Below are positions 1 to 64,000 of a DNA stretch of 64,000 nucleotides, in pieces. The stretch lies in contig NZ_JAFFJX010000024.1 of the NCBI RefSeq assembly GCF_016924755.1, positions 1 to 64,000 of the forward strand, written 5' to 3'. Made by a program: the position numbers and the translations under genes. The first letter of the stretch is position 1, and each line of letters starts with the position of its first letter. Under the pieces are notes generated by a model. It was given only the letters and a program-made list of their open reading frames with translations, did no database searches and had not been told where the DNA came from. This DNA comes from Longitalea arenae. GTDB lineage: Bacteria > Bacteroidota > Bacteroidia > Chitinophagales > Chitinophagaceae.

Positions 1-29
1 CACAATGCGGGAGAGTAGGTAGTTGCCAT
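1..29 (+). rRNA. rrf: 5S ribosomal RNA, 3' end (partial)
   Basis: The first bases match the conserved 3' arm of bacterial 5S rRNA (GCGGGAGAGTAGGT followed by GTTGCC). A strong intrinsic terminator follows directly, as expected at the end of an rRNA operon. Only the tip of the gene is in the window, so the exact 3' end is approximate. Confidence 0.8.
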
Positions 30-36
30 ATTTATT

Positions 37-72
37 AAAAAGCCTTTCAGATTTGTGTCTGAGAGGCTTTTT
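37..72 (+). terminator. Intrinsic terminator of the rRNA operon
   Basis: A 15-bp stem (37-51 with 58-72, one G-T pair) closes a 6-base loop, with A-runs on the left and T-runs on the right. It ends the 5S rRNA transcript. Confidence 0.9.
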
Positions 73-184
73 GCTTTTATACACCTGCTGAATCTACAGG
101 CCGCTGAATGCGGTACGCTAGCCGAACCCCTGCTCCCGCAAAAACGACAAGTCTACTCTATCCCACCCAGCAAAGTATAATCCC

Positions 185-256
185 CTGCAACCTGAAACCT
201 GTAACCGGTACCGCTGTAACCGGCAACCGGTAACTGGCAACCGGCAAATTGCCAAC
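185..256. repeat. Heptad array, consensus YGGYAAC/CTGNAAC
   Basis: Units CTGCAAC, CTGAAAC, CTGTAAC, then after a short irregular stretch CGGCAAC, CGGTAAC, TGGCAAC and CGGCAAA follow each other with a 7-bp period. The AAC end of the unit is nearly constant and the third and fourth positions vary. It lies between the rRNA terminator and apbE. Confidence 0.75.
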
Positions 257-297
257 CTAGCTTATTAATCAGCCACTTTACGCATAACTGTTTTCCA

Positions 298-305
298 TAC
301 ATTTG
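298..305 (+). promoter_or_regulatory. Bacteroidota -7 box (TACATTTG) of apbE
   Basis: The box matches TANNTTTG. It ends only four bases before the apbE ATG, so transcription would start at or next to the start codon and the mRNA would be leaderless. The -33 partner is weak (TTTA at 277-280 rather than TTTG). Confidence 0.5.
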
Positions 306-309
306 TAAC

Positions 310-1317
310 ATGCGTTACTTATGCGTGCTGTTATTTACCTGTACCGCTTTCATTCATCAACCAGCCTGGCGAAAGATCCAGATCAATGGGAAAGCCCAGG
401 GTACTACCTACCTTATTACCTGGTACGCCAGAGACAGCACCGTCAGCCAGCACCAGATCGATAGCATCCTGCAAAGGATCGATAGCTCCCTTTCCATTTA
501 CAATCCTCAATCCCTCATTACACAATTCAATAATTCAGGCAAGGGCATTGTAATGGATAAACACCTCCAGATCGTATATAATAAATCTATAGACACTTAC
601 CGGCAAACCGGCGGGATATTCGATATAACCGTTCAGCCCCTTGTGCAGGCCTGGGGCTTCGGGCCAAAGAAAGTATCCGGCCTGCCCGATTCAACTGCTA
701 TCCGGGCCTTAAGAGCCTGTGTAAGCTCATTAAACCTCTATACAAAGGGAAACACCTTACAGAAGAAGAAGACCTGCACGCAGATAGATGTGAACGGTAT
801 AGCCCAGGGATACACCGTTGACGTCATCGCCCGATTTCTGGAAGCAAACGGCATTCAAAACTATCTGGTGGAACTGGGTGGGGAGATCCGGGTTAAGGGA
901 CATAAACAACCTGAGGGCGAGAAAATGAAGATCGGGATCGAAGCACCCGGCGAGAATGATTTCGAGTTGTCGATGATCCAGAAGATCATTGCTGTTGACA
1001 GCGGCGCCATTACCACATCCGGCAGCTACAGGAAATTTTATGAAAGCGAAGGCAAGAAGATCAGCCACCTCATAAATCCGCGTACCGGTTATCCGGCGCA
1101 AAATGAGCTGATCAGTGTGACTGTTTTCGCCCGCGATGCCATTACAGCCGATGCCTACGACAATGCGCTGATGATAATGGGTTTGAAGAAAGCGTTGCAA
1201 TTTGTTGAAAAACGCAATGATCTGGCCGCTCACTTCATATACCGTACGCCCGGGGGCAGCATCGCAGATACGGCTTCAAGCCGGTTCTATAAATTGCTCC
1301 AGAAAACCCAGCGCTGA
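310..1317 (+). CDS. apbE: FAD:protein FMN transferase (ApbE family)
   Basis: ApbE enzymes attach FMN covalently to a threonine of target flavoproteins, using FAD as donor, on the outer side of the cytoplasmic membrane. The 335-residue length is normal. Family motifs are clear: AQGYTVDV at about 165, VELGGEIRVKG at 187-197, HLINPRTGYP at 253-262 and the metal-binding stretch TADAYDNALM at 279-288. The N-terminus is a short hydrophobic leader (about 2-15) without a convincing lipobox. No flavinylation target (NqrB/C, RnfG-like) is seen in the window. The ATG at 310 is the only plausible start, since the next Met is near residue 82. A heptad array follows the stop. Confidence 0.9.
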   Translation: MRYLCVLLFTCTAFIHQPAWRKIQINGKAQGTTYLITWYARDSTVSQHQIDSILQRIDSSLSIYNPQSLITQFNNSGKGIVMDKHLQIVYNKSIDTYRQTGGIFDITVQPLVQAWGFGPKKVSGLPDSTAIRALRACVSSLNLYTKGNTLQKKKTCTQIDVNGIAQGYTVDVIARFLEANGIQNYLVELGGEIRVKGHKQPEGEKMKIGIEAPGENDFELSMIQKIIAVDSGAITTSGSYRKFYESEGKKISHLINPRTGYPAQNELISVTVFARDAITADAYDNALMIMGLKKALQFVEKRNDLAAHFIYRTPGGSIADTASSRFYKLLQKTQR

Positions 1318-1340
1318 AAAGGGGAAGGGGCTCCAGGGCG

Positions 1341-1368
1341 GAACGTTGAACGGGAAACGCAAAACGCA
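1341..1368. repeat. Short heptad array downstream of apbE
   Basis: Four consecutive units GAACGTT, GAACGGG, AAACGCA and AAACGCA begin 23 bp after the apbE stop codon. The AACG/ACG core is constant. Confidence 0.6.
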
Positions 1369-1443
1369 TAAAGCGTCTGCCGTAAGGTGGAAGTTGCGTG
1401 CTGGCTGGCGGCAGCCTGGAACTTGAGATCTTAGATTCGAATG

Positions 1444-1478
1444 CTTTTCGCCTTTGGCTTTCGCCTTTAAGCCTTGAG
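1444..1478. repeat. Short heptad array, CTTTNGC-like
   Basis: Five units (CTTTTCG, CCTTTGG, CTTTCGC, CTTTAAG, CCTTGAG) run with a 7-bp period upstream of the Gfo/Idh/MocA gene. Divergence is high, so the register is less certain than in the larger arrays. Confidence 0.45.
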
Positions 1479-1585
1479 CGCTAAATTAAATTGTTGCTAA
1501 GATGCAGCCGATAAAAAGAATTTTACTACTTATACAAGGGCAGAATTCCCATTTATCGTCAAAATAAAAACTTTTGCTTTGTTAT

Positions 1586-2788
1586 ATGAGCAGACGTCAT
1601 TTCATTAAACAGTCTGGATTACTGGCCGGTGGCCTGTTCTTCTCCAATCAATGGCTGCAGGCAATGGCCGGCCCCGCAGAAAAGATCAATATCGGCATAA
1701 TCGGTTGCGGCGACCGCGGCACAGGTATTATGAAAATGCTTAATGACCTTACCGACCGGTTTACTATAACCGCCGTATGCGATGTGCTCGATTTTCGCAT
1801 TGAAAACGCGAAGAAGGCCAGTCCAACTATAACACCCGCCGTTTACAAAGATTACCGCAAACTGCTCGATGACAGGTCGGTGCATGCTGTCGTCATCGCT
1901 ACCACGCTCAGTGAACATTATCAGATCGCCAAAGATGCATTGCTGGCTGGTAAACATATCTACCTCGAAAAAGCGATGACCTATTCCATTGACCAGGCCC
2001 TTGACCTGGTCAAAATATCAAAAGCGCATCCCAATCTGACAGTGCAAATAGGGCACCAATACCGCTCCACCCCGTTGTACTTTAAGGTGAAGGAGATGAT
2101 CGAAAAAGGGTATCTCGGAAAAGTTACGCAGCTCGATTGCCGTTGGGATCGCAACTGGAACTGGCGCCGGGCTGTACCTGCCGGTTATACCGATAAACAG
2201 GTGAACTGGCGAATGTATAAAGCTTATTCCGGTGGTTTGCCCGCCGAATTACTATCGCATCAGATGGACTTCATCAACTGGGCATTCAATACCCATCCCG
2301 ACGAAGTAATGGGAACGGGTGGCATCGACTTCTATAAAGACGGCCGCGAAACTTACGATAATGTACAGGTGATGTTGCGCTATGGCAAAGAGAATATGAT
2401 CGGAAATTTCGGTTCCACCTGCGGCAATGCACATGACGGTTATATTTTCAAAATAAAAGGCACCAAGGGCGCTGTGCATTTATTGATGCATGAAGGGGTT
2501 TATTATCCCGAGTCTACTACCAAAAAAGAACTGCAAACCGTTGATGGTGTTACAGGCGCTACCAAAATAGAATGGAATAAAGAAGGCGGTATCAATATTC
2601 TGAAAGAACCCACGAAAGATGGCACCTGGTATGCATTGCTGGAATTCTATACGGCGGTTACCGAAAAAAAGATGCCCACCTCCAATATTCTGACCGGCGC
2701 TACCACCGCTATTTGTGTAGCATTGGCAAACCAGGCTATCTTCAATCATACGATCGAAAAATGGAAACCGGCTTATAATCTATTGTAA
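1586..2788 (+). CDS. Tat-exported Gfo/Idh/MocA-family oxidoreductase
   Basis: A NAD(P)-dependent sugar or polyol dehydrogenase of the Gfo/Idh/MocA family, 400 residues from the ATG chosen here. That start puts a twin-arginine signal (SRRHFIK at 2-8, then a hydrophobic stretch) at the exact N-terminus; the open frame extends four codons further to a TTG, which would bury it. A Rossmann dinucleotide motif (GIIGCGDRG) is at 37-45 and the family lysine motif appears as LEKA at 127-130. Tat export means the enzyme folds with its nucleotide before export. The gene sits 19 bp before a tandem DUF1080 protein. In Bacteroides, such pairs oxidise the C3 of glucosides and then cleave the 3-keto product; that role is inferred here. 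Confidence 0.88.
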   Translation: MSRRHFIKQSGLLAGGLFFSNQWLQAMAGPAEKINIGIIGCGDRGTGIMKMLNDLTDRFTITAVCDVLDFRIENAKKASPTITPAVYKDYRKLLDDRSVHAVVIATTLSEHYQIAKDALLAGKHIYLEKAMTYSIDQALDLVKISKAHPNLTVQIGHQYRSTPLYFKVKEMIEKGYLGKVTQLDCRWDRNWNWRRAVPAGYTDKQVNWRMYKAYSGGLPAELLSHQMDFINWAFNTHPDEVMGTGGIDFYKDGRETYDNVQVMLRYGKENMIGNFGSTCGNAHDGYIFKIKGTKGAVHLLMHEGVYYPESTTKKELQTVDGVTGATKIEWNKEGGINILKEPTKDGTWYALLEFYTAVTEKKMPTSNILTGATTAICVALANQAIFNHTIEKWKPAYNLL

Positions 2789-2807
2789 TCATTATTTTAA
2801 CTGACAT

Positions 2808-4184
2808 ATGAAAAAACTCTCCTGCGTACTTTTGGCTCTTGTATCAGCGACTGTAGTTTCTGCCCAATCGGGCAATGGATGGACGAATCTCTTCGATGGA
2901 AAAACATTGAATGGCTGGAAAAAGATCTCCGGTGAAGCGGAGTACAAAGTTGAAGAAGGTGCTATCGTGGGTATCACTGTTCCGAATACACCCAACACCT
3001 TCCTGGTTACCGAAAAAGAATATGGCGATTTTGTACTGGAATTGGAAGTAAAGATTGAAGACACCACTTCCAACTCAGGTATTCAGTTCAGAAGCCATTA
3101 TGATCCTGAAATGAGCAATGGCCGCGGTGGCAAAGGCCGGGTATATGGTTACCAGTTTGAACTGGACCCCTCTTCGCGCCGCTGGACGGGTGGAATATAT
3201 GATGAAGCCCGCCGCGACTGGTTATATCCCCTGTCGTTAAACCCGGCCGGACAAAACGCTTTTAAAACCGGAGAATACAACAAGGTAAGGGTGGAGTGCA
3301 TTGGTAATAATATCAGGACCTGGGTAAATGACAAAGCTGCTGCGTACGTGATCGATACCGTTGACAAAAGCGGATTTATTGCCCTGCAGGTGCACGCTAT
3401 TAACAAAGGTGACCTGGCGGGCAAAAAGATCTATTGGCGCAATATCCGTATCAAAACCGGTGATCTGAAACCTGCGTCATTCGCAAAAGGCGTTTATGTC
3501 GCCAACTATATTCCCAATAACCTGTCGGCTTACGAAAAAAGCGATGGCTGGAAGCTGCTCTTCGACGGGAAGACCACCAATGGCTGGGTAGGGGCGTATA
3601 AGAAGACCTTCCCTGAAAAAGGCTGGGCAATAAAAGACGGCACATTGAATGTACAATCGGCAGCCGGCGGTGAATCAACCAACGGAGGAGATATCGTTAC
3701 CAAAGATCAGTTCAGCGCATTTGATCTGTCGTTCGATTTTAAATTAACACCCGGCGCCAATAGCGGGGTCAAATACTTCGTGACCTTGTCGGAAAATAAT
3801 GCGGGTTCTGCGATCGGGCTCGAATACCAGGTGCTGGACGACACCCTGCATCCCGATGCTAAACTGGGCCGGAATGGCAATCGCACTCTGGCCTCTTTGT
3901 ACGACCTCATCAAAGCCGACAAACAAAAGCGGTTCATTCGCCAACCGGGTCAATGGAATACAGGCCGGGTAGTTGTATATCCCAATAACCATGTGGTGCA
4001 TTACCTGAATGGCGTAAAAGTCGTAGAATACGACCGCGGCTCACCGGCATTTCGCGAACTGGTAGCCCAAAGCAAGTATAAAGTTTGGAAGAATTTTGGA
4101 GAGGCGCCTAAAGGCCATATCCTGATCCAGGATCATGGCAATGAGGTAAGTTTCAGAAGTATTAAAATAAAGGAATTAAAGTAG
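2808..4184 (+). CDS. Secreted protein with two DUF1080 (3-keto-disaccharide hydrolase) domains
   Basis: The 458-residue protein has a signal peptide (residues 1-19, ending VVSAQ) and two DUF1080 domains, at about 26-215 and 245-456. Each begins with the family's LFDGKT..GW signature and carries the NSGIQFR/NSGVKYF strand. DUF1080 proteins have a LamG-like beta-sandwich, and characterised members hydrolyse or eliminate 3-keto-glycosides. It is probably co-transcribed with the Tat-exported dehydrogenase just upstream, giving an oxidise-then-cleave module in the periplasm. Single-domain members are the common form, so the duplication is of note; the two halves are divergent and may differ in activity. 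An intrinsic terminator follows. Confidence 0.85.
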   Translation: MKKLSCVLLALVSATVVSAQSGNGWTNLFDGKTLNGWKKISGEAEYKVEEGAIVGITVPNTPNTFLVTEKEYGDFVLELEVKIEDTTSNSGIQFRSHYDPEMSNGRGGKGRVYGYQFELDPSSRRWTGGIYDEARRDWLYPLSLNPAGQNAFKTGEYNKVRVECIGNNIRTWVNDKAAAYVIDTVDKSGFIALQVHAINKGDLAGKKIYWRNIRIKTGDLKPASFAKGVYVANYIPNNLSAYEKSDGWKLLFDGKTTNGWVGAYKKTFPEKGWAIKDGTLNVQSAAGGESTNGGDIVTKDQFSAFDLSFDFKLTPGANSGVKYFVTLSENNAGSAIGLEYQVLDDTLHPDAKLGRNGNRTLASLYDLIKADKQKRFIRQPGQWNTGRVVVYPNNHVVHYLNGVKVVEYDRGSPAFRELVAQSKYKVWKNFGEAPKGHILIQDHGNEVSFRSIKIKELK

Positions 4185-4206
4185 CTATAAGCCTTTAAAC
4201 AGTAGA

Positions 4207-4240
4207 TACCCTGGTGAGCAATCGCCGGGGTATTTTTTTT
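4207..4240 (+). terminator. Intrinsic terminator after the DUF1080 gene
   Basis: Stem 4207-4214 pairs with 4225-4232 (one G-T pair) around a 10-base loop, followed by eight T residues. Confidence 0.85.
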
Positions 4241-4273
4241 TGGCGAAGCTGCATTATGTGTTCGCGTTTCCGT

Positions 4274-4305
4274 AAAAAAGAAAGGTCGCCTTTTTACAGG
4301 CGACC
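4274..4305 (-). terminator. Intrinsic terminator for leftward transcripts
   Basis: A perfect GGTCGCC/GGCGACC stem (4284-4290 with 4299-4305) is followed on the minus strand by a T-rich run at 4283-4274. It would end transcription coming from the protease pair at 4619-6003. Confidence 0.7.
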
Positions 4306-4618
4306 CTACACTAATCAAATACCATTAACCATTAAACCTTATCCTACTGCAAAGTTGCAAATTAATACGCAAACAAAAAATAGATTGCCATAAAGATTTT
4401 GCAGGAATAAATAGTAACTCCTAGAAAAAGTTGAAAAGATGGGGATATTACGATGTAAAGGCATGCAACGACAGCGAAAAAACAGATGGAGCAGGATGGT
4501 TCTGGCGGTGCTAAAGGGTGCTAAAGCTGGAAAAAATCTGTCAGTTATCAATAAAAAAACATCGGCAACAGCAAGGTCATTGCACGGAAAGCGGGATGAG
4601 TATTAATAAGTGTCTGTT
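4306..4618. other. Intergenic stretch with no supported gene
   Basis: AT-rich DNA between convergent units. It has a short direct repeat of GGTGCTAAAG near 4507-4530 and a weak run of three CCATT-like heptads near 4320-4340. I see no convincing coding sequence or RNA. Confidence 0.4.
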
Positions 4619-4993
4619 TTACAATGGTATTCTGAGCACACTGTCTTTTGTAATGTTAACAGTTAATCTTTTTGACTGATTGCTATAGTTAATTAGCAAA
4701 GTATAGGTGCCTGGAACCTGCAGTTCGGGCAGGGAAAAATTGCCCTGGTCATCGGTTTGCGCGGCAATATCGGGATGTTCATAACTTCCTTCGGCGATCA
4801 TTACAATAGCGCCTTCCACGGGCGCCCCTGTTGCTGATCTGTACAACACCCCTCTTACGCTGGTAGTAGCGGATGGCATATTTAAATTGTTGTTTTTGAT
4901 CAACCAGTATCCAATTAAAAAACAGGAAAGGATGAAACTGATCGCCAGCCATCCCTTCCTGTTTTGATTATTTACATGCCGAGATTCTTCCAT
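4619..4993 (-). CDS. Membrane-anchored carboxypeptidase-regulatory-like domain protein
   Basis: A 124-residue protein with a basic N-terminus, one transmembrane helix (about 15-32) and then a beta-sandwich domain (about 44-124) of the carboxypeptidase regulatory-like type (VRGVLYRSATGAPVEGA, TDDQGNFSLPEL, GTYTLLINY). Such domains are non-catalytic binding or spacer modules in Bacteroidota surface proteins. Its start overlaps the end of the upstream protease gene by 22 bp, so the two are co-transcribed and probably translationally coupled. It may tether or partner the protease outside the cell; that is inference from position. Confidence 0.75.
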   Translation of the reverse strand: MEESRHVNNQNRKGWLAISFILSCFLIGYWLIKNNNLNMPSATTSVRGVLYRSATGAPVEGAIVMIAEGSYEHPDIAAQTDDQGNFSLPELQVPGTYTLLINYSNQSKRLTVNITKDSVLRIPL

Positions 4994-6003
4994 GCCTGAA
5001 TATTATTGAACACGGGCTGAACAATTCTTGTTGCTGAATTGCCGGTGATCAAACCATTGGTATGGATACCAACTGCATAGCGGGAATTTCCGACCTTCAC
5101 CCAAACGGGAGAACCACTTTGTCCGCCCATGGTATCTATTTCATAATAAATAACCCGGGGAGCCACTGATTTTGCTTTACGGGCCATGAACCATTGCTGA
5201 TTGCCGCCTTTATCGCCGGGATAACCACTCAGGTTCAGGTAAGCGTTAAGCAGGTATGGATTATCCTTTACGGCAAAGCCAAATACACCGGTTTTATCGC
5301 CGGGGCGGGCAGTGCGGGGTAAAATGATACAACCATAGTCATATTCTCTTTTCTTGTCATTAACCCAGCCTGAAACGCTTCTGAATGATGTGCCTACATA
5401 AGAGCCATATGGCCTTGTGGCATCATTTAAGCCGGGGATTACTTCAATGCTCTTTGGCCAGCCACCCTGAGCATGCAGGTATACGCAGTGCCCGGCAGTG
5501 ATCACGGTGCGGGGAGCTACCAGCCAGCCAGTGCCAATAAAGCGGGCGCCATTTTGTGCTGTAATGCGTAAGGAACAAATAGCCCGCCAGGGGAATGAAG
5601 TCGTGGGAGAAATGCGAACGCGGTCATCGGTTCCGATAATTACTTCTGATAAGCTTTTCTCATACAATTCAGGATAGCTGGCAAAGAAAGCATCCCGGGT
5701 AAATGCGCCTTCTCCTTCTTCCTCCGGTACCTCTGTGCCGGCTTCTTCCAAACCGGTTGAAAACTCCTGTTCGTTTTCGGTATTGAGCCTGTTATACATT
5801 TCCTTATCGGCCTCTCCCGGTTTGGTAATTTTAAAGCCTTCAACATGCTCGATTTCTGTTTCAGTATCTGATTCCATTCCCATGTATGACTGACCTGGCA
5901 AGTTCTCAATCATGCTTGGGTTTGGCGCTGTGCCTACCAATGGTTCTTTGTCATTACCATTCTTGGGTGACCGCAGTGTTTCAGAGAAAGTCTTTGGCTT
6001 CAT
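4972..6003 (-). CDS. V8/Glu-endopeptidase-like trypsin-fold serine protease
   Basis: A 343-residue protein with a chymotrypsin-fold protease domain in the last ~210 residues. The catalytic triad is visible: His172 in TAGHCV, Asp222 in YDYGCIIL and Ser297 in GGQSGSPV. The late strand GIHTNG (312-317) is typical of V8-type (S1B) enzymes. Residues 1-125 are polar, acidic (many Glu between 44 and 98) and low-complexity, and look like a propeptide. RVRISPTTSFPWRAI (128-142) resembles the mature start of bacterial Glu-specific endopeptidases. No Sec, Tat or lipoprotein signal is visible at the N-terminus, which is odd for this family. The overlapping downstream gene encodes a one-helix membrane protein. 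Confidence 0.85.
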   Translation of the reverse strand: MKPKTFSETLRSPKNGNDKEPLVGTAPNPSMIENLPGQSYMGMESDTETEIEHVEGFKITKPGEADKEMYNRLNTENEQEFSTGLEEAGTEVPEEEGEGAFTRDAFFASYPELYEKSLSEVIIGTDDRVRISPTTSFPWRAICSLRITAQNGARFIGTGWLVAPRTVITAGHCVYLHAQGGWPKSIEVIPGLNDATRPYGSYVGTSFRSVSGWVNDKKREYDYGCIILPRTARPGDKTGVFGFAVKDNPYLLNAYLNLSGYPGDKGGNQQWFMARKAKSVAPRVIYYEIDTMGGQSGSPVWVKVGNSRYAVGIHTNGLITGNSATRIVQPVFNNIQAWKNLGM

Positions 6004-6546
6004 AAATTAGTTTTTTTGGTTATTGTAATGAAGTGATGAAGCGGCCGGGCAAAGCAGCAGTTCTACTTATCCGATAAAATAATGCAGCCTGTCCTGTGGT
6101 TAACAGGGCGGTGCATACAACGCCATTAAATGATCAGTCAGAAACCTTTCATTACATTCAAACCACATAACCTGGGGGAACGGAGAAGATGATTTGTTGA
6201 GAGATACCGTGTACTGGCTGTCCATTACCCGAAGCAAAGTTCAGCGCGAGTTTTGTCAGAGCCTTTATGTATTTCGGATAATGATGGGAGGTGGTTACCT
6301 CTGTAGTCCCTCATAGGCCTTCTTATGAGGTGAAATCAACAATTTGGACGGTTATGGTTTACGTAATTAATATCCTTACAAATACTACTACCCTCCACTT
6401 CACCTTTTAAAGATATAGAGTAAACTTTATATTCTTTTCCTTTTTATATAAAATAATTGGGAAGAGCAATGTGTTGTATTAATTACATAGCTGCGATACC
6501 GTTATAGCAATGATCAATGTCAATGTTTTTGCCATGTTTAAACACG
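6004..6546. other. Long upstream region with local hairpins
   Basis: This 540-bp region lies upstream of the protease operon. It holds two adjacent small hairpins (GAGGT/ACCTC near 6291-6304 and CCTCATA/TATGAGG at 6309-6330) and an AT-rich tract at 6400-6470. There is no supported reading frame. A small RNA running rightward to the 6547-6576 hairpin is possible but unproven. Confidence 0.35.
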
Positions 6547-6576
6547 AAAGGTCTTCCGATTTGAGGAAGACCTTTT
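6547..6576. terminator. Strong hairpin terminator (usable in both directions)
   Basis: A perfect 11-bp stem (6547-6557 with 6565-6575) has a 7-base loop, T-rich on the right and A-rich on the left. It lies 26 bp beyond the stop of the leftward Usp gene. Confidence 0.8.
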
Positions 6577-6601
6577 CTTTATCTATAAAAAAAAACGAGT
6601 T

Positions 6602-7480
6602 TCAGGAAGATTTGGATGCCGGTTCATTGTTTTTGTCGACATTCTTATCAACGGTGATCACCGGGATCTTTGAACCATAGGATAATAGTTTACGGGTTAT
6701 CCGGTTCCACCAGCCAGGCATATGAAATTCTTTCAACGGATTGGCCATGATGAGGTCGGCGTTGATGCGTTTTGAAAAATCAAGTGTGCTTTTGGCCAGG
6801 TTCTTTCCTTCCAGTAAAAAGCATTGCACGGGAATAGTGCTCAGGCTTTGTATTACTTCCAGTGTTTTATTCAACACCATTTCTGCAGCGTTGTCATCTT
6901 TACGCAAACTAACCAGGTATACCGTGCTTTGAAAGGTACGGGCCAGCATAGTGGCAAATTTAATGCGGCGTACCGGTACTTCGTTGGTTAACGGTAATAC
7001 GATCTTTTTGAAATGGCTTACCAATCCGCTCGAGCGAATGGCCAGCGCCGGAACGTTGGTCTTGCGGGCCAGCTGGCTGATAGAAACGGAAGATAAGATG
7101 CGATGTATGAGATTGAATTTCGACAGCCCTACTACAACCAGGTCCATATTGTACTGCTCAATGTATTTCACCAGTTGCTGACTGGGCCGGCCCTGTAATA
7201 AACTGATCTCGATCTTACCTTCCCCACACAAATGGTGTTGATAGGTTTCTTTAAGGATCTCCAGTTTTTTACGGGCATTTTTCAGATCGGCAGTGATGTC
7301 GTAAGGGAGCAGCATGCTGGCATCTACAGGTACTAATGGCAGCAGGTTCTTCGATACCACATGTACCAGGTGAATATTGCATTGGAAGGTGTTCGCCAGT
7401 TCAATGGCTTTGGTGATGGCCCATTTGCTGCGGCCGGAGAAATCAACCGGCACCAGAATGTTATATAATTTGCCTGGCAT
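6602..7480 (-). CDS. Tandem universal stress protein (UspA domains)
   Basis: A cytoplasmic protein of 292 residues with two Usp domains, at about 3-148 and 155-282. The first opens with YNILVPVDFSGRSKWAITKAIELA and ends with the ATP-binding-type loop VVGLSKFNLIHRILSSVS; the second is more divergent and has NPLKEFHMPGWWNRITRKL. Bacteroidota commonly carry such two-domain forms. Usp proteins respond to starvation and stress, and some bind ATP. It follows the glycosyltransferase-phosphatase fusion by 66 bp on the same strand, so the two are likely co-expressed; this fits a stress role for the fusion. A strong terminator lies downstream. Confidence 0.88.
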   Translation of the reverse strand: MPGKLYNILVPVDFSGRSKWAITKAIELANTFQCNIHLVHVVSKNLLPLVPVDASMLLPYDITADLKNARKKLEILKETYQHHLCGEGKIEISLLQGRPSQQLVKYIEQYNMDLVVVGLSKFNLIHRILSSVSISQLARKTNVPALAIRSSGLVSHFKKIVLPLTNEVPVRRIKFATMLARTFQSTVYLVSLRKDDNAAEMVLNKTLEVIQSLSTIPVQCFLLEGKNLAKSTLDFSKRINADLIMANPLKEFHMPGWWNRITRKLLSYGSKIPVITVDKNVDKNNEPASKSS

Positions 7481-7546
7481 AGATTTCGTTTTTGGTTTAC
7501 TGTTAGAAATGTGGTTAATATGTCAGGTGCTCATGGTGCGTGGAGC

Positions 7547-8923
7547 TTATGCCAGCGCCAGGAGCGATTGAAAACTACTTTCCCGGATATTGGTAGACGC
7601 AATGGTTTCGAGTAATTCATCTTTGGTGCAAAAGGATACGCCTTTACCGGCATGGCCTACCATGCAACGGTCGTCGCGGCTGTCGCCTACGGCAATACAG
7701 GCCTGCATGGGCACATTGTATTTTTCACAGGCATATTGAAGGGCATTGGTCTTGCAATAGGAGTGCCCGCATACGCTTTCGGGTGAACCAAAGAAATAAG
7801 AAGGCAGATTGATCTCGCCTGTAACTTTTCCTTCGAAGAATTCAAGTTGGTTGGCATAGGAGAAATCAGCTCCTATTTTTTGCCGTACGAAATTGGTGAT
7901 GAGGGTGTAGCTGTTGCTGATAATGCCAATGATGTAGCCCTGGTTCTTCAATTCTTTTACGACTTCTTTTATATCGCTTACCATTTCGATCTGGCTGGCT
8001 ACATGCAGCAGTTCATCCATTGTGCGGCCTTTGAGAAAAGAACCGATACGTTTGGTAAGGATGATGGGGTCTTTTTCGCGGGCCCGCAGGTCTTCGAGTT
8101 TGGCGGTAAAGCCAAAAGCCGTTGCACAGGCATCGATGAACCTGCCCTGTAGAATGGTATCGTCCATGTCGAAGATAGCCATTTTGTGAAAGCCGGATAG
8201 CTTTTCCCGCAGCGTTTTGTTCATTTCGCGGTTAATGGTTTCCAACGAATGGATCTCTTCTTCACTGATCTCCTCGGGTTGTTGTAACTGCGCCTTACTG
8301 ATGATGGCCCGGGACACTTCCTTACTCATTTTTCCCAGCGCCTGCCAGGGTTTGCTTTTATTTTCTATGTACCCGATATTCACTTCGGTTACCCTTGCCT
8401 TCATCAGGTACATATCTATCAGAATGCCTATGTCTACACCATAGTCATTAAAGAAATCTATTTTTTTGAAATATGACTTTTTCCCGGCGATCATGCCGCT
8501 GAGGGGCTGTGAAAAATGCGAGAGGCCGGGATAAAAGATATTGAGCAGCGGTTTTGCTACCAGTTCGGTTACGCGGCCTGCATTACGGGCAAAACTTCCT
8601 TTCACAAAATCGGCTTCATCGGCCAGCAGGGGAGCGGCCAGGTTGGTGATGGTGCCTTCCGGATATGGGTCAATATCCCCGTCCAGGAATATGATAAACT
8701 CGTTAGTAGCTTTTGCAATGCCATCTTTCATGGAAATACCCTTACCCCTTACCTGGCTGATAATAACCCGGGCGCCGGCTTCTTCGGCTATTTTAACCGT
8801 GTTATCTTCCGACTTGTCGTCAACTACAATGATCTCTGTTACCAGCTGAAATTGCTGGCAAAAGCGAACTACATTACCAATCGTTTTCTCTTCGTTTAAA
8901 ACGGGTATAATTACAGTTAGCAT
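7547..8923 (-). CDS. GpgS-like glycosyltransferase fused to a HAD phosphatase
   Basis: Residues 1-215 form a GT-A glycosyltransferase: VIIPVLNEE (4-12), VVDDKSEDNT (33-42), the metal site DGD at 81-83, then GRVTELVAKPLL, FSQPLSGMIA and YGVDIGILID (161-170). The last blocks match glucosyl-3-phosphoglycerate synthases (GT81, GpgS), not generic GT2 enzymes. Residues 245-435 are a SerB-like HAD phosphatase: DMDDT at 252-256, SNS at 335-337, Lys391 and GDSRDD at 413-418. The simplest reading is a single chain that makes hexosyl-3-phosphoglycerate and dephosphorylates it to glucosylglycerate or mannosylglycerate, a compatible solute. The sugar donor cannot be read from sequence. A tandem Usp gene lies just downstream. 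Confidence 0.78.
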   Translation of the reverse strand: MLTVIIPVLNEEKTIGNVVRFCQQFQLVTEIIVVDDKSEDNTVKIAEEAGARVIISQVRGKGISMKDGIAKATNEFIIFLDGDIDPYPEGTITNLAAPLLADEADFVKGSFARNAGRVTELVAKPLLNIFYPGLSHFSQPLSGMIAGKKSYFKKIDFFNDYGVDIGILIDMYLMKARVTEVNIGYIENKSKPWQALGKMSKEVSRAIISKAQLQQPEEISEEEIHSLETINREMNKTLREKLSGFHKMAIFDMDDTILQGRFIDACATAFGFTAKLEDLRAREKDPIILTKRIGSFLKGRTMDELLHVASQIEMVSDIKEVVKELKNQGYIIGIISNSYTLITNFVRQKIGADFSYANQLEFFEGKVTGEINLPSYFFGSPESVCGHSYCKTNALQYACEKYNVPMQACIAVGDSRDDRCMVGHAGKGVSFCTKDELLETIASTNIRESSFQSLLALA

Positions 8924-9421
8924 ATTTCTCCGGTTTATTGTTTCTACAGTGTGTAAGTGATTCGAGGAAAATCAGTCCTTATATAGTGCCTACCTGGCCG
9001 TATATCCGATGTGCACTGGTTTAGAGGCAAAAGCTGTGCCTTTCCTTCTGCCAGGCATTAAAATTCCTTTATGTGGGGAAAAATCCACATGTGACGCTCC
9101 GGTAAGCTGTTTTCCCTACGTTGAAGATCAATTCCTAATATTGACTGAGCGTTAATATGCTATTAAAACTGTATTAATAAAAAGGATGTGCCGCATCCGA
9201 CAAGCATTCCTCCAGCCGCTTAAATGGGAAAAGTATTTTGACCTTCCAATGCCGAAGCGATAATGCGAGAAGGCTATTAAAAAGATTCAAGAGCGTGAAA
9301 ATTGAACGTTATTATAGGTGCTCATGCTGCGATGTAACTGCCTGCAGAAACCGATGTAAACGAAATATGAAGATGAAGCTGAGTTTAAGATTCCCATTTA
9401 GGGTGCCCGGGGGTTAGGGGC
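8924..9421. other. Intergenic region, nothing recognised
   Basis: Upstream region of the leftward GT-HAD gene. It contains one small hairpin (TGTGG/CCACA near 9072-9090) and no supported reading frame, promoter match or RNA gene. Confidence 0.3.
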
Positions 9422-9454
9422 AAAAAAAATCCTTCCGGAGCTCCGGAAGGATTT
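9422..9454 (-). terminator. Terminator with a perfect 28-bp palindrome
   Basis: Positions 9427-9454 are a perfect inverted repeat with no spacer, centred between 9440 and 9441. On the minus strand it is followed by a run of eight T residues. It ends the RRM-protein transcript. Confidence 0.88.
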
Positions 9455-9479
9455 ATATTAAGTCGTTGCGATTGTGTTA

Positions 9480-9845
9480 TTAATAATCTCTGTTGTATCC
9501 ACCGCCGCCACCGCCGCGATTGTAGCCACCTTTTTTGTAGCCACCACCGCCGCCGCCGCCGCCGAAGCTGCGTTTTTTGAATCCGCCGCCACCGCCACCT
9601 TGTGGTTTTGGTTGAGCTTCGTTGACGATAATCTTACGGCCTAAAACTTCAGACTCGTATAAGCTGGTCAGCGCGTTTTGAGCTTCGCCGTCCTCAGGCA
9701 TTTCTACGAATCCAAAACCTTTGCTACGTCCGCTGGTTTTGTCTTTAACAATCTTAGCAGAAGTAACTGAGCCGTACTGCTCGAACAGGGTTCTTAAATC
9801 CTCATCGGTCATTTGCCAGGAGAGGTTCCCTACATAGATGTTCAT
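9480..9845 (-). CDS. Glycine-rich RNA-binding protein (RRM)
   Basis: A 121-residue protein with one RRM (about 1-78): RNP2 is IYVGNL (3-8) and RNP1 is KGFGFVEM (42-49). It is followed by a low-complexity Gly/Lys/Tyr/Arg tail (about 84-121). Such small RRM proteins are found in cyanobacteria and Bacteroidota and are often cold-induced; they bind single-stranded RNA, and the glycine-rich tail can promote assembly. The gene stands alone, with a long non-coding stretch upstream that could be a regulated leader and a perfect-palindrome terminator 25 bp downstream. Confidence 0.93.
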   Translation of the reverse strand: MNIYVGNLSWQMTDEDLRTLFEQYGSVTSAKIVKDKTSGRSKGFGFVEMPEDGEAQNALTSLYESEVLGRKIIVNEAQPKPQGGGGGGFKKRSFGGGGGGGGYKKGGYNRGGGGGGYNRDY

Positions 9846-10158
9846 TGTAACGAAAATTTTAGTGTTCTGAAAAAAAGGATAATGGCAATAGTTGCTACAA
9901 TGAACTGAGGAAACCGAAAAACAGGTAAGACACTGCAGAACATGAGAACTAAGACATTAATCTAAACATGAAGATAGGAGAAATAATTTGATTTAAACAA
10001 TAAAAAAAATCCCCCATCCAATAAGGGTGCGGGTTTGCAGAAATTACGTAATTGGTTTAAGATAAGTACTTAAGACGCAATAGGGGTATTTCAATAAACC
10101 TGCCCCTGCGACCACTGTTTGGGGAATAGGGCAGATATGTAAAATTATACATATCCCT
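9846..10158. other. Upstream region of the RRM gene
   Basis: About 310 bp between the ribosomal-protein terminator and the RRM gene, read leftward. No TANNTTTG promoter match and no clear stable fold was found. A long 5' untranslated leader, as in cold-shock genes, is possible but not shown. Confidence 0.3.
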
Positions 10159-10196
10159 AAAAGAAAAGCCTTTCCTGCGCGGTGGCAGAAAAGGCT
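10159..10196 (-). terminator. Terminator of the rpsF-rpsR-rplI operon
   Basis: On the minus strand a 12-bp stem (10196-10185 with 10178-10167, one G-T pair) has a 6-base loop and is followed by TTTTCTTTT. Confidence 0.88.
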
Positions 10197-10220
10197 CTGT
10201 TTTATTGAAGTGGGAACGTA

Positions 10221-10667
10221 TTACTCGGCCACTACTTCAAATTCCAGCTCGGTGCTGTGACCATTGCCGAAATCGATGGTAGCTTTATAAGCGCCCAGTT
10301 CTTTTACTTCATCAGGCAGAGTGATCTTCTTACGATCGATCTCATAACCTTTTTGCTCGCGAATGGCGCGGCTAAGCTGCAGGGAAGTAACGCTACCGAA
10401 GATCTTGCCGCTGGTTCCGGATTTAGCTCCGATCTTCAGGGCGCCTTCTTTCAGTTTAGCGATCACCTCATTGATAGCAGATAACATCTGCTTTTCTTTC
10501 TTTTCAATCTGCTTTCTTTTTTCCTCTAATTGTTTGAGGTTAGAAGGACTGGCTTCTACTGCAAACTTGCGTGGAATAAGAAAGTTACGGGCATAGCCAT
10601 TACGTACTTTAACTACCTCGTTGGCAGCACCCAGATTGTCTACGTCTTGAATCAGTATTATTTCCAT
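10221..10667 (-). CDS. rplI: 50S ribosomal protein L9
   Basis: The 148-residue protein starts with the L9 N-domain signature (LIQDVDNLGAANEVVKVRNGYARNFLIP), continues with a long charged helix (about 40-75) and ends in the C-terminal rRNA-binding domain. It is the last gene of rpsF-rpsR-rplI. A canonical AGGAGG Shine-Dalgarno lies at 10673-10678 on the minus strand, five bases before the ATG, and includes the AG of the rpsR TAG stop codon. This suggests translational coupling to rpsR and is much stronger than the sites before the other two genes. Confidence 0.97.
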   Translation of the reverse strand: MEIILIQDVDNLGAANEVVKVRNGYARNFLIPRKFAVEASPSNLKQLEEKRKQIEKKEKQMLSAINEVIAKLKEGALKIGAKSGTSGKIFGSVTSLQLSRAIREQKGYEIDRKKITLPDEVKELGAYKATIDFGNGHSTELEFEVVAE

Positions 10668-10672
10668 GGTGT

Positions 10673-10678
10673 CCTCCT
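10673..10678 (-). promoter_or_regulatory. Canonical Shine-Dalgarno of rplI overlapping the rpsR stop
   Basis: AGGAGG on the minus strand sits five bases before the rplI ATG, and its first bases are part of the TAG stop of rpsR. rpsR itself starts one base after the rpsF stop without any such site. Confidence 0.8.
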
Positions 10679-10943
10679 ACTTTAAAAGGTCAGTTACGTA
10701 CGGCAATAAAGCCATTTGACGGGCTTTCTTTACTGCTTGTGCCACTTTACGCTGGTATTTCAAAGAATTACCGGTAATACGGCGAGGCAGTAATTTACCT
10801 TGTTCGTTAAGAAATTTTTTCAGGAACTCAGCGTCCTTGTAGTCGACATACTTGATGCCATATTTCTTGAAGCGGCAGAATTTCTTACGCGGCTTCTCGG
10901 TTTTAATGGCGGTCAGGTATTTGATCTCATTTGCTTTTGCCAT
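10677..10943 (-). CDS. rpsR: 30S ribosomal protein S18
   Basis: An 88-residue small-subunit protein with the S18 core ([57 protein letters not shown]). It starts one base after the rpsF stop and ends where the rplI ribosome-binding site begins. There is no ssb gene between rpsF and rpsR, unlike the proteobacterial order. In Flavobacterium, S18 together with S6 and S21 forms the pocket that hides the anti-Shine-Dalgarno. Confidence 0.97.
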
Positions 10944-10944
10944 A

Positions 10945-11298
10945 CTATAACTCTACTTTTTCAGTTCCTGTAGGTACACCACTTCTCTTCTTACCATTGT
11001 ACTCGACGGCGTATTTATCGAGCACAGTGAACATGTGACGCAGCACATTGTCGTCACGCAGCAATTGAATTTTCAATTGCTCATTGAGGTTGGATGGCGC
11101 TTTGTACTCCATTACCCAGTACAGACCAGTGGTCTTTTTCTGGATCGGATACGCCAGTGATTTTAATCCCCAGGGATTTTCGTGCACTATTTCACCGCCG
11201 ATACCTTTGATAAAGTCGGTGTATTTTTTCTGAGACGCTTTGAAATCGTCGTCAGAAAGCACAGGGGTAAAAATCACCATCAATTCGTAATTGTTCAT
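10945..11298 (-). CDS. rpsF: 30S ribosomal protein S6
   Basis: A 117-residue S6: it begins [17 protein letters not shown], carries the [25 protein letters not shown] core and has a short extra C-terminal tail of about 15 residues. It leads the rpsF-rpsR-rplI operon. The promoter is well formed (TTTG-N20-TACTTTTG at 11373-11342 on the minus strand), leaving a leader of roughly 40 bases. Confidence 0.97.
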
Positions 11299-11341
11299 TG
11301 ATCCCTGTTTGTTGGTTAAAAAATAATTTTAAAATGGGCTG

Positions 11342-11373
11342 CAAAAGTAGGACAATCCGGCGAAACGGGCAAA
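11342..11373 (-). promoter_or_regulatory. Bacteroidota housekeeping promoter of rpsF
   Basis: On the minus strand TTTG (11373-11370), a 20-bp spacer and TACTTTTG (11349-11342) match the primary-sigma consensus TTTG-N19..21-TANNTTTG of Bacteroidota. Confidence 0.8.
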
Positions 11374-11590
11374 TAGCTTGAAAAAGAGGGGACGGATACA
11401 GATTAATTAAATCTCAAAAATAGCCTCAATACGTGTAAAAAAACGATAACTTAATTATTTGGTAATAAAGCTGCTTCCTGAAAGCTGGTAGATTTGTTCC
11501 GCATAGAAAGTCCATATCCCTTGGCTTGCCCCCACTGTTATACCGTAGAAAGGCTTCATTATCAATTAATTTTCTAATCAACCACAGTTT

Positions 11591-14500
11591 ATGGGTAAAT
11601 TTTTACTCCGGCTTGGCCTGCTATTGCCAGGGCTAGCTTTATCCTTTTTTACGTTTGGTCAAACTTTTTCAGGACTGTACGCTTTCGGGAGCGTTTCAAC
11701 AAGCTCCGGCAGAACCGATCCTACCGCAGTACCAGTTGCTACCGGATTAACCTTTGGCTCTTTTACAGCCATCGCCCCTGCAGGAAGTACCCTCAGCGCG
11801 AATCCCAATGCCGCCAGCCGCTTTAGTTTTACCGGCTGGCCCCTGGGCGCAACTGATGCCGATAATGGCACATTTACAGGCTCCATTAACCTGTCACAGT
11901 ATTACGAGGTCACACTTAGCCCGGCTGCCGGTTATTCGATCGATCTTAGTTCCATCACATTTACCTTGCAGCGTTCCGGAACGGGTATCAGGCATTACAG
12001 TGTAAGATCAAGCCTCGATGGCTTTGCTGCAAACCTTCCCGCCTCTGTAAACCCGGCCAATGCCAATTTGCTGGTAAATGCCGGTAATGTATTTCAGGTA
12101 CTGGATGCAAGCACCGGCGCCAATAATGGCAGCACTATTACTTTAACCGGATTTTCCGGGCTTACATCGGCGGTGACATTTCGCTTTTATGCCTGGGACG
12201 CGGAAGCCAGCGGTGGTACTTTCAGTATTGATAACGTAACCTTCAATGGCTCGGCCGGTATTGTTTCCGGCGTACCGGTGTTAACAGTAAGCACATCTGC
12301 ATTGAACTTTCAGAACACGGCTGTAAATGCAAGTTCCACTTTATCCTATACTCTAAGCGGTTCGGCGCTTACGGCCGATGTAACACTTACTACAACTGCT
12401 CCTTTCTTCATATCGTTAGACAATATCAATTTCTCAACAACAGCTTCCGTACCTGTGGCTGATGCTTCCAATAAGACCATTTTCGTACGGTTCGCACCTA
12501 CCGCAGCCGGCATATTCAATGGAACGCTTACCAATGCCAGTACAGGTGCGGTAACAAAGAACATCAGCCTGTCGGCTGAAGCGATCGATCCGGCAGCGCT
12601 GGCCTTTACTTTTAATTCCTGTACGGTAAACGCAGTTCCCGGCGGGGGCTGGTTATCGATCAATACGACCGGTTCACAGCAATGGGCCTGCAGCCAGTTC
12701 GGGCGGAACAGCACCAATGGGGTGTCGGTAAATGGTTTTGTTTCGGGCAGCGCACAAACCAATGAGGCCTGGCTGATCTCACCGGCATTGAACCTGGGTG
12801 GCATTGTCAACATGCCGGTGTTAAGCTTTTACAGCCGGGGCGAATTTACCGGGCCACTCTTGCAATTGTATGTTTCCACTAACTATGATGGCAGTAGCAG
12901 TCCAACCACTGCTAGCTGGACCGAAATAAGCGCTAATTTCCCAACACCACCGGGTTCCGCCACTACTACCTGGACCCTAACTGATAATATTGACCTGAGC
13001 GCATACAAGAGCGCCCCCAATGTATACCTGGCATTCAAATACACTTCTTCACCGGCCTTAAATGCAGCCCGCTGGTCGATAGACGATGTGACTATTACAG
13101 ATAAGTCAACATTATTGTCTGTAAGTCCAGCCGAGCTCAATTTCGGCGAAGTAACAACGGGTGGTAATTCCGACGGCAAACCGGTGTCGATACGGGCGGT
13201 AGGCGGTAATGATATCACTTTAACTGTACCCGCCGGGTATCAGCTGTCAACCGACAATGTAAATTTCAGTAGCGGTCCGCTCCTGATCGATCAGGCAACA
13301 GCTGCGGCCGGTACCACGGTGTACATCCGTTTTTCACCTACAGTTAAAAAGTTAAACATCGCAGGTAGTTTGATGGTCAGTGGCTCCGGTATCCAGGAAA
13401 ATAGTGTTGCTTTATCTGGTTCTTCGTATCCCAAAGCAGAAACATTTGATGTGGCCTGTTATAACCTTGCCTTTTTTGGATCGAACTCAACCAATAATGC
13501 CACACCGGCCAAGATCACAACGCAGATCAATAATATCGCCACTGTAATGGGGCGGCTGAATATGGATGTTGTTGCGTTTGAAGAGGTGTCCAGCGATTCA
13601 GCATTAAATGAATTATTGTTGAAATTGCCGGGCTATTCGGCGGTGACCTCCAGCCGGTGGTCGTATTCATTCCAGCCGGCTGATCCCAATTTCCCGCCGC
13701 AAAAGATCGGTTTTATCTATAACACCGCTACTATGACCTTATCGGCGGCCGAGCCGCCCAGGGTGCTGTTTGAAGCTATGTATGATAGTGTGCTGGCCGG
13801 CCTTTCGAACCGGGTAGATGACAATTTCTGGGCTTCAGGCCGCTTACCTTATATGGCCACTTTCAATGCAAACATAAACGGACAAACGAAGACCGTACGG
13901 CTGGTTGTTATTCATGGCAAGTCTTCCTCTGATGCCGACAGCTATAACCGTCGATTGTTCGATGCACAGGTATTGAAAGATACGCTCGATGCGATGTACA
14001 GGAACGATAACGTGATCATCCTTGGCGATTATAACGACCGCTTGTATGGTTCTATATATGCAGGCGCCGGTGTATCGTCATACAATGCATTTGTGGCCGA
14101 CAATGCCGGTTATGCACCGTTGACGCGCTCACTGGATAGCGCCGGCAAAGTGAGCTTTATCGGCGGCTCCGGATTGATCGATCACATTATTATCAGCCAG
14201 CCTTTGCGGATACATTACATCGATAGTTCTGCCGCTATCGAAGATCCCCGCTTATACATCTCCGGCTATGGCGCTAACACGGCTTCTGACCATCTGCCGG
14301 TATTTGCCCGCTTAACATTGGCGCCCAATGGACCCTTGCCCATCACATTACTTGATTTCACGGCTAAACCTGGCGGTAATACCGTATTGGTAAGCTGGAC
14401 CACAGCCACGGAACAGCATAACAAATACTTTGTTATTGAACGTGCTGCCGATGCAAAAAACTTTACTGCTATCGGCCGCGTAGCAGGGGCAGGAAACAGC

Positions 14501-14884
14501 AATAGCAAACTGCATTACCAGTTCACAGATCTGAATCCTTTACCCGGTACCAGCTATTACCGGTTACAGCAGGTGGATGCAGATGGCCGCTTTTCCCGCT
14601 CGCCTGTAGCAATGGTGCGGATGGATACTGAGCGCAAAGCAGCCCTGGTGCTGTCACCCAATCCGGTGAGCACTTACGCAAGCATCAATATAAATACAAC
14701 CGGTAAAAGCTACACTATGCGGGTAAGCAGTGTCGATGGGCGTGTAATGATTGCAGGCGCCGGATCCATCAATCAGTTGAACCTCCAGTTGAATAACAGG
14801 TTAAACAGCCTCGCGCCAGGTGTATATGTATTGAGTGCAGAGAATGCAGAAGAGCATCATACCCTCAAGTTCGTGAAGCAGTAA
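11591..14884 (+). CDS. Secreted endonuclease/exonuclease/phosphatase-domain protein, T9SS type A cargo
   Basis: A 1097-residue secreted protein. It has a signal peptide (about 1-23) and repeated Ig-like/choice-of-anchor beta-sandwich regions in the first ~610 residues. An endonuclease/exonuclease/phosphatase-like domain follows (about 618-915), with NMDVVAFEEV, VIILGDYNDR, SGLIDHIII and ASDHLPVFARL as metal-site and catalytic blocks. Next is a fibronectin-like segment (about 920-1010), then a type A sorting domain (LSPNPV onward, about 1022-1097) that directs export through the T9SS. It is probably a surface or extracellular DNase or phosphodiesterase that scavenges DNA or phosphate. SprA and PorD of the secretion machine are encoded in the same window. 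Confidence 0.85.
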   Translation: MGKFLLRLGLLLPGLALSFFTFGQTFSGLYAFGSVSTSSGRTDPTAVPVATGLTFGSFTAIAPAGSTLSANPNAASRFSFTGWPLGATDADNGTFTGSINLSQYYEVTLSPAAGYSIDLSSITFTLQRSGTGIRHYSVRSSLDGFAANLPASVNPANANLLVNAGNVFQVLDASTGANNGSTITLTGFSGLTSAVTFRFYAWDAEASGGTFSIDNVTFNGSAGIVSGVPVLTVSTSALNFQNTAVNASSTLSYTLSGSALTADVTLTTTAPFFISLDNINFSTTASVPVADASNKTIFVRFAPTAAGIFNGTLTNASTGAVTKNISLSAEAIDPAALAFTFNSCTVNAVPGGGWLSINTTGSQQWACSQFGRNSTNGVSVNGFVSGSAQTNEAWLISPALNLGGIVNMPVLSFYSRGEFTGPLLQLYVSTNYDGSSSPTTASWTEISANFPTPPGSATTTWTLTDNIDLSAYKSAPNVYLAFKYTSSPALNAARWSIDDVTITDKSTLLSVSPAELNFGEVTTGGNSDGKPVSIRAVGGNDITLTVPAGYQLSTDNVNFSSGPLLIDQATAAAGTTVYIRFSPTVKKLNIAGSLMVSGSGIQENSVALSGSSYPKAETFDVACYNLAFFGSNSTNNATPAKITTQINNIATVMGRLNMDVVAFEEVSSDSALNELLLKLPGYSAVTSSRWSYSFQPADPNFPPQKIGFIYNTATMTLSAAEPPRVLFEAMYDSVLAGLSNRVDDNFWASGRLPYMATFNANINGQTKTVRLVVIHGKSSSDADSYNRRLFDAQVLKDTLDAMYRNDNVIILGDYNDRLYGSIYAGAGVSSYNAFVADNAGYAPLTRSLDSAGKVSFIGGSGLIDHIIISQPLRIHYIDSSAAIEDPRLYISGYGANTASDHLPVFARLTLAPNGPLPITLLDFTAKPGGNTVLVSWTTATEQHNKYFVIERAADAKNFTAIGRVAGAGNSNSKLHYQFTDLNPLPGTSYYRLQQVDADGRFSRSPVAMVRMDTERKAALVLSPNPVSTYASININTTGKSYTMRVSSVDGRVMIAGAGSINQLNLQLNNRLNSLAPGVYVLSAENAEEHHTLKFVKQ

Positions 14885-14983
14885 GCCAACTACAGACCTG
14901 GCGGGTCAGCCACCTGGGCGGCCTGCCAGGCTGACATTTTTGCCGATTTTGCGGGCCATGGGGGCAATGGCACTCTGTTTGGT

Positions 14984-15025
14984 ACGCAAAACGCGTAACG
15001 CGCAATGCGCAACGCCAAAAGCTCA
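14984..15025. repeat. Heptad array, ACGCRNA type
   Basis: Six consecutive units ACGCAAA, ACGCGTA, ACGCGCA, ATGCGCA, ACGCCAA and AAGCTCA lie about 100 bp after the stop of the T9SS cargo gene and before htpG. GC at positions 3-4 is constant and positions 5-6 vary. Confidence 0.7.
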
Positions 15026-15100
15026 AAAAACTGATTTTAAGCGTTCTGTGTAAGCGTTAAAGGTTCAGCAAAAAAATATTAACTGCCAAAAACGTTCAAT

Positions 15101-16999
15101 ATGCAAAAAGGGACCATTCAGGTACAGACGGAGAACATCTTTCCAATCATTAAGAAATTTCTTTATAGCGATCACGATATCTTTTTGCGGGAGTTGATCA
15201 GTAACGCCGTAGATGCTTCCCAAAAATTGAAGACGCTTTCTTCCATAGGGGAGGCGAAAGGGGAGGTCGGCGACCTGTTCATTGAGGTAAAGCTCGATGA
15301 GGAAAAGAAGACCATTACCATCTCTGACCGTGGTATAGGGATGTCGGCAGAGGAAGTGGAGAAATATCTGAACCAGGTGGCATTCAGTGGGGCCGAGGAA
15401 TTTGTAAAAAAGTATAAAGGACAAAATGAGAACGCCATTATTGGTAAGTTCGGTCTGGGTTTTTACTCGGCCTTTATGGTGAGCGACAAAGTAGAAGTGT
15501 TCACAAAAAGCTTCCGGGAAGACGCACCGGCGGTCAGGTGGGAATGTGATGGCAGTCCCGAGTATATGCTCGAGGAAACCGAGAAAGCTGATCGTGGTAC
15601 GGATATCGTTTTACACATCAATGAAGAAAGTGCCGAGTTCCTGGATGCAATGCGTATCGAAGGAATCCTGAACCGGTTCTGCCGCTTTCTGCCCGTGCCC
15701 ATTTATTTCAGGCATAAGAATGAAGAAAAAGAAAGAAAGCCGATCAATAATACCCAGCCTGCCTGGAAAAAGAAACCTTCTGAACTGACGGCGGAAGATT
15801 ACCAGAATTTTTATAAAGAACTGTATCCATACAACGAGGCTCCCTTGTTCTGGATACATCTGAATGTGGATTATCCATTCAACCTCACCGGTATTCTGTA
15901 TTTCCCCAAAATAAAACAGAGCTACGAAATTCAGAAAGACAAGATCCAGCTGTACAGCAACCAGGTATTTGTTACCGACGAGGTTAAGGACATTGTGCCT
16001 GAGTTCCTGATGCTGTTACATGGGGTCATCGACAGTCCGGATATTCCATTGAACGTAAGCCGCAGCTACCTGCAGGGCGATCCCAATGTGAAGAAGATCA
16101 ATAACCACATTACCAAGAAAGTGGCCGATAAGCTCGAAGAGCTGTTCAATAAAGAAAGAAAAGAATTTGAAGGCAAGTGGGACAGCCTGGGGCTTTTTGT
16201 GAAGTATGGCATGATGACCGACGACAAGTTCCTGGAAAGAGGTAATAAATTCCATTTGCTTGAGGCGGCCACAGCCACTGACGAGAATGCCAGCGGTGAG
16301 AAAAAATTCTATACCCTGGAGGAATACCGCATGGCCGCTGAAACCCTGCAAAAGAACAAAGACGGTAAACTGGTGATCCTGTACACAACCGATCTGGTTC
16401 AGCAGGATGCCTATATCAGGGGCGCAGAAGCCAAAGGTTTCATCATTGTCAAGCTCGATACCCTCATCGATCCTTCATTCATTAACCAGATGGAAATGAA
16501 ATGGACCGATGTTCATTTTAACCGGGTGGATGCTGATATTGCGGATAACCTCATTGACAAACAGGAAAACCTCGATAGCGTTCTAAGTAAGGATGAAGAG
16601 TCTACGCTGAAAGGTTTGTTCGACCTTAAAATGCCGGGCCTGAATATGACGGTAGAAGTGAAAGGCTTAAGCACCGATGCTCCGCCGGTAGTGGCTACAA
16701 GGCCTGAGTTTATGCGCCGCATGAAAGATATGGCTGCCATGAACGGCCCAATGGGGGCTTTTTATGCAAACATGCCCGATGATGTAACGCTTACAGTAAA
16801 TGGCAACCACCCGATCTATCAGCAGGTACTGAAGGAGAATGATAAACAGAAACAGGAAAAAGTAATTCATAACCTGGCAGATCTCGCGCTGTTATCACAA
16901 GGATTGCTCAAAGGAGGTAACCTGACCAATTTCATCAATCGCAGTGTTGATCTGATGGGAGCCGGAACCAAACAACAGGAAGCTGAAACTGTGAAGTAG
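15101..16999 (+). CDS. htpG: Chaperone HtpG (bacterial Hsp90)
   Basis: Full-length 632-residue Hsp90: the GHKL ATPase domain has ELISNAVDAS (about 30-39), DRGIGM (about 75-80) and GKFGLGFYSAF (about 113-123); the middle domain and a C-terminal dimerisation region follow. It is a cytosolic ATP-dependent chaperone for late-stage folding. No CIRCE element is visible upstream. The gene is transcribed alone and ends at a bidirectional terminator at 17024-17058. Confidence 0.97.
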   Translation: MQKGTIQVQTENIFPIIKKFLYSDHDIFLRELISNAVDASQKLKTLSSIGEAKGEVGDLFIEVKLDEEKKTITISDRGIGMSAEEVEKYLNQVAFSGAEEFVKKYKGQNENAIIGKFGLGFYSAFMVSDKVEVFTKSFREDAPAVRWECDGSPEYMLEETEKADRGTDIVLHINEESAEFLDAMRIEGILNRFCRFLPVPIYFRHKNEEKERKPINNTQPAWKKKPSELTAEDYQNFYKELYPYNEAPLFWIHLNVDYPFNLTGILYFPKIKQSYEIQKDKIQLYSNQVFVTDEVKDIVPEFLMLLHGVIDSPDIPLNVSRSYLQGDPNVKKINNHITKKVADKLEELFNKERKEFEGKWDSLGLFVKYGMMTDDKFLERGNKFHLLEAATATDENASGEKKFYTLEEYRMAAETLQKNKDGKLVILYTTDLVQQDAYIRGAEAKGFIIVKLDTLIDPSFINQMEMKWTDVHFNRVDADIADNLIDKQENLDSVLSKDEESTLKGLFDLKMPGLNMTVEVKGLSTDAPPVVATRPEFMRRMKDMAAMNGPMGAFYANMPDDVTLTVNGNHPIYQQVLKENDKQKQEKVIHNLADLALLSQGLLKGGNLTNFINRSVDLMGAGTKQQEAETVK

Positions 17000-17023
17000 G
17001 AAAAGATAGAAGATCACAATATG

Positions 17024-17058
17024 AAAAAAGCCACCAGTTATTCACTGATGGCTTTTTT
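17024..17058. terminator. Bidirectional terminator between htpG and the efflux operon
   Basis: A 15-bp stem with one mismatch (17024-17038 with 17044-17058) is flanked by A-run and T-run, so it can act on either strand between these convergent units. Confidence 0.85.
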
Positions 17059-17142
17059 ATTTTACCTACTAAACCAATTGTCCTTTCAGAGGTATTTCCT
17101 TTCTTTTATATCGATTCGCCTGTCTTTCAGTAGTACGTTTTC

Positions 17143-17182
17143 ATTAGCACATTAGCAAATCAGCTGATCAGCTAATGATCAC
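17143..17182. repeat. Octad array ending in the stop codon of the efflux outer-membrane gene
   Basis: Five units ATTAGCAC, ATTAGCAA, ATCAGCTG, ATCAGCTA and ATGATCAC run with an 8-bp period. The AGC core is constant in four of five. The last unit contains the TGA stop (17181-17179 on the minus strand) of the outer-membrane factor gene. Confidence 0.65.
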
Positions 17183-18597
17183 TTCCATCCTCCGCCGAGG
17201 GAACGGTACAATTCTACCATAGCGTTCAACTGATCGCGTTCTACAGTTACCTGGTCTAGTTCTGCCTGTAACAAATTGCCCTGGGCGGTGATCACTTCCA
17301 GGTAATTGGCCAGTCCGCTTTTAAATAACAACTCTGCATTGCCGATAGCGCTGCGCAGCGTATTTACTTTATCGCTGGTAAGCTGATACTGGGTCTTCAG
17401 TTTTTCTAACCGTACCAGCGCATTGGATACTTCACCCATGGCAGTGTAGGCCGATTGGCGGAAGCTGATGGCAGCCTGATCCCGCTGCAATTTGGCAACT
17501 TCGAACTGTGTTTTTAAAGCACGGCGTTGGAAGATCGGTTGTGTGATACCGCCGGCACCAAGGGCAAACAGGGAAGCTGGCATTTTGAACCAATTGGTGA
17601 ACTCCCAGGCATTCAGACCGCCATTGGCTGAAATGGTCAATGTTGGATAGAAGCTGGCTTCTGCTACGCCTACCCGGGCATTGGCGGCCACGAGCGCCAT
17701 TTCGTTGCTGCGCACATCGGGACGGCGGCTTACCATCGCGGCGGGTATGCCGGTTGGTAACTGCTCCCATACTTTATAATTGCTCAGTTGGGCAGTACGG
17801 GCAACGGGACCTGGCTGGTCGCCACTGATGATACGGATGGTATTTTCCTGGATCGCTATCTGTTGTTCCAGCTGCGGGATCAGGATGGCCGCCGTTTGTT
17901 GTTGAGCGGTTGCCTGTTGTACAGCTAATTCGCTCACCTCACCGGCCGTTTTCTGCAGTTTTATGATGTTCACTATAGAATCGCCCAGGCTCAGGTTACG
18001 TTTGGCAATGGCCAGTTGCGCATCGAGCATCAGCAGGTTATAATAACTGCTGGCAATGCTCGCAACCACCGCGGTTTGCACAGCCCGGCTGGCTTCGTAA
18101 GATTGCTGGTAAATGGCGCCCGCTACTTCGCGTTGCCGGCGCAGCTTGCCCCAGATATCCAGTTCCCAGGTAAGGCCTGCTCCTAATGTATAGTCTTCAA
18201 TATGATCTTTACCCAGGCTGTTCTTCAGGAAATAACCATTGAAACTATTTTCCGAGGGGAAAGACGTAGACGCATTGATTGTTGCCTGAATGGTGGGGGC
18301 CCAGTTCACCTTTGCCTGTTTGGCGTAAGCCCTGGCTTCATCAACCCGCTTAACAGCCAGCTGTACATCAAAGCTGTTTTCCAATGCATGACCTATCAGT
18401 GATTGCAGGGTAGGATCTGAAAAGAACTTTCTCCATTCCATATCTGCCACACTGGAATCGGATGGTGCTGTAGTCGTATTGGCAAACTGTGCCGGTAAGG
18501 AAAGATCGGAGCGCTGGTAATCTTTTCCCATGCGGCACGCTGCCAGCAGCGCCACCAATGCCAGGGTAGGATAAATAGTGATATTACTTTTTCGCAT
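17179..18597 (-). CDS. RND efflux outer-membrane factor lipoprotein (NodT/OprM type)
   Basis: A TolC-fold outer-membrane channel of 472 residues from the start chosen here. That start gives a lipoprotein signal with Cys21 (LALVALLAAC); the open frame runs 20 codons further upstream but would mask it. The two OEP repeats show FFSDPTLQSLIGHALENSFDVQLAVKRVDEARA near the N-terminus and AAMVSRRPDVRSNEMALVAANARVGVAEASFYPTL midway, which are family signatures. It completes a tripartite pump with the RND and adaptor genes upstream. An AAGGAG site sits just before the ATG. The stop codon lies inside a short octad array. Confidence 0.93.
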   Translation of the reverse strand: MRKSNITIYPTLALVALLAACRMGKDYQRSDLSLPAQFANTTTAPSDSSVADMEWRKFFSDPTLQSLIGHALENSFDVQLAVKRVDEARAYAKQAKVNWAPTIQATINASTSFPSENSFNGYFLKNSLGKDHIEDYTLGAGLTWELDIWGKLRRQREVAGAIYQQSYEASRAVQTAVVASIASSYYNLLMLDAQLAIAKRNLSLGDSIVNIIKLQKTAGEVSELAVQQATAQQQTAAILIPQLEQQIAIQENTIRIISGDQPGPVARTAQLSNYKVWEQLPTGIPAAMVSRRPDVRSNEMALVAANARVGVAEASFYPTLTISANGGLNAWEFTNWFKMPASLFALGAGGITQPIFQRRALKTQFEVAKLQRDQAAISFRQSAYTAMGEVSNALVRLEKLKTQYQLTSDKVNTLRSAIGNAELLFKSGLANYLEVITAQGNLLQAELDQVTVERDQLNAMVELYRSLGGGWK

Positions 18598-18682
18598 TAT
18601 CTCCTTATTTAGATTTTCGAACTTGTTAGTAAGTGTGCCATCCGCCAGCTGGCGCACGGCACACTTTACCTATGATTATTGA

Positions 18683-21600
18683 TTATTCGCTGAGCTTGAT
18701 CTCTCTTAACCCGGGGCGGCCGGTCACTTTCTCCTGCAGGTACTGGAATATTACAAACAGCACCGGGATGATGAACACACCAAGGATAACACCGGTAAGC
18801 ATACCGCCAATGGCGCTCACCCCAATGGAGTGGTTACCGAGGGCAGATGCGCCATGGGTAAATACCAGTGGCAATAAGCCCACGATAAAGGCAAAGGAGG
18901 TCATCAGGATCGGACGAAGCCTGAGCCTCGATGCTTCCAGCGCGGCGTCAACCAGTCCCATGCCATTTCTTCTGCGCTGAACGGCATATTCCGTGATCAG
19001 GATCGCGTTCTTCGCCAACAAACCTACCAGCATGATCAAACCGATCTGTACGTAGATATTGTTATCGATGCCGGCGAAACCAATAAAGGCGAATACCCCT
19101 AATATGCCCGTTGGTACGGTGAGGATCACCGCCAGTGGCAGAATATAACTTTCGTATTGCGCTGCCAGCAGGAAGTACACGAACAATACACTCAGCAGGA
19201 AGATAAATACCTGCTGGTTACCGGTTTTAATTTCCTCGCGTGTTACACCGGTCCACTCATACGAGTAACCTCTGGGTAACACCTTTGCGGCGGTTTCTTC
19301 AATGGCTTTAATGGCGTCACCGGTACTGAAACCTGGTTTGGGGCTACCGTTAATGGTAACAGCGTTGAACAGGTTGTTACGGGTAACGGTCTCAGGGCCA
19401 AACACACGTTTAAGGGAAACCAGTGTTTTGGCTGGTACCATTTCACCCTGGTTGTTCTTTACATATATTCCTTCCAGTGAATTGAAGTCATTACGGAAGG
19501 CTGCATCGGCCTGTGCCATAACGCGGTAATATTTACCAAAGCGGTTGAAGTCGGTAACGAAGCTACTACCATAGTAGATCTGCATGGTCGACATCAGCTC
19601 GCTGATAGATACCCCCAGCTGTTTGGCTTTTGCATAATCCACTTCAATAGTGTATTGCGGGTTATTGGCTGCAAAAGTGGTAAAGGCGAATCCGATCTCG
19701 GGCCTTTGCATCAGGGCGCCGATGAACTGCCAGGCCGTACCGCCGAGTTTATCAAGCGGGCCGTTGGTGCGGTCCTGCAACATGAACTCAAAACCACTCA
19801 CGTTACCAAAGCCCTGCACGGTTGGGAAGTTGAAGAAAAAGGCATTTGCGCCTTTAACCTGTTGTACCTTTCCAACCAGTCCGGCAGCGATCTCATCAGG
19901 ATTTTTAACCGGTCCTCTTTCTTCATAGTCTTTCAATCGCATAAAACCGGCTGCATAAGGCGATGCATTCGCATTGCTGATGAAGTTCAAACCATCGATC
20001 ACATAGAGGTGATTGTATGCAGGATCCTGTTTAATGATGCTATCGATCTGTAAGGTGGCCTGGTGAGTTCTTTCGAGTGAGCTACCGGGAGGCGTATTCA
20101 CTGCAAACAGTACGAAGCCTTGGTCTTCCGTTGGGATAAAACCTGTGGGGGCTTTTTTCGCCATATAAAAGGCGCCCAGCGTGATGATCACCAGTAAAGT
20201 GATAGGTATCCATTTCTTTCTCACCAGGAACTTCAGGCTGCGCACATATCTGTTGGTCATTCCATTGAAACCTGCATTGAAGCCGGCATAGAAACGACTC
20301 ATAAATCCTTTTTTAGGGCCATGTGCATTTCCTTCGCCAGCATGTGGGTTCTTCAGGAACAGGGCACAGAGGGCCGGGCTCAGCGTAAGGGCGTTTACGG
20401 CAGAGATAAGGATCGCAATGGCCAGGGTGAAGGCAAACTGCCTGTAGAATACACCGGCAGGGCCCTGCATAAATCCAACCGGAATGAACACCGCCGCCAT
20501 TACAAGCGTAATGGAGATGATGGCCCCCGAGATCTCGCTCATCGACTGAACCGTGGCTGCCCGGGCCGGCAGATTCGTATGTTCCATTTTCGAGTGCACC
20601 GCTTCCACTACCACAATGGCGTCATCCACCACCACACCGATCGCCAACACGAGGGCAAAGAGGGTAAGCAGGTTGATGGTAAAGCCAAAGAGCTGCATGA
20701 AGAAGAAGGTACCAATAATGGCCACCGGAACGGCAATGGCCGGGATCAGGGTTGAACGGAAATCCTGCAGGAACAGGAACACTACCAGGAACACCAGGAT
20801 GAAGGCAATCACCAGGGTTTCTGTTACCTGGTCGATGGATGCGTCAAGGAACTCTTTCGAGTTGTACATGACGGTTGTCTTAAGACCTTTGGGAAGTGTT
20901 TTTTCAAATTCTTTCAGCAGTCTTTCTACTTCGGTGAGAATGTCATTCGCGTTTGAACCAGCCGTCTGGAACACGGCAAAACCCGATACCGGAGTGCCAT
21001 CCATTCTGGAATTGGTAGAGTAGGTGTAAGAACCGAACTCAACGCGGGCCACGTCTTTCAGGCGCAACATAGAACCGTCGGGATTGGCCTTGATGATCAT
21101 GTTCTCGTATTCCTCACCCTGGTTCAGTTTGCCTTTATATTTCAATACATATTCAAATACTTCACGGCTGCTCTGGCCCAAACGGCCGGGAGCTGCTTCC
21201 AGGTTCTGATCCTTGATGGCGCTCAGTACATCCTGGGGCGACAGGTTATTGGCGATCAAACGATCGGGCTTTAACCAGATACGCATAGAGTAATCCTTGG
21301 TACCGAATACCAGGGCCTGACCTACACCCGGTACACGTTGAACGGCCGGGATCAGGTTGATCTTGATATAGTTTTCCAGGAACAGCTCGTCGTATTTGTC
21401 TTTATCGTCACTCGAAAGCGCCACGAACATGATGATACTGTTCTGTACTTTCTGGGTGGAGATACCTGCCTGAACCACTTCTGTTGGTACCTGGCTGATG
21501 GCCTTTGATACCCGGTTCTGCACGTTCACCGAGGCAATATCAGGATCGGTACCCTGCTTAAAGTACACCGTAAGCGTCATACTACCATCGTTACTGGAGT

Positions 21601-21841
21601 TGGAGGTCATGTAGGTCATGTTCTCCACACCGTTGATGGCTTCTTCCAGCGGGGTAGCTACGGAGCGTGCTACTACCTCGGCGTTGGCGCCGGGGTACAG
21701 GGCCGTTACCTGAACGCTCGGCGGCGCAATATCAGGGAACAGCGTAACAGGCAGCGTAAAAAGCGACAGCCCGCCTAACAAAAGCAGAATGATAGAAACT
21801 ACCGTTGATAGGACCGGTCTTTCAATAAATCTTTTTAACAT
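18683..21841 (-). CDS. RND multidrug efflux permease (HAE1/AcrB family)
   Basis: The inner-membrane proton-driven pump of the tripartite system, 1052 residues from the ATG at 21841 (MLKRFIERPVLSTV), the standard start of the family; 36 further in-frame codons upstream look non-coding. The proton-relay pair is present in VVVDDAIVVVEAV and the conserved lysine in LLAKNAILITEYAVQ. Two large periplasmic loops and twelve helices follow the AcrB pattern. Substrates cannot be predicted. It lies 151 bp after the adaptor gene and 85 bp before the outer-membrane factor gene. Confidence 0.95.
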   Translation of the reverse strand: MLKRFIERPVLSTVVSIILLLLGGLSLFTLPVTLFPDIAPPSVQVTALYPGANAEVVARSVATPLEEAINGVENMTYMTSNSSNDGSMTLTVYFKQGTDPDIASVNVQNRVSKAISQVPTEVVQAGISTQKVQNSIIMFVALSSDDKDKYDELFLENYIKINLIPAVQRVPGVGQALVFGTKDYSMRIWLKPDRLIANNLSPQDVLSAIKDQNLEAAPGRLGQSSREVFEYVLKYKGKLNQGEEYENMIIKANPDGSMLRLKDVARVEFGSYTYSTNSRMDGTPVSGFAVFQTAGSNANDILTEVERLLKEFEKTLPKGLKTTVMYNSKEFLDASIDQVTETLVIAFILVFLVVFLFLQDFRSTLIPAIAVPVAIIGTFFFMQLFGFTINLLTLFALVLAIGVVVDDAIVVVEAVHSKMEHTNLPARAATVQSMSEISGAIISITLVMAAVFIPVGFMQGPAGVFYRQFAFTLAIAILISAVNALTLSPALCALFLKNPHAGEGNAHGPKKGFMSRFYAGFNAGFNGMTNRYVRSLKFLVRKKWIPITLLVIITLGAFYMAKKAPTGFIPTEDQGFVLFAVNTPPGSSLERTHQATLQIDSIIKQDPAYNHLYVIDGLNFISNANASPYAAGFMRLKDYEERGPVKNPDEIAAGLVGKVQQVKGANAFFFNFPTVQGFGNVSGFEFMLQDRTNGPLDKLGGTAWQFIGALMQRPEIGFAFTTFAANNPQYTIEVDYAKAKQLGVSISELMSTMQIYYGSSFVTDFNRFGKYYRVMAQADAAFRNDFNSLEGIYVKNNQGEMVPAKTLVSLKRVFGPETVTRNNLFNAVTINGSPKPGFSTGDAIKAIEETAAKVLPRGYSYEWTGVTREEIKTGNQQVFIFLLSVLFVYFLLAAQYESYILPLAVILTVPTGILGVFAFIGFAGIDNNIYVQIGLIMLVGLLAKNAILITEYAVQRRRNGMGLVDAALEASRLRLRPILMTSFAFIVGLLPLVFTHGASALGNHSIGVSAIGGMLTGVILGVFIIPVLFVIFQYLQEKVTGRPGLREIKLSE

Positions 21842-21992
21842 GGGAAAATTTTTGAATTGAAATCTGTTATCCGAGCTAAGAGATAGAAAGCAGGGGCAGG
21901 ATTTTGCGTTTATCAGGCACAAGAACTCCCTATAGTCAAAGTGTTTCAACCCTGACTTACATGCTTTTTACTCTTACTTCCTACTCTGTGAA

Positions 21993-23174
21993 TTATAGAG
22001 GTTTCGCTTTCAGCAAACTGTCGGTCGAAATTGGCTGAGGCACTATCGCTACACCATCCTGCAGGTTGCCAACTCCGGAAAAGACGATCTTTTCACCGGC
22101 TTTCAATCCATCCTTAACAAAGTAGTAATTGGTTGTTTTACCCGAAATATTGATCGGCTTGCTGGCCACTTTGTTGCTATCGCCAACGGCAAATACAAAC
22201 ACTTTGTCCTGCACTTCAAATGTTGCTTCGATAGGCACTACAACTGCATCGTTGTACAGTTGGGGGATGCGAACCTTTCCGGTATTGCCGGTGCGAAGGA
22301 TGCCGCCGGGGTTAGGGAAAGTAGCGCGCACGCTGATGGCGCCGGTTGTTTTATCGAACTGTCCTTCGATCGTGCTGATCTTCCCTTTTACAGGATAAAT
22401 GCTGTTATCGGCGAGGGCCAGTTCAACCGGTGGCACTTTTTTCACTTTTTCTTCAATGCTGTTTCCGGCAAATTGATTTTTGAAAGCGATAAAGTCCTGC
22501 TCGCTCAATGAAAAGTAAGCGTACATTTCACTGATATCGGAAAGAACGGTTAAGGCGTCATTTTTGCCAACCAGGCTTCCTGTTTTATAGGGGATCCTTC
22601 CAATATAACCACTGGCCGGTGCTTTCACTATCGTATAGCCGACATTGATCTGTGCATTGGCTATAGCTGCTTTAGCCTGCTCGGCTGCTGCTACTGCTGC
22701 ATCGTAGTTGGCTTTTGCGGTTTTCAGCTGCACCTCCGAGATCACATTGTTTTGAACAAGCGGTGTCAAACGGTCTACTTCTACCTGGGCTTTTGATACA
22801 TTGGCCTGGGCAGCGAGTAAAGTTGACTTTGCATTGTTCAAAGCCTCATTATAAGTACGGGCGTCGATCCTGAAAAGTGGTTGCCCTTTTCTCACATAAG
22901 CACCTTCATCGGGATAGATCTTTTCCAGGTAACCTTCTACCTGGGGCCTGATCTCTACATTCACTTTGCCTTCCAATGAAGCAGGATATTCACGGAAGGT
23001 GGTGCCTGATGTGGTTGCAACAGACAATACAGGTAATTGCGGTGCGCCCTGCTGATGCATTCCAGGGGTAGCCGAACTGTTAGCACAGCTATATAATGCT
23101 GTAGCCAAACCAAGCGCTGTAAACAGCTTAATCCAATTGGTACTGATTTCTACGTTATATAAAGGTTTCATCAT
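21993..23174 (-). CDS. RND efflux periplasmic adaptor (membrane fusion protein)
   Basis: A lipid-anchored HlyD-type adaptor linking the RND pump to the outer-membrane channel. It is about 393 residues from the Met at 23174, which places a lipoprotein signal ending LATALYSC with Cys30. Biotinyl-lipoyl-like half-motifs (RPQVEGYLEKIYPDEGAYVRKGQPLFRID and IVKAPASGYIGRIPYKTGSLV) bracket a coiled-coil hairpin, with beta-barrel and membrane-proximal domains after it. The start could also be the next Met. It is the first gene of the pump operon and lies downstream of an AraC regulator on the same strand. Confidence 0.92.
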   Translation of the reverse strand: MMKPLYNVEISTNWIKLFTALGLATALYSCANSSATPGMHQQGAPQLPVLSVATTSGTTFREYPASLEGKVNVEIRPQVEGYLEKIYPDEGAYVRKGQPLFRIDARTYNEALNNAKSTLLAAQANVSKAQVEVDRLTPLVQNNVISEVQLKTAKANYDAAVAAAEQAKAAIANAQINVGYTIVKAPASGYIGRIPYKTGSLVGKNDALTVLSDISEMYAYFSLSEQDFIAFKNQFAGNSIEEKVKKVPPVELALADNSIYPVKGKISTIEGQFDKTTGAISVRATFPNPGGILRTGNTGKVRIPQLYNDAVVVPIEATFEVQDKVFVFAVGDSNKVASKPINISGKTTNYYFVKDGLKAGEKIVFSGVGNLQDGVAIVPQPISTDSLLKAKPL

Positions 23175-23572
23175 ACATGGTTTAAATGACATACAATAAA
23201 TCGTTGTGGGCAAGCATTCGTACTACATTGAAGTTCGGTATGTAGTTACCGTTTTCAACACAGGTTTCACAGGTGTTGCGTTATACCGCTTCAGCTGACA
23301 TAGGCACGGATATGTTCAGGTGTCCGGAGGTGGGTGTTAAAAATGCTGTGTCATTGTTGTAACTTTGGTTAGATCCGCCGAAAGCGGGTGTTGGTAAGTC
23401 TGGGCCAACTTCATCCATTTGTGGATCTGATAATAGAAATAGCTTCCATGCAACAGGTCGCCGCTGCCATGCTGTCGATAAATGCTCAACTGTCGATATG
23501 TTCCCTGCCGTTAAAAATGATTATGTAAAAGTAATAACCATTACGACGATAGTAGTTTACCTTATTGGGGGA
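23175..23572. other. Intergenic region between AraC regulator and efflux operon
   Basis: About 400 bp that should hold the promoter of the efflux operon. No clear TTTG/TANNTTTG pair or inverted repeat stood out, and there is no supported gene. Confidence 0.3.
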
Positions 23573-24472
23573 TTAATTGTACTTTTCCCGGATTTGTTTC
23601 TGGAATAAGGCAGGCGTATTACCTGTATGTTTTTTGAAGAACCGGTTAAAATAAGCATCGTCTTCAAAGTTGAGACGGCCGGCAATTTCTTTTACTGAGT
23701 GCTCACCCCAGAATAATAGCCTTTTGGCTTCCAGGATCCTTCTTTCGTCGATAATTTGTTTAGCTGTTTTGCCGGTAACTGTTTTTATGAGGTCGTTCAA
23801 ATGTCCGGGGGTAACATAAAGCATATCGGCATACTGTGTTACCTGAGTGGAGTTTACAAAGTTTTCATCGATGAGTGATTTGAATTGACGAACAATGCGG
23901 TTTTGCGAATAGTCCATATTAACTACGCTATTCGGCACTTCGTTCCTGGCTGTATCATTCTTACAGTTCACCAGCCGGCCTGCGCAGATAATAAAGGCAT
24001 TCAGCAGGTTTTTCAGGATAAGGCCTTTTTGTGGTTTATTATCCTTGAACTCCTGATACATCAGCTCGAGATAAACTGATAATTCACGTACCTGCTCCTG
24101 GTTCATTACCGGTAATACCACCTGGCTGAACATACATTCCCAACAGGCAAGCACACCCTGGGTTTCAGTGAGTAAGAATTCTTTATTGAACGAAATGTGC
24201 ATCATTTTATAGTAGGAGTTGCCTGTTTGCTGATGCACCTGATCGGGCGCCAGCATTAATAAAGCGGGCGCTTTGATCGTATATTTTTCGAAGTCGGTAT
24301 AATGTGTTACTTCCCCTTCCTGCAGAAAACTGATCTTGTAATCAGTATGCCGGTGCGGAATGGCCATATAGGATGGTACAGAGTTACCTTCGGTTTTTTT
24401 AATTATGAAATTGGTGCCTGGTATGCAGGCTGCCATATCATAAACTGGAATCAGTGCCTGGTTATTTTTCAT
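23573..24472 (-). CDS. AraC-family transcriptional regulator
   Basis: About 299 residues from the ATG at 24472; the open frame continues 31 codons upstream but that part is not AraC-like. An N-terminal cupin sensor (IPHRHTDYKISFLQEGEVTHYTDFEKY) precedes a C-terminal double helix-turn-helix DNA-binding domain, with YADMLYVTPGHLNDLIKTVTGKTAKQIIDERRILEAKRLL and EIAGRLNFEDDAYFNRFFKKHTGNTP as its two halves. It lies directly upstream of the RND pump genes on the same strand and is the natural candidate for their control; that link is positional. Confidence 0.92.
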   Translation of the reverse strand: MKNNQALIPVYDMAACIPGTNFIIKKTEGNSVPSYMAIPHRHTDYKISFLQEGEVTHYTDFEKYTIKAPALLMLAPDQVHQQTGNSYYKMMHISFNKEFLLTETQGVLACWECMFSQVVLPVMNQEQVRELSVYLELMYQEFKDNKPQKGLILKNLLNAFIICAGRLVNCKNDTARNEVPNSVVNMDYSQNRIVRQFKSLIDENFVNSTQVTQYADMLYVTPGHLNDLIKTVTGKTAKQIIDERRILEAKRLLFWGEHSVKEIAGRLNFEDDAYFNRFFKKHTGNTPALFQKQIREKYN

Positions 24473-24713
24473 ACAATCACAACTTGGTAGCAGATGAACA
24501 CCACCCAATGCAGGGTGGATAGTAAAAATATTATAATAATGGCAAACTCTTAGCGCCTGACCCATTATTGTACCATAAAATTTTAAACGGTAAACCTTTT
24601 CGGGGGATGGATTGTTAAAGCGGAACTAATGACCGCTTGGTTGAAATACAGCAGATAATGCAAAATCCAAACGAATGTTCATAATCATTTAAGCAGGTAA
24701 CAGGGTCAGCTTT

Positions 24714-26456
24714 TCATGATCCGGCAGCCGGTGTTTGCCCAACTGCTCCATCTTCTGCAAGGCGAAAATCTATAACCCTTAGCTGTAAGTGCTTTTCATT
24801 GTTCCATTCATTCTCATCCAATGTAAATACAACATCTACCGGTTTTTTAGACTCCAGCAATGGAAATTTCTTGGCCATGCCAAAGCCGATCCCATTGAAT
24901 AAAATATTATCCTGCCGAAGCGAGAACTTTATATGTTGTTCTTTTACTATGCGTGAATAACCTGAGTCGGTAACATTCCGTACAACGAACAAAGGTCGCA
25001 TATTTTCCGGGCCAAAAGGCTCCATTTGATGAAGGATATTGTAAAAGGATTGCTTCAGGTCCCTGAAAGCTACTTCTGCATCGATGATGATCTCGGGTGT
25101 CAGCAGCTCAGGAGTGATGGTAGCGGACACTACTTCTTCGAACCTGGCCTGGAAGGCTTCTACCTTATCCAACGCCAGCGTCATTCCTGCTGCATAGAAG
25201 TGTCCTCCATAACCCAGCAGCAGATCCTTGCACTGGTGGATGGCTTCATATACATTAAAGCCGGCAACGCTGCGTGCCGAACCAGCTACATATTCACCCG
25301 ATTGGGTAAGTACGATCGTAGGGCGGTAGTAATAATCTATAAGGCGGGATGCTACAATACCTACCACGCCTTTATGCCAGTGGGACTGGAAGATCACGGT
25401 AGACTTGCGGCTGCGCAGCAGGTCATTGTTTTCGATGATGGCCAATGCTTCTTCGGTGATGTTCTTGTCGGCTTCCTTGCGATCGGTATTGTCTGAATGC
25501 AGCATTTCTGCAAACTGCAAGGCTTCCTGGGGCGTATTGGCAATGAACATTTGCACCGCTTTGCGAGCATCATCCATCCGGCCGGCTGCATTTACCCGCG
25601 GTGCTATCATGAATACCAGGCTATTGATATGCAATTCTTTTTGAACGCCGCTCAGCTGCTTTAACGCCAGGATGCCATAATTGGGATTCTCATTGGCTTT
25701 CTTCAGTCCATAAAATGCCAGTACCCGGTTCTCACCGGTCATGGGAACGATGTCAGCAGCAATGGCCGTGGCTACCAGGTCGAGGTATTCAAAGGAGGCA
25801 GACTGGTCGAGTTTCAACTCCGAGGTCAGGGCCGAGATCAGTTTAAATCCCACGCCGCAGCCACAGAGCTCTTTGAAGGGATAATTACAGTCTTTTTGCT
25901 TCGGATTCAAAATAGCTACCGCCGGGGGCAGCAGTTCATCGGGCATATGGTGGTCGCACACGATAAAATCGATACCGTTGTCCCGGGCGTATTGAATGAG
26001 ATCAACTGATTTTATGCCGCAGTCGAGGGAAATAACGAGGGTAAAGCCGTTCTCGATAGCAAAGTCGATCCCTTTTTTTGATACGCCATATCCTTCGCGG
26101 TACCGGTGGGGGATGTAAAAGTCGACTTTATTGGGATCATACACTTTTTGTAGAAAACGCAGCATACACGAAACCGCAGTGGTGCCATCGACATCATAAT
26201 CGCCAAAAACGAGTATTTTTTCGTGCTGGTCAAAAGCTTTCATGATGCGGGCTACGGCTTTATCCATATCCTTCATAAGACGTGGATCGTGCAGGTCGGT
26301 AAGCTGGGGGCGGAAGAACTGTTTTGCTTTATCGTAATTATCAATATATCGCTGGGTGAGGATCTTACAAAGAACAGGATGTATTTTAAGGCCCGCATAC
26401 AATTGCTGCACTTTCTCTTCTTCCGCGGTTAGTATGTTCCATCTCTTTTGTAGCAT
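24714..26456 (-). CDS. recJ: Single-stranded-DNA-specific exonuclease RecJ
   Basis: A 580-residue 5'-3' single-strand exonuclease of the DHH family used in recombination and mismatch repair. Metal-binding motifs are intact: FGDYDVDGT (84-92), SLDCGIKS (143-150) and VCDHHMP (167-172), followed by the DHHA1 domain with GYGGHFYAAGM and a C-terminal OB fold. It follows the polyprenyl synthase gene on the same strand after 83 bp. Confidence 0.96.
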   Translation of the reverse strand: MLQKRWNILTAEEEKVQQLYAGLKIHPVLCKILTQRYIDNYDKAKQFFRPQLTDLHDPRLMKDMDKAVARIMKAFDQHEKILVFGDYDVDGTTAVSCMLRFLQKVYDPNKVDFYIPHRYREGYGVSKKGIDFAIENGFTLVISLDCGIKSVDLIQYARDNGIDFIVCDHHMPDELLPPAVAILNPKQKDCNYPFKELCGCGVGFKLISALTSELKLDQSASFEYLDLVATAIAADIVPMTGENRVLAFYGLKKANENPNYGILALKQLSGVQKELHINSLVFMIAPRVNAAGRMDDARKAVQMFIANTPQEALQFAEMLHSDNTDRKEADKNITEEALAIIENNDLLRSRKSTVIFQSHWHKGVVGIVASRLIDYYYRPTIVLTQSGEYVAGSARSVAGFNVYEAIHQCKDLLLGYGGHFYAAGMTLALDKVEAFQARFEEVVSATITPELLTPEIIIDAEVAFRDLKQSFYNILHQMEPFGPENMRPLFVVRNVTDSGYSRIVKEQHIKFSLRQDNILFNGIGFGMAKKFPLLESKKPVDVVFTLDENEWNNEKHLQLRVIDFRLAEDGAVGQTPAAGS

Positions 26457-26539
26457 ATATAAAAAGTCCCAGGATTTAGCACCTGAAGGCGTCAGGTTGT
26501 TGATGCCTGACCAGGTATCCTGTATGCTTAAGCCTTGTA

Positions 26540-27502
26540 TTAGTATTTTCTATCAGTTGTATACCGTACCAGTTCTTCGAGCCCGTTACGTATTTCAATA
26601 TTATCAAACTCATGTAAGATGGCCAGGGCTTCATCCCTGAAGCTAAACATTTTTTTCTCAGTATAGCTGATACCGCCCGTTTGTTTCACCACATTTATCA
26701 CTTCCTGCACTTTTTCGGGGTCTTTATTCTGGTTTTTGATAATATAAACCAGTTTGCGGCGGGTGGCAGGGTCGGTATTTTGTAAGGTATATATTAAAGG
26801 TAAGGTCAGCTTCTTCTCCCGTATGTCGTTACCGGTAGGTTTTCCGATGGCTTCATTGCCATAGTCGAACAGGTCATCTTTTATCTGGAAGGCCATGCCC
26901 ACTTTTTCTCCAAAGACCCGCATTTTTTCAGTGACAGCCTCATTCTGGGTAGTTGACCAGGCGCCGGAAGCGCAGGCCGATGCCAGCAGGGAAGCGGTTT
27001 TACCTTTAATGATCTCGAAATAGGTATCTTCCTCAAAATTGAGGGAGCGGGCCTTTTCCATTTGCAGCAGTTCGCCTTCACTCATTTGCCTGATAGCGTT
27101 AGATAACAGCTTTAAGATCCGGTAATCGTCATGGTCAAGCGAAAGCAACATGCCTTTAGCCAGCAGGTAGTCGCCTACCAAAACGGATACCTTGCTTTTC
27201 CACAACGCATATGTAGAGAAAAATCCCCTACGTTCAAGAGATTCATCCACCACATCATCGTGTACCAGGGTAGCTGAATGTAGTAGTTCTACCAGGGATG
27301 CCGCCCGGTAGGTAGTATCGTTAACGGGCCCGCATAACTTGGCTGAAAGCAACACAAACATAGGGCGCAATTGCTTGCCTTTCCGGTTTACAATAAACCG
27401 CATAATCCTGTTCAGGAGCGGAACCTGGCTCTTTACGGCATCATGAAACTGCCGTTCAAATTCGGGTAATTCTTCTCGTAATATTGCTAGTGATAACTTC
27501 AT
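26540..27502 (-). CDS. Polyprenyl diphosphate synthase (octaprenyl/heptaprenyl type)
   Basis: A trans-long-chain prenyl synthase of 320 residues that makes the side chain of menaquinone. Both Asp-rich motifs are present: HDDVVD (81-86), with GKQLRP upstream (42-47), and KDDLFDY (208-214). Chain length cannot be read reliably; Bacteroidota usually make MK-7. It is divergent from the OmpA-family gene and lies upstream of recJ. Confidence 0.93.
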   Translation of the reverse strand: MKLSLAILREELPEFERQFHDAVKSQVPLLNRIMRFIVNRKGKQLRPMFVLLSAKLCGPVNDTTYRAASLVELLHSATLVHDDVVDESLERRGFFSTYALWKSKVSVLVGDYLLAKGMLLSLDHDDYRILKLLSNAIRQMSEGELLQMEKARSLNFEEDTYFEIIKGKTASLLASACASGAWSTTQNEAVTEKMRVFGEKVGMAFQIKDDLFDYGNEAIGKPTGNDIREKKLTLPLIYTLQNTDPATRRKLVYIIKNQNKDPEKVQEVINVVKQTGGISYTEKKMFSFRDEALAILHEFDNIEIRNGLEELVRYTTDRKY

Positions 27503-27627
27503 GTGGAAAATAGGATGAGCAAATTACTATTTATTAATGTATAACGTAAGAGGCATTTAATTTGCTCTGTAATGATCTTACTGTGTGAAAGACAGCAAGA
27601 TAATGCACATTGTGTTGGGGAAAAAAA

Positions 27628-27658
27628 TTTGGTAGTTAGCTGTCAATTAATATTTTTG
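27628..27658 (+). promoter_or_regulatory. Bacteroidota housekeeping promoter of the OmpA-family gene
   Basis: TTTG (27628-27631), a 19-bp spacer and TATTTTTG (27651-27658) match the consensus well. The leader would be about 45 bases. Confidence 0.8.
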
Positions 27659-27706
27659 CACAGATTCTGAGTTCAGGTTACTTAATCCTTCACATAAAAT
27701 TTAGTT

Positions 27707-29362
27707 ATGGCAAGCAAAAAGTACGTAAGTTTTCTAAGCTTATCGTTTCTGTTAGCATCTGCTGTCTCCCATGCACAGTTGGGTGGTACGTATGATGTAA
27801 TGGATTCTTCTGTTGTTCCTTCTAAAAGATTACCTCAGCACACCGAGTTCATGGCAAACAATTACGCTTACCCGGCCAAGCCCCGTAACCAATGGGAGTT
27901 AGGCTTACAGGTAGGTGCATTCAGCATTGCCGGTGATGTTCGTAACCGATTCCCCGGTATCGGCGCTGCTATCCATGCCCGTAAAGCACTGGGTTATGTA
28001 TTCTCTTTAAGAGGTCAATTGGGTTTTGGTACTACCAAAGGTTTGAACTTCCAACCTTCTACAAACTGGTCAAAAAATCCAGCATGGTCAACTACCGGCT
28101 ATGCAGCAGGTACTCCGGTTTTTTATAACTACAAGACCAATATATATGACCTGAGCATTCAGGGCGTTGTAACATTAAGCAACATTCGTTTCCATAAAGC
28201 AAAGAGCAGCTTCAATATCTACGCTTTTGCCGGTTTGGGCGGTATGCTGTATGATACAAAGATCGACGCATTGAATGGCAATACTCCATATGATTTCTCC
28301 AGCGTTGTGAATCAGTATGGTCCTACTGGCTTTCAATATGAGGACAGAAAAGATATTAAAAGCGACCTGAAAGACATTCTGGATGGTGATTATGAAACCG
28401 AAGGTGAATTTGATAATGGCCAGCCCGAATTATTCGATAAACCTTTCCGTTTCCAGGGAAATCTTGGTCTCGGTGTTCAATTTAAGCTGAACAGAAGGCT
28501 GAGCCTCGCTATCGAAGACAAAATGACCTTCACAAAGTCTGACCTGTTAGACGGTAACCAATGGCAGGAAAACGGCCCTGGTACTGCTACAGCGCAAACA
28601 AGAGACTATGATACTTACAACTTCCTGTCTGTTGGTATTAACGTAGCGATCGGTAACAAAGCTGTTGAACCTTTATGGTGGCTGAATCCGCTGGATTATG
28701 CTTACAACGAGGTTAACAAACCCCGTCACATGAAGCTCCCCAAACCAGTATTGGACGATGCTGATGGCGATGGTATCACTGACCAATTCGACCAGGAGCC
28801 TAACACACCTGCTGGCGCTCCTGTTGATAGCCATGGTGTTAGCCGCGATACTGACGGTGATGGCGTACCTGATTACAAAGACAAGGAACTGGTTACCCCC
28901 ACACAATGTCAACCTGTTGATGCTGATGGTGTAGGTAAATGTCCTCCGCCTGCATGCTGCGATTCACTGATGAAGATCATTGAAGAAGGTGGCATCAGAG
29001 GCAAATGTGGTATCGGTGATCTGCCAAGCATCACTTTCAGACCAAGATCAATCACATTAAGCAACGACGCTAAAGCCCTGCTGGCTTCAGCTGCACAGCA
29101 GATCAAGAATAATCCTAACTGTAAAATTGCTGTTATCGGTTACTGCTCTTCAAGCAAATCTGAGCAACAGTTAAGTTGGGATCGCGTGAATGCCGTTATC
29201 AGCTACATGGTTGATAAAGAAGGTATTAATCAAGACCGCTTCATCTTCAAATATGGTGAAGTAGGTGGCGATTGCAACACCGTAGACCTGCGCGATGGAA
29301 CTGGTGAAGAAGGTCCTACTACAGTGCCTGCTCCGCACCCGAACCTGCGTCGTGGCAGATAA
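27707..29362 (+). CDS. OmpA-family outer-membrane protein with thrombospondin type 3 repeats
   Basis: A 551-residue protein with a signal peptide (about 1-23), an N-terminal beta-barrel-like domain (about 55-330), calcium-binding thrombospondin type 3 repeats (DADGDGITDQFD and DTDGDGVPDYKD, about 349-390), a Cys-rich linker and a C-terminal OmpA peptidoglycan-binding domain (about 440-525, with KIAVIGYCSSSKSEQQLSWDRVNAVISYM). It probably ties the outer membrane to the cell wall. The promoter is consensus-like, and codon choice (many GGT, CGT, GCT codons) is unlike many neighbours, suggesting strong expression. A perfect terminator follows. Confidence 0.9.
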   Translation: MASKKYVSFLSLSFLLASAVSHAQLGGTYDVMDSSVVPSKRLPQHTEFMANNYAYPAKPRNQWELGLQVGAFSIAGDVRNRFPGIGAAIHARKALGYVFSLRGQLGFGTTKGLNFQPSTNWSKNPAWSTTGYAAGTPVFYNYKTNIYDLSIQGVVTLSNIRFHKAKSSFNIYAFAGLGGMLYDTKIDALNGNTPYDFSSVVNQYGPTGFQYEDRKDIKSDLKDILDGDYETEGEFDNGQPELFDKPFRFQGNLGLGVQFKLNRRLSLAIEDKMTFTKSDLLDGNQWQENGPGTATAQTRDYDTYNFLSVGINVAIGNKAVEPLWWLNPLDYAYNEVNKPRHMKLPKPVLDDADGDGITDQFDQEPNTPAGAPVDSHGVSRDTDGDGVPDYKDKELVTPTQCQPVDADGVGKCPPPACCDSLMKIIEEGGIRGKCGIGDLPSITFRPRSITLSNDAKALLASAAQQIKNNPNCKIAVIGYCSSSKSEQQLSWDRVNAVISYMVDKEGINQDRFIFKYGEVGGDCNTVDLRDGTGEEGPTTVPAPHPNLRRGR

Positions 29363-29398
29363 AAAGTACTTTAGCTAAATTGCTTTAACTAATAGTAT

Positions 29399-29432
29399 AA
29401 CCTTCCCCCGTTTTGCCGGGGGAAGGTTTTTA
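29399..29432 (+). terminator. Intrinsic terminator after the OmpA-family gene
   Basis: A perfect 12-bp GC-rich stem (29399-29410 with 29417-29428) is followed by a T-rich tail. Confidence 0.92.
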
Positions 29433-29496
29433 TATTTATCTTAACGGCTTGTTTTTGGGTTACAGCACCTTTCCATACATATTTGCAGGAAAACCT

Positions 29497-29504
29497 TAAC
29501 TTTG
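29497..29504 (+). promoter_or_regulatory. -7 box (TAACTTTG) of bamD
   Basis: Matches TANNTTTG and ends nine bases before the bamD ATG, implying a leader of only a few bases. No good -33 element was found at the usual spacing. Confidence 0.45.
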
Positions 29505-29513
29505 CCCACTTTT

Positions 29514-30329
29514 ATGCGTTCAGCTTTACTAATTGTAATAATTGCCATAAGCGTAGCGTCCTGCTCCAGGTTTTCGAAGGTGCAGAAGAGTACCGACTAT
29601 GACTATAAGTTGCGCATGGCCGAGAAGTACTATGTGGCTAAGAAATATCACTACGCCCAGCAATTATACGAGGAGCTTTTTCCGTTAATGAAGGGACAGC
29701 CGCAGTTTGAAGACCTGTTCTATAAATATGCATATTGTTCTTATTATTTGCGAGACTGGCTGCAGGCTGAAAACCTGTTCAAACAATTTGTAGAGGTTTT
29801 TCCTAACAGTCCGAAAGCAGAGGAAATGGAATTTATGCGGGCCTATACTTACTACCGGCAGTCGCCCAAACCCGAGCTCGATCAAACCAATACGCAGAAA
29901 ACGATCGGTTTGATGCAAACATTTATCAATACGCATCCTAACTCGCCCAAAAACAAAGAGGCGGCTGAGATCATGGATAAATGCCGGGCCAAACTGGAAA
30001 CTAAAGAATTTGCCAGCGCTACCTTATATTATAATATGGGGCATTACCGCGCTGCAGCGATCGCTTTTACCAGTTTAATGAACGATTTTCCTGATTCGCA
30101 AAAAAGCGATGAATATAAATTGCAGGTTATCAAGGCCTATTATTTATTTGCTGTAAATAGTATACCTGAAAAGCAATCCACTCGTTTTGAACAGGTGATT
30201 ACGGAGTGTAATGATTTTATAGACCGTTTTCCGGAAAGCGAATGGAAAAAAGAAGTTGAGAATTACGTGACATTATCAAAAAACAATCTTAAAGCCAACA
30301 ATAATGAGCAAATTACGAAGACAAATTAG
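29514..30329 (+). CDS. bamD: Outer-membrane assembly lipoprotein BamD
   Basis: A component of the BAM complex that folds beta-barrels into the outer membrane. From the ATG at 29514 it is 271 residues with a lipoprotein signal ending SVASC (Cys17), followed by TPR repeats (YYVAKKYHYAQQLYEELF, LRDWLQAENLFKQFVEVFPNSPKAEEMEFMRAYTYY and later copies). The reading frame allows four further upstream codons, but the Met chosen fits the signal peptide and the promoter. It overlaps rpoZ by 26 bp. Confidence 0.93.
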   Translation: MRSALLIVIIAISVASCSRFSKVQKSTDYDYKLRMAEKYYVAKKYHYAQQLYEELFPLMKGQPQFEDLFYKYAYCSYYLRDWLQAENLFKQFVEVFPNSPKAEEMEFMRAYTYYRQSPKPELDQTNTQKTIGLMQTFINTHPNSPKNKEAAEIMDKCRAKLETKEFASATLYYNMGHYRAAAIAFTSLMNDFPDSQKSDEYKLQVIKAYYLFAVNSIPEKQSTRFEQVITECNDFIDRFPESEWKKEVENYVTLSKNNLKANNNEQITKTN

Positions 30330-30645
30330 CGCCAACACCGCTAATGTGGCGGAAACAAAGGATTTGAACGCCATCAAAGGCAAAACCGGCAATGTGTACG
30401 AGTCTATTGCCATTATTGCCAAACGCGCTAACCAGATCAATATCTCCCTGAAAGAAGAATTGCATAATAAACTTGAAGAATTCGCCAGCCATACCGACAG
30501 CCTGGAAGAGATCCATGAGAATAAAGAGCAGATCGAGATCTCAAGGGCTTATGAGCGGATGCCTAACCCGGCGCTGCTGGCTACCCAGGAATTCCTGGAT
30601 GACAAGATCTACTATCGCAAGAACGAAGATGACCTGTTCAGTTAA
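30304..30645 (+). CDS. rpoZ: RNA polymerase omega subunit (Rpb6-like)
   Basis: A 113-residue protein of the Bacteroidota omega/Rpb6 type: GNVYESIAIIAKRANQIN in the first half and a C-terminal tail with ATQEFLDDKIYYRKNEDD. It stabilises the beta' subunit. Its ATG lies 26 bp inside the end of bamD, a long overlap that implies coupled translation. An intrinsic terminator follows at 30670. Confidence 0.9.
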   Translation: MSKLRRQISANTANVAETKDLNAIKGKTGNVYESIAIIAKRANQINISLKEELHNKLEEFASHTDSLEEIHENKEQIEISRAYERMPNPALLATQEFLDDKIYYRKNEDDLFS

Positions 30646-30669
30646 TGTATAGCGGTAAAAAATGTATGG

Positions 30670-30698
30670 AAAGCGACGGATAATATCCTTCGCTTTTT
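30670..30698 (+). terminator. Intrinsic terminator after rpoZ
   Basis: Stem AAAGCGA-x-GGAT (70-81) pairs with ATCC-x-TCGCTTT (85-96, plus 30600) with one internal mismatch, followed by T residues. It separates bamD-rpoZ from coaBC. Confidence 0.75.
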
Positions 30699-30813
30699 AG
30701 TTTTATACAGGTGGAACAATGTTTGCCAGCGTGTTGCATTTATGTTATTGTTGACAATCAAGGCACGCTGCTGCCCGCTTTGTTTAACGTAAAAGACCTA
30801 ATTTTAACCCATT

Positions 30814-32010
30814 ATGTTCCAGGACAAAAAAATATTACTGGCTGTAACCGGAAGTATTGCTGCTTATAAGTCTATTCTGTTGGTGCGCCTGCTTGTAAAA
30901 GCAGGGGCCGACGTAAAGGTGGTAATGACGCCCGCAGCCTCCGCATTCGTTTCTCCGCTAACCCTGGCAACATTGTCAAAGAACCCGGTTATCACTGAAC
31001 TTGCTAATAACGACTCCTGGTCGAACCACGTTATGCTTGGCCGCTGGGCCGATGTAATGGTGGTAGCGCCGCTAAGCTGCAACACCCTGGCCAAAATGGC
31101 CAACGGCATGTGCGACAATATGTTACTGGCCACCTGGTTGTCGGCCACCTGCCCTGTAGTAGTGGCGCCTGCCATGGATGAAGATATGTGGCATCACCCC
31201 GCCACGCAGGCTAATCTGCAAAAGCTGGAAGCATTTGGTAACCGCATTATTCCTGTTGAGAAAGGGGAGTTGGCCAGTGGTTTATATGGCGATGGCCGCA
31301 TGGCCGAACCGGAGGCCATTATGCAATACCTTGAAAACAGCTTTTTCGGAAAAAAAGACCTCGCAGGTAAAAAGGCGCTGGTGACTGCAGGGCCCACCTA
31401 TGAGCCCATTGACCCGGTAAGATTTATTGGCAATCATTCTTCTGGCAAAATGGGATTGGCCATTGCCGAGGAATTGGCCAGCCGGGGAGCCGAAGTGCAC
31501 CTGGTGTTGGGGCCCTCTGCTGTTAAAACCAGTTTTCCCGGCATCTATGTTCATAAAGTGCAAACCGCCGGTCAGATGTATGATACCTGTATGGCGGAAT
31601 TTCCGACTACCGATATAGCGGTAATGAGTGCAGCGGTAGCTGACTACACCCCTGTTGAAACCGCCCCGGAAAAAATTAAGAAAACAAGCGGCACCCTGGT
31701 TATAGAACTGACAAAAACAAAGGATATTTTGAAAAGCCTGGGGCAACTCAAGCGTAACGGACAGGTGCTGGCTGGATTTGCCCTTGAAACAGCCAATGAA
31801 CGGCAATATGCCCTCGATAAGCTGGCCTCAAAGAATGCGGATATCATTGTGCTGAACTCCCTGAATGATGAGGGCGCCGGTTTTGGCTATGATACCAACA
31901 AGGTCACTATTTTCGAAAAAGGCGGAAACGAGATCCCGTATGAGCGCAAGCCCAAACAACAAGTAGCAAAAGATATCGTTGATAGAATCGTAAACCTGCT
32001 ATATGTGTAG
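30814..32010 (+). CDS. coaBC: Bifunctional phosphopantothenoylcysteine decarboxylase / phosphopantothenate-cysteine ligase
   Basis: A 398-residue coenzyme A biosynthesis enzyme. The N-terminal flavoprotein CoaC half has VTGSIAAYKS (11-20), catalytic His72 in WSNHVMLGRWAD, PAMDEDMW (119-126) and the ASGLYGDGRMAEP lid. The CoaB half begins near 185 with KKALVTAGPTYEPIDPVRFIGNHSSGKMG and continues with AAVADYTP and KKTSGTL. It overlaps porD by 8 bp, so a housekeeping cofactor gene and a T9SS gene share a transcript. Confidence 0.96.
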   Translation: MFQDKKILLAVTGSIAAYKSILLVRLLVKAGADVKVVMTPAASAFVSPLTLATLSKNPVITELANNDSWSNHVMLGRWADVMVVAPLSCNTLAKMANGMCDNMLLATWLSATCPVVVAPAMDEDMWHHPATQANLQKLEAFGNRIIPVEKGELASGLYGDGRMAEPEAIMQYLENSFFGKKDLAGKKALVTAGPTYEPIDPVRFIGNHSSGKMGLAIAEELASRGAEVHLVLGPSAVKTSFPGIYVHKVQTAGQMYDTCMAEFPTTDIAVMSAAVADYTPVETAPEKIKKTSGTLVIELTKTKDILKSLGQLKRNGQVLAGFALETANERQYALDKLASKNADIIVLNSLNDEGAGFGYDTNKVTIFEKGGNEIPYERKPKQQVAKDIVDRIVNLLYV

Positions 32011-32926
32011 AAAGATCGCATGGATACTTTGCCTGATGGTAGCGGCGCCGGTTTGCCTGCCGGCCCAGGAGCTGAAAGCGCGGATAACCATTAACACCAG
32101 CCGGTTGGGTACACCCGCCGATAAAAAAGCCTTCCAAACCTGCCAGGCAGCGCTTAATAATTTCCTGAACAACCGTAAATGGACCAGGGAAACTTTTCAG
32201 CCCAATGAAAAGATCGTATGTAATTTTTTATTGAATATCAGCGAGGCGCAGGGTGGTAATGTGTATAAGGCAACGCTTACGGTACAGGCTGCGCGCCCAG
32301 TCTTCAATACCAATTATGAATGTCCGCTTATCAATTTCCTCGACGAGAACGTTGTTTTCAAATATGTAGAATATCAGAATATTGAGTTCAATGATAACCG
32401 GGTATCGGGTTCTGATCCAATGGTGAGTAACCTGTCGGCTATCCTGGCTTACTATGCCTATGTGATCATCGGGCTCGATTTCGATTCCTTTTCATTGCGG
32501 GGCGGCGATCCCTGGTTTCAAAAGGCCATGAATATTGTGAACAATGCGCCGGAGGGCAGGGATATTTCAGGCTGGAAAGCATTCGACGGGCTGCGTAACC
32601 GCTACTGGTTAACAGAGAACCTTACCAACAACCGGTATAATCTCATACATGATGCCTTTTATAGCTATTACCGCCTGGGAATGGATTATATGTATGAAAA
32701 AGAAGCAGAAGCCCGTAGTGCGGTGCTGAACGCGATCAGTTTGATCAATACGCTCAATAATGATATTCCCAATACAATGATCGTTCAGTTCTTTTTCCAG
32801 GGAAAGTCGCAGGAGCTCATCAGGATATTTAAAAAAGCCACTCCCGAAGAAAGGCAAAAGGCAAGGGAAATGTTACAAAAGTTAGATATCTCCAATTCCA
32901 ATACGTATAAACAGGAATTAAAATGA
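32003..32926 (+). CDS. porD: DUF4835 family protein, type IX secretion protein PorD
   Basis: A 307-residue exported protein with a signal peptide (about 1-21, ending LPAQ). The body has the DUF4835 pattern: an N-terminal beta-rich part (KARITINTSRLGTPADKKAFQTCQAALNNFLNNRKW) and a helical second half (ILAYYAYVIIGLDFDSFSLRGGDPWFQKAMNIVNNAP). The family is annotated as PorD of the T9SS. It overlaps coaBC upstream and DUF4296 downstream (4 bp), a Bacteroidota-typical neighbourhood, although the recN gene often found next is absent here. Confidence 0.78.
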   Translation: MCRKIAWILCLMVAAPVCLPAQELKARITINTSRLGTPADKKAFQTCQAALNNFLNNRKWTRETFQPNEKIVCNFLLNISEAQGGNVYKATLTVQAARPVFNTNYECPLINFLDENVVFKYVEYQNIEFNDNRVSGSDPMVSNLSAILAYYAYVIIGLDFDSFSLRGGDPWFQKAMNIVNNAPEGRDISGWKAFDGLRNRYWLTENLTNNRYNLIHDAFYSYYRLGMDYMYEKEAEARSAVLNAISLINTLNNDIPNTMIVQFFFQGKSQELIRIFKKATPEERQKAREMLQKLDISNSNTYKQELK

Positions 32927-33480
32927 GGCGGCTATTAATGGTATGTATGATGGCGACCCTTTGGTGTTTGATAAGTTGTACTAATAAAGATAAAGTGCCT
33001 GCGGGCGTTTTGCCCAGGGATAAAATGCAGCAGGTCTTATGGGATATGATCCAGGCCGAGCGTTACCGGGAAACCTTTATCAGGGATTCCGCACTCGATC
33101 TGAAGAGCGAAACCTTCAAGTTGTATGCGCAGGTTTTTGAAGTGCACAATGTTTCAAAAGACGAGTTTCTCAGGAGTTATAAATTCTATATGAGCCGGCC
33201 GGATATAGCCCGCGATATGTTCGATTCCCTGGCCACCCAGGCCAACCGGCGGCGCGAGGAATTATATAAACCCAAACCAGTAGATACTGCCAACGTACAA
33301 CAGCCGGCGCCAGCCACAGATAGTACAAAAGCTGCAGATAGCGCGAAGGCTGTTCCGGCTCAACCGGTATCTCCAGCTGCGGCTCCATCTTCATCTAATG
33401 TTCCCAACCGCGTTAGCAGATTAAACCTCAAAAAAGTGAAAGGCAGCGATACGCTTTTCAAGATGAAATCCAAACCATAA
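32923..33480 (+). CDS. DUF4296 lipoprotein
   Basis: A 185-residue lipoprotein (signal ending WCLISC, Cys19). A helical DUF4296 domain (about 26-110, with MQQVLWDMIQAERY and DEFLRSYKFYMSRPDIARDMFDSL) is followed by a Pro/Ala/Ser-rich unstructured tail (115-165) and a basic end. The function is unknown. Its ATGA overlap with porD suggests an envelope role linked to T9SS or outer-membrane biogenesis. Confidence 0.8.
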   Translation: MRRLLMVCMMATLWCLISCTNKDKVPAGVLPRDKMQQVLWDMIQAERYRETFIRDSALDLKSETFKLYAQVFEVHNVSKDEFLRSYKFYMSRPDIARDMFDSLATQANRRREELYKPKPVDTANVQQPAPATDSTKAADSAKAVPAQPVSPAAAPSSSNVPNRVSRLNLKKVKGSDTLFKMKSKP

Positions 33481-33544
33481 ATTACGGTCCTTGTATTAGC
33501 AGGTTGAAGCGCAGTTCCTTATTTTTATCAATAAATTGCTTGCT

Positions 33545-34246
33545 ATGCAAAAAGTTGTTGCCAATGCTGATGCAGCTATTGCCGACGTTCCTGATAATGC
33601 TACCATTATGCTGGGTGGGTTTGGCTTATGCGGCATTCCTGAAAATTGTATTGCGGCCCTCGCACGCAAAGGCGTTAAAGACCTCACCTGTATCTCCAAT
33701 AATGCCGGCGTTGATAATTTTGGCCTGGGGCTGTTGTTGCAAACCCGCCAGATAAAAAAAATGATGGCCTCTTACGTGGGCGAAAATGCCGAGTTTGAAC
33801 GGCAGCTCTTAAGCGGTGAACTGGAAGTTGACCTTATTCCACAGGGCACCCTGGCTACCCGCATTCAAATGGCTGGTATGGGTATTCCCGCTTTTTATAC
33901 CCCGGCCGGGTACGGTACCGAGATAGCCAATGGAAAAGAAGTGCGTGCCTTCAATAATAAGATGTACCTGATGGAATATGCGCTTCATGCCGATTTCGCC
34001 ATGGTAAAGGCCTGGAAAGGCGACCGCTATGGCAACCTCGTATTCAGAAAAACGACCCGCAATTTTTCCACCTCTATTGCCAAAGCAGGCACAATTACCA
34101 TTGCTGAAGTTGAACACCTCGTTGAACCGGGTGAGCTTGACCCTGATCATATTCATGTGGCAGGCATTTATGTACATCGCATCTTTCAGGGAACCAATTA
34201 TGAAAAGCGCATCGAGAAGAGAACCGTACGTATGAATGGGAAATGA
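33545..34246 (+). CDS. scoA: Succinyl-CoA:3-ketoacid CoA-transferase subunit A
   Basis: About 233 residues from the ATG at 33545; the frame opens three codons earlier at a weaker start. It carries the CoA-binding signature [16 protein letters not shown] (21-36) and the family blocks [50 protein letters not shown]. With subunit B it moves CoA between succinate and acetoacetate for ketone-body use. The last codons (MNGK-stop) already lie in a heptad-like run that continues into the intergenic DNA. Confidence 0.94.
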
Positions 34247-34255
34247 GGAATGAGT
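34235..34255. repeat. Heptad run across the scoA stop codon
   Basis: Units AATGGGA, AATGAGG and AATGAGT follow each other with a 7-bp period and include the last scoA codons and its TGA. ATG at positions 2-4 is constant. Looser copies continue to about 34345. Confidence 0.5.
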
Positions 34256-34370
34256 ATGGCAAATGAGAGATGGGGTATCAATTATATAGAAAGTTGCGTA
34301 ATGAATTATAAGCAATGAATAATGGAAATGAGGGATTGAGAAAAAGGAAAGAGAAAGCCCAGAGCGCGAG

Positions 34371-34405
34371 TAACCACAAACCATAAACAACAAACAAGAA
34401 ACCGA
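34371..34405. repeat. Heptad array just upstream of scoB
   Basis: Five units TAACCAC, AAACCAT, AAACAAC, AAACAAG and AAACCGA end three bases before the scoB ATG, so the scoB ribosome-binding region lies at its edge. AAC is constant in all five. Confidence 0.6.
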
Positions 34406-34408
34406 AAT

Positions 34409-35071
34409 ATGGGTTTAGATAAATACGGCATCGCAAAACGGATTGCCCAGGAATTACAGGACGGCATGTACGTAAACCTGGGCATCGGTATTCCCACCCT
34501 GGTGGCTAATTACATCCCTGAAGGAATGACGATCATGCTGCAATCTGAAAATGGCATTCTGGGCATGGGACCATACCCGGTTGAATCAGCCATAGACCCT
34601 GATCTCATCAATGCAGGAAAAGAAACGGTGACCGTAATACCCGGCGGCGCCTTCTTCGACAGTGCTGAAAGCTTTGGCATGATAAGGGCCGGCAAGGTTG
34701 ACCTTACGGTACTGGGTGCTATGGAAGTATCGGAAAACGGTGACATTGCCAACTGGAAAATACCTGGTAAAATGGTGAAAGGAATGGGCGGCGCCATGGA
34801 CCTGGTGGCCAGCGCGAAGAATATTATTGTGGCTATGATGCATACCAACCCTAAAGGCGAATCCAAACTCCTGCCTGCCTGCACATTGCCATTGACAGGC
34901 GTTAAATGTGTAAAGCGGATCGTTTCAGACCTGGCGGTACTGGATGTATTGCCGGAAGGCGGTTTCAAACTCATTGAACGCGCCCCTGGTATAACGGTGG
35001 AAGAGATCCGTAATAAAACGCTTGGCAAACTGATGATAGAAGGGGAGATCCCGGAGATGTCAATTAACTGA
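34409..35071 (+). CDS. scoB: Succinyl-CoA:3-ketoacid CoA-transferase subunit B
   Basis: A 220-residue partner of scoA with the catalytic glutamate in MLQSENGILGMGP (Glu47), YVNLGIGIPTLVANY (21-35) and the GGAFFDSAESFGMIRAGKVDLTVLGAMEV block. It is separated from scoA by 162 bp of repeat-like DNA; CoA-transferase pairs usually sit much closer. It converges with the membrane protein gene that starts 36 bp beyond its stop. Confidence 0.95.
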   Translation: MGLDKYGIAKRIAQELQDGMYVNLGIGIPTLVANYIPEGMTIMLQSENGILGMGPYPVESAIDPDLINAGKETVTVIPGGAFFDSAESFGMIRAGKVDLTVLGAMEVSENGDIANWKIPGKMVKGMGGAMDLVASAKNIIVAMMHTNPKGESKLLPACTLPLTGVKCVKRIVSDLAVLDVLPEGGFKLIERAPGITVEEIRNKTLGKLMIEGEIPEMSIN

Positions 35072-35106
35072 TATGTTGATCTGCAAACCGGCTGATGAAT
35101 ACAGGC

Positions 35107-35820
35107 TTAGTACTTTATTTTGATCGGGCGCCTTGTTGGCGGAGGTGGGGGAGGAGGTTCCTCTATATGATTGGGTCGCCCATTGTTCCTGCTGGCCATG
35201 CATGCGGCCACTATAAAGAATACCATTCGTAATATATCAGCTACCGTTATAATAAGGTCTTTTTCGAGTTGTACCTGTTGCGAGCCGGTGGAGCGATTAC
35301 CGGCGATGGCCTCCATAAAAAGCACCATTCCATAATACGATAATAAACCGCCTGCGATCCAGAATGCGGGTTCATCTACGAGGGCAATTTGCCGGTCGCT
35401 GATCAGCTGGAACAGTACGGCCAATGCCAGTACCGTGAGCAGGGCTGCCTGTACGATGGTAAGGGTGCTTGTATAAGCTGGGATACCTTTCAGCGCGTAA
35501 ATAGTGATCACAACCGACAGGAATGATACCAGGAGCATATTCATAATATCTTTTGCAGCGCTGGAACGCATCATTAACCTGAACAGGTAAAATGAGAGGG
35601 TGAATGCGGCCAGTGCAAAGCCGGTTTGCAAAGCAACGTTACGGGGTTGAATAAAATAAAAGCTGAGGTAGTGCAGGAAGACGGAAAGGCAAAGAACGCT
35701 CAGTACGTTAAGTAGGGTGTTTATTGCTACTTTACGAACAAAGAGAATGCAAACAGGCAGTAATGACAACAGCATTACCACCAGCGGCAGGACAATAAAT
35801 ATACCACCGGTTTCTACCAT
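35107..35820 (-). CDS. Multi-pass membrane protein of unknown function with proline-rich tail
   Basis: About 237 residues from the ATG at 35820 (an upstream TTG is possible). Seven or so hydrophobic helices cover residues 5-205, followed by a cytoplasmic tail with seven consecutive prolines and a basic end (RRPIKIKY). I do not recognise a named family. It sits directly downstream of a NarL-type regulator on the same strand and has the same size and general helix layout as the protein at 37612-38322, so both may be membrane sensors or partners of the kinase-regulator system. Confidence 0.7.
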   Translation of the reverse strand: MVETGGIFIVLPLVVMLLSLLPVCILFVRKVAINTLLNVLSVLCLSVFLHYLSFYFIQPRNVALQTGFALAAFTLSFYLFRLMMRSSAAKDIMNMLLVSFLSVVITIYALKGIPAYTSTLTIVQAALLTVLALAVLFQLISDRQIALVDEPAFWIAGGLLSYYGMVLFMEAIAGNRSTGSQQVQLEKDLIITVADILRMVFFIVAACMASRNNGRPNHIEEPPPPPPPTRRPIKIKY

Positions 35821-35944
35821 GGTGAAAGAGTTCAGGGCCAAACCGGTTCTTCATAGGGGGCTTGTGTTTTTTAAACGCTGTAAAAAAGGGTATCAACATA
35901 ATGCCGGCGGTTTTTGAGTTATTTGTCAAAGAGTTGCCGGGAGT

Positions 35945-36601
35945 TTAATCAATCAGGTTATTCTTAACTGCAAAAAAAACCAGGCCTGCCGTGTTCTTAG
36001 CACCAAAGCGTTCCATTAATCTGTCTTTGATGGCTTCAACTGTTCGCGGACTTACCTCTAATTTTTGTGCAATTTCATGGGCGGTAAACTCCATGCAGAT
36101 GTATTTGATCACATCCCGTTCGCGATCACTCAATGTGATTTCGCTGTTTAAACTTGGTACTACTTTTACCCGGGCGTGTGATTTTTTTAAAAGGATCCTG
36201 TTCACAAAGTTGTTAAGGTAATAGCCCTTGCTCATCACCTCCATAATGGCCTTCTTGATCTCGGAAGGGTCGGCGCTTTTCAGTAAATATCCATTGGCGC
36301 CAATTTCCATCATGTGGCTTACAAACCGTTCATCTTCATACATCGTGAGCGCTATTACATGAATGTTAGGATACTGGCGGGCGATCACTTTGGTGGTCTC
36401 GATGCCATCTTTTAAGGGCATGCGTAAATCCATTAAAATAACATCGGGTTGTTCAGGGGCAGTTGGTAAATTATCCAACAGTTCCTGACCGTTTTCAGCT
36501 TCGAGTACGAATTTAATGTTTGTATAAGGCCTTAACGACAATATAACTCCTTTACGGAATATTTTGTGGTCATCAGCAATAGCCACTTTTATAGGTCCCA
36601 T
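35945..36601 (-). CDS. NarL/FixJ-type response regulator
   Basis: A 218-residue regulator: a receiver domain with phospho-acceptor Asp58 (VILMDLRMP) and a LuxR-type helix-turn-helix at about 150-215 (LSDRERDVIKYICMEFTAHEIAQKLEVSPRTVEAIKDRLMERFGAKNTAGLV). It follows the histidine kinase at 36746-37591 by 144 bp on the same strand and is its likely partner. A TAGTTTTG box lies shortly upstream (36625-36618), so it may also have its own promoter. Confidence 0.94.
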   Translation of the reverse strand: MGPIKVAIADDHKIFRKGVILSLRPYTNIKFVLEAENGQELLDNLPTAPEQPDVILMDLRMPLKDGIETTKVIARQYPNIHVIALTMYEDERFVSHMMEIGANGYLLKSADPSEIKKAIMEVMSKGYYLNNFVNRILLKKSHARVKVVPSLNSEITLSDRERDVIKYICMEFTAHEIAQKLEVSPRTVEAIKDRLMERFGAKNTAGLVFFAVKNNLID

Positions 36602-36617
36602 CTGTTTATGATATTGG

Positions 36618-36625
36618 CAAAACTA
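36618..36625 (-). promoter_or_regulatory. Possible -7 box (TAGTTTTG) of the response regulator
   Basis: Matches TANNTTTG on the minus strand 16 bases before the ATG. No TTTG partner is present at the usual distance, so this is tentative. Confidence 0.35.
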
Positions 36626-36745
36626 AATTACTAAAAATCTTCAGTGTTTAGGCATTCAGGGGGTCTGGCATTCTTACGTTAGTATAAACACTTATTCCGC
36701 TCCACATTTATGTTAGTAGCCCTTATCAAATATGAACCGATTCTA

Positions 36746-37591
36746 TTATATCTGTGGCGCTACCGGTTCTTCCTCCAGCCGGGGAATTTCGATAGTTACC
36801 TTATAATACGTTTGCGAAATATCTTTTTCGAAATAAATGCGTCCGTGCAGCAGCTTCAGCCTGCTTTGGATATTCTTCAACCCCAGCCCAACATTGCTTT
36901 TATTCAATTTATCAAAATCGGCCTGGGTAATACCGCGGCCGTCATGATGGAGGCGAATATACAATTTATTACCACTCAGGTTCTGCGTAAGATGAATAAA
37001 ACTGGCATTACTATGTTTCAGGATATTGTTGACCAGTTCCTGTATCACCCTGAAGATGATCAGTTCCTGGTCTGCGTGCAGGCGTTCGCGGTAATCGTGA
37101 AAGCGGCAGCTGGCATTCATGCTGCCCGAGCCGCTGATCTTCTGGAACAGGTCGTTCACAGCCGACTCCAACCCGAAGTTTTTAAGGGTGGGCGGCATCA
37201 GGCTATGTGAAATATTGCGTATCAGCTGAATGGTATCATCGATGATCTGCTTCGCATTGTAAATGCTTTGCAGCTGGGTGGTCTTGTCGAGGTTTACCAG
37301 GTTTTCGTTCAGGTATAAACGCGCTGTGGCCAGCAAAGGGCCGGCATCGTCGTGCAGATCGGCCGCAATGCGCTGCCTTTCTTCTTCCTGCAGCCTGATG
37401 GATGCATTCAGCAACATTTTTTGTTGTTCCTGTTCCAGGTGCTGCAGCTGCATCTGGTAGCGGATAACCTTGCGTTGATGAAAGATAATGAAAACGATAA
37501 GGCCGATAGTAAGTACCAGCATGCCGATGGTGCCAAAGTAAAGGACCATGGGAAACTGGCTGGTGCCGTGATTGGCCTGCAGCAAGATCAT
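36746..37591 (-). CDS. Sensor histidine kinase (HisKA_3 / NarX-LiaS type)
   Basis: A 281-residue kinase with one N-terminal transmembrane helix (about 15-37), a short coiled coil, the dimerisation helix with phospho-acceptor His80 in ERQRIAADLHDDAGPLL, and an HATPase domain ending in GLGLKNIQSRLKLLHGRIYFE. There is almost no extracellular sensor, so sensing is probably intramembrane or through a partner protein. The neighbouring multi-pass protein genes (35107-35820 and 37612-38322) are candidates. It is paired with the regulator at 35945-36601. Confidence 0.92.
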   Translation of the reverse strand: MILLQANHGTSQFPMVLYFGTIGMLVLTIGLIVFIIFHQRKVIRYQMQLQHLEQEQQKMLLNASIRLQEEERQRIAADLHDDAGPLLATARLYLNENLVNLDKTTQLQSIYNAKQIIDDTIQLIRNISHSLMPPTLKNFGLESAVNDLFQKISGSGSMNASCRFHDYRERLHADQELIIFRVIQELVNNILKHSNASFIHLTQNLSGNKLYIRLHHDGRGITQADFDKLNKSNVGLGLKNIQSRLKLLHGRIYFEKDISQTYYKVTIEIPRLEEEPVAPQI

Positions 37592-37611
37592 TAGTATATC
37601 AGACGCTGAGC

Positions 37612-38322
37612 TTATAATGGGTTATAGGGGTTTTTAAAATAATTATCATATGAGGACAGGCTGGAACTGCTTTTGTCCTTTGCTTCTCTCCGCGAAAAAG
37701 CGATGCTAAAGAAAATATTTTTTATGGCATTAAAGATGAAAGTTATAAACCAAAATTTATCCAGATCCTCCCTGTCTATTTCGTCTGCAAAGGTATATAT
37801 AAAAAAAGACCCGGCTAAATACACCAGGAAACCAAGGATTATCCAGAACATGGAGGTATTATATATAAACAGCACCCGTGGTTTGTTTATCTGCTCAAAT
37901 AAATAATACAGGGAAAAAGTGAAAATCAGTATCGATTCACAGGCTACTGGCACTGAATCAAAAGCGTTCCATTTTGTGGTAAAGAAGTAATAACAGATAA
38001 ATATAATGAACAAGAGGGAAACTATGGCAATGATCTTTTTAAATTGTTTACTCTCAATAATGAGCCAGGTAAAATAACTGAAAAGGAAGAACTCTACCAG
38101 GGTGTAGGTGCTGAGGAATAGTTTCAGCGAAAGGCTCAGTAATACTATATCATTCAGGAACGAGTAAAAGCAGTAAATAAAGATTACCCATAATTCCTTT
38201 CTTTTGGTATGCCTTAAAAAGACAAGAAAGAGAATTACGGGTAATAAAGAAGAATATATACTGGTATGTAAGAGTAAACTCTCTATATCAGGGGCATTTA
38301 CCTCAAATATAGAGATTCGGGT
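37612..38322 (-). CDS. Multi-pass membrane protein, open frame with no standard start codon
   Basis: The frame is open for 236 codons between the stop at 38323-38325 and the TAG/TAA at 37612, and encodes a hydrophobic protein with about seven helices and a Ser-rich tail (KSSSSLSSYDNYFKNPYNPL). The only ATG/GTG/TTG-type codon in frame is a TTG at 38013, inside a helix, which would cut the protein nearly in half. Near the 5' end only ATC (38316-38314) and ATA (38310-38308) could serve. The upstream gene ends two bases before the frame opens, so translation may be coupled. A lost start codon or a base error is the alternative. It precedes the histidine kinase by 20 bp. Confidence 0.6.
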   Translation of the reverse strand, partial: TRISIFEVNAPDIESLLLHTSIYSSLLPVILFLVFLRHTKRKELWVIFIYCFYSFLNDIVLLSLSLKLFLSTYTLVEFFLFSYFTWLIIESKQFKKIIAIVSLLFIIFICYYFFTTKWNAFDSVPVACESILIFTFSLYYLFEQINKPRVLFIYNTSMFWIILGFLVYLAGSFFIYTFADEIDREDLDKFWFITFIFNAIKNIFFSIAFSRREAKDKSSSSLSSYDNYFKNPYNPL

Positions 38323-38326
38323 TTAC

Positions 38327-38719
38327 TTAATCAATATAAAACCAGCCGTCATCGCCGAAAATATCACCACCACCGGGGGTTGGGATGCTTCTGTCGGCTA
38401 CAATACCTTTTTGTTTTTTAATTTCTGCGTCGGCGGTAACTACGGTATAGTTCACCATTTCTTTTCCATCCTGATCGAGACCAACATAAACCAGGGTTTT
38501 CTGGCCTTGTTCGTTGATGGCATTGTAGAAGTGGATGCCGGCGCAACCGGGTTGAGCAAGGATCTGGGTCAGAATGTCTTTGCCGATAATGTACGCCTTA
38601 ACATCGTTCGGATGGGCCTTACGGTAGTTGTTCACCAATTCAGCGCCTAATTCAGGGGTAATTTCTTCACCAATTGTCGCAATGTTACGGTTTTTAGTGA
38701 GGAGTTCAGTCTGCATCAT
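38327..38719 (-). CDS. Small conserved-looking protein of unknown function
   Basis: A 130-residue soluble protein with no signal peptide. It has an alternating helix/strand pattern (ITPELGAELVNNYRKAHP, VKAYIIGKDILTQILAQPGCAGIHFYNAINEQGQKTLVYVGLDQDGK) and an acidic Gly-rich C-terminus ending WFYID. I do not recognise the family. It is the first gene of the run that continues with the multi-pass membrane protein and the histidine kinase, so it may be part of that signalling unit. Confidence 0.75.
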   Translation of the reverse strand: MMQTELLTKNRNIATIGEEITPELGAELVNNYRKAHPNDVKAYIIGKDILTQILAQPGCAGIHFYNAINEQGQKTLVYVGLDQDGKEMVNYTVVTADAEIKKQKGIVADRSIPTPGGGDIFGDDGWFYID

Positions 38720-39615
38720 AGTAGTAAGTTTTTAGAGGTTGTAAAAGTGGTTCCGGTTAGTAAGAAACCTCCAAAAAAAAAGATATACAACGGGTTGCGA
38801 GCACCCATAAATGCTGTACTTTTGTTCCAAATGCACTGCCGGCCTGCGTTTCCGGGGATTTTACTAAGAAATATTACGAGGAAAAATGGGGGAGTTTTTC
38901 TAGTATTTTACCGTATATTTACTATAGTGAAAGTTCGCAAAGCCGCCTTTGACAAGGTAGTTGTTCACAAATGTGGATAAGTGAAAATGCTTACCGTGTT
39001 TAGTATTATTACTTAAGTAGTGGTGGATCTTAAAAACGGGGCGCAGTTCTGTAACAGCTCTTGCAATAAAAATTTCCTTTTCTTTTATCGGCTGACTGAT
39101 TGCAAATACAAACTGAGTGAACAGGTATTAACAGAACTATGTTTTTGAAGGATATGATCTTGAGTCGTAGGATGAGGTAAGTCGTGTAGTTTAAAAATGA
39201 AAAGAAGAAGTTGACTGATATTGGATTTGACAGGTGGCATTCATAAGATCGTTGGAAATTATTTTTTAGGACGGTAATCAGAATATTGGATATTTTAAGG
39301 TTGCCATCCTTATCAATCAACTTCTGAAACAAAAATAGTAGGCCACCCGCCTGTTCGCAATAGCGGAATTGCTCTTTTTTAATTGTTCGGGAATTACCGG
39401 TAAATACGTAAAAGCGTCGTGAGATTACTGGTACTATTTCGATTGATCCTGGTAAAGTAACGTTTACAAAGTGAGTATAATCGTTTTTTTATACGATATT
39501 GCCTGAAGGTTAGGGCCCCGCACGAGATCAAAGGGATGAAGGGGTTAAACGGTAGGGCATATGGTACCTTAAACGGAACAACTTATAACCCATTAATAAG
39601 CCAACCTTACCCATT
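38720..39615. other. Long AT-rich intergenic region between divergent units
   Basis: Nearly 900 bp with no convincing gene. A 100-codon leftward frame at 39030-39332 begins like a protein (FQKLIDKDGNLKISNIL) but then loses composition, so it may be a decayed remnant. The region must hold the promoters of 38719 (leftward) and 39616 (rightward). No heptad array is present. Confidence 0.4.
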
Positions 39616-40275
39616 ATGAGCACTGAACTGGTTATTAAAGTAGCACTTGCCGACGATCATAAAATATTTCGCGACGGCATTAAAATGGCGCTGAAAGGAA
39701 AAGAATACCTGAAGATCCTTTGGGAAGCCGAAGATGGTAAAGATCTGATGCATAAAATGCAGATCAAAAAGCCGGACGTTTTACTCATGGATATTCGTAT
39801 GCCCGAAGTAGATGGGGTGAACGCGATTGGAATATTGCGTAAAGAATACAGTGATGTGAAGATCGTTGTACTGACTATGTACGACGAACAGGAAATGATC
39901 ACCAAGATGATGGAAATGGGCGCCAACGCTTATCTTACCAAAACCTCCGATCCTGAGGAGATCTATCAGGCTATACTAACCTGCATGAATGATGATTTTT
40001 ACTTTAATGATCTCGTTAATAAAGCCGTATTGTCGAAATTACAAACCAAAAAACAGGTACGGCAGTTCTACCCCAACCCCGTTAAGTTCACCGAAAAAGA
40101 ACTTCGCATTTTAAAATTGCTGGCAGCCGATAAAACCACCGAGGAAATCTCAAAAGAAGTATTCCTGAGCCCACGTACTATTGAAACCATTCGCCAGAAT
40201 ATGAAATCAAAAGTAGGGGCCAAAACCATTGCCGGACTGATCATGTACGGTATGCGCAACAAACTGATCGACTAA
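39616..40275 (+). CDS. NarL/FixJ-type response regulator
   Basis: A 219-residue regulator with Asp59 (VLLMDIRMP) as phospho-acceptor and a C-terminal LuxR-type HTH (FTEKELRILKLLAADKTTEEISKEVFLSPRTIETIRQNMKSKVGAKTIAGLIMYGMRNKLID). It is an orphan in orientation: it stands between two kinase-regulator units, both on the opposite strand. Its output domain is closest in pattern to the regulator at 35945-36601 (both end in KNNLID/RNKLID). Confidence 0.94.
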   Translation: MSTELVIKVALADDHKIFRDGIKMALKGKEYLKILWEAEDGKDLMHKMQIKKPDVLLMDIRMPEVDGVNAIGILRKEYSDVKIVVLTMYDEQEMITKMMEMGANAYLTKTSDPEEIYQAILTCMNDDFYFNDLVNKAVLSKLQTKKQVRQFYPNPVKFTEKELRILKLLAADKTTEEISKEVFLSPRTIETIRQNMKSKVGAKTIAGLIMYGMRNKLID

Positions 40276-40338
40276 TAACTCCCTGTTTTATATTAACCCC
40301 CTGCCACCTGGTCTTCTATTGCTCCTTATCCCGCTTTT

Positions 40339-41001
40339 TTAAAAGCTTACCAGACCGTGCCGGATGGCATACATGGCTAAACCCACCCTGCTTTTTACAT
40401 CCAAACGATTGAATAACTGATCGCGCAAGGCATCGACTGCTCTTGGGCTCAAATGCATTTGGCCTGCTATCTCTTTGTAGGTTAATTCAGTGCAGCTCAG
40501 TTTCAGGAACTGCAATTCCTGTTCAGTGAGCAGGTTTTTCTTTTGTGTAATGTCTTCCAGTGTATTTCGGAACAGGTTCACCAGCTTGCCGGTTACATGG
40601 TGCGAATAATAGTAGCCCGATTCCATCACCGAGCGGATGGCAAATTTTAATTCTTCCGGATGAATATCCTTTTTCAGGAAGCCCCGTACACCCGCTTGTA
40701 ACAAGCGGATCAGCGTTAGATCGGTATCGTACATGGTCAACATTAAAACATGTACGTGGGGGTAATGCTTATGCAACCAGGCTGAGGTATCGTAACCGTC
40801 GAGCAGCGGCATATTCAGATCAAGAATAAGAACATGGGGAATTAAATTACTTTTGATCTTTTCCAGAGTTTCCTGGCCGTTAGATGCCGTAAAAATCACT
40901 TTACAGTTATCAAACGTATTGATCAGGGATGCCAGCGCATCGCGTAAAAGTATATGGTCATCTGCCAGGGCTACCAGTATGGGAGAATCGGGATTGCTCA
41001 T
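40339..41001 (-). CDS. NarL/FixJ-type response regulator
   Basis: A 220-residue regulator with Asp61 (VLILDLNMP) and a LuxR-type HTH (LTEQELQFLKLSCTELTYKEIAGQMHLSPRAVDALRDQLFNRLDVKSRVGLAMYAI). It lies 47 bp after the kinase at 41049-41837 on the same strand and forms a typical cognate pair with it. It converges with the regulator at 39616-40275. Confidence 0.94.
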   Translation of the reverse strand: MSNPDSPILVALADDHILLRDALASLINTFDNCKVIFTASNGQETLEKIKSNLIPHVLILDLNMPLLDGYDTSAWLHKHYPHVHVLMLTMYDTDLTLIRLLQAGVRGFLKKDIHPEELKFAIRSVMESGYYYSHHVTGKLVNLFRNTLEDITQKKNLLTEQELQFLKLSCTELTYKEIAGQMHLSPRAVDALRDQLFNRLDVKSRVGLAMYAIRHGLVSF

Positions 41002-41048
41002 AGTTTATTTGGGTCGTATAACGAATGATCAGTTTAGTCTTCCGGTGA

Positions 41049-41837
41049 TCAATAAGGGATCTTCAAATGTACGGCAGTGCCTTTACCCGGAAAACTATTT
41101 ACCTGGCAGCTGCCATCGATAAACGCTGCGCGTTTAACGATATTCATTAAACCGGTGCCTTTTCCGGGGCCGGTGGCGGCTGATCTGCGGGCAAATCCTT
41201 TTCCATTATCACTCAATTCAATGTCTACAAAATCGCTTTGGTAATTCAGCAGCAGGGTAATGGCAGTGGCTTCTGCATGTTTGATACAATTGTTCAGCAC
41301 TTCCTGTATGATACGAAAAATAACCAGTTCTTTTTGGGTTTGCATATAAACCGGCGAGCCGGTTACATCGTACCGGATATTATATATGCCCAGCTTCTGA
41401 ATTTTCCCTATTTCCAGTTCCAGCGCTTTTAATAAACCATTCTCCTCAATAAAGTCCGTATGTAATGCTTTGGAGATATAACTCAGGTCTTCAATGGCCC
41501 GGGAAATAAAATGAATGGAGCCGTTTACCTTTTCGGGCGGACTGTTTGCATCCTTCCAGTCGATGGTATTGAGGTTCAGTTTGGCCAGGGTAAGTGAAAG
41601 ACCAATGTTGTCGTGAATTTCACGGGAAATATTCTGAAAGGTTTGCTCCTGTATTTCGAGCTGGGTCGTTAAAAGTGTTTTCTCAAAGTCCGACTTTAAG
41701 ATCTCGAGGCCTTTCTGATAAGAGATCTGCCTGCGTTGGTACAGGAATAAAATAAAGACAATAAAAGAGATGAGTATGAGTATAAAAAGTGTAGTAACTA
41801 CTATAAAAACAATGATGGTATGTTGTTCCCCGGGCAT
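41049..41837 (-). CDS. Sensor histidine kinase (HisKA_3 type)
   Basis: A 262-residue kinase from the ATG at 41837; an upstream TTG adds two codons. One N-terminal helix (about 8-33) is followed by a coiled linker, the phospho-acceptor His75 in FQNISREIHDNIGLSL and an HATPase domain with DNGKGFARR and GTGLMNIVKRAAFIDG. It has no extracellular sensor domain. It is paired with the regulator gene directly downstream. Confidence 0.92.
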   Translation of the reverse strand: MPGEQHTIIVFIVVTTLFILILISFIVFILFLYQRRQISYQKGLEILKSDFEKTLLTTQLEIQEQTFQNISREIHDNIGLSLTLAKLNLNTIDWKDANSPPEKVNGSIHFISRAIEDLSYISKALHTDFIEENGLLKALELEIGKIQKLGIYNIRYDVTGSPVYMQTQKELVIFRIIQEVLNNCIKHAEATAITLLLNYQSDFVDIELSDNGKGFARRSAATGPGKGTGLMNIVKRAAFIDGSCQVNSFPGKGTAVHLKIPY

Positions 41838-42216
41838 AGACAAGGTTGGTATTGGTAATTACATAATGCTAACAAAGAAAAATAAAGGAACAAACAATAA
41901 CTACCGTACTATTACCTATTTTATCAGATGAGAACATGTCGTAATATTTGGTGGTTTTTACAAGGAGGCTCATTCAGCCAGATCATTGAATCACCAAACT
42001 ACTGCCTTTTGAAAGAAGCGGAAAGTGAAAAAACACCGGGAATATTGTTCTTTTTCACAAGGGCCCGGGAAAATGCTCACACACTTATCGGCAAAAACAA
42101 CACGGTTATTGTTCAATTTGACACGTGTATTAGAAATTTTATCAAAATAGAATCTTCCTGATAAATTAGCGGAATATTCTTAACCGCCCAAAACCTAATC
42201 AACCTACTAAACGACC
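41838..42216. other. Divergent intergenic region, no gene supported
   Basis: AT-rich DNA between the leftward kinase and the rightward surface-protein gene. A 77-codon frame at 41928-42161 has no coding character. No promoter match was strong enough to call. Confidence 0.3.
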
Positions 42217-43275
42217 ATGAGAAAGTTTTCCCTTGTTTGCACTTCCCTTTTCCTGTCTGGCATATCTGTAATGGCGCAGCAAAACGCCTTAAATAGCAGC
42301 GGTAATGTAGGTATCGGAACTACTGCGCCTAATACCGCGTTAGACATACGAAGAGGTTCCGGCCCCGGTTTGGGCCCGATACTACGATTGACCGGTGGAG
42401 GTACCCAGGGCTCGCAATGCGCTATAGATATGGGCGCTTTTGATCCTGGTACAAGCGTTGCGCCATCTTTCAGATTAATCACTACGGATGTAGGCGATTA
42501 TTCATGCCGGGTTGATTTTCAAATTAAAACCGGAGGCACTTATACAGGTCCGATACAAACCAAGATGACATTAAGTTCGCAAGGCAATTTGGGAATTGGA
42601 ACTGAAAATCCCGGTACCAAATTGCACGTAGAAGGAAACGGATATTATAATGGTCATCTCGTATTAGGCCCGGAAGATCATACGGTAGGTGTTTATGGTA
42701 AAAAGCTTGATTTTGGAACCAATTCCAACTCTGATCCGCAGTGGATCTCCCGTTTCAACGCAAGTGCAGATGGCAGTGAGTTGCGGGTAAACATCAGTGA
42801 CGAAGGTGGAGCGGTAGACCGGTTTGTGGTGGGGTGGACAAATTTTAATAATAACCAATGGATGCCTGTCATGCATGTGAATGCCAATGGGGTAGTGGGA
42901 ATTGGAACAACGGTTACAAACTCCGGAGATTACAAATTATATGTTGCGGGCGGTGGCATCCGTTCTACGAAGGTAAAAGTTGATGCTGGGCCCTGGCCAG
43001 ATTATGTATTCCATGCCAACTACCGATTACGACCACTTAGTGAAGTTGAACAATATATTAAAGCAAACGGCCATTTACCGGAAGTGCCTTCAGCAGAAGA
43101 TGTAAAAAAAGAAGGCATCGACCTGGCCGACAACCAGGCCACCCTTTTAAAAAAGATCGAAGAGCTGACGCTTTATGTTATTGAGCAAAATAAAAGGCAG
43201 GCCAGCCAGGAAAAACGCATACAAAGCCAGCAGGAACGATTAGCCGAGCTGGAGAAACTGTTAAAAGAAAAATAA
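42217..43275 (+). CDS. Secreted tail-fibre-like surface protein
   Basis: A 352-residue protein with a signal peptide (about 1-20, ending VMAQ). Repeats of the VGIGTT.P...LHV type follow (about 29, 124 and 224), which form beta-helical fibres in Bacteroidota surface proteins. The C-terminal module YRLRPLSEVEQYIKANGHLPEVPSAEDVKKEGIDL leads into a coiled coil (about 300-352), a frequent ending in this phylum that probably drives trimerisation. Function is likely structural or adhesive. It is a single gene with its own terminator. Confidence 0.8.
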   Translation: MRKFSLVCTSLFLSGISVMAQQNALNSSGNVGIGTTAPNTALDIRRGSGPGLGPILRLTGGGTQGSQCAIDMGAFDPGTSVAPSFRLITTDVGDYSCRVDFQIKTGGTYTGPIQTKMTLSSQGNLGIGTENPGTKLHVEGNGYYNGHLVLGPEDHTVGVYGKKLDFGTNSNSDPQWISRFNASADGSELRVNISDEGGAVDRFVVGWTNFNNNQWMPVMHVNANGVVGIGTTVTNSGDYKLYVAGGGIRSTKVKVDAGPWPDYVFHANYRLRPLSEVEQYIKANGHLPEVPSAEDVKKEGIDLADNQATLLKKIEELTLYVIEQNKRQASQEKRIQSQQERLAELEKLLKEK

Positions 43276-43300
43276 GTCACCAGATAAATACCAAGAGAGA

Positions 43301-43330
43301 AAAAGGTCCTGATTCTTCAGGACTTTTTTA
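43301..43330 (+). terminator. Intrinsic terminator after the fibre-like gene
   Basis: Stem GTCCTGA/TCAGGAC (43306-43312 with 43317-43323) has a 4-base loop and is followed by seven T residues. Confidence 0.85.
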
Positions 43331-43440
43331 TTTCATTAATAAATGTTTCATCTTAGGACTTTCTGGCGGCAAAACGCCCCCTTTTGAAAAAGATGACGGA
43401 AATTGCGCCTCAGAATATATTCTTTAAAAATCGATAGGAT

Positions 43441-44097
43441 ATGCAGGCGCCGGTTTCATATAAATTATTAAAACAACAACTATGGTTGTCGGCTCACAGA
43501 TGTGTTTTCTGGGAAGAGGAGAAAGCCTTGATCGTATCGGATCTGCATTTTGGAAAGACCGGCCATTTTCGAAAATCTGGTATTGCTGTGCCGCAGGCTG
43601 TCTATAAAGAAGATCTGCAAAGACTGGTTCACCTCTTACAATACTTTCAACCGCGCCAATTGATCGTTGTGGGCGACTTGATTCACAGTGACCAGAATAA
43701 AGAACTGGAACTGTTCCAGCGGTGGCGGCACGATTTTCCCGATCTGCCCGTGCATTTAATAAAAGGGAATCATGATATCCTGCACAGTAACTGGTACCGC
43801 CAATGTAATATTCATGTAGCGGATGACGAATTACAATTAGGGCGTTTTCGGTTCCGCCATGATATAGATTCCGTGGCGCCCGATTCTGCCGCTTACTTTT
43901 TCTCAGGCCATATTCATCCGGGCATCCGCATTAAAGGAGTTGCCAAACAATCGCTTAGCTTTCCGTGTTTTTATTTTGCCAAACAATTTTGTGTGCTGCC
44001 TGCCTTTAGCCGGTTTACCGGTATAGCCCTGGTGCGGCCTGAGAATGAAGAGAATGTATTTGCTATTGTAAATGATCATATTGTTCAGCTGCAATGA
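43441..44097 (+). CDS. pdeM: Ligase-associated DNA damage response phosphoesterase PdeM
   Basis: A 218-residue calcineurin-like metallophosphoesterase with the full set of metal motifs: SDLHFGKTGHFRKSG (33-47), VVGDLIHSD, IKGNHD and SGHIHPG. This combination is typical of PdeM, which usually clusters with an ATP-dependent DNA ligase, a helicase and an exonuclease. None of those is present here; instead the gene overlaps a histone-deacetylase-family gene by 4 bp. It is cytoplasmic, with no signal peptide. Confidence 0.85.
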   Translation: MQAPVSYKLLKQQLWLSAHRCVFWEEEKALIVSDLHFGKTGHFRKSGIAVPQAVYKEDLQRLVHLLQYFQPRQLIVVGDLIHSDQNKELELFQRWRHDFPDLPVHLIKGNHDILHSNWYRQCNIHVADDELQLGRFRFRHDIDSVAPDSAAYFFSGHIHPGIRIKGVAKQSLSFPCFYFAKQFCVLPAFSRFTGIALVRPENEENVFAIVNDHIVQLQ

Positions 44098-45017
44098 GTG
44101 CCACAGCGCCTGTAATAAAAATCGCATTCGATCCTGTTTATGCGCACCCGCTACCGGAAGGCCACCGGTTTCCCATGCTTAAATATGAATTGATCCCCGG
44201 GCAATTGCTGTATGAAGGCACTATTACCGAACAGAACCTGTTTGCTCCAAAACCCTGTGCCGATGAGGTGGTTATGTGGACGCATGACCCGGCCTATGTT
44301 CAAAAACTGCATCAGCAAACCTTATCGGCCCGGGAACAACGGCATATCGGTTTTCCACAGTCGCCGGAACTTACGCGGCGTGAATTCGTGATCACCCAGG
44401 GTACCATCGATTGCTGTCATTATGCTTTTGAACATGGCGTGGCCCTGAATGTTGCTGGTGGTACACATCATGCATTTGCCGATAGGGGAGAGGGATTTTG
44501 CCTCTTGAATGACTTCGCGGTAGCCGCTAATTACCTGCTTAAAAAAGGACTGGCCAATAAGATCCTGATCGTTGATCTGGATGTACACCAGGGAAATGGC
44601 ACAGCCCGTTTATTTGAACACGAACCCCGCGTGTTCACCTTTAGCATGCACGGAGCGCATAATTATCCGTTTCATAAAGAAAAAAGTGATCTGGACATCG
44701 CCCTAAGCGACGGTACTGAAGACGGCCTCTATTTGAGCCTGCTGCAAACGAACCTGCTGAACTTGCTGGATCAGGTAAGGCCCGATTTTGTTTTTTATTT
44801 ATCGGGTGTAGACATCCTGTCAACCGACAAATTCGGCAAGCTGAAAATAAGTATGGAAGGATGCCGGCAGCGCGATGAAATGGTCTTTACTGCTTTAAAA
44901 CAGCGGCGTATTCCCTGCGTCGTAGCCATGGGTGGTGGTTATTCCCCCGATATCAAAACCATTGTGGAAGCACATTGTAATACCTTCCGGCTTGCAAAGG
45001 ATATTTATACCCACTAA
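44094..45017 (+). CDS. Histone deacetylase superfamily protein (AcuC/HDAC-like)
   Basis: A 307-residue zinc hydrolase of the arginase/deacetylase fold. Catalytic and zinc residues are visible: GGTHHAF (His125, His126), DLDVHQGNGT (Asp161, Asp163, His165), a later SGVDIL and the GGGYS loop near the end. Bacterial members deacetylate acetyl-lysine, acetylpolyamines or other amides. The overlap with pdeM (ATGA) implies co-translation. Its 3' end faces the largest heptad array of the window. Confidence 0.93.
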   Translation: MSATAPVIKIAFDPVYAHPLPEGHRFPMLKYELIPGQLLYEGTITEQNLFAPKPCADEVVMWTHDPAYVQKLHQQTLSAREQRHIGFPQSPELTRREFVITQGTIDCCHYAFEHGVALNVAGGTHHAFADRGEGFCLLNDFAVAANYLLKKGLANKILIVDLDVHQGNGTARLFEHEPRVFTFSMHGAHNYPFHKEKSDLDIALSDGTEDGLYLSLLQTNLLNLLDQVRPDFVFYLSGVDILSTDKFGKLKISMEGCRQRDEMVFTALKQRRIPCVVAMGGGYSPDIKTIVEAHCNTFRLAKDIYTH

Positions 45018-45059
45018 CTTTAAAACAGGCAATTACTTTATAACCGCCGGAATTTTTAT

Positions 45060-45267
45060 TATTGCCTATTGCTTATTGTCTATTGCATTGCCTATTGTCC
45101 GTTGCCTATTGCCTGTTGTCTATTGTTTATTGCCTATTGCCCTTGTCTGTTGCCTATTGCCTATTGCCTATTGTCTGTTGCTTATTGCCTATTGTCTATT
45201 GCCTATTGCCGATTGCCTATTGTCTGTTGCTTATTGCCCATTGCCTATTTGTCTATTGCCTGTTGCC
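45060..45267. repeat. Large heptad array, consensus TATTGCC, 30 units
   Basis: Read on the plus strand, 30 units follow without gaps: 26 are exactly 7 bp, and the others are 5, 6 or 8 bp. TTG is present in all 30. Variation is confined mainly to position 2 (A or G), position 6 (C or T), position 7 (C, T or A) and position 1. The array lies between the convergent HDAC and DUF5916 genes and includes the DUF5916 stop codon at 45253-45255 and its last codons. Confidence 0.92.
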
Positions 45268-47763
45268 ATTCGTTTTTCTCACCAATTGCTGGTAGTTCAG
45301 GAAGTAAATAAAGCGGATCGTGAACTCATTTCCATGCGGGGTGCTGAAGAGCTGACCGGCGTTTTGCATATAGTTTTTATAGCCATTGGGATTTATGTAA
45401 AATTCATAGTCTTTACCCAGCCAGTTCTTCCATCCTATTATTAAGCGGCTGCCTAAGCGAAAATCCCAGGTATAGAAAACGTCGAGGTTAAAAGCATTGT
45501 AATTTACATTGTAGTCGGCCGGTTGTTGACCAGCCCTTGCGGTCCAGTACCCATCATCCTGCAAGTTGTACAGGTTGGTATTTTGTAAACGGTTCCAGTA
45601 ATGGCGTGCCCTTAAGGTAAGGTTCATGCGGGCGGCAAAATTGTAAACTCCGCTGAATACCGTGGTTACATCGGCAAATTTACGGCGGGCGAGCACCGGT
45701 GCGCTTGTAGCCGCATCGCGAACAAATGCGTAGCCAAACTGGCCATTATCATATTGCCGTCTATAGCTCATTTCGAGCATCAGCCGGTCGCTGAACCGGT
45801 ACCTGATAGCGCATTGAAGCGCATAAAACGGATCATTCGGCAGGGGGCCTTCAGCGCCGCCCAGCAGCCAGCTTACTATCAACGCTTTCCGGTTATCGGT
45901 GCTGCCATCAATGAACAGGCTATAATACGGAGAACGTTTTAATGGCTGCCGCGGCGTTTGGAACAGGCTCGGCGGCGTTTGCATTTCAAAATAGTCGTTA
46001 AACCACCAGGGTGCAATATCGGCCGTTACCATGATGTTCCAGAAGTTCTTCAATAACCAGTTGGCCGATGCTAAAAATGTGGTTTTCTGGTAAAGGAAGG
46101 GTTTATACAAATAGTCCTGCTTAACCGACACTTCATACCGCTGGTTCAGGAAGGAAGGGGTGGCCTGGTAAATATTATAGCTTATAGTACCAATATTGTT
46201 AAAGGCATTGGGCGATAATTGAAAGCCCAGATCGTTCGGATCGTATTGAGCCGATCTTAATTCATTCGTGAACGAGTACTGCAGCTTACCACTTACTTTT
46301 CCTGCCTGCAGGTAATTGGCAAAGCCATCATAGCGGCCGGCAGCATCATATACCACGCTGTAGCGCGGTTTTATTATCAGTCCATACCGGTTCTTTTTAT
46401 CATACAGGGCCAGGTCCAGGGCCGTTACATTGGCGTCGCGCCCATGGGCGTTACGCAATACGTTGGTATTGGTAAATGTAATGTAGGAGCGGTTCTTTAA
46501 TGCCTGATCAAGTACGATGATATTGTAATTGGCCAGGGGTTCCGTAGTCAAGATGGAATCTTTGCCGGTACCGCGGTTGCGCAGCCGCGCTCTTACATTT
46601 TCAGTTACTGCATTGAAGATGCCGATGCCCAGGTTACTGGCGGTTCGGCCCGAAAACTTGACGGCATTATACAAACGCGTCACCGAAGGGTTTTTCAATA
46701 ACTGGTAACCATCCAATTCGCCGGAACTTATTTTATACTGAACGGAGTCGAACAGGTCGGGCGTTTTGCCAATCCGGCGTGAATAAAAAATGCCTGCTTT
46801 GTTAAACAGTTCGGTGCCTTCCGTGAAGAAGGGCCGGTTCTCCCGGAACCTGATCTCAAAGGGACTAAGGTTATTCACCACATTGTCAGAGATCACCTGT
46901 CCAAAGTCGGGGATCAGCGTAGCATCAAGGGTAAAACTTTCGTTGATACCATACTTAACATCCATGCCGCCGCTCTTCAACGTTTCATATTGTTGCGTGG
47001 TATTTAAATACGGTGTTTGCCGATAACCGCCGCTTATATAAGGAGAAAAGCTCAGCCGCAATGGCGCGACCAGCTTATTCAACCCGGTGATATCGCCAAA
47101 CTGGTTGGCAAAACCGCTGACAGCGGGGTTGACCGGATTCCAGAACGAGGTTTCATTGAACCGGCGGCTGAAGCGCATGAACTGGATGCCCCAATCGGTT
47201 TCCGATTTTCGCGAGAAGCGGATCGAAAAAAGCGGAATGCGCATTTCAACGATCCAGCCATCCGGGCGGAAACCCACTTTACTCTCCCATACAGCATCCC
47301 AGCTTACATCTCCATAGATGCCTTCATGGGCAGTAGCATTGGCGCTTACCCGGGCATCGGTTTGTACATTACGGGCCGTAACCAGGAACTGAAAAGCATT
47401 CTGGCGGTCTTTATACGTATCCAGGAAAACGGAGAAATAATCTACGTTCGCCCGCTGTACATTGTCGCGGGTAGTGTATTGGCGCCTTATTTCAGCAGGA
47501 TCGTCGTACAGGTAAGCGCCGATATAGATGGCAGAATTATCGTACACTACCTGTACGGCCGTTTTTACGGCAGCAGGCTTGCCGTACACCGGCGTGTTAG
47601 TAATAAAATGGATGGCTGCAGGAGCTTGTTGCCAGACTGAATCATCCAATGACCCGTCGATACGGGGTGCCTGGGCAACTTTGATGGCCTGGGTGATCTT
47701 AGGCTGTGCATGCAGCCCTGCATAGGCCAGTAACGGTAATATAACAACCAGGCCTTTAAGCAT
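45253..47763 (-). CDS. DUF5916 outer-membrane beta-barrel protein with CBM9-like domain
   Basis: An 836-residue protein with a signal peptide (about 1-19), a CBM9-like carbohydrate-binding domain (about 28-215, PRIDGSLDDSVWQQA to GWIVEMRIPL) and a DUF5916 beta-barrel region to the C-terminus, full of aromatic strand patterns. Family members are outer-membrane proteins of unclear role, some linked to polysaccharide uptake. The reading frame ends inside the heptad array, so the last four residues (GNRQ) and the stop codon are repeat-encoded. Confidence 0.85.
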   Translation of the reverse strand: MLKGLVVILPLLAYAGLHAQPKITQAIKVAQAPRIDGSLDDSVWQQAPAAIHFITNTPVYGKPAAVKTAVQVVYDNSAIYIGAYLYDDPAEIRRQYTTRDNVQRANVDYFSVFLDTYKDRQNAFQFLVTARNVQTDARVSANATAHEGIYGDVSWDAVWESKVGFRPDGWIVEMRIPLFSIRFSRKSETDWGIQFMRFSRRFNETSFWNPVNPAVSGFANQFGDITGLNKLVAPLRLSFSPYISGGYRQTPYLNTTQQYETLKSGGMDVKYGINESFTLDATLIPDFGQVISDNVVNNLSPFEIRFRENRPFFTEGTELFNKAGIFYSRRIGKTPDLFDSVQYKISSGELDGYQLLKNPSVTRLYNAVKFSGRTASNLGIGIFNAVTENVRARLRNRGTGKDSILTTEPLANYNIIVLDQALKNRSYITFTNTNVLRNAHGRDANVTALDLALYDKKNRYGLIIKPRYSVVYDAAGRYDGFANYLQAGKVSGKLQYSFTNELRSAQYDPNDLGFQLSPNAFNNIGTISYNIYQATPSFLNQRYEVSVKQDYLYKPFLYQKTTFLASANWLLKNFWNIMVTADIAPWWFNDYFEMQTPPSLFQTPRQPLKRSPYYSLFIDGSTDNRKALIVSWLLGGAEGPLPNDPFYALQCAIRYRFSDRLMLEMSYRRQYDNGQFGYAFVRDAATSAPVLARRKFADVTTVFSGVYNFAARMNLTLRARHYWNRLQNTNLYNLQDDGYWTARAGQQPADYNVNYNAFNLDVFYTWDFRLGSRLIIGWKNWLGKDYEFYINPNGYKNYMQNAGQLFSTPHGNEFTIRFIYFLNYQQLVRKTNGNRQ

Positions 47764-48241
47764 AACTCATTGTAAGGGCGGAAAAACCAGCCGAATTTGC
47801 ATTTTGAAAAAGGGTCATAAAAAAAATACCTGTTTAATAGACTGTCTGCAGACCATCGCTGATCCGGTACGACATGTACAACGCCTGAAACCCTGGTCTT
47901 AACCGCAGGCATAGCCGCCCCTGGTTAAAACAAGGTTATCTCCGATCTTAATGGTTTTGAATGTCGCAGACAGGTTAGCACAATTCCTGGTTAACTGAAC
48001 CAGGAAGGAAAGTATTACAAATTACTGGCAGGAATGTCTGGTCGCGCATAGACAACCCCTTCAAATATCGCTCAATATAAGAAGTTCATGACAATTATGT
48101 CAGGTAAAATGCTGCGGGCTTTTTATTTGTTGCTGGTTTCTGCGCTTACCTAGGGTGAATGGGTATATGTTGCCAGCATTTGCTTACCCTTTTCAATGAA
48201 AAGTTCACTGTTATCAGTAAGTTTTGACCAATGCAGGCAAA
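47764..48241. other. Intergenic region with an imperfect palindrome
   Basis: About 480 bp upstream of the DUF5916 gene and downstream of the S24 repressor. TGACAATTATGTCA at 48089-48102 is a near-perfect palindrome that could bind a regulator. No gene, promoter or array was supported. Confidence 0.35.
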
Positions 48242-48991
48242 TCAATTGATCTTCTTTTTCAAATAGCTTACCTGTTCCTGTAAGGTATTTACCACATTGG
48301 CCAGCTGGTTTACGTTCCAGTGCGGTTGAGCGTTAGCCTTCCCAATGATCATCATGGCCTTCCATACTTCGAGTATGTCTTCGCCATTTACCTGGTAAGG
48401 CTGGTAGGTGGGATTATCGCTTACAAGGGTATATTTATTCTTAGCACGATTGTTCTTCATCATGCGCTTGTATACGATCCCTTCATTTCGCGATACTACT
48501 ATATAAGTGAAATTATTCTTTACATCGTTGATATCTTCTACTTTTTCGCCCACAATGATGGAGCCGCTTGGCGTCGGCAGCATGGAGTCACCTACGATCT
48601 CAAAAGCACGGTATTGACCTGGCGCCAGCATGGGAAGGGTGAACGTATTCAATTCGTCAATAAATTCAGGGTCTGCGTAACCGGCCAGATAACCAGCAGC
48701 AGCCTTTACCGGTACAAACTGTATCTCATTGGTGCCGGCGGCCAGTTTCTGTGCACGTCGTTTAGCCAGGTAATTTCCTTTTGTATCTGCCAGATCTTTT
48801 AATAACAGCTCGTCTAGTGTAAGCTTGAACATTTCACCCACCATTTCCAGCACATCTATGCGCGGCTCGGCCCGCTCTTCTTCATAAGCACCCAGCAGTG
48901 AACGTTTGATCTGTAATTTGGTGGCAAACTCTTCCTGTGTCCACCCACGAAGTTTGCGCAGATATTTGAGATTTTTACCGGCGGTTGACAT
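48242..48991 (-). CDS. XRE-family repressor with LexA-like S24 peptidase domain
   Basis: A 249-residue repressor. The N-terminal XRE HTH (about 5-62, NLKYLRKLRGWTQEEFATKLQIKRSLLGAYEEERAEPRIDVL) is joined to an S24 autoprotease domain with the Ser-Lys dyad Ser136 (VGDSMLP) and Lys175 (IVYKRMM). An Ala-Gly pair at 99-100 (KAAAGYLAG) is the likely self-cleavage site. A C-terminal coiled coil (about 225-249) is unusual. This is the form of lambda-CI-type stress-switch repressors. A perfect 12-bp palindrome lies 11 bp upstream of its ATG, in the region shared with guaB. No phage genes are nearby. Confidence 0.88.
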   Translation of the reverse strand: MSTAGKNLKYLRKLRGWTQEEFATKLQIKRSLLGAYEEERAEPRIDVLEMVGEMFKLTLDELLLKDLADTKGNYLAKRRAQKLAAGTNEIQFVPVKAAAGYLAGYADPEFIDELNTFTLPMLAPGQYRAFEIVGDSMLPTPSGSIIVGEKVEDINDVKNNFTYIVVSRNEGIVYKRMMKNNRAKNKYTLVSDNPTYQPYQVNGEDILEVWKAMMIIGKANAQPHWNVNQLANVVNTLQEQVSYLKKKIN

Positions 48992-49002
48992 AGACTAATA
49001 AG

Positions 49003-49014
49003 TTTAGCGCTAAA
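49003..49014. promoter_or_regulatory. Palindromic operator TTTAGCGCTAAA
   Basis: A perfect 12-bp palindrome lies between the divergent S24 repressor and guaB genes, 12 bp from the repressor ATG and 50 bp upstream of the guaB -33 box. It is flanked by direct ACTAAT copies. Autoregulation of the repressor is the simplest explanation. Confidence 0.6.
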
Positions 49015-49042
49015 ATACTAATTATTTTATCATAATGCATAA

Positions 49043-50602
<1,560 letters not shown>

Positions 50603-50605
50603 TAC

Positions 50606-50640
50606 CTGGTTGCCAGTTACCGGTTTCCGGTTACCGGGCC
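50606..50640. repeat. Heptad array directly after the guaB stop
   Basis: Five units CTGGTTG, CCAGTTA, CCGGTTT, CCGGTTA and CCGGGCC begin three bases after the stop codon. Confidence 0.65.
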
Positions 50641-50686
50641 CGATTTAAAAACGAATCATTGACTTATGTCACCCGACCTCCGCGAA

Positions 50687-50714
50687 CTGGTAACCGGTGA
50701 CTGGTAACCGGTGA
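50687..50714. repeat. Heptad array upstream of the Lnb-family gene
   Basis: Two exact copies of the 14-bp pair CTGGTAA-CCGGTGA are adjacent. The same word family occurs at 185-256 and 50606-50640. It ends 17 bp before the ATG of the next gene. Confidence 0.65.
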
Positions 50715-50731
50715 CATTTAAATTCATCCTG

Positions 50732-51961
50732 ATGAGGCTCCGTAGATTATTTCCATGTATATTGGCGCTCCTCTGTTTGCAAGCCGTTGCCCAGCCTGAT
50801 TCAAGTCATTTGCGCATCGGCTTACTTACCTGCAGTCCGGGTGCAGAATTATATTCAACATTCGGGCATACCGCCATCCGGGTTACAGACAGCGCCAGCG
50901 GGGTTGATATGGTATATAACTATGGCACTTTCGACGACCGTGATCCCAATTTCTATATAAAGTTTGTGAAGGGCATCATGCTCTATGCGCTGTCAAACTA
51001 TTCCTACTCCGATTTTTTACGTGAGTATACTTATGAGAACCGCAGTGTAATAGACCAGGAACTGCTGCTCACCGGTGCGCAAAAACAAAGCCTGTACGCG
51101 GCCCTTCAGGAAAATGCCAGGGAGGAGAACCGCTACTACAACTACTATTTCCATACCGATAATTGTACTACCCGCGCCCGCGATATGATCGTGCAAAAAA
51201 CAGGTGCTGCCATTGTGTTCAATAATATTTTACCGGAGAAAAGACCCAGTTACCGCAACCTGATTCATACTTATCTCGATAAAGCCAACCAGGACTGGAG
51301 CAAATTTGGTATTGATCTTTTACTGGGTAGTAACCTGGATGAAAAGGTTACGAATGAGCAGGCCATGTTCCTGCCCGATTACCTGATGAAAGGCATAGAT
51401 GCAGCCACCGCCAATGGGCACAAGTTGGCAAAAAAATACCAGTTTGCGCTGCAATTGCCGCCAACGCCACCTGGGGTTACACTTTTGACGCCGCTGTTTT
51501 TATTCTCCATGCTTTTTATCATTATCGGTTTGTTGTCTTTTGGCGCCCTTACCAATGTTTGGGCGCAGCGGATCCTGAACGTATTTGACGCCGTATTTTT
51601 TCTGTGTATCGGCATCTTTGGAATCCTGATAGTAACCCTGTGGGCTATTCGGGTTGATACGGTTTGCCGTGACAATTTTAATGTTATCTGGGCACTGCCT
51701 ACCCATTTCTTTGTGGCCTTTGTGGTCTATTTCAAAAGAAAATGGTTGCAAACCTATTTCAGAATTACGTTTGCCATCACCTTGTTGTTTACACTCTGCT
51801 GGTTTTTTATTCCGCAACAGGTAAATGCTGCCGTATTGCCATTGCTTGGCATCATGCTGATGCGCAGTTATTTCCGGGGAAATTTGCCGGTCAAGCAGCG
51901 AAAATTGCGTCATACGGCAAACATAATCAGCAGTTCAAAAACTATAAATATCGAATTGTAG
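50732..51961 (+). CDS. Lnb/DUF4105-family membrane protein
   Basis: About 409 residues from the ATG at 50732 (a start 7 codons earlier is possible). A signal sequence (1-20) leads into a periplasmic Lnb-type domain (about 28-255) with conserved His46 (YSTFGHTAIRV) and Cys145 (FHTDNCTTRARD), then about five transmembrane helices (260-395). The family includes Lnb of Bacteroides, reported as a lipoprotein N-acyltransferase that takes the place of Lnt. The many lipoproteins in this window fit such a role, but the activity is inferred from the family. The alpha/beta hydrolase follows after 12 bp. Confidence 0.8.
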   Translation: MRLRRLFPCILALLCLQAVAQPDSSHLRIGLLTCSPGAELYSTFGHTAIRVTDSASGVDMVYNYGTFDDRDPNFYIKFVKGIMLYALSNYSYSDFLREYTYENRSVIDQELLLTGAQKQSLYAALQENAREENRYYNYYFHTDNCTTRARDMIVQKTGAAIVFNNILPEKRPSYRNLIHTYLDKANQDWSKFGIDLLLGSNLDEKVTNEQAMFLPDYLMKGIDAATANGHKLAKKYQFALQLPPTPPGVTLLTPLFLFSMLFIIIGLLSFGALTNVWAQRILNVFDAVFFLCIGIFGILIVTLWAIRVDTVCRDNFNVIWALPTHFFVAFVVYFKRKWLQTYFRITFAITLLFTLCWFFIPQQVNAAVLPLLGIMLMRSYFRGNLPVKQRKLRHTANIISSSKTINIEL

Positions 51962-51973
51962 TATCTTCAGGGA

Positions 51974-52783
51974 ATGGCAACAGATAACAATATCCTTTTT
52001 GATGGCAAGCCGGTATTTTACCGTATGGAAGGAAACGGACAGGCTGTGGTGCTGGTGCATGGCTTTGCTGAGGACGGTACTGTTTGGGAAAATCAAATTG
52101 AATATCTTAAAAGCAAATTTCTGCTCATCATACCCGACCTGCCGGGAAGCGGTCAATCGCCCATGAACGAAGCGAACTGGTCGATGGAATATTTTGCAGA
52201 GTGCATTCGCAGTATTCTCGATAAAGAAAATATTACCAAAGCCAGCATGATAGGACATAGTATGGGCGGCTATATTACGCTGGCATTCGCCGATAAATAC
52301 CCAGACAGATTATATTCTTTTGGCTTATTTCACTCCACTGCATTTGCCGACAGCGAAGAAAAAAAGACGGCCCGCCGCCGCGGCATCGAGTTTATTCAGC
52401 AAAATGGCGCTGCTAAATTTTTAGAGCAGTCGATCCCCAATCTGTTTTCAGAGCTCACAAAAAAACGCCAGCCCGAACTGGTGCAGAAAATACTTACCCG
52501 TTATACCAACTTTGTTGGCCAGGCACTCGTAAACTATTACCAGGCCATGATGCTGCGTATCGATAGAACGCAGGTCCTGAAAAACTTTTCCGGCCCTGTT
52601 TTGTTCATCATGGGAAAACATGATACCGCAGTACCTTATGAACAGGGGATGCAACAGTGTTATATGCCGGGATTGTCATATATTCATACACTTGAGCATT
52701 CGGGACATATGGGAATGTGGGAAGAGCCTGAATTAAGCAATGTTTTTCTGGAGGAATTTTTGATGCATGGCCAATTTGTATAA
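51974..52783 (+). CDS. Alpha/beta hydrolase
   Basis: A 269-residue cytoplasmic alpha/beta-fold hydrolase. The oxyanion motif is VLVHGFAEDG (27-36), the nucleophile Ser96 is in IGHSMGGY, the acid is Asp217 (MGKHDTAVP) and the base His245 (HSGHMGMWE). The family is broad (esterases, C-C hydrolases, haloperoxidase-like), so the substrate cannot be named. It is 12 bp after the Lnb-family gene and 26 bp before the T9SS cargo gene. Confidence 0.9.
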   Translation: MATDNNILFDGKPVFYRMEGNGQAVVLVHGFAEDGTVWENQIEYLKSKFLLIIPDLPGSGQSPMNEANWSMEYFAECIRSILDKENITKASMIGHSMGGYITLAFADKYPDRLYSFGLFHSTAFADSEEKKTARRRGIEFIQQNGAAKFLEQSIPNLFSELTKKRQPELVQKILTRYTNFVGQALVNYYQAMMLRIDRTQVLKNFSGPVLFIMGKHDTAVPYEQGMQQCYMPGLSYIHTLEHSGHMGMWEEPELSNVFLEEFLMHGQFV

Positions 52784-52809
52784 CGTAAACCGCGTTGTGT
52801 ACCAGCTGA

Positions 52810-55443
52810 ATGAGGAAAGCTCTGGCGATAGCTTTGTTATTAATTGGATCAATCCAGTCCCTGTTTGCTGAGCATATTAAGGGAGGGGAAATGTATTATG
52901 AATACCTGGGGCCGGGCGCCGCTGCCAACACTTCACAATACCGGGTCACCTTAAAATTGTACATAGACTGTAATGCCAACAGCGCCGGACAGCTCGACAC
53001 GCGGATCAATTTAACCGTTTTTGATAAGAACACGCTTTTGCAGGTGCCTTTCAGTCCGTTTGAGGCGCCAACTACGGGCGATCAGTTCCTTCGGTTCGAT
53101 CCTGCTTCCAATCCCTGTATCAGCAATGCGCCAACCGATGTATGTTACCGGGTACGTTCATTTTCTACGGTCATTGAATTACCGATCAACAGCAGCGGCT
53201 ATACCATCGCCTACCAGCGGTGCTGCCGTATTGATAATATCATTAACCTGACGCCGCGTAGTAATGCAGTGGGGGCAACGTATATGGCTGAGATCCCCGG
53301 CACCAATAGTTTAGCGGAAGCTTATAAAAATTCAAGCCCCCGCTTCCTGCCCAACGATGCTACCGCCATTTGCCGCGGTAGTAATTTTACCCTCAGTTTT
53401 GCAGCTACAGAACCCGATGGAACCGATTCTATAATCTATACTTTTTGCAGTGGTTTTATGGGCGCTTCTACCGACAGGCCTAATCCTTTTTCGGCAACGG
53501 CACCACCTTATAGCAGCCTGAATTATCAGTCGCCTTATGGTGGCAATCGGCCCTTGGGCGGCCAGGTGACCATTGATCCCAAAACAGGGCTTATCAGCGG
53601 TATAGCGCCTTTCTCCATCGGGCAATATGTAATTACGGTATGTGCGTATGAATACAGGCAGGGCGTATTGATCAATATCCACCGAAAAGATGTGCATGTA
53701 AAAGTGTCTGATTGCATTCCTTTGCAAGCGCTGCTGAAGCCGAATTATTCTTACTGCGACGACTTCCTGGTTACATTCAGAAATGAACAGGTAAATCCGG
53801 CCGGCTCGGTGTATACCTGGGATTTTGGTGATGGTACGCCTCCCGTTACCACTACCGATCTGGAAGGCCGGGTGCAGCATCAATATGCCGACACGGGTAC
53901 TTTTACTGTTAAATTGAAGGTGGTGCTGGCGGGTCAGTGTGAAGATGAAACCGTGACCCTGGCTAAAGTGTATCCGGGTTTTTATCCTGCCATCAAAGTG
54001 CAGGGAACCTGCGTACTGCTGCCCCTGCAGTTCCTCGATCAAACTACTTCGAGGTATGGCGCTCCTGCCAAATGGAGTTGGGATTTTGGCGATGAAACCA
54101 CGAATAACGATGTATCTACACAGCAGAACCCTTCCTGGAAATACAGTACTACCGGCTTAAAAACAGTGACGCTGACCGTGGAAAGTGATAAAGGTTGCGT
54201 GGGAACTGTGACCGCCACTGCCGATGTACGCGACAAACCACCGATCCACCTGGCGTTTAAAGATACGCTGATCTGCAGCATTGATACGCTGATGCTGAAT
54301 GCCAGCGGTAATGGTATTTTCTCCTGGTCGCCTGCATATAATATACTTGATGCCAATACGCCCACACCATCGGTATGGCCTAAAACCACCACTACCTATA
54401 CCGTTACCTTGAATGAGAATGGGTGTGTTAATACAGATAATGTGCGGGTGCGGGTGGTCGATTTCGTTACCCTGGATGCGGGGCCCGACAGTACCATTTG
54501 CTTAACGGATACGATTCAGTTGGCTCCGCAGACCGATGGTTTGAAGTTTGAATGGACGGCCAATCCGGCAGGCGGGTATATCAATGATGCTACTGCCAAA
54601 CAACCGCTCGTAAAACCGGATGGTACTACAACCTATCACGTAGTGGCGCACATTGGCAAATGCTGGGAAGACGATGAACTGACGATCCGTACGATACCGT
54701 ATCCCACTGCCAGGGCCGGCGCCGATACACTCATTTGTTACGATGATACCGCGAGTTTACATGGCAGTATGGTAGGGTACCGCTTCCTGTGGACGCCCGT
54801 AAGTACTTTAAGCGATCCCAATAATTTGAATACGCTGGCATGGCCAAGGCGAACAACGCCCTATGTGCTTACGGTGTACGATACCCTGGGATGTCCCAAA
54901 CCGGGCAGGGATACTGTTATTGTGAACGTGAAAGCGCAAATATTCGCTTTTGCCGGAAATGATACGTCTATTGTAGTGGGCCAGCCGCTGTTGCTGCATG
55001 GGCGCGGATCTGATTTTTACGAATGGATGCCGCCCTTACATTTAAACAGGAACGATATTGCCAACCCTGTTGCCATGCTGGATGATAATTTTTCCTATGA
55101 GTTAAGGGCTTACACGGCAGAAGGATGTTTTGACCTCGATACCATCAATATCAAAGTATTTAAAACGGCGCCTGATATTTTTGTGCCCAATGCATTCAGG
55201 CCAGGCGGCACCCGCAATAATGTACTAAGGCCCATACCCGTGGGGATCGCTACCCTGGATTATTTCTGTGTTTTCAATCGCTGGGGGCAAATGGTGTACA
55301 GAGGATATTCGCCCGAATCAGGATGGGATGGTACAATAGGAGGAAAGCCGCAAGCCACCGGAACCTATGTATGGATGGCCAAAGGCACAGATTATACCGG
55401 TAAGGTAGTGATGCGTAAGGGAACTGCTATCCTGATAAGATAA
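52810..55443 (+). CDS. PKD-domain surface protein, T9SS type B cargo
   Basis: An 877-residue secreted protein: signal peptide (1-20), a Cys-rich N-terminal region (about 22-300), PKD domains (YTWDFGDGTP near 335 and WSWDFGDETT near 420), further Ig-like repeats with paired Cys, and a C-terminal gliding-motility-associated (type B) sorting domain (about 785-877: DIFVPNAFRPGG, YFCVFNRWGQMVY, WDG, GTYVW). Such proteins are exported by the T9SS and stay on the surface or polymerise, and often act in adhesion. The stop codon lies at the first base of a heptad array. Confidence 0.88.
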   Translation: MRKALAIALLLIGSIQSLFAEHIKGGEMYYEYLGPGAAANTSQYRVTLKLYIDCNANSAGQLDTRINLTVFDKNTLLQVPFSPFEAPTTGDQFLRFDPASNPCISNAPTDVCYRVRSFSTVIELPINSSGYTIAYQRCCRIDNIINLTPRSNAVGATYMAEIPGTNSLAEAYKNSSPRFLPNDATAICRGSNFTLSFAATEPDGTDSIIYTFCSGFMGASTDRPNPFSATAPPYSSLNYQSPYGGNRPLGGQVTIDPKTGLISGIAPFSIGQYVITVCAYEYRQGVLINIHRKDVHVKVSDCIPLQALLKPNYSYCDDFLVTFRNEQVNPAGSVYTWDFGDGTPPVTTTDLEGRVQHQYADTGTFTVKLKVVLAGQCEDETVTLAKVYPGFYPAIKVQGTCVLLPLQFLDQTTSRYGAPAKWSWDFGDETTNNDVSTQQNPSWKYSTTGLKTVTLTVESDKGCVGTVTATADVRDKPPIHLAFKDTLICSIDTLMLNASGNGIFSWSPAYNILDANTPTPSVWPKTTTTYTVTLNENGCVNTDNVRVRVVDFVTLDAGPDSTICLTDTIQLAPQTDGLKFEWTANPAGGYINDATAKQPLVKPDGTTTYHVVAHIGKCWEDDELTIRTIPYPTARAGADTLICYDDTASLHGSMVGYRFLWTPVSTLSDPNNLNTLAWPRRTTPYVLTVYDTLGCPKPGRDTVIVNVKAQIFAFAGNDTSIVVGQPLLLHGRGSDFYEWMPPLHLNRNDIANPVAMLDDNFSYELRAYTAEGCFDLDTINIKVFKTAPDIFVPNAFRPGGTRNNVLRPIPVGIATLDYFCVFNRWGQMVYRGYSPESGWDGTIGGKPQATGTYVWMAKGTDYTGKVVMRKGTAILIR

Positions 55444-55540
55444 AGCAGTTCACGGTTCACAGTTCTCAGTTCACAGTTCACAGTTCGCAGTTGACAGTTC
55501 ACAGTCGCAGTTCAAAGTTCATAGTTGTCAGTGCACAGTT
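55444..55540. repeat. Heptad array, consensus CACAGTT, 14 units
   Basis: It starts at the base after the stop codon of the PKD protein. Eleven units are exactly 7 bp, two are 6 and one is 8. AGT is present in 13 of 14, and positions 1-3 carry nearly all the variation. Confidence 0.88.
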
Positions 55541-55574
55541 CTCATGACCCCGCACTTAAAAAGCTTACTTTAAC

Positions 55575-55582
55575 TACATTTG
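55575..55582 (+). promoter_or_regulatory. -7 box (TACATTTG) of the SDR gene
   Basis: Matches TANNTTTG 20 bases before the ATG at 55603. No TTTG was found at the -33 distance. Confidence 0.4.
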
Positions 55583-55602
55583 CAGCCTAATTAAAACGGT
55601 TC

Positions 55603-56355
55603 ATGAAAACAGTACTGATCACCGGCGCTACTTCAGGTTTTGGTAAGGCGATGGCAGAGAAATTTGCAGCTAACAATCACAACGTGATCATAACCGGCCG
55701 GCGGGCCGATAGGCTCGATGATCTTTCGAAACAGTTGAGGTCAGCGTATTCCGTAAAAGTGCATTCCCTGGTTTTTGATGTTCGCGACCGGAAAGCTGTT
55801 TTTGCCGCTATAGAAGAACTGCCTGATGCATTCAGGAACATTGATATTTTAATTAATAATGCCGGACTGGCCCTGGGCCGCGATTATTTTGAAGATGCGG
55901 AAACGGAAGACTGGGAGATCATGATCGACACCAACGTAAAAGGCGTAATGTATGTGACCAAGGCCGTTATACCTGGCATGATCGCCAGGAAACAAGGTCA
56001 TATCATAAATATGGGTTCTATTGCCGGTAAGGAAGTATATGAAAAAGGGAACGGCTATTGTGCATCCAAATATGCCCTGGATGCGCTTTCTCAATCGATG
56101 CGGGTCGACCTGCTGCGACACCAAATTAAAGTTACGGCTATTCACCCCGGCGCCGCAGAAACAGAATTCTCCATGGTAAGGTTTAAAGGCAATGCCGCCG
56201 CTGCTGAAAAAATATATGATGGCTATCAGCCGCTTTCTGCTGCAGATGTCGCGGATGTCGTTTATTACACGAGTACCCTGCCGCCACATGTGTGTATTAA
56301 CGACCTGGTTCTTACCTGCCTTGCACAGGCAAATTCCTTTTATTTACACAAGTAA
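55603..56355 (+). CDS. Short-chain dehydrogenase/reductase (YdfG-like)
   Basis: A 250-residue NADP-type SDR with the cofactor motif TGATSGFG (7-14), Arg-Arg at 33-34 favouring NADPH, NNAG (85-88) and the catalytic set Ser139, Tyr152 and Lys156 (YCASK). The pattern is closest to the YdfG group, which reduces serine, 3-hydroxy acids or malonic semialdehyde; the substrate is not certain. It is transcribed alone. Confidence 0.93.
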   Translation: MKTVLITGATSGFGKAMAEKFAANNHNVIITGRRADRLDDLSKQLRSAYSVKVHSLVFDVRDRKAVFAAIEELPDAFRNIDILINNAGLALGRDYFEDAETEDWEIMIDTNVKGVMYVTKAVIPGMIARKQGHIINMGSIAGKEVYEKGNGYCASKYALDALSQSMRVDLLRHQIKVTAIHPGAAETEFSMVRFKGNAAAAEKIYDGYQPLSAADVADVVYYTSTLPPHVCINDLVLTCLAQANSFYLHK

Positions 56356-56547
56356 TTGTACGCGTAAAAACTTTTCTTGTTTGGTGTTTTCCCTTTAATA
56401 AACGAAGAATGTAAGGGATATTTTAGCGGGCAATACATAATTCATTTAGAATATGTGAAATGTTGACCGTGGTGCTTGTATCGTACACTCTATTTGCGTA
56501 GCTTTATACCTGACTGCATCCAAAATCCTGCTTTAAAGCCAAATACT

Positions 56548-57045
56548 ATGTGCAAAACCTTGTGCGTATGCATCTTAGCATGCATGTTTCTAATATTTTC
56601 CCCTTCTTTGCGGGCCCAGAATGATGTGATCAAACTTCAAAGTTGTGAAGGCAATCCTTATCAGCAAACTGTTGACAGTATAAAGAAAGCAAGCGCTGAA
56701 CAGGGATATGTACTATTGCGCGAAGCATCTGTACAAATGGAAAGTGAGTATGAAATGCCCGTAGTTTTACCCATGCAGGGTGGTACTATATATCAATTCG
56801 TTTTTATTGGTGACCCTACTTCAAAATTATATGAAGTGCGGATGTTTGACTGGAACGAACGGCAGGTGGTTTATAAAAGACACCAGTGGGGTGATATAGA
56901 TGGGAATGTTATCAGTTATACCTACACGCCGCAGTTTAGTGAATACCACATGATAAAACCAGTGCAGGTAAATAAGAAGAAAAAGAAGCTCTGCGGTTAT
57001 GTTATGCTGATGAAAAAGCCCGAACCTACGGCGAAGAAGAATTAA
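56548..57045 (+). CDS. Small secreted protein of unknown function
   Basis: About 165 residues from the ATG at 56548, which gives a clean signal peptide (MCKTLCVCILACMFLIF.., cleavage after LRAQ); the open frame extends 24 codons upstream without coding character. The mature part is a small alpha/beta domain (SIKKASAEQGYVLLREASVQME, IYQFVFIGDPTSKLYEVRMFDW) ending in a Lys-rich tail. I do not recognise the family. A strong terminator follows. Confidence 0.7.
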   Translation: MCKTLCVCILACMFLIFSPSLRAQNDVIKLQSCEGNPYQQTVDSIKKASAEQGYVLLREASVQMESEYEMPVVLPMQGGTIYQFVFIGDPTSKLYEVRMFDWNERQVVYKRHQWGDIDGNVISYTYTPQFSEYHMIKPVQVNKKKKKLCGYVMLMKKPEPTAKKN

Positions 57046-57065
57046 TTAATTGCATTATAAGTTAG

Positions 57066-57092
57066 AGCCATACTTTATAGTATGGCTTTTTT
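57066..57092 (+). terminator. Intrinsic terminator after the small secreted protein
   Basis: A perfect 8-bp stem AGCCATAC/GTATGGCT (57066-57073 with 57080-57087) has a 6-base loop and a T-run. Confidence 0.88.
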
Positions 57093-57093
57093 A

Positions 57094-57188
57094 TAAAGGC
57101 AAAAAGGCACATAGGCATAAAGGCAACAAGGCAAAGGGCAATAATACAACGAGGCAAAAAGGCAACGAAGCAAAAAGGCAAAACGCAT
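57094..57188. repeat. Octad array, consensus NNAAGGCA, 12 units
   Basis: Twelve units, eleven of exactly 8 bp and one of 7, begin two bases after a terminator T-run. GGCA ends nine of the twelve; the first four positions vary (TAAA, AAAA, CATA, ACAA, ACGA). Confidence 0.8.
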
Positions 57189-57328
57189 AGAGCCAACCGC
57201 CAATCCAACCCATGATTGAGCACTCGCCATCAGGTCATAACTCATGCCCGCGGAGCTCCTTCCGTTCAATACCGAGCTTGACCGTTCACGATAGATCAAT
57301 TCCACTTATACTTCACACTCGGCATGTA

Positions 57329-57516
57329 CGATTCGCCATTCACCAGTGACCATTCACCATTCACCAGTGACCATTCACCATTGACCATTCAAATAAGATC
57401 GCTTCCCACTCGCCACTCCCATTCACCATTGACCATTGGCCATTCACGATTCACCATTGACCATTGACCATTCACGATTGACCATTGACCATTCACCATT
57501 GACCATTCACGATTCC
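57329..57516. repeat. Heptad array, consensus CCATTSA, about 24 units
   Basis: Nine units (57329-57391) and, after a 21-bp irregular stretch, fifteen more (57413-57516). ATT is present in 21 of 24. Position 6 alternates between C and G and position 2 between C and G, with few other changes. It lies between two converging terminators, upstream of the sprA terminator. Confidence 0.88.
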
Positions 57517-57532
57517 CCCCCCGCCACTCGCC

Positions 57533-57562
57533 AAAAAAAAAGTCCCACCATAACGGTGAGAC
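57533..57562 (-). terminator. Intrinsic terminator of sprA
   Basis: On the minus strand an 8-bp stem (57562-57555 with 57549-57542, one G-T pair) is followed by a run of T residues (57541-57533). Confidence 0.85.
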
Positions 57563-57585
57563 CCCTTTTTATTTTCAGTAATTCT

Positions 57586-60500
57586 TTATTGCGCCAGTGA
57601 GATCCTGATCTGAAGACCAGCGCGGGTAGTGGTGATCGGTGGCGAAGTAGAGATCTTAGGTTCCACCCGCCGCTGTTCAAAATATAATTTCAGGTTAACC
57701 CGGTTGCTGATCACATAATCAATAGTAGGGTTAATAGTGATCACTTTCTGTCCGTTCGTTGGCAGTGCCTGCGTTTGATCGAGCCTGCTGTTCGATGTGA
57801 TATCGTCGCGCAGCCCCACATCCAGCCGGAAGCTGGCATCATTCTGCAGCGGCTTGCCCCTGAACTTGATCCAGGAGAAGGCGCCTCTTTTTCTGAACCC
57901 GGCCCCAATGGTGAATTCCGTTGAACGGGATTCACTCAGCTGGAAGTCGATCAAACTCAAACTCACTGTTCTCGATTTCTTGTATTCAAAACGCGCAGTG
58001 AGCTGGTTGGTGAACTGCATATCCAGGTCGATCATTGGTACAAACTGTTCGCTGATGGAAATATTAGGTACCAGGAAATAAGGAATGAAGTTGCCGGTAA
58101 GGGTATCAACAAAAGAAGGATAGCCCAATGAATCTCGATACAGCAAGGCCGATGTAAAGCTGTTCATGCTTAATGTACCGGTATAACCATGGGAAACGGT
58201 AAAATTGGTAAATACCTTTTCCATTCCTTTTATCCTCGTGAGCCCATTATAGGTAAGCCGCCAGTTGGGTCTTGGCAGAAGACCCGAGAACGGATTGGAA
58301 CGGATATTCGGATTATCCTGTTTAATCAGCGGTACTGATGTTGGGCTTTTACCGGTGTATGCTGCAATGAAAGCAGGCAGTAACACATCCTGTGCATAAC
58401 GGCCATAACCCGCATAGTAACCATCACTCGTGATCTGCTGGTTCGGATTAAGGCTTTGCCATTTAGGATTCTGCTCGGCCAGCCGTTGTGATAATATAAT
58501 GCGGTAGTCCTGGAATTTTTGGAAGGTAGTGGTTACCTCGTTTGCTTTCACCGGGGTGAACATGGTCTTCAGCGCAATATAACTTACGCTGAAACTACCG
58601 GATGTGTACGGATTCAACCGCGCAAAATTAAGGCCGGTACCCGTAGTATCCTTATACAGCTCACTGTACATTTTACCAAAGGTTTTATCCAGTGTAAGGT
58701 CAATGGTGAGGTCACGTATGGGAATAAGTGTAGCGGTGATATTCAGTCGTTGCTGATAATCCTGGCGGTTCTGATAGTTGAAATTCGAATCGGCAGTGAG
58801 CCAGCCTTTCGACGCCATCATATTCACAAAGTTCGTATCGGGCTGACGGCCGAATATAAAGCCAAGGCCTGGGGCCATTGACTTGAAATTCATTCCCAAT
58901 GCGCGGGTGCTGTCTGTATAACCATAAATGGTAGCGCTGGCATTTTCTGAATATTGCACATTCACCCGTTTCAACATGGTGAGTATACGGCCACCGAATT
59001 TGGCAGCGCTGCTTAATTCAAGCGGTGCATTGGGGTCACGCTTCCGTTTTTTGGCTGTGGAGTCGTTCTTGTTGGCGCCTGGTACCCCTGGTGGAGGCGG
59101 TGGCGCATCCTCATCAAATGCCCGCAATAATCTCGACTTGGCGTATAACCGCGTAAAGTCGAGTTCAGCGGTGAGGTTTTTCTGCTGGGTGTTCGATAAG
59201 GTATTGCCCAGTTCCCTGGCCAGTAAAGAAGCGGCTAACCAATCAAAAGTAGCGTTATACCCTGCCCGAACGGTGGTCCAGTCAAGGAATGGTATTTTAC
59301 TGGTCGGCAATGTGTAGGAGACAGTTGCCTTGTGGTTATATTGAATGGTGCGGCCACCTTTCCAGAAATTATGCCACATGCGTTTTTTCTCTGCTTCATC
59401 GAGCCTTCCGCTGTCTTCGTCTACCCATGCACGGTTAAGTGCGGTAAAATCGAGGTTCAGCGAACGGGTAAAGTCCCAACGCAGGTTATAGGTACGGTCG
59501 AACGTAAAGTACTTGTCGTAGGTTTCAGGGATCAAATTCTTGGGCGTACCAACGCTGCGTGGACGGTAGGTTCCAAACTGGCGGTTCACATCGGCCCTGA
59601 AACCAAGCAGGGTAGGAATGGGGTTGATGTTGAAATCCTTTACTGCTGCCACCCAGGGCGACCTTGTTTTAAAGAAGCCTTTTATAGGTTCCCAGTATTT
59701 GGGGCTTGAGGTATAGTTATACCCCAGTCCTGCACGGTGGCGCACCACTTCATTGCTTTCGATCAGCGGGTTATGTTGTTCTTCCTTATAATACGAATAG
59801 CTCACATCGAAATTCTCGATGCTCCAGATCTGCTGTTTTTTGCCATTCACATTATTCTTCTTCACATTGGTGAAGTTCACCGTTTTAATGGTCTTCACGT
59901 CAATGGCATCGTTGCGGATGGAATCCTTCTCGGCGCCGGAGGCAGCTTTGAGTTTATCTTTTAATTTAATGTCCAGGTCATATGGATCATATTCAGGCGT
60001 GGTCACTGTTTTTGAATAACTGGCGTACACGGGGATCGACATACCGGCTTTCGCTGGTAAGAGTTTACCCAATTCCAGGTTGGTAGCTATATCCAGCTGG
60101 GTAAAGCTTTCGCGGGAGCGTTCATTCACCCTTTGTTCCAGCGTACCCCAACCGGCGCTTCTGGCGGCTCCTGAAATATACAGGGTACCAAGGTCGGCCA
60201 ATTTAATATCCAAACGGCCGGTGGCAGCCCAGGCGCCATGTTCATCGAGGCCTGAGAGCCTCAGCTCATTGAACCAAACTTCTGTACAGGCGTCTAACCG
60301 GTTCACATTCTGCACGCCGATGAAGAATGCCCGTACCTCGCCGAGGTTGGGATTACCGAGAATAGCAAACTGTTTTCCATCCCCATCGGTTTCCTGGTAA
60401 TATTGGAAGGTTTGACCGTTATTATTACGCGATACCTTTAAGGCGGTCAGCCTGTCGAGCGCCAGCTCCAGGTTGTTATTGGCCGGCCAAATCAGGTCAT

Positions 60501-63500
60501 CATCGGTAGTTTGCCAGGGCGTAATATCGAGCGGGATCTTTATTTCATAAAAGTTGCTGATGAGGTCGTTGCCCAAACGCACAACCGCATACAGGTCGCC
60601 ATTCCTCAGATCGTTGCTGCCCTTTACGGATTCCGCGTGCACATACATCTGCAATTGTTTATACTGGCGCAGGTCGAGGTTCAGCGTTTTGAAAACACCG
60701 CGGGCATCGCCCTGGTTGAGATTACATACCTGCAGGCTCAGCGATTGTTCGTTCTGCAACAGGTTCACGTTATTGTTGCTTAATTGTTGCTGACGAATTA
60801 CGCCGGGCGGCGTTTTATAGTTTACCGGGTAACGCGATCCATTTTCTTCCACATTCACCGCCAGTTGTTTTACGGTCGTAGTGGTATTGGTAGGAATAGG
60901 CAGGTACCGGCTGCTGGTATCCAGCAGGTAGTTGAACTGGCGCCATTGGTTGCGCACCAGCTCCAGTTTCGCAAAACGCAAGACTACTGAATCTTCAAAG
61001 CCGGTGAGGAACATTCTTATAAAACGGATCGACTTGAAGTCGGGAATATTCCCTACTTTCTGCTGAAATTCCCTGATAGGAATGCGGAACAGGTACCAGG
61101 TTTCCGGGGCGCTGTTGCTGGGTCGAACTTCAATACTGTCGGTAATGTAGTTGGTGCCCACGCGGAAATTGCTTCTTCTCAGGTCTACCTTGTACTGGAA
61201 GTACTCTTCCAGCTCGTTCAATGTATTGTCGCGGTTGAATTCCTCCTGGTCGGGGTATAATGTAAAGGCGCTTACAAAGCGGTCGCCGCTGCTGGCCACC
61301 GGAGAGTTGCCCTGGGGGTTATTGATGTTCTTATAACGGGCAAGAATACCGTCATTGGCGCCGAAAGCGGCATTGCGGTAGTTGATATAGTCATCGTTTG
61401 AAGGGTCGTTCAGGGCCTGCTGATAGGCGCCGGAACCAATGGCCTGCAACTGGTTCAGGTAGGCCTGGAATTTGGTTTGCTCGGCATCATTTACCAAACC
61501 GTCGAAACCGGCATCCTGCAGTGGCCGGTCACCCGGGTCATTACTGAATGCCTGCGTTACCTGGATAGGGTTGGCCGGTACTTTTCCCCAGCGGGTGGCT
61601 GTATCTTCCAGGGCCGTGGTAACCGAGCCACTGATCCCGTTCTCAAAAAAGCGTTTACCGTCTTTCAGCACGTCTTCTGAAATATTACCCAGGTTGAAGT
61701 ACAATTCGCCACCGGTGCTGTTGGGGTTCAGAATAAAGGGATCCTGTAACCAGAACTCAATGAACTCCACATTGCCGGTCTCAAAGTCAACCTGGTCGAT
61801 GCCACGCATGATACCGCCCCACCTTGATCTTGGGTTCAATAATCTTCCCGATGGGTCAATACTGCCCGCGCGTGCATCATAGTTATAGGGACCCTTTTCT
61901 GTGGGATAATACGCCATGTCGAAGGTTACCAGGCTTCCCTGGCCCAGGTCGGGTGTACGCTGCGGAAAGATATCCCGAACGTTTACCGACCTTACCCGCG
62001 GATCGTTCAGCAGACCTCTGCTGATGGGGTTGTCGGCGCTGGTCCTGTCCTGCAATACCGGTTCAATATTATACCAGGCCAGTTTGGCGCGGTTATAACC
62101 GTATTCCAGCGTATCGCGCTTATCGGCTTCGGGGAACAAACCATTGCCCGATGGGGTAGAGGCAAGTCCCCAGCTCACCAGCGGAAAACGCAGGTCAATG
62201 GCATTGCGTGAACCTTCAAAGTCGTCGATGAAGACCTGGCTGCTGCTGCCTTTACCAATTTGCGGCGGGTGACCCGGTTTCAGGTAAGCGGCTTCGCCAT
62301 ACGCCGTGATGGTACTCATTTCGGTAGTATGGTAGAAGGGCAGTTTATCCAGCCATCTGGTTATTCGGGGCGCCTGGGTCATATAGTTGAAATCGACGCC
62401 ATACATGGTATTGCGAATAGGGTCTTCATTGTAGCTGGTCTTGGTAAAGAAGGGCCGTTCACCCAGCCTTACCAGCGAGGCGCCAATGGTCAGCTGTTCA
62501 CGGGCGGTCTGCTTGGCCATATAGTCGAGGCGCAAGCCCATAAAATTTCGTTGCTGAATGCCAAAACCGGCATTGTTCTCAAACTGCACATTCACCGGTA
62601 AGCCGGCATTGAGAATGGCCTGGTTGATGATCTTGACCGTACCAAGATTATAATCCACCACGTAATCTACATTCTCGGCAAGTACCTGGCCGCCGGCCGT
62701 AACGCTTACAGAACCCTGGGGTACATTGAAGGCGCCGAGGGAGATCTCCGAAGCACTCTGGCCTTTGGCATAACCACTGATCACATAGCGGTCGAGGTTG
62801 GCATAGGTCTTTGCTATTTCCTTGATGGTATCATACAGCGGGTAGTAAACATATTTTTGTTTCAGGTCCGGCGGACTGTTCTCAAAGGCAACCGAATCGA
62901 GGTCGCGCCCGAAGGGCTCGAGGAAGGGAAAGATGATGCGGGCCTGTTGCGATTGTATGGTAAAGCCTTCAATAAAATCGAATACCCCATCGGGTAATGG
63001 ATCATTCCGGGCATTCAGCCTGTCAAGGTTCAGCAGGGTGATCAGGGGCACACCGGGTTTATCCCCTTCCGGTAAAAAGCGCTTCTGGCCAAGGCTGGGT
63101 TCTTCATACAAAACGTTCAGCTTGAAATCTGCAGGCTGTACACCGGATAAATAACTACCATCTTTTGTTTTGAGGGTGTACACGTTCTTCATCATCAGGT
63201 CCCACAGGGGCAGGTTGGTACGTTGCGAAGTGGCTTTTAATAATTTCAGGAACAACACTTTTTGCGTACCGGCCACTGTATTGGTGGTATCGGGCGGCAC
63301 ATCCTGCGAAAACTCACCCACCTGGTAGATCCTTCCGTTATAGCTGTACTGGTAAGCAACCCCCAGCACTTCATCGGGTTGCAGGGGTTGGTTTATCGAC
63401 AAAAACCCGACCTGCGGGTTGAAGTAGAAATCCGTTGCATTTAATTTACGGGCGAATGTTTTTTCGAAATCCTGCACCGGGCGTAATCCCAGCGATGACA

Positions 63501-64000
63501 GTTTACTGGTAATGGCGGAAGGATTGCGGCTGCTGGGGTCGTTTATGATCTGGCGGTACAGGTCGTTAGCATCGTTCGACGGCAGGCCCATGGCATTGGC
63601 CGGGTTGGGCCGGTAATACGGGTTAGGTTCACCCAGGTCCATCAGACCCACCACATCCCGCGTTTCGGTAGTAGAACCGTTCCGGTTCGTTACCCATACT
63701 TCTACCCGCAGGATCTGTATCTGCGAGGTCACGATGGGCAGCCTCGACATGGCCTTGTTGTAATTATTGCGGAAATACTGGGCTAAAAGGAAGTGGCGGT
63801 TCTCTTCGTAATCGTTGGCCTTGAACTCGAAGTAGGTATTGGCCGATCCGCCCTGTAAGCCCAGGGATTGTCTTTGCGACCGCTGGTTGGCCAGTACACC
63901 GGTGATGAACAGTTTACCAAACTGCAGCTGGGTTTTGATACCGAAAAGCTGCTGGGCGCCGGGGATCAGGGTTCCTTTTGAGGAGAAGGAGATATTCCCC
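57586..64000 (-). CDS. sprA: Cell-surface protein SprA, T9SS translocon (partial, 5' end outside window)
   Basis: The last ~2138 codons of the giant outer-membrane translocon of the type IX secretion system; the frame is open to the end of the window, so the Met near 63750 is internal. Typical SprA blocks are QQLFGIKTQLQFGKLFITG and RNNYNKAMSRLPIV (in the last 250 bp), LGEPNPYY, and long beta-strand repeats including EFWLQDPFI and ELRLSGLDEHGAWAATGRLDIKLADLG. SprA forms a 36-strand barrel through which type A and type B cargo pass, and cargo of both kinds is encoded in this window. It ends with a terminator at 57533-57562. Confidence 0.95.
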   Translation of the reverse strand, partial: GNISFSSKGTLIPGAQQLFGIKTQLQFGKLFITGVLANQRSQRQSLGLQGGSANTYFEFKANDYEENRHFLLAQYFRNNYNKAMSRLPIVTSQIQILRVEVWVTNRNGSTTETRDVVGLMDLGEPNPYYRPNPANAMGLPSNDANDLYRQIINDPSSRNPSAITSKLSSLGLRPVQDFEKTFARKLNATDFYFNPQVGFLSINQPLQPDEVLGVAYQYSYNGRIYQVGEFSQDVPPDTTNTVAGTQKVLFLKLLKATSQRTNLPLWDLMMKNVYTLKTKDGSYLSGVQPADFKLNVLYEEPSLGQKRFLPEGDKPGVPLITLLNLDRLNARNDPLPDGVFDFIEGFTIQSQQARIIFPFLEPFGRDLDSVAFENSPPDLKQKYVYYPLYDTIKEIAKTYANLDRYVISGYAKGQSASEISLGAFNVPQGSVSVTAGGQVLAENVDYVVDYNLGTVKIINQAILNAGLPVNVQFENNAGFGIQQRNFMGLRLDYMAKQTAREQLTIGASLVRLGERPFFTKTSYNEDPIRNTMYGVDFNYMTQAPRITRWLDKLPFYHTTEMSTITAYGEAAYLKPGHPPQIGKGSSSQVFIDDFEGSRNAIDLRFPLVSWGLASTPSGNGLFPEADKRDTLEYGYNRAKLAWYNIEPVLQDRTSADNPISRGLLNDPRVRSVNVRDIFPQRTPDLGQGSLVTFDMAYYPTEKGPYNYDARAGSIDPSGRLLNPRSRWGGIMRGIDQVDFETGNVEFIEFWLQDPFILNPNSTGGELYFNLGNISEDVLKDGKRFFENGISGSVTTALEDTATRWGKVPANPIQVTQAFSNDPGDRPLQDAGFDGLVNDAEQTKFQAYLNQLQAIGSGAYQQALNDPSNDDYINYRNAAFGANDGILARYKNINNPQGNSPVASSGDRFVSAFTLYPDQEEFNRDNTLNELEEYFQYKVDLRRSNFRVGTNYITDSIEVRPSNSAPETWYLFRIPIREFQQKVGNIPDFKSIRFIRMFLTGFEDSVVLRFAKLELVRNQWRQFNYLLDTSSRYLPIPTNTTTTVKQLAVNVEENGSRYPVNYKTPPGVIRQQQLSNNNVNLLQNEQSLSLQVCNLNQGDARGVFKTLNLDLRQYKQLQMYVHAESVKGSNDLRNGDLYAVVRLGNDLISNFYEIKIPLDITPWQTTDDDLIWPANNNLELALDRLTALKVSRNNNGQTFQYYQETDGDGKQFAILGNPNLGEVRAFFIGVQNVNRLDACTEVWFNELRLSGLDEHGAWAATGRLDIKLADLGTLYISGAARSAGWGTLEQRVNERSRESFTQLDIATNLELGKLLPAKAGMSIPVYASYSKTVTTPEYDPYDLDIKLKDKLKAASGAEKDSIRNDAIDVKTIKTVNFTNVKKNNVNGKKQQIWSIENFDVSYSYYKEEQHNPLIESNEVVRHRAGLGYNYTSSPKYWEPIKGFFKTRSPWVAAVKDFNINPIPTLLGFRADVNRQFGTYRPRSVGTPKNLIPETYDKYFTFDRTYNLRWDFTRSLNLDFTALNRAWVDEDSGRLDEAEKKRMWHNFWKGGRTIQYNHKATVSYTLPTSKIPFLDWTTVRAGYNATFDWLAASLLARELGNTLSNTQQKNLTAELDFTRLYAKSRLLRAFDEDAPPPPPGVPGANKNDSTAKKRKRDPNAPLELSSAAKFGGRILTMLKRVNVQYSENASATIYGYTDSTRALGMNFKSMAPGLGFIFGRQPDTNFVNMMASKGWLTADSNFNYQNRQDYQQRLNITATLIPIRDLTIDLTLDKTFGKMYSELYKDTTGTGLNFARLNPYTSGSFSVSYIALKTMFTPVKANEVTTTFQKFQDYRIILSQRLAEQNPKWQSLNPNQQITSDGYYAGYGRYAQDVLLPAFIAAYTGKSPTSVPLIKQDNPNIRSNPFSGLLPRPNWRLTYNGLTRIKGMEKVFTNFTVSHGYTGTLSMNSFTSALLYRDSLGYPSFVDTLTGNFIPYFLVPNISISEQFVPMIDLDMQFTNQLTARFEYKKSRTVSLSLIDFQLSESRSTEFTIGAGFRKRGAFSWIKFRGKPLQNDASFRLDVGLRDDITSNSRLDQTQALPTNGQKVITINPTIDYVISNRVNLKLYFEQRRVEPKISTSPPITTTRAGLQIRISLAQ

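Follow-up and report, generated by a model that had tools for sequence, protein, structure and literature searches.

Arrays in the 64-kb window

Arrays of adjacent 7- or 8-nt units lie in spacers beside genes such as guaB, sprA and an Hsp90 gene in a 64,000-nucleotide stretch of Longitalea arenae DNA, referred to here as the window. The called arrays, with periods 7 and 8 abbreviated P7 and P8, are as follows.

178..257, strand +: P7 array of AACCTGN / AACCGGY units, upstream of an ApbE-family gene (lag scan, Tandem Repeats Finder)
1334..1384, strand +: P7 array of AACGCNN units, left part of its spacer (lag scan)
1443..1480, strand -: P7 array of GCCTTTN units, right part of the spacer holding 1334..1384, in opposite orientation (lag scan)
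14978..15031, strand +: P7 array of AACGCGC units, preceding the Hsp90 gene (lag scan, Tandem Repeats Finder)
17135..17184, strand.: P8 array of CATTAGCA/CATCAGCT units in a convergent spacer (unit identical in Longitalea luteola)
34363..34412, strand +: P7 array of AACCACA units between two CoA-transferase genes (unit identical in L. luteola)
45049..45268, strand -: P7 array of about 30 TATTGCC units in a convergent HDAC-like / DUF5916 spacer (lag scan, Tandem Repeats Finder)
50600..50644, strand +: GGTTACC-type 5' arm of the inverted pair between guaB and Lnb, beginning at the guaB stop codon (lag scan)
50678..50721, strand +: AACYGGT-type 3' arm of the inverted pair between guaB and Lnb, ending close to the Lnb start (lag scan)
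55437..55545, strand +: P7 array of CAGTTCA units, beginning at the stop of a CHU_C/PKD gene (lag scan, Tandem Repeats Finder)
57088..57189, strand +: P8 array of AAAGGCAA units, left part of the spacer before sprA (lag scan, Tandem Repeats Finder)
57323..57533, strand -: P7 array of CCATTSA units, right part of the spacer before sprA (lag scan, Tandem Repeats Finder)

The window was scanned in 28-nt windows requiring at least 64% matches at a given lag, with 60 first-order resamples as controls. Eleven lag-7 segments were observed, compared with a resampled mean of 0.32 and a maximum of 2, which confirms the arrays noticed in an initial annotation. Other lags gave fewer segments (none at 5, 10 and 11, six at 6, three at 8, two at 9, four at 12 and three at 13), and a stricter 70% scan left eight segments at lag 7, two at lag 8 and none at lags 5, 6 and 9-13. 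Tandem Repeats Finder independently recovers the long arrays, for example 45060-45267 (30 copies), 55446-55541 and 57331-57515. Ten of the eleven positions listed in the initial annotation pass at lag 7, and 34235 fails. The P8 array at 17135-17184 was missing from that list, and the annotation was silent on inverted pairing, polarity and unit switching at orthologous spacers.

Genes were called with our own hexamer-based finder, and their start positions are approximate. The TATTGCC array overlaps the DUF5916 gene at its 3' end, and a lag-7 segment was also called at 57168-57203, overlapping the P8 array at 57088..57189, for which 57095-57183 was obtained as well. Rfam gave no matches at gathering score in the window.

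Periods and unit families

Intergenic DNA of L. arenae (62 kb from 464 kb) contains 27 segments at lag 7, 18 at lag 8, 6 at lag 11 and 4 at lag 9, and none at lags 5, 6, 10, 12 and 13; the mean of 10 shuffles was at most 0.3 across lags 5-13. The lag-7 excess of the window is also seen in 407 kb of this genome beyond it and in the related genome G005, though it is patchy in other Chitinophagaceae. Counted over whole stretches, genes included, 471 kb of L. arenae yielded 35 P7, 32 P8, 6 P11 and 5 P9 arrays, with 19 more called at 14, and 20-kb samples of several family members, including G010, G011 and G024, yielded no P7 or P8 array. Array calls throughout hinge on a match threshold of 64-68%. 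Because G005, which is one contig, and a 3.15-Mb contig of G030 show the excess too, an assembly artefact is unlikely. Period 7 is dominant, periods 8 and 11 are likewise over-represented, and 5, 10 and 13 are almost missing, so the earlier view of 7 bp as the sole period does not hold.

Units group into families that are common to loci and species, with no one predominant unit. The 155 P7 arrays of five groups (a count without those of which more than 60% lies in called genes) contain 82 distinct units, compared with 139 expected, and 36 of 52 L. arenae P7 units differ by at most one change from some G005 unit, compared with a mean of 22 and a maximum of 29 after letter shuffling. Doubled TATTGCC has 31 matches in the L. 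arenae genome, several of them within one array. The trinucleotide AAC occurs in 55% of 142 P7 units, G030 sample omitted, compared with 28%, and an AAY anchor is therefore present but modest. Loci of L. arenae and L. luteola overlap by orthology in the unit counts, as in the pairing, wobble, related-hairpin, gene-edge polarity, genus-polarity (40:6), spacer-type and stop-distance counts below. The initial idea of a common period without a common sequence is upheld for the length-specific excess in spacers, but unit families are in fact shared among loci and species.

STRR elements of filamentous cyanobacteria are heptanucleotide tandem repeats with one predominant unit per type. The Chitinophagaceae arrays, being tandem 7-nt units mainly outside genes, fit this class of intergenic heptanucleotide tandem repeats (SSR/STRR), but have no predominant unit. 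Heptamers of the types GGGAATC and GGGGA(C/T)T in Xanthomonas and Nostoc are intergenic and rare between divergent genes, and no function was found for them (Rehm 2015, PMC4692102). As described there, each organism has one G-tract unit type, discussed in terms of quadruplexes with GGG in each unit, whereas the Chitinophagaceae arrays have many families, two main periods and unit switching at orthologous sites, and do not need G tracts. On a comparison by sequence alone, GGG is absent on both strands from most of the frequent P7 and P8 units (for example AACCGGT, AATAGGC, AACTGTG and AATGTGAT), although AATGGGC has it. TAACTGA repeats, found in Beggiatoaceae, Cyanobacteria and some Bacteroidetes, are intergenic and mostly adjoin start codons; they are a single unit whose related heptamers are rarely or never repeated, and are proposed sites of a post-transcriptional regulator (MacGregor 2015, PMC4679880). 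The arrays described here differ from them in having many units and inverted pairs.

According to PMC4679880 and PMC4692102, Mrazek and colleagues (2007) noted that, in many genomes, heptamers form the class of long simple repeats that is most abundant or over-represented, with polymerase slippage as their proposed origin. Our analysis shares the heptamer excess and the slippage idea; pairing, polarity and unit switching go unmentioned in what these accounts relay. A length-dependent generating process, also suggested by the initial annotation, remains the most economical idea, but it is not new.

Inverted pairs and their polarity

An inverted partner within the same spacer (alignment score at least 22) was found for 54% of 208 arrays, G030 sample omitted, compared with 11% against other spacers; arrays scored as partnerless may still have weak partners. 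Adjacent arrays of equal period with units within two changes are inverted in 29 cases, direct in 11 and tied in 2, some of the direct pairs being one array split in two. Convergently oriented heptamer pairs number 70 and 75 in two Xanthomonas genomes, with few in Nostoc, according to PMC4692102.

REP and REPIN elements with RAYT are also extragenic inverted pairs. The Chitinophagaceae arrays resemble them in this respect, but their loops are mostly not in common and their arms are unit-periodic. It is improbable that the arrays are dispersed mobile hairpins of this kind, which would spread as units and diverge later. Common unit families and fixed polarity would suit such an origin, as would the guaB-Lnb hairpin, which was not seen in Pseudoflavitalea. 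A P11 region of 351 bases recurs in part at three other places in the genome, at one of them almost in full, which also suits mobility and overturns the idea that P11 arrays are private to their loci. However, the 49 matches to an AAACCAC hairpin (40 of 82 candidates scored) are all arm-sized except the query and one match that covers most of it at 70%, and just 8 of 388 between-spacer matches among 265 L. arenae spacers have at least 25 non-array bases on both sides. The genome has just two Y1-transposase matches (PF01797), one of them weak, which are candidate RAYTs, and arrays beside the better match belong to common families. With the exception of the P11 element, transposase, loop-sharing and copy searches do not support a REPIN-like origin.

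Maintenance of transcribed hairpins, as terminators or mRNA stabilisers, by selection on RNA pairing is quite improbable. Long inverted arms do adjoin stop codons, and at one convergent spacer (G005 L090) the arms prolong a terminator-like stem. However, arm differences in 55 periodic hairpins are wobble-type in 66 cases and mismatch-type in 76, compared with 83:23 in 129 terminator-like hairpins taken as a positive control, and this lack of a G.U bias speaks against RNA pairing. The GTTNC family, with 24 wobble-type and 11 mismatch-type differences (p=0.02), is a possible exception; other P7 families lean the opposite way (22:41). Further evidence against RNA selection is a terminator-like hairpin located within the loop of L021:19123-19265, and a 5'-arm G bias opposite to that of terminator-like hairpins.

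The G-rich form is the 5' arm in 40 cases against 6 within the genus and 20 against 4 elsewhere, a preference that is reversed in terminator-like hairpins (44:75). Related hairpins have like polarity in 32 of 33 P7 and 26 of 29 P8 comparisons; these draw on 47 of 125 rows, after removal of the named Niastella loci, of one orthologue, and of hairpins whose inversion or periodicity was not clear. Paired arrays follow the polarity 28:6 in L. arenae, 23:11 in G005 and 29:4 in other genera, and partnerless arrays 28:5, 14:5 and 14:2; these counts treat L. arenae and G005 separately and leave out central and G=C arrays (19 of 86, 16 of 69 and 14 of 63, respectively). Partnerless arrays are thus about as polar as paired ones, and fold-back copying does not appear necessary for polarity. 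The G005 polarity is weak (p ~0.06 in each class), and its tandem spacers show none at stop edges (13:12). Relative to gene edges, and including arrays without a called partner, polarity is 30:9 in left halves and 50:3 in right halves of spacers, G030 sample omitted. This test used X forms drawn from hairpins, a list of which the G-over-C measure behind the other counts is independent. General base skew of spacers was rejected as the source, array-free spacers having an inward G-C skew of only -0.03 to +0.09, as were stop or start codons within units, for which no rule was apparent by eye; convergent spacers obey the polarity without starts. Rho loading on the C-rich arm was a further idea considered.

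In Flexibacter litoralis, 12 of 14 TAACTGA sets are forward before starts and one is reversed after a stop (PMC4679880), which is the orientation of GTT/AAC arrays in Chitinophagaceae. Heptamer excess and this polarity (Xanthomonas, Nostoc) and inverted pairs (Xanthomonas) are already published; new are one polarity rule spanning many units and two periods, and unit switching. It is doubtful, yet conceivable, that a single sequence-tolerant rule operates, whereby the G-rich form faces inward at gene edges and the step is 7, 8 or 11, hardly ever 5, 10 or 13, in many unrelated units and several Chitinophagaceae genera, matching the orientation in Xanthomonas, Nostoc and Flexibacter. The step would then be measured, and paired arrays written into the gaps between genes, by a conserved machine or by a replication pathway involving fold-back.

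Unit turnover in spacers

Among 39 spacers compared between L. arenae and L. luteola, 9 have arrays in both species, 25 in neither and 5 in one only; such species comparisons rest on one genome per species. Orthologous spacers retain arrays while units are swapped, sometimes in both arms at once. In the guaB-Lnb spacer, both arms vary jointly in type across 10 genus members, as judged by eye, and a parsimony reading of the tree, some of whose nodes are weak, gives at least four type changes. Fast unit change between species, with gaps tending to stay occupied, looks like a replication-error process.

Arrays make up 17.5% of convergent, 8.5% of tandem and 4.8% of divergent spacer DNA, G030 sample omitted. 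Distances on the stop side, set to 0 for arrays overlapping a gene end, are at most 10 nt in 30% of 268 cases, compared with 10% expected. This excess, the persistence of occupied sites through unit changes, and a polarity relative to gene edges that extends to arrays without a called partner (30:9, 50:3) all suggest selected elements, in which arrays bind protein or serve as DNA or RNA boundaries at gene edges, with the G-rich strand inward and the exact unit of little importance. We consider such selection rather unlikely. Non-array bases are conserved at 0.56 in 16 array spacers but at 0.89 in 17 comparison spacers (p=5e-5), so arrays occupy the poorly conserved spacers, whereas the authors of PMC4692102 place the Xanthomonas and Nostoc repeats in regions of increased stability. 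Moreover, many unit families would require many readers, the constraint expected of RNA pairing was not seen (66:76), and occupancy is patchy, as in the 20-kb samples of G010, G011 and G024.

We favour, with a probability of roughly 0.4, the reading that short-period arrays arise, and are repeatedly rebuilt, through errors of DNA replication, namely slippage and fold-back template switching, in spacers with little functional sequence. We infer the enzymatic steps and the reason for the register. A seed within a spacer would first be expanded by polymerase slippage, whose register is preferably 7-8 nt and on rarer occasions 11. A stalled nascent strand might then fold back and copy itself, as in quasipalindrome-type template switching, so that an inverted second arm is made or corrected; copying of one arm from the other would explain why arms change together. 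A G-rich template of the second arm may cause stronger stalling, which would make the 5' arm the G-rich one, whichever the strand. Selection would keep genes, promoters and divergent spacers clear of arrays. Unit families common to loci and species are not predicted by purely local slippage, and count against replication errors as the explanation.

The arrays bear on why bacteria prefer 7-letter repeats. One genome combines many unit families with a common period, pairing and polarity, and sister species differ at one and the same site, so the effects of length and strand can be separated from that of sequence, making models of slippage, fold-back and selection testable in soil bacteria. In the Hsp90-gene spacer, for example, the AACGCGC array at 14978..15031 corresponds to ACGCTAA and AGCGTTC arrays in L. 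luteola.

Periods and unit families

A lag scan of the window found 11 segments at lag 7, against a mean of 0.32 and a maximum of 2 in 60 resamples, and thus bears out the period-7 excess proposed in the initial annotation. Ten of the 11 positions proposed there lie inside these segments, and the other, 34235, fails the threshold. The scan also detected period-8 arrays, listed here with other features of the window.

17135: period-8 array (lag scan)
57095: period-8 array (lag scan)
50600-50644 and 50678-50721: arms of the clearest inverted pair of the window, reaching from the stop codon of guaB almost to the start of Lnb
43441-63750: gene block conserved in the genus, in the order metallophosphoesterase, HDAC-like, DUF5916, S24-like regulator, guaB, Lnb-like, hydrolase, CHU_C protein, SDR, hypothetical, sprA

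At 45253-45268 the DUF5916 gene ends (3') within the TATTGCC array, which thus seems to extend into the end of the coding sequence.

The window is part of a 7.28-Mb L. arenae genome in 40 contigs. In a 464-kb sample, whose intergenic part (62 kb) was defined by a simple ORF mask, intergenic segments numbered 27 at lag 7, 18 at lag 8, 6 at lag 11, 4 at lag 9 and zero at lags 5, 6, 10, 12 and 13; shuffled intergenic DNA gave means of at most 0.3 at these lags (10 shuffles). Whole stretches (471 kb) contain 35 arrays of period 7, 32 of period 8, 19 called at 14, 6 of period 11, 5 of period 9, 4 called at 15, 2 at 6 and 2 at 12, and a single shuffle of them contained zero. The relative G005, one contig of 9,033,684 bases, has 28 arrays of period 7, 22 of period 8, 16 at 14 and 5 of period 11 in the 400 kb counted.

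Units had been described as sharing a period but not a sequence, but they form families common to several loci and species. The 155 period-7 arrays, drawn from five groups, use 82 distinct units, where random intergenic heptamers would give 139, and the 77 period-8 arrays use 42 (75.6 expected). At most one change separates 36 of 52 L. arenae period-7 units from some G005 unit (letter-shuffled mean 22, maximum 29), as it does 20 of 30 period-8 units (6 after letter shuffling). Doubled TATTGCC has 31 matches in the L. arenae genome, several of them within a single array. The 19 period-11 arrays have 19 distinct units. Some are pieces of a longer dispersed element, because one intergenic period-11 region (G000:C11:447380-447730, equivalent to L005:7380-7730; L110-L113) has three further copies in the L. 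arenae genome. One copy is almost complete (74%), and the other two cover ~240-250 bases at 69-70%.

Inverted pairing and polarity

Arrays are commonly paired with a reverse-complement array in the same spacer. Among 208 within-spacer arrays, 54% have an inverted match (score at least 22) elsewhere in the same spacer, compared with 11% in other spacers; direct matches in the own spacer reach 29%, in part reflecting split arrays. Spacers with an inverted score of at least 36, which include non-periodic ones, number 18/286 in L. arenae, 11/69 in L. luteola, 23/204 in G005, 7/54 in other Niastella and 6/20 in G030, versus 0, 0, 1, 0 and 0 after shuffling. An octad inverted pair spans the whole spacer of putative atpF and atpH genes, assigned by eye (L016:8635-8803), and its 3' arm stops just before an ATG.

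When hairpins from separate loci whose units are related are compared, the same form occupies the 5' arm in 32/33 (period 7) and 26/29 (period 8) comparisons. This polarity is not a strand effect, because such a hairpin is its own reverse complement. The G-rich arm is 5' by 40:6 with 4 ties (50 hairpins; L. arenae, L. luteola and G005) and by 20:4 with 1 tie in other genera (25 hairpins), whereas terminator-like hairpins show the opposite sense (44:75 of 133). Arrays with no called partner also follow their family's form (left half 30:9, right half 50:3) and, like partnered arrays, tend to be G-rich inward from the nearer gene edge, although the lean falls short of p=0.05 in both classes of G005. 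The inward G-C skew of array-free spacers is just -0.03 to +0.09.

Inward G-rich polarity of arrays (L. arenae; G005; other genera)
Partnerless arrays: 28:5; 14:5; 14:2
Partnered arrays: 28:6; 23:11; 29:4
Starts, tandem spacers: 17:1; 13:1; 9:0
Stops, convergent spacers: 18:2; 8:0; 7:2
Stops, tandem spacers: 16:7; 13:12; 21:3
Starts, divergent spacers: 5:1; 3:3; 6:1

If RNA pairing were under selection, differences between arms should favor G.U. Terminator-like hairpins have this bias (83 G.U-type versus 23), but 55 periodic hairpins do not (66 versus 76). The GTTNC family differs from the remaining period-7 families (24:11 versus 22:41), which we read as unit-specific variation, not as an RNA signal.

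Turnover at orthologous spacers

Gene order from metallophosphoesterase to sprA is kept across the Niastella and Longitalea loci compared, of which L025 ends within the CHU_C gene. The named members of the genus in our collection are Niastella species and L. luteola, the nearest named relative by Lnb-like protein (84%). By eye, all ten genus members examined carry a paired array between guaB and Lnb, of type GGTTACC in four and GGTTACA in six, and both arms switch together. Pseudoflavitalea has no array there, with 54 nt between the guaB stop and the first aligned Lnb residue. Unlike types occur in the sister pairs L. arenae/L. luteola and N. populi/OAS944 (support 1.0) and N. yeongjuensis/N. 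soli (0.53), and on a parsimony reading the type changed at least four times, certain deeper nodes of the tree being weak.

In the HDAC/DUF5916 spacer L. arenae has TATTGCC, N. soli has GGCAGAA in a long run, N. populi and N. caeni have TTTGTGG/TTTATGG, and strain OAS944 carries an array of period 11. Arrays are absent from the SDR-hypothetical spacer and from the divergent spacer between S24 and guaB in the eight species compared for each. Among 39 orthologous spacers of L. arenae and L. luteola, arrays occur in both species in 9, in neither in 25 and in a single species in 2 and 3. Bases outside arrays are kept at a median of 0.56 in array spacers (n=16) versus 0.89 (n=17); arrays therefore lie in gaps under weak constraint, where they turn over.

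In N. soli, long GGCAGAA and CTGCCGT runs (L024:4236-4470 and L024:14706-15017), perfect by eye, lie in spacers ~10 kb apart, which suggests recent expansion. The CHU_C-SDR spacer of N. populi (L026:14715-16334) is more than 1.3 kb longer than that of other species, and by eye the extra DNA resembles an insertion sequence, its ends inverted, that sits within a GAGTTGTT-type octad array.

Possible origins and distribution

Tandem growth could result from polymerase slippage, an idea of Mrazek's relayed in Rehm 2015 (PMC4692102) and MacGregor 2015 (PMC4679880). Fold-back copying might produce paired arms and their joint change; template switching is cited as a source of inverted repeats by Mrazek and Huang. 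A G-rich template that stalls replication could impose polarity. This slippage and fold-back model fits least well with the polarity of partnerless arrays and the sharing of unit families between loci and species, and these same observations keep a selected function alive as an explanation.

Heptamer repeats in Xanthomonas and Nostoc, as described in Rehm 2015 (PMC4692102), have the same orientation relative to ORFs as the arrays here, are scarce between divergent genes and mostly occupy matching gaps in two Xanthomonas species. Xanthomonas has convergent pairs of these repeats, and Nostoc only a few such pairs. The TAACTGA repeats of Flexibacter described in MacGregor 2015 (PMC4679880), which are forward ahead of starts and reversed past one stop, agree with the GTT/AAC form of our arrays. 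Among the papers listed by full-text searches of an open-access library, none describes many unit families sharing one polarity, or unit switching.

Occurrence across other genera is patchy. Period-7 arrays are present in the sampled genomes G018, G030, G013, G016, G025, G029, G033 and G035 and the named records L038 (Litoribacter populi) and L039; samples of 20-60 kb each from G010, G011, G020, G023, G024, G027 and G031 contain no period-7 or period-8 array. A phylum-wide sample of 20 stretches, taken from 20 genomes, yielded 6 arrays of period 7 and 7 of period 12. Non-genus samples (1135 kb, genes counted in) contain 40 arrays of period 7, 19 at 14, 14 of period 12, 9 of period 9, 8 of period 8, 8 of period 6, 6 at 15, 3 of period 11, 3 of period 5, 1 of period 10 and 1 of period 4. 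Strong period 8 is therefore mainly a property of this genus and G018.
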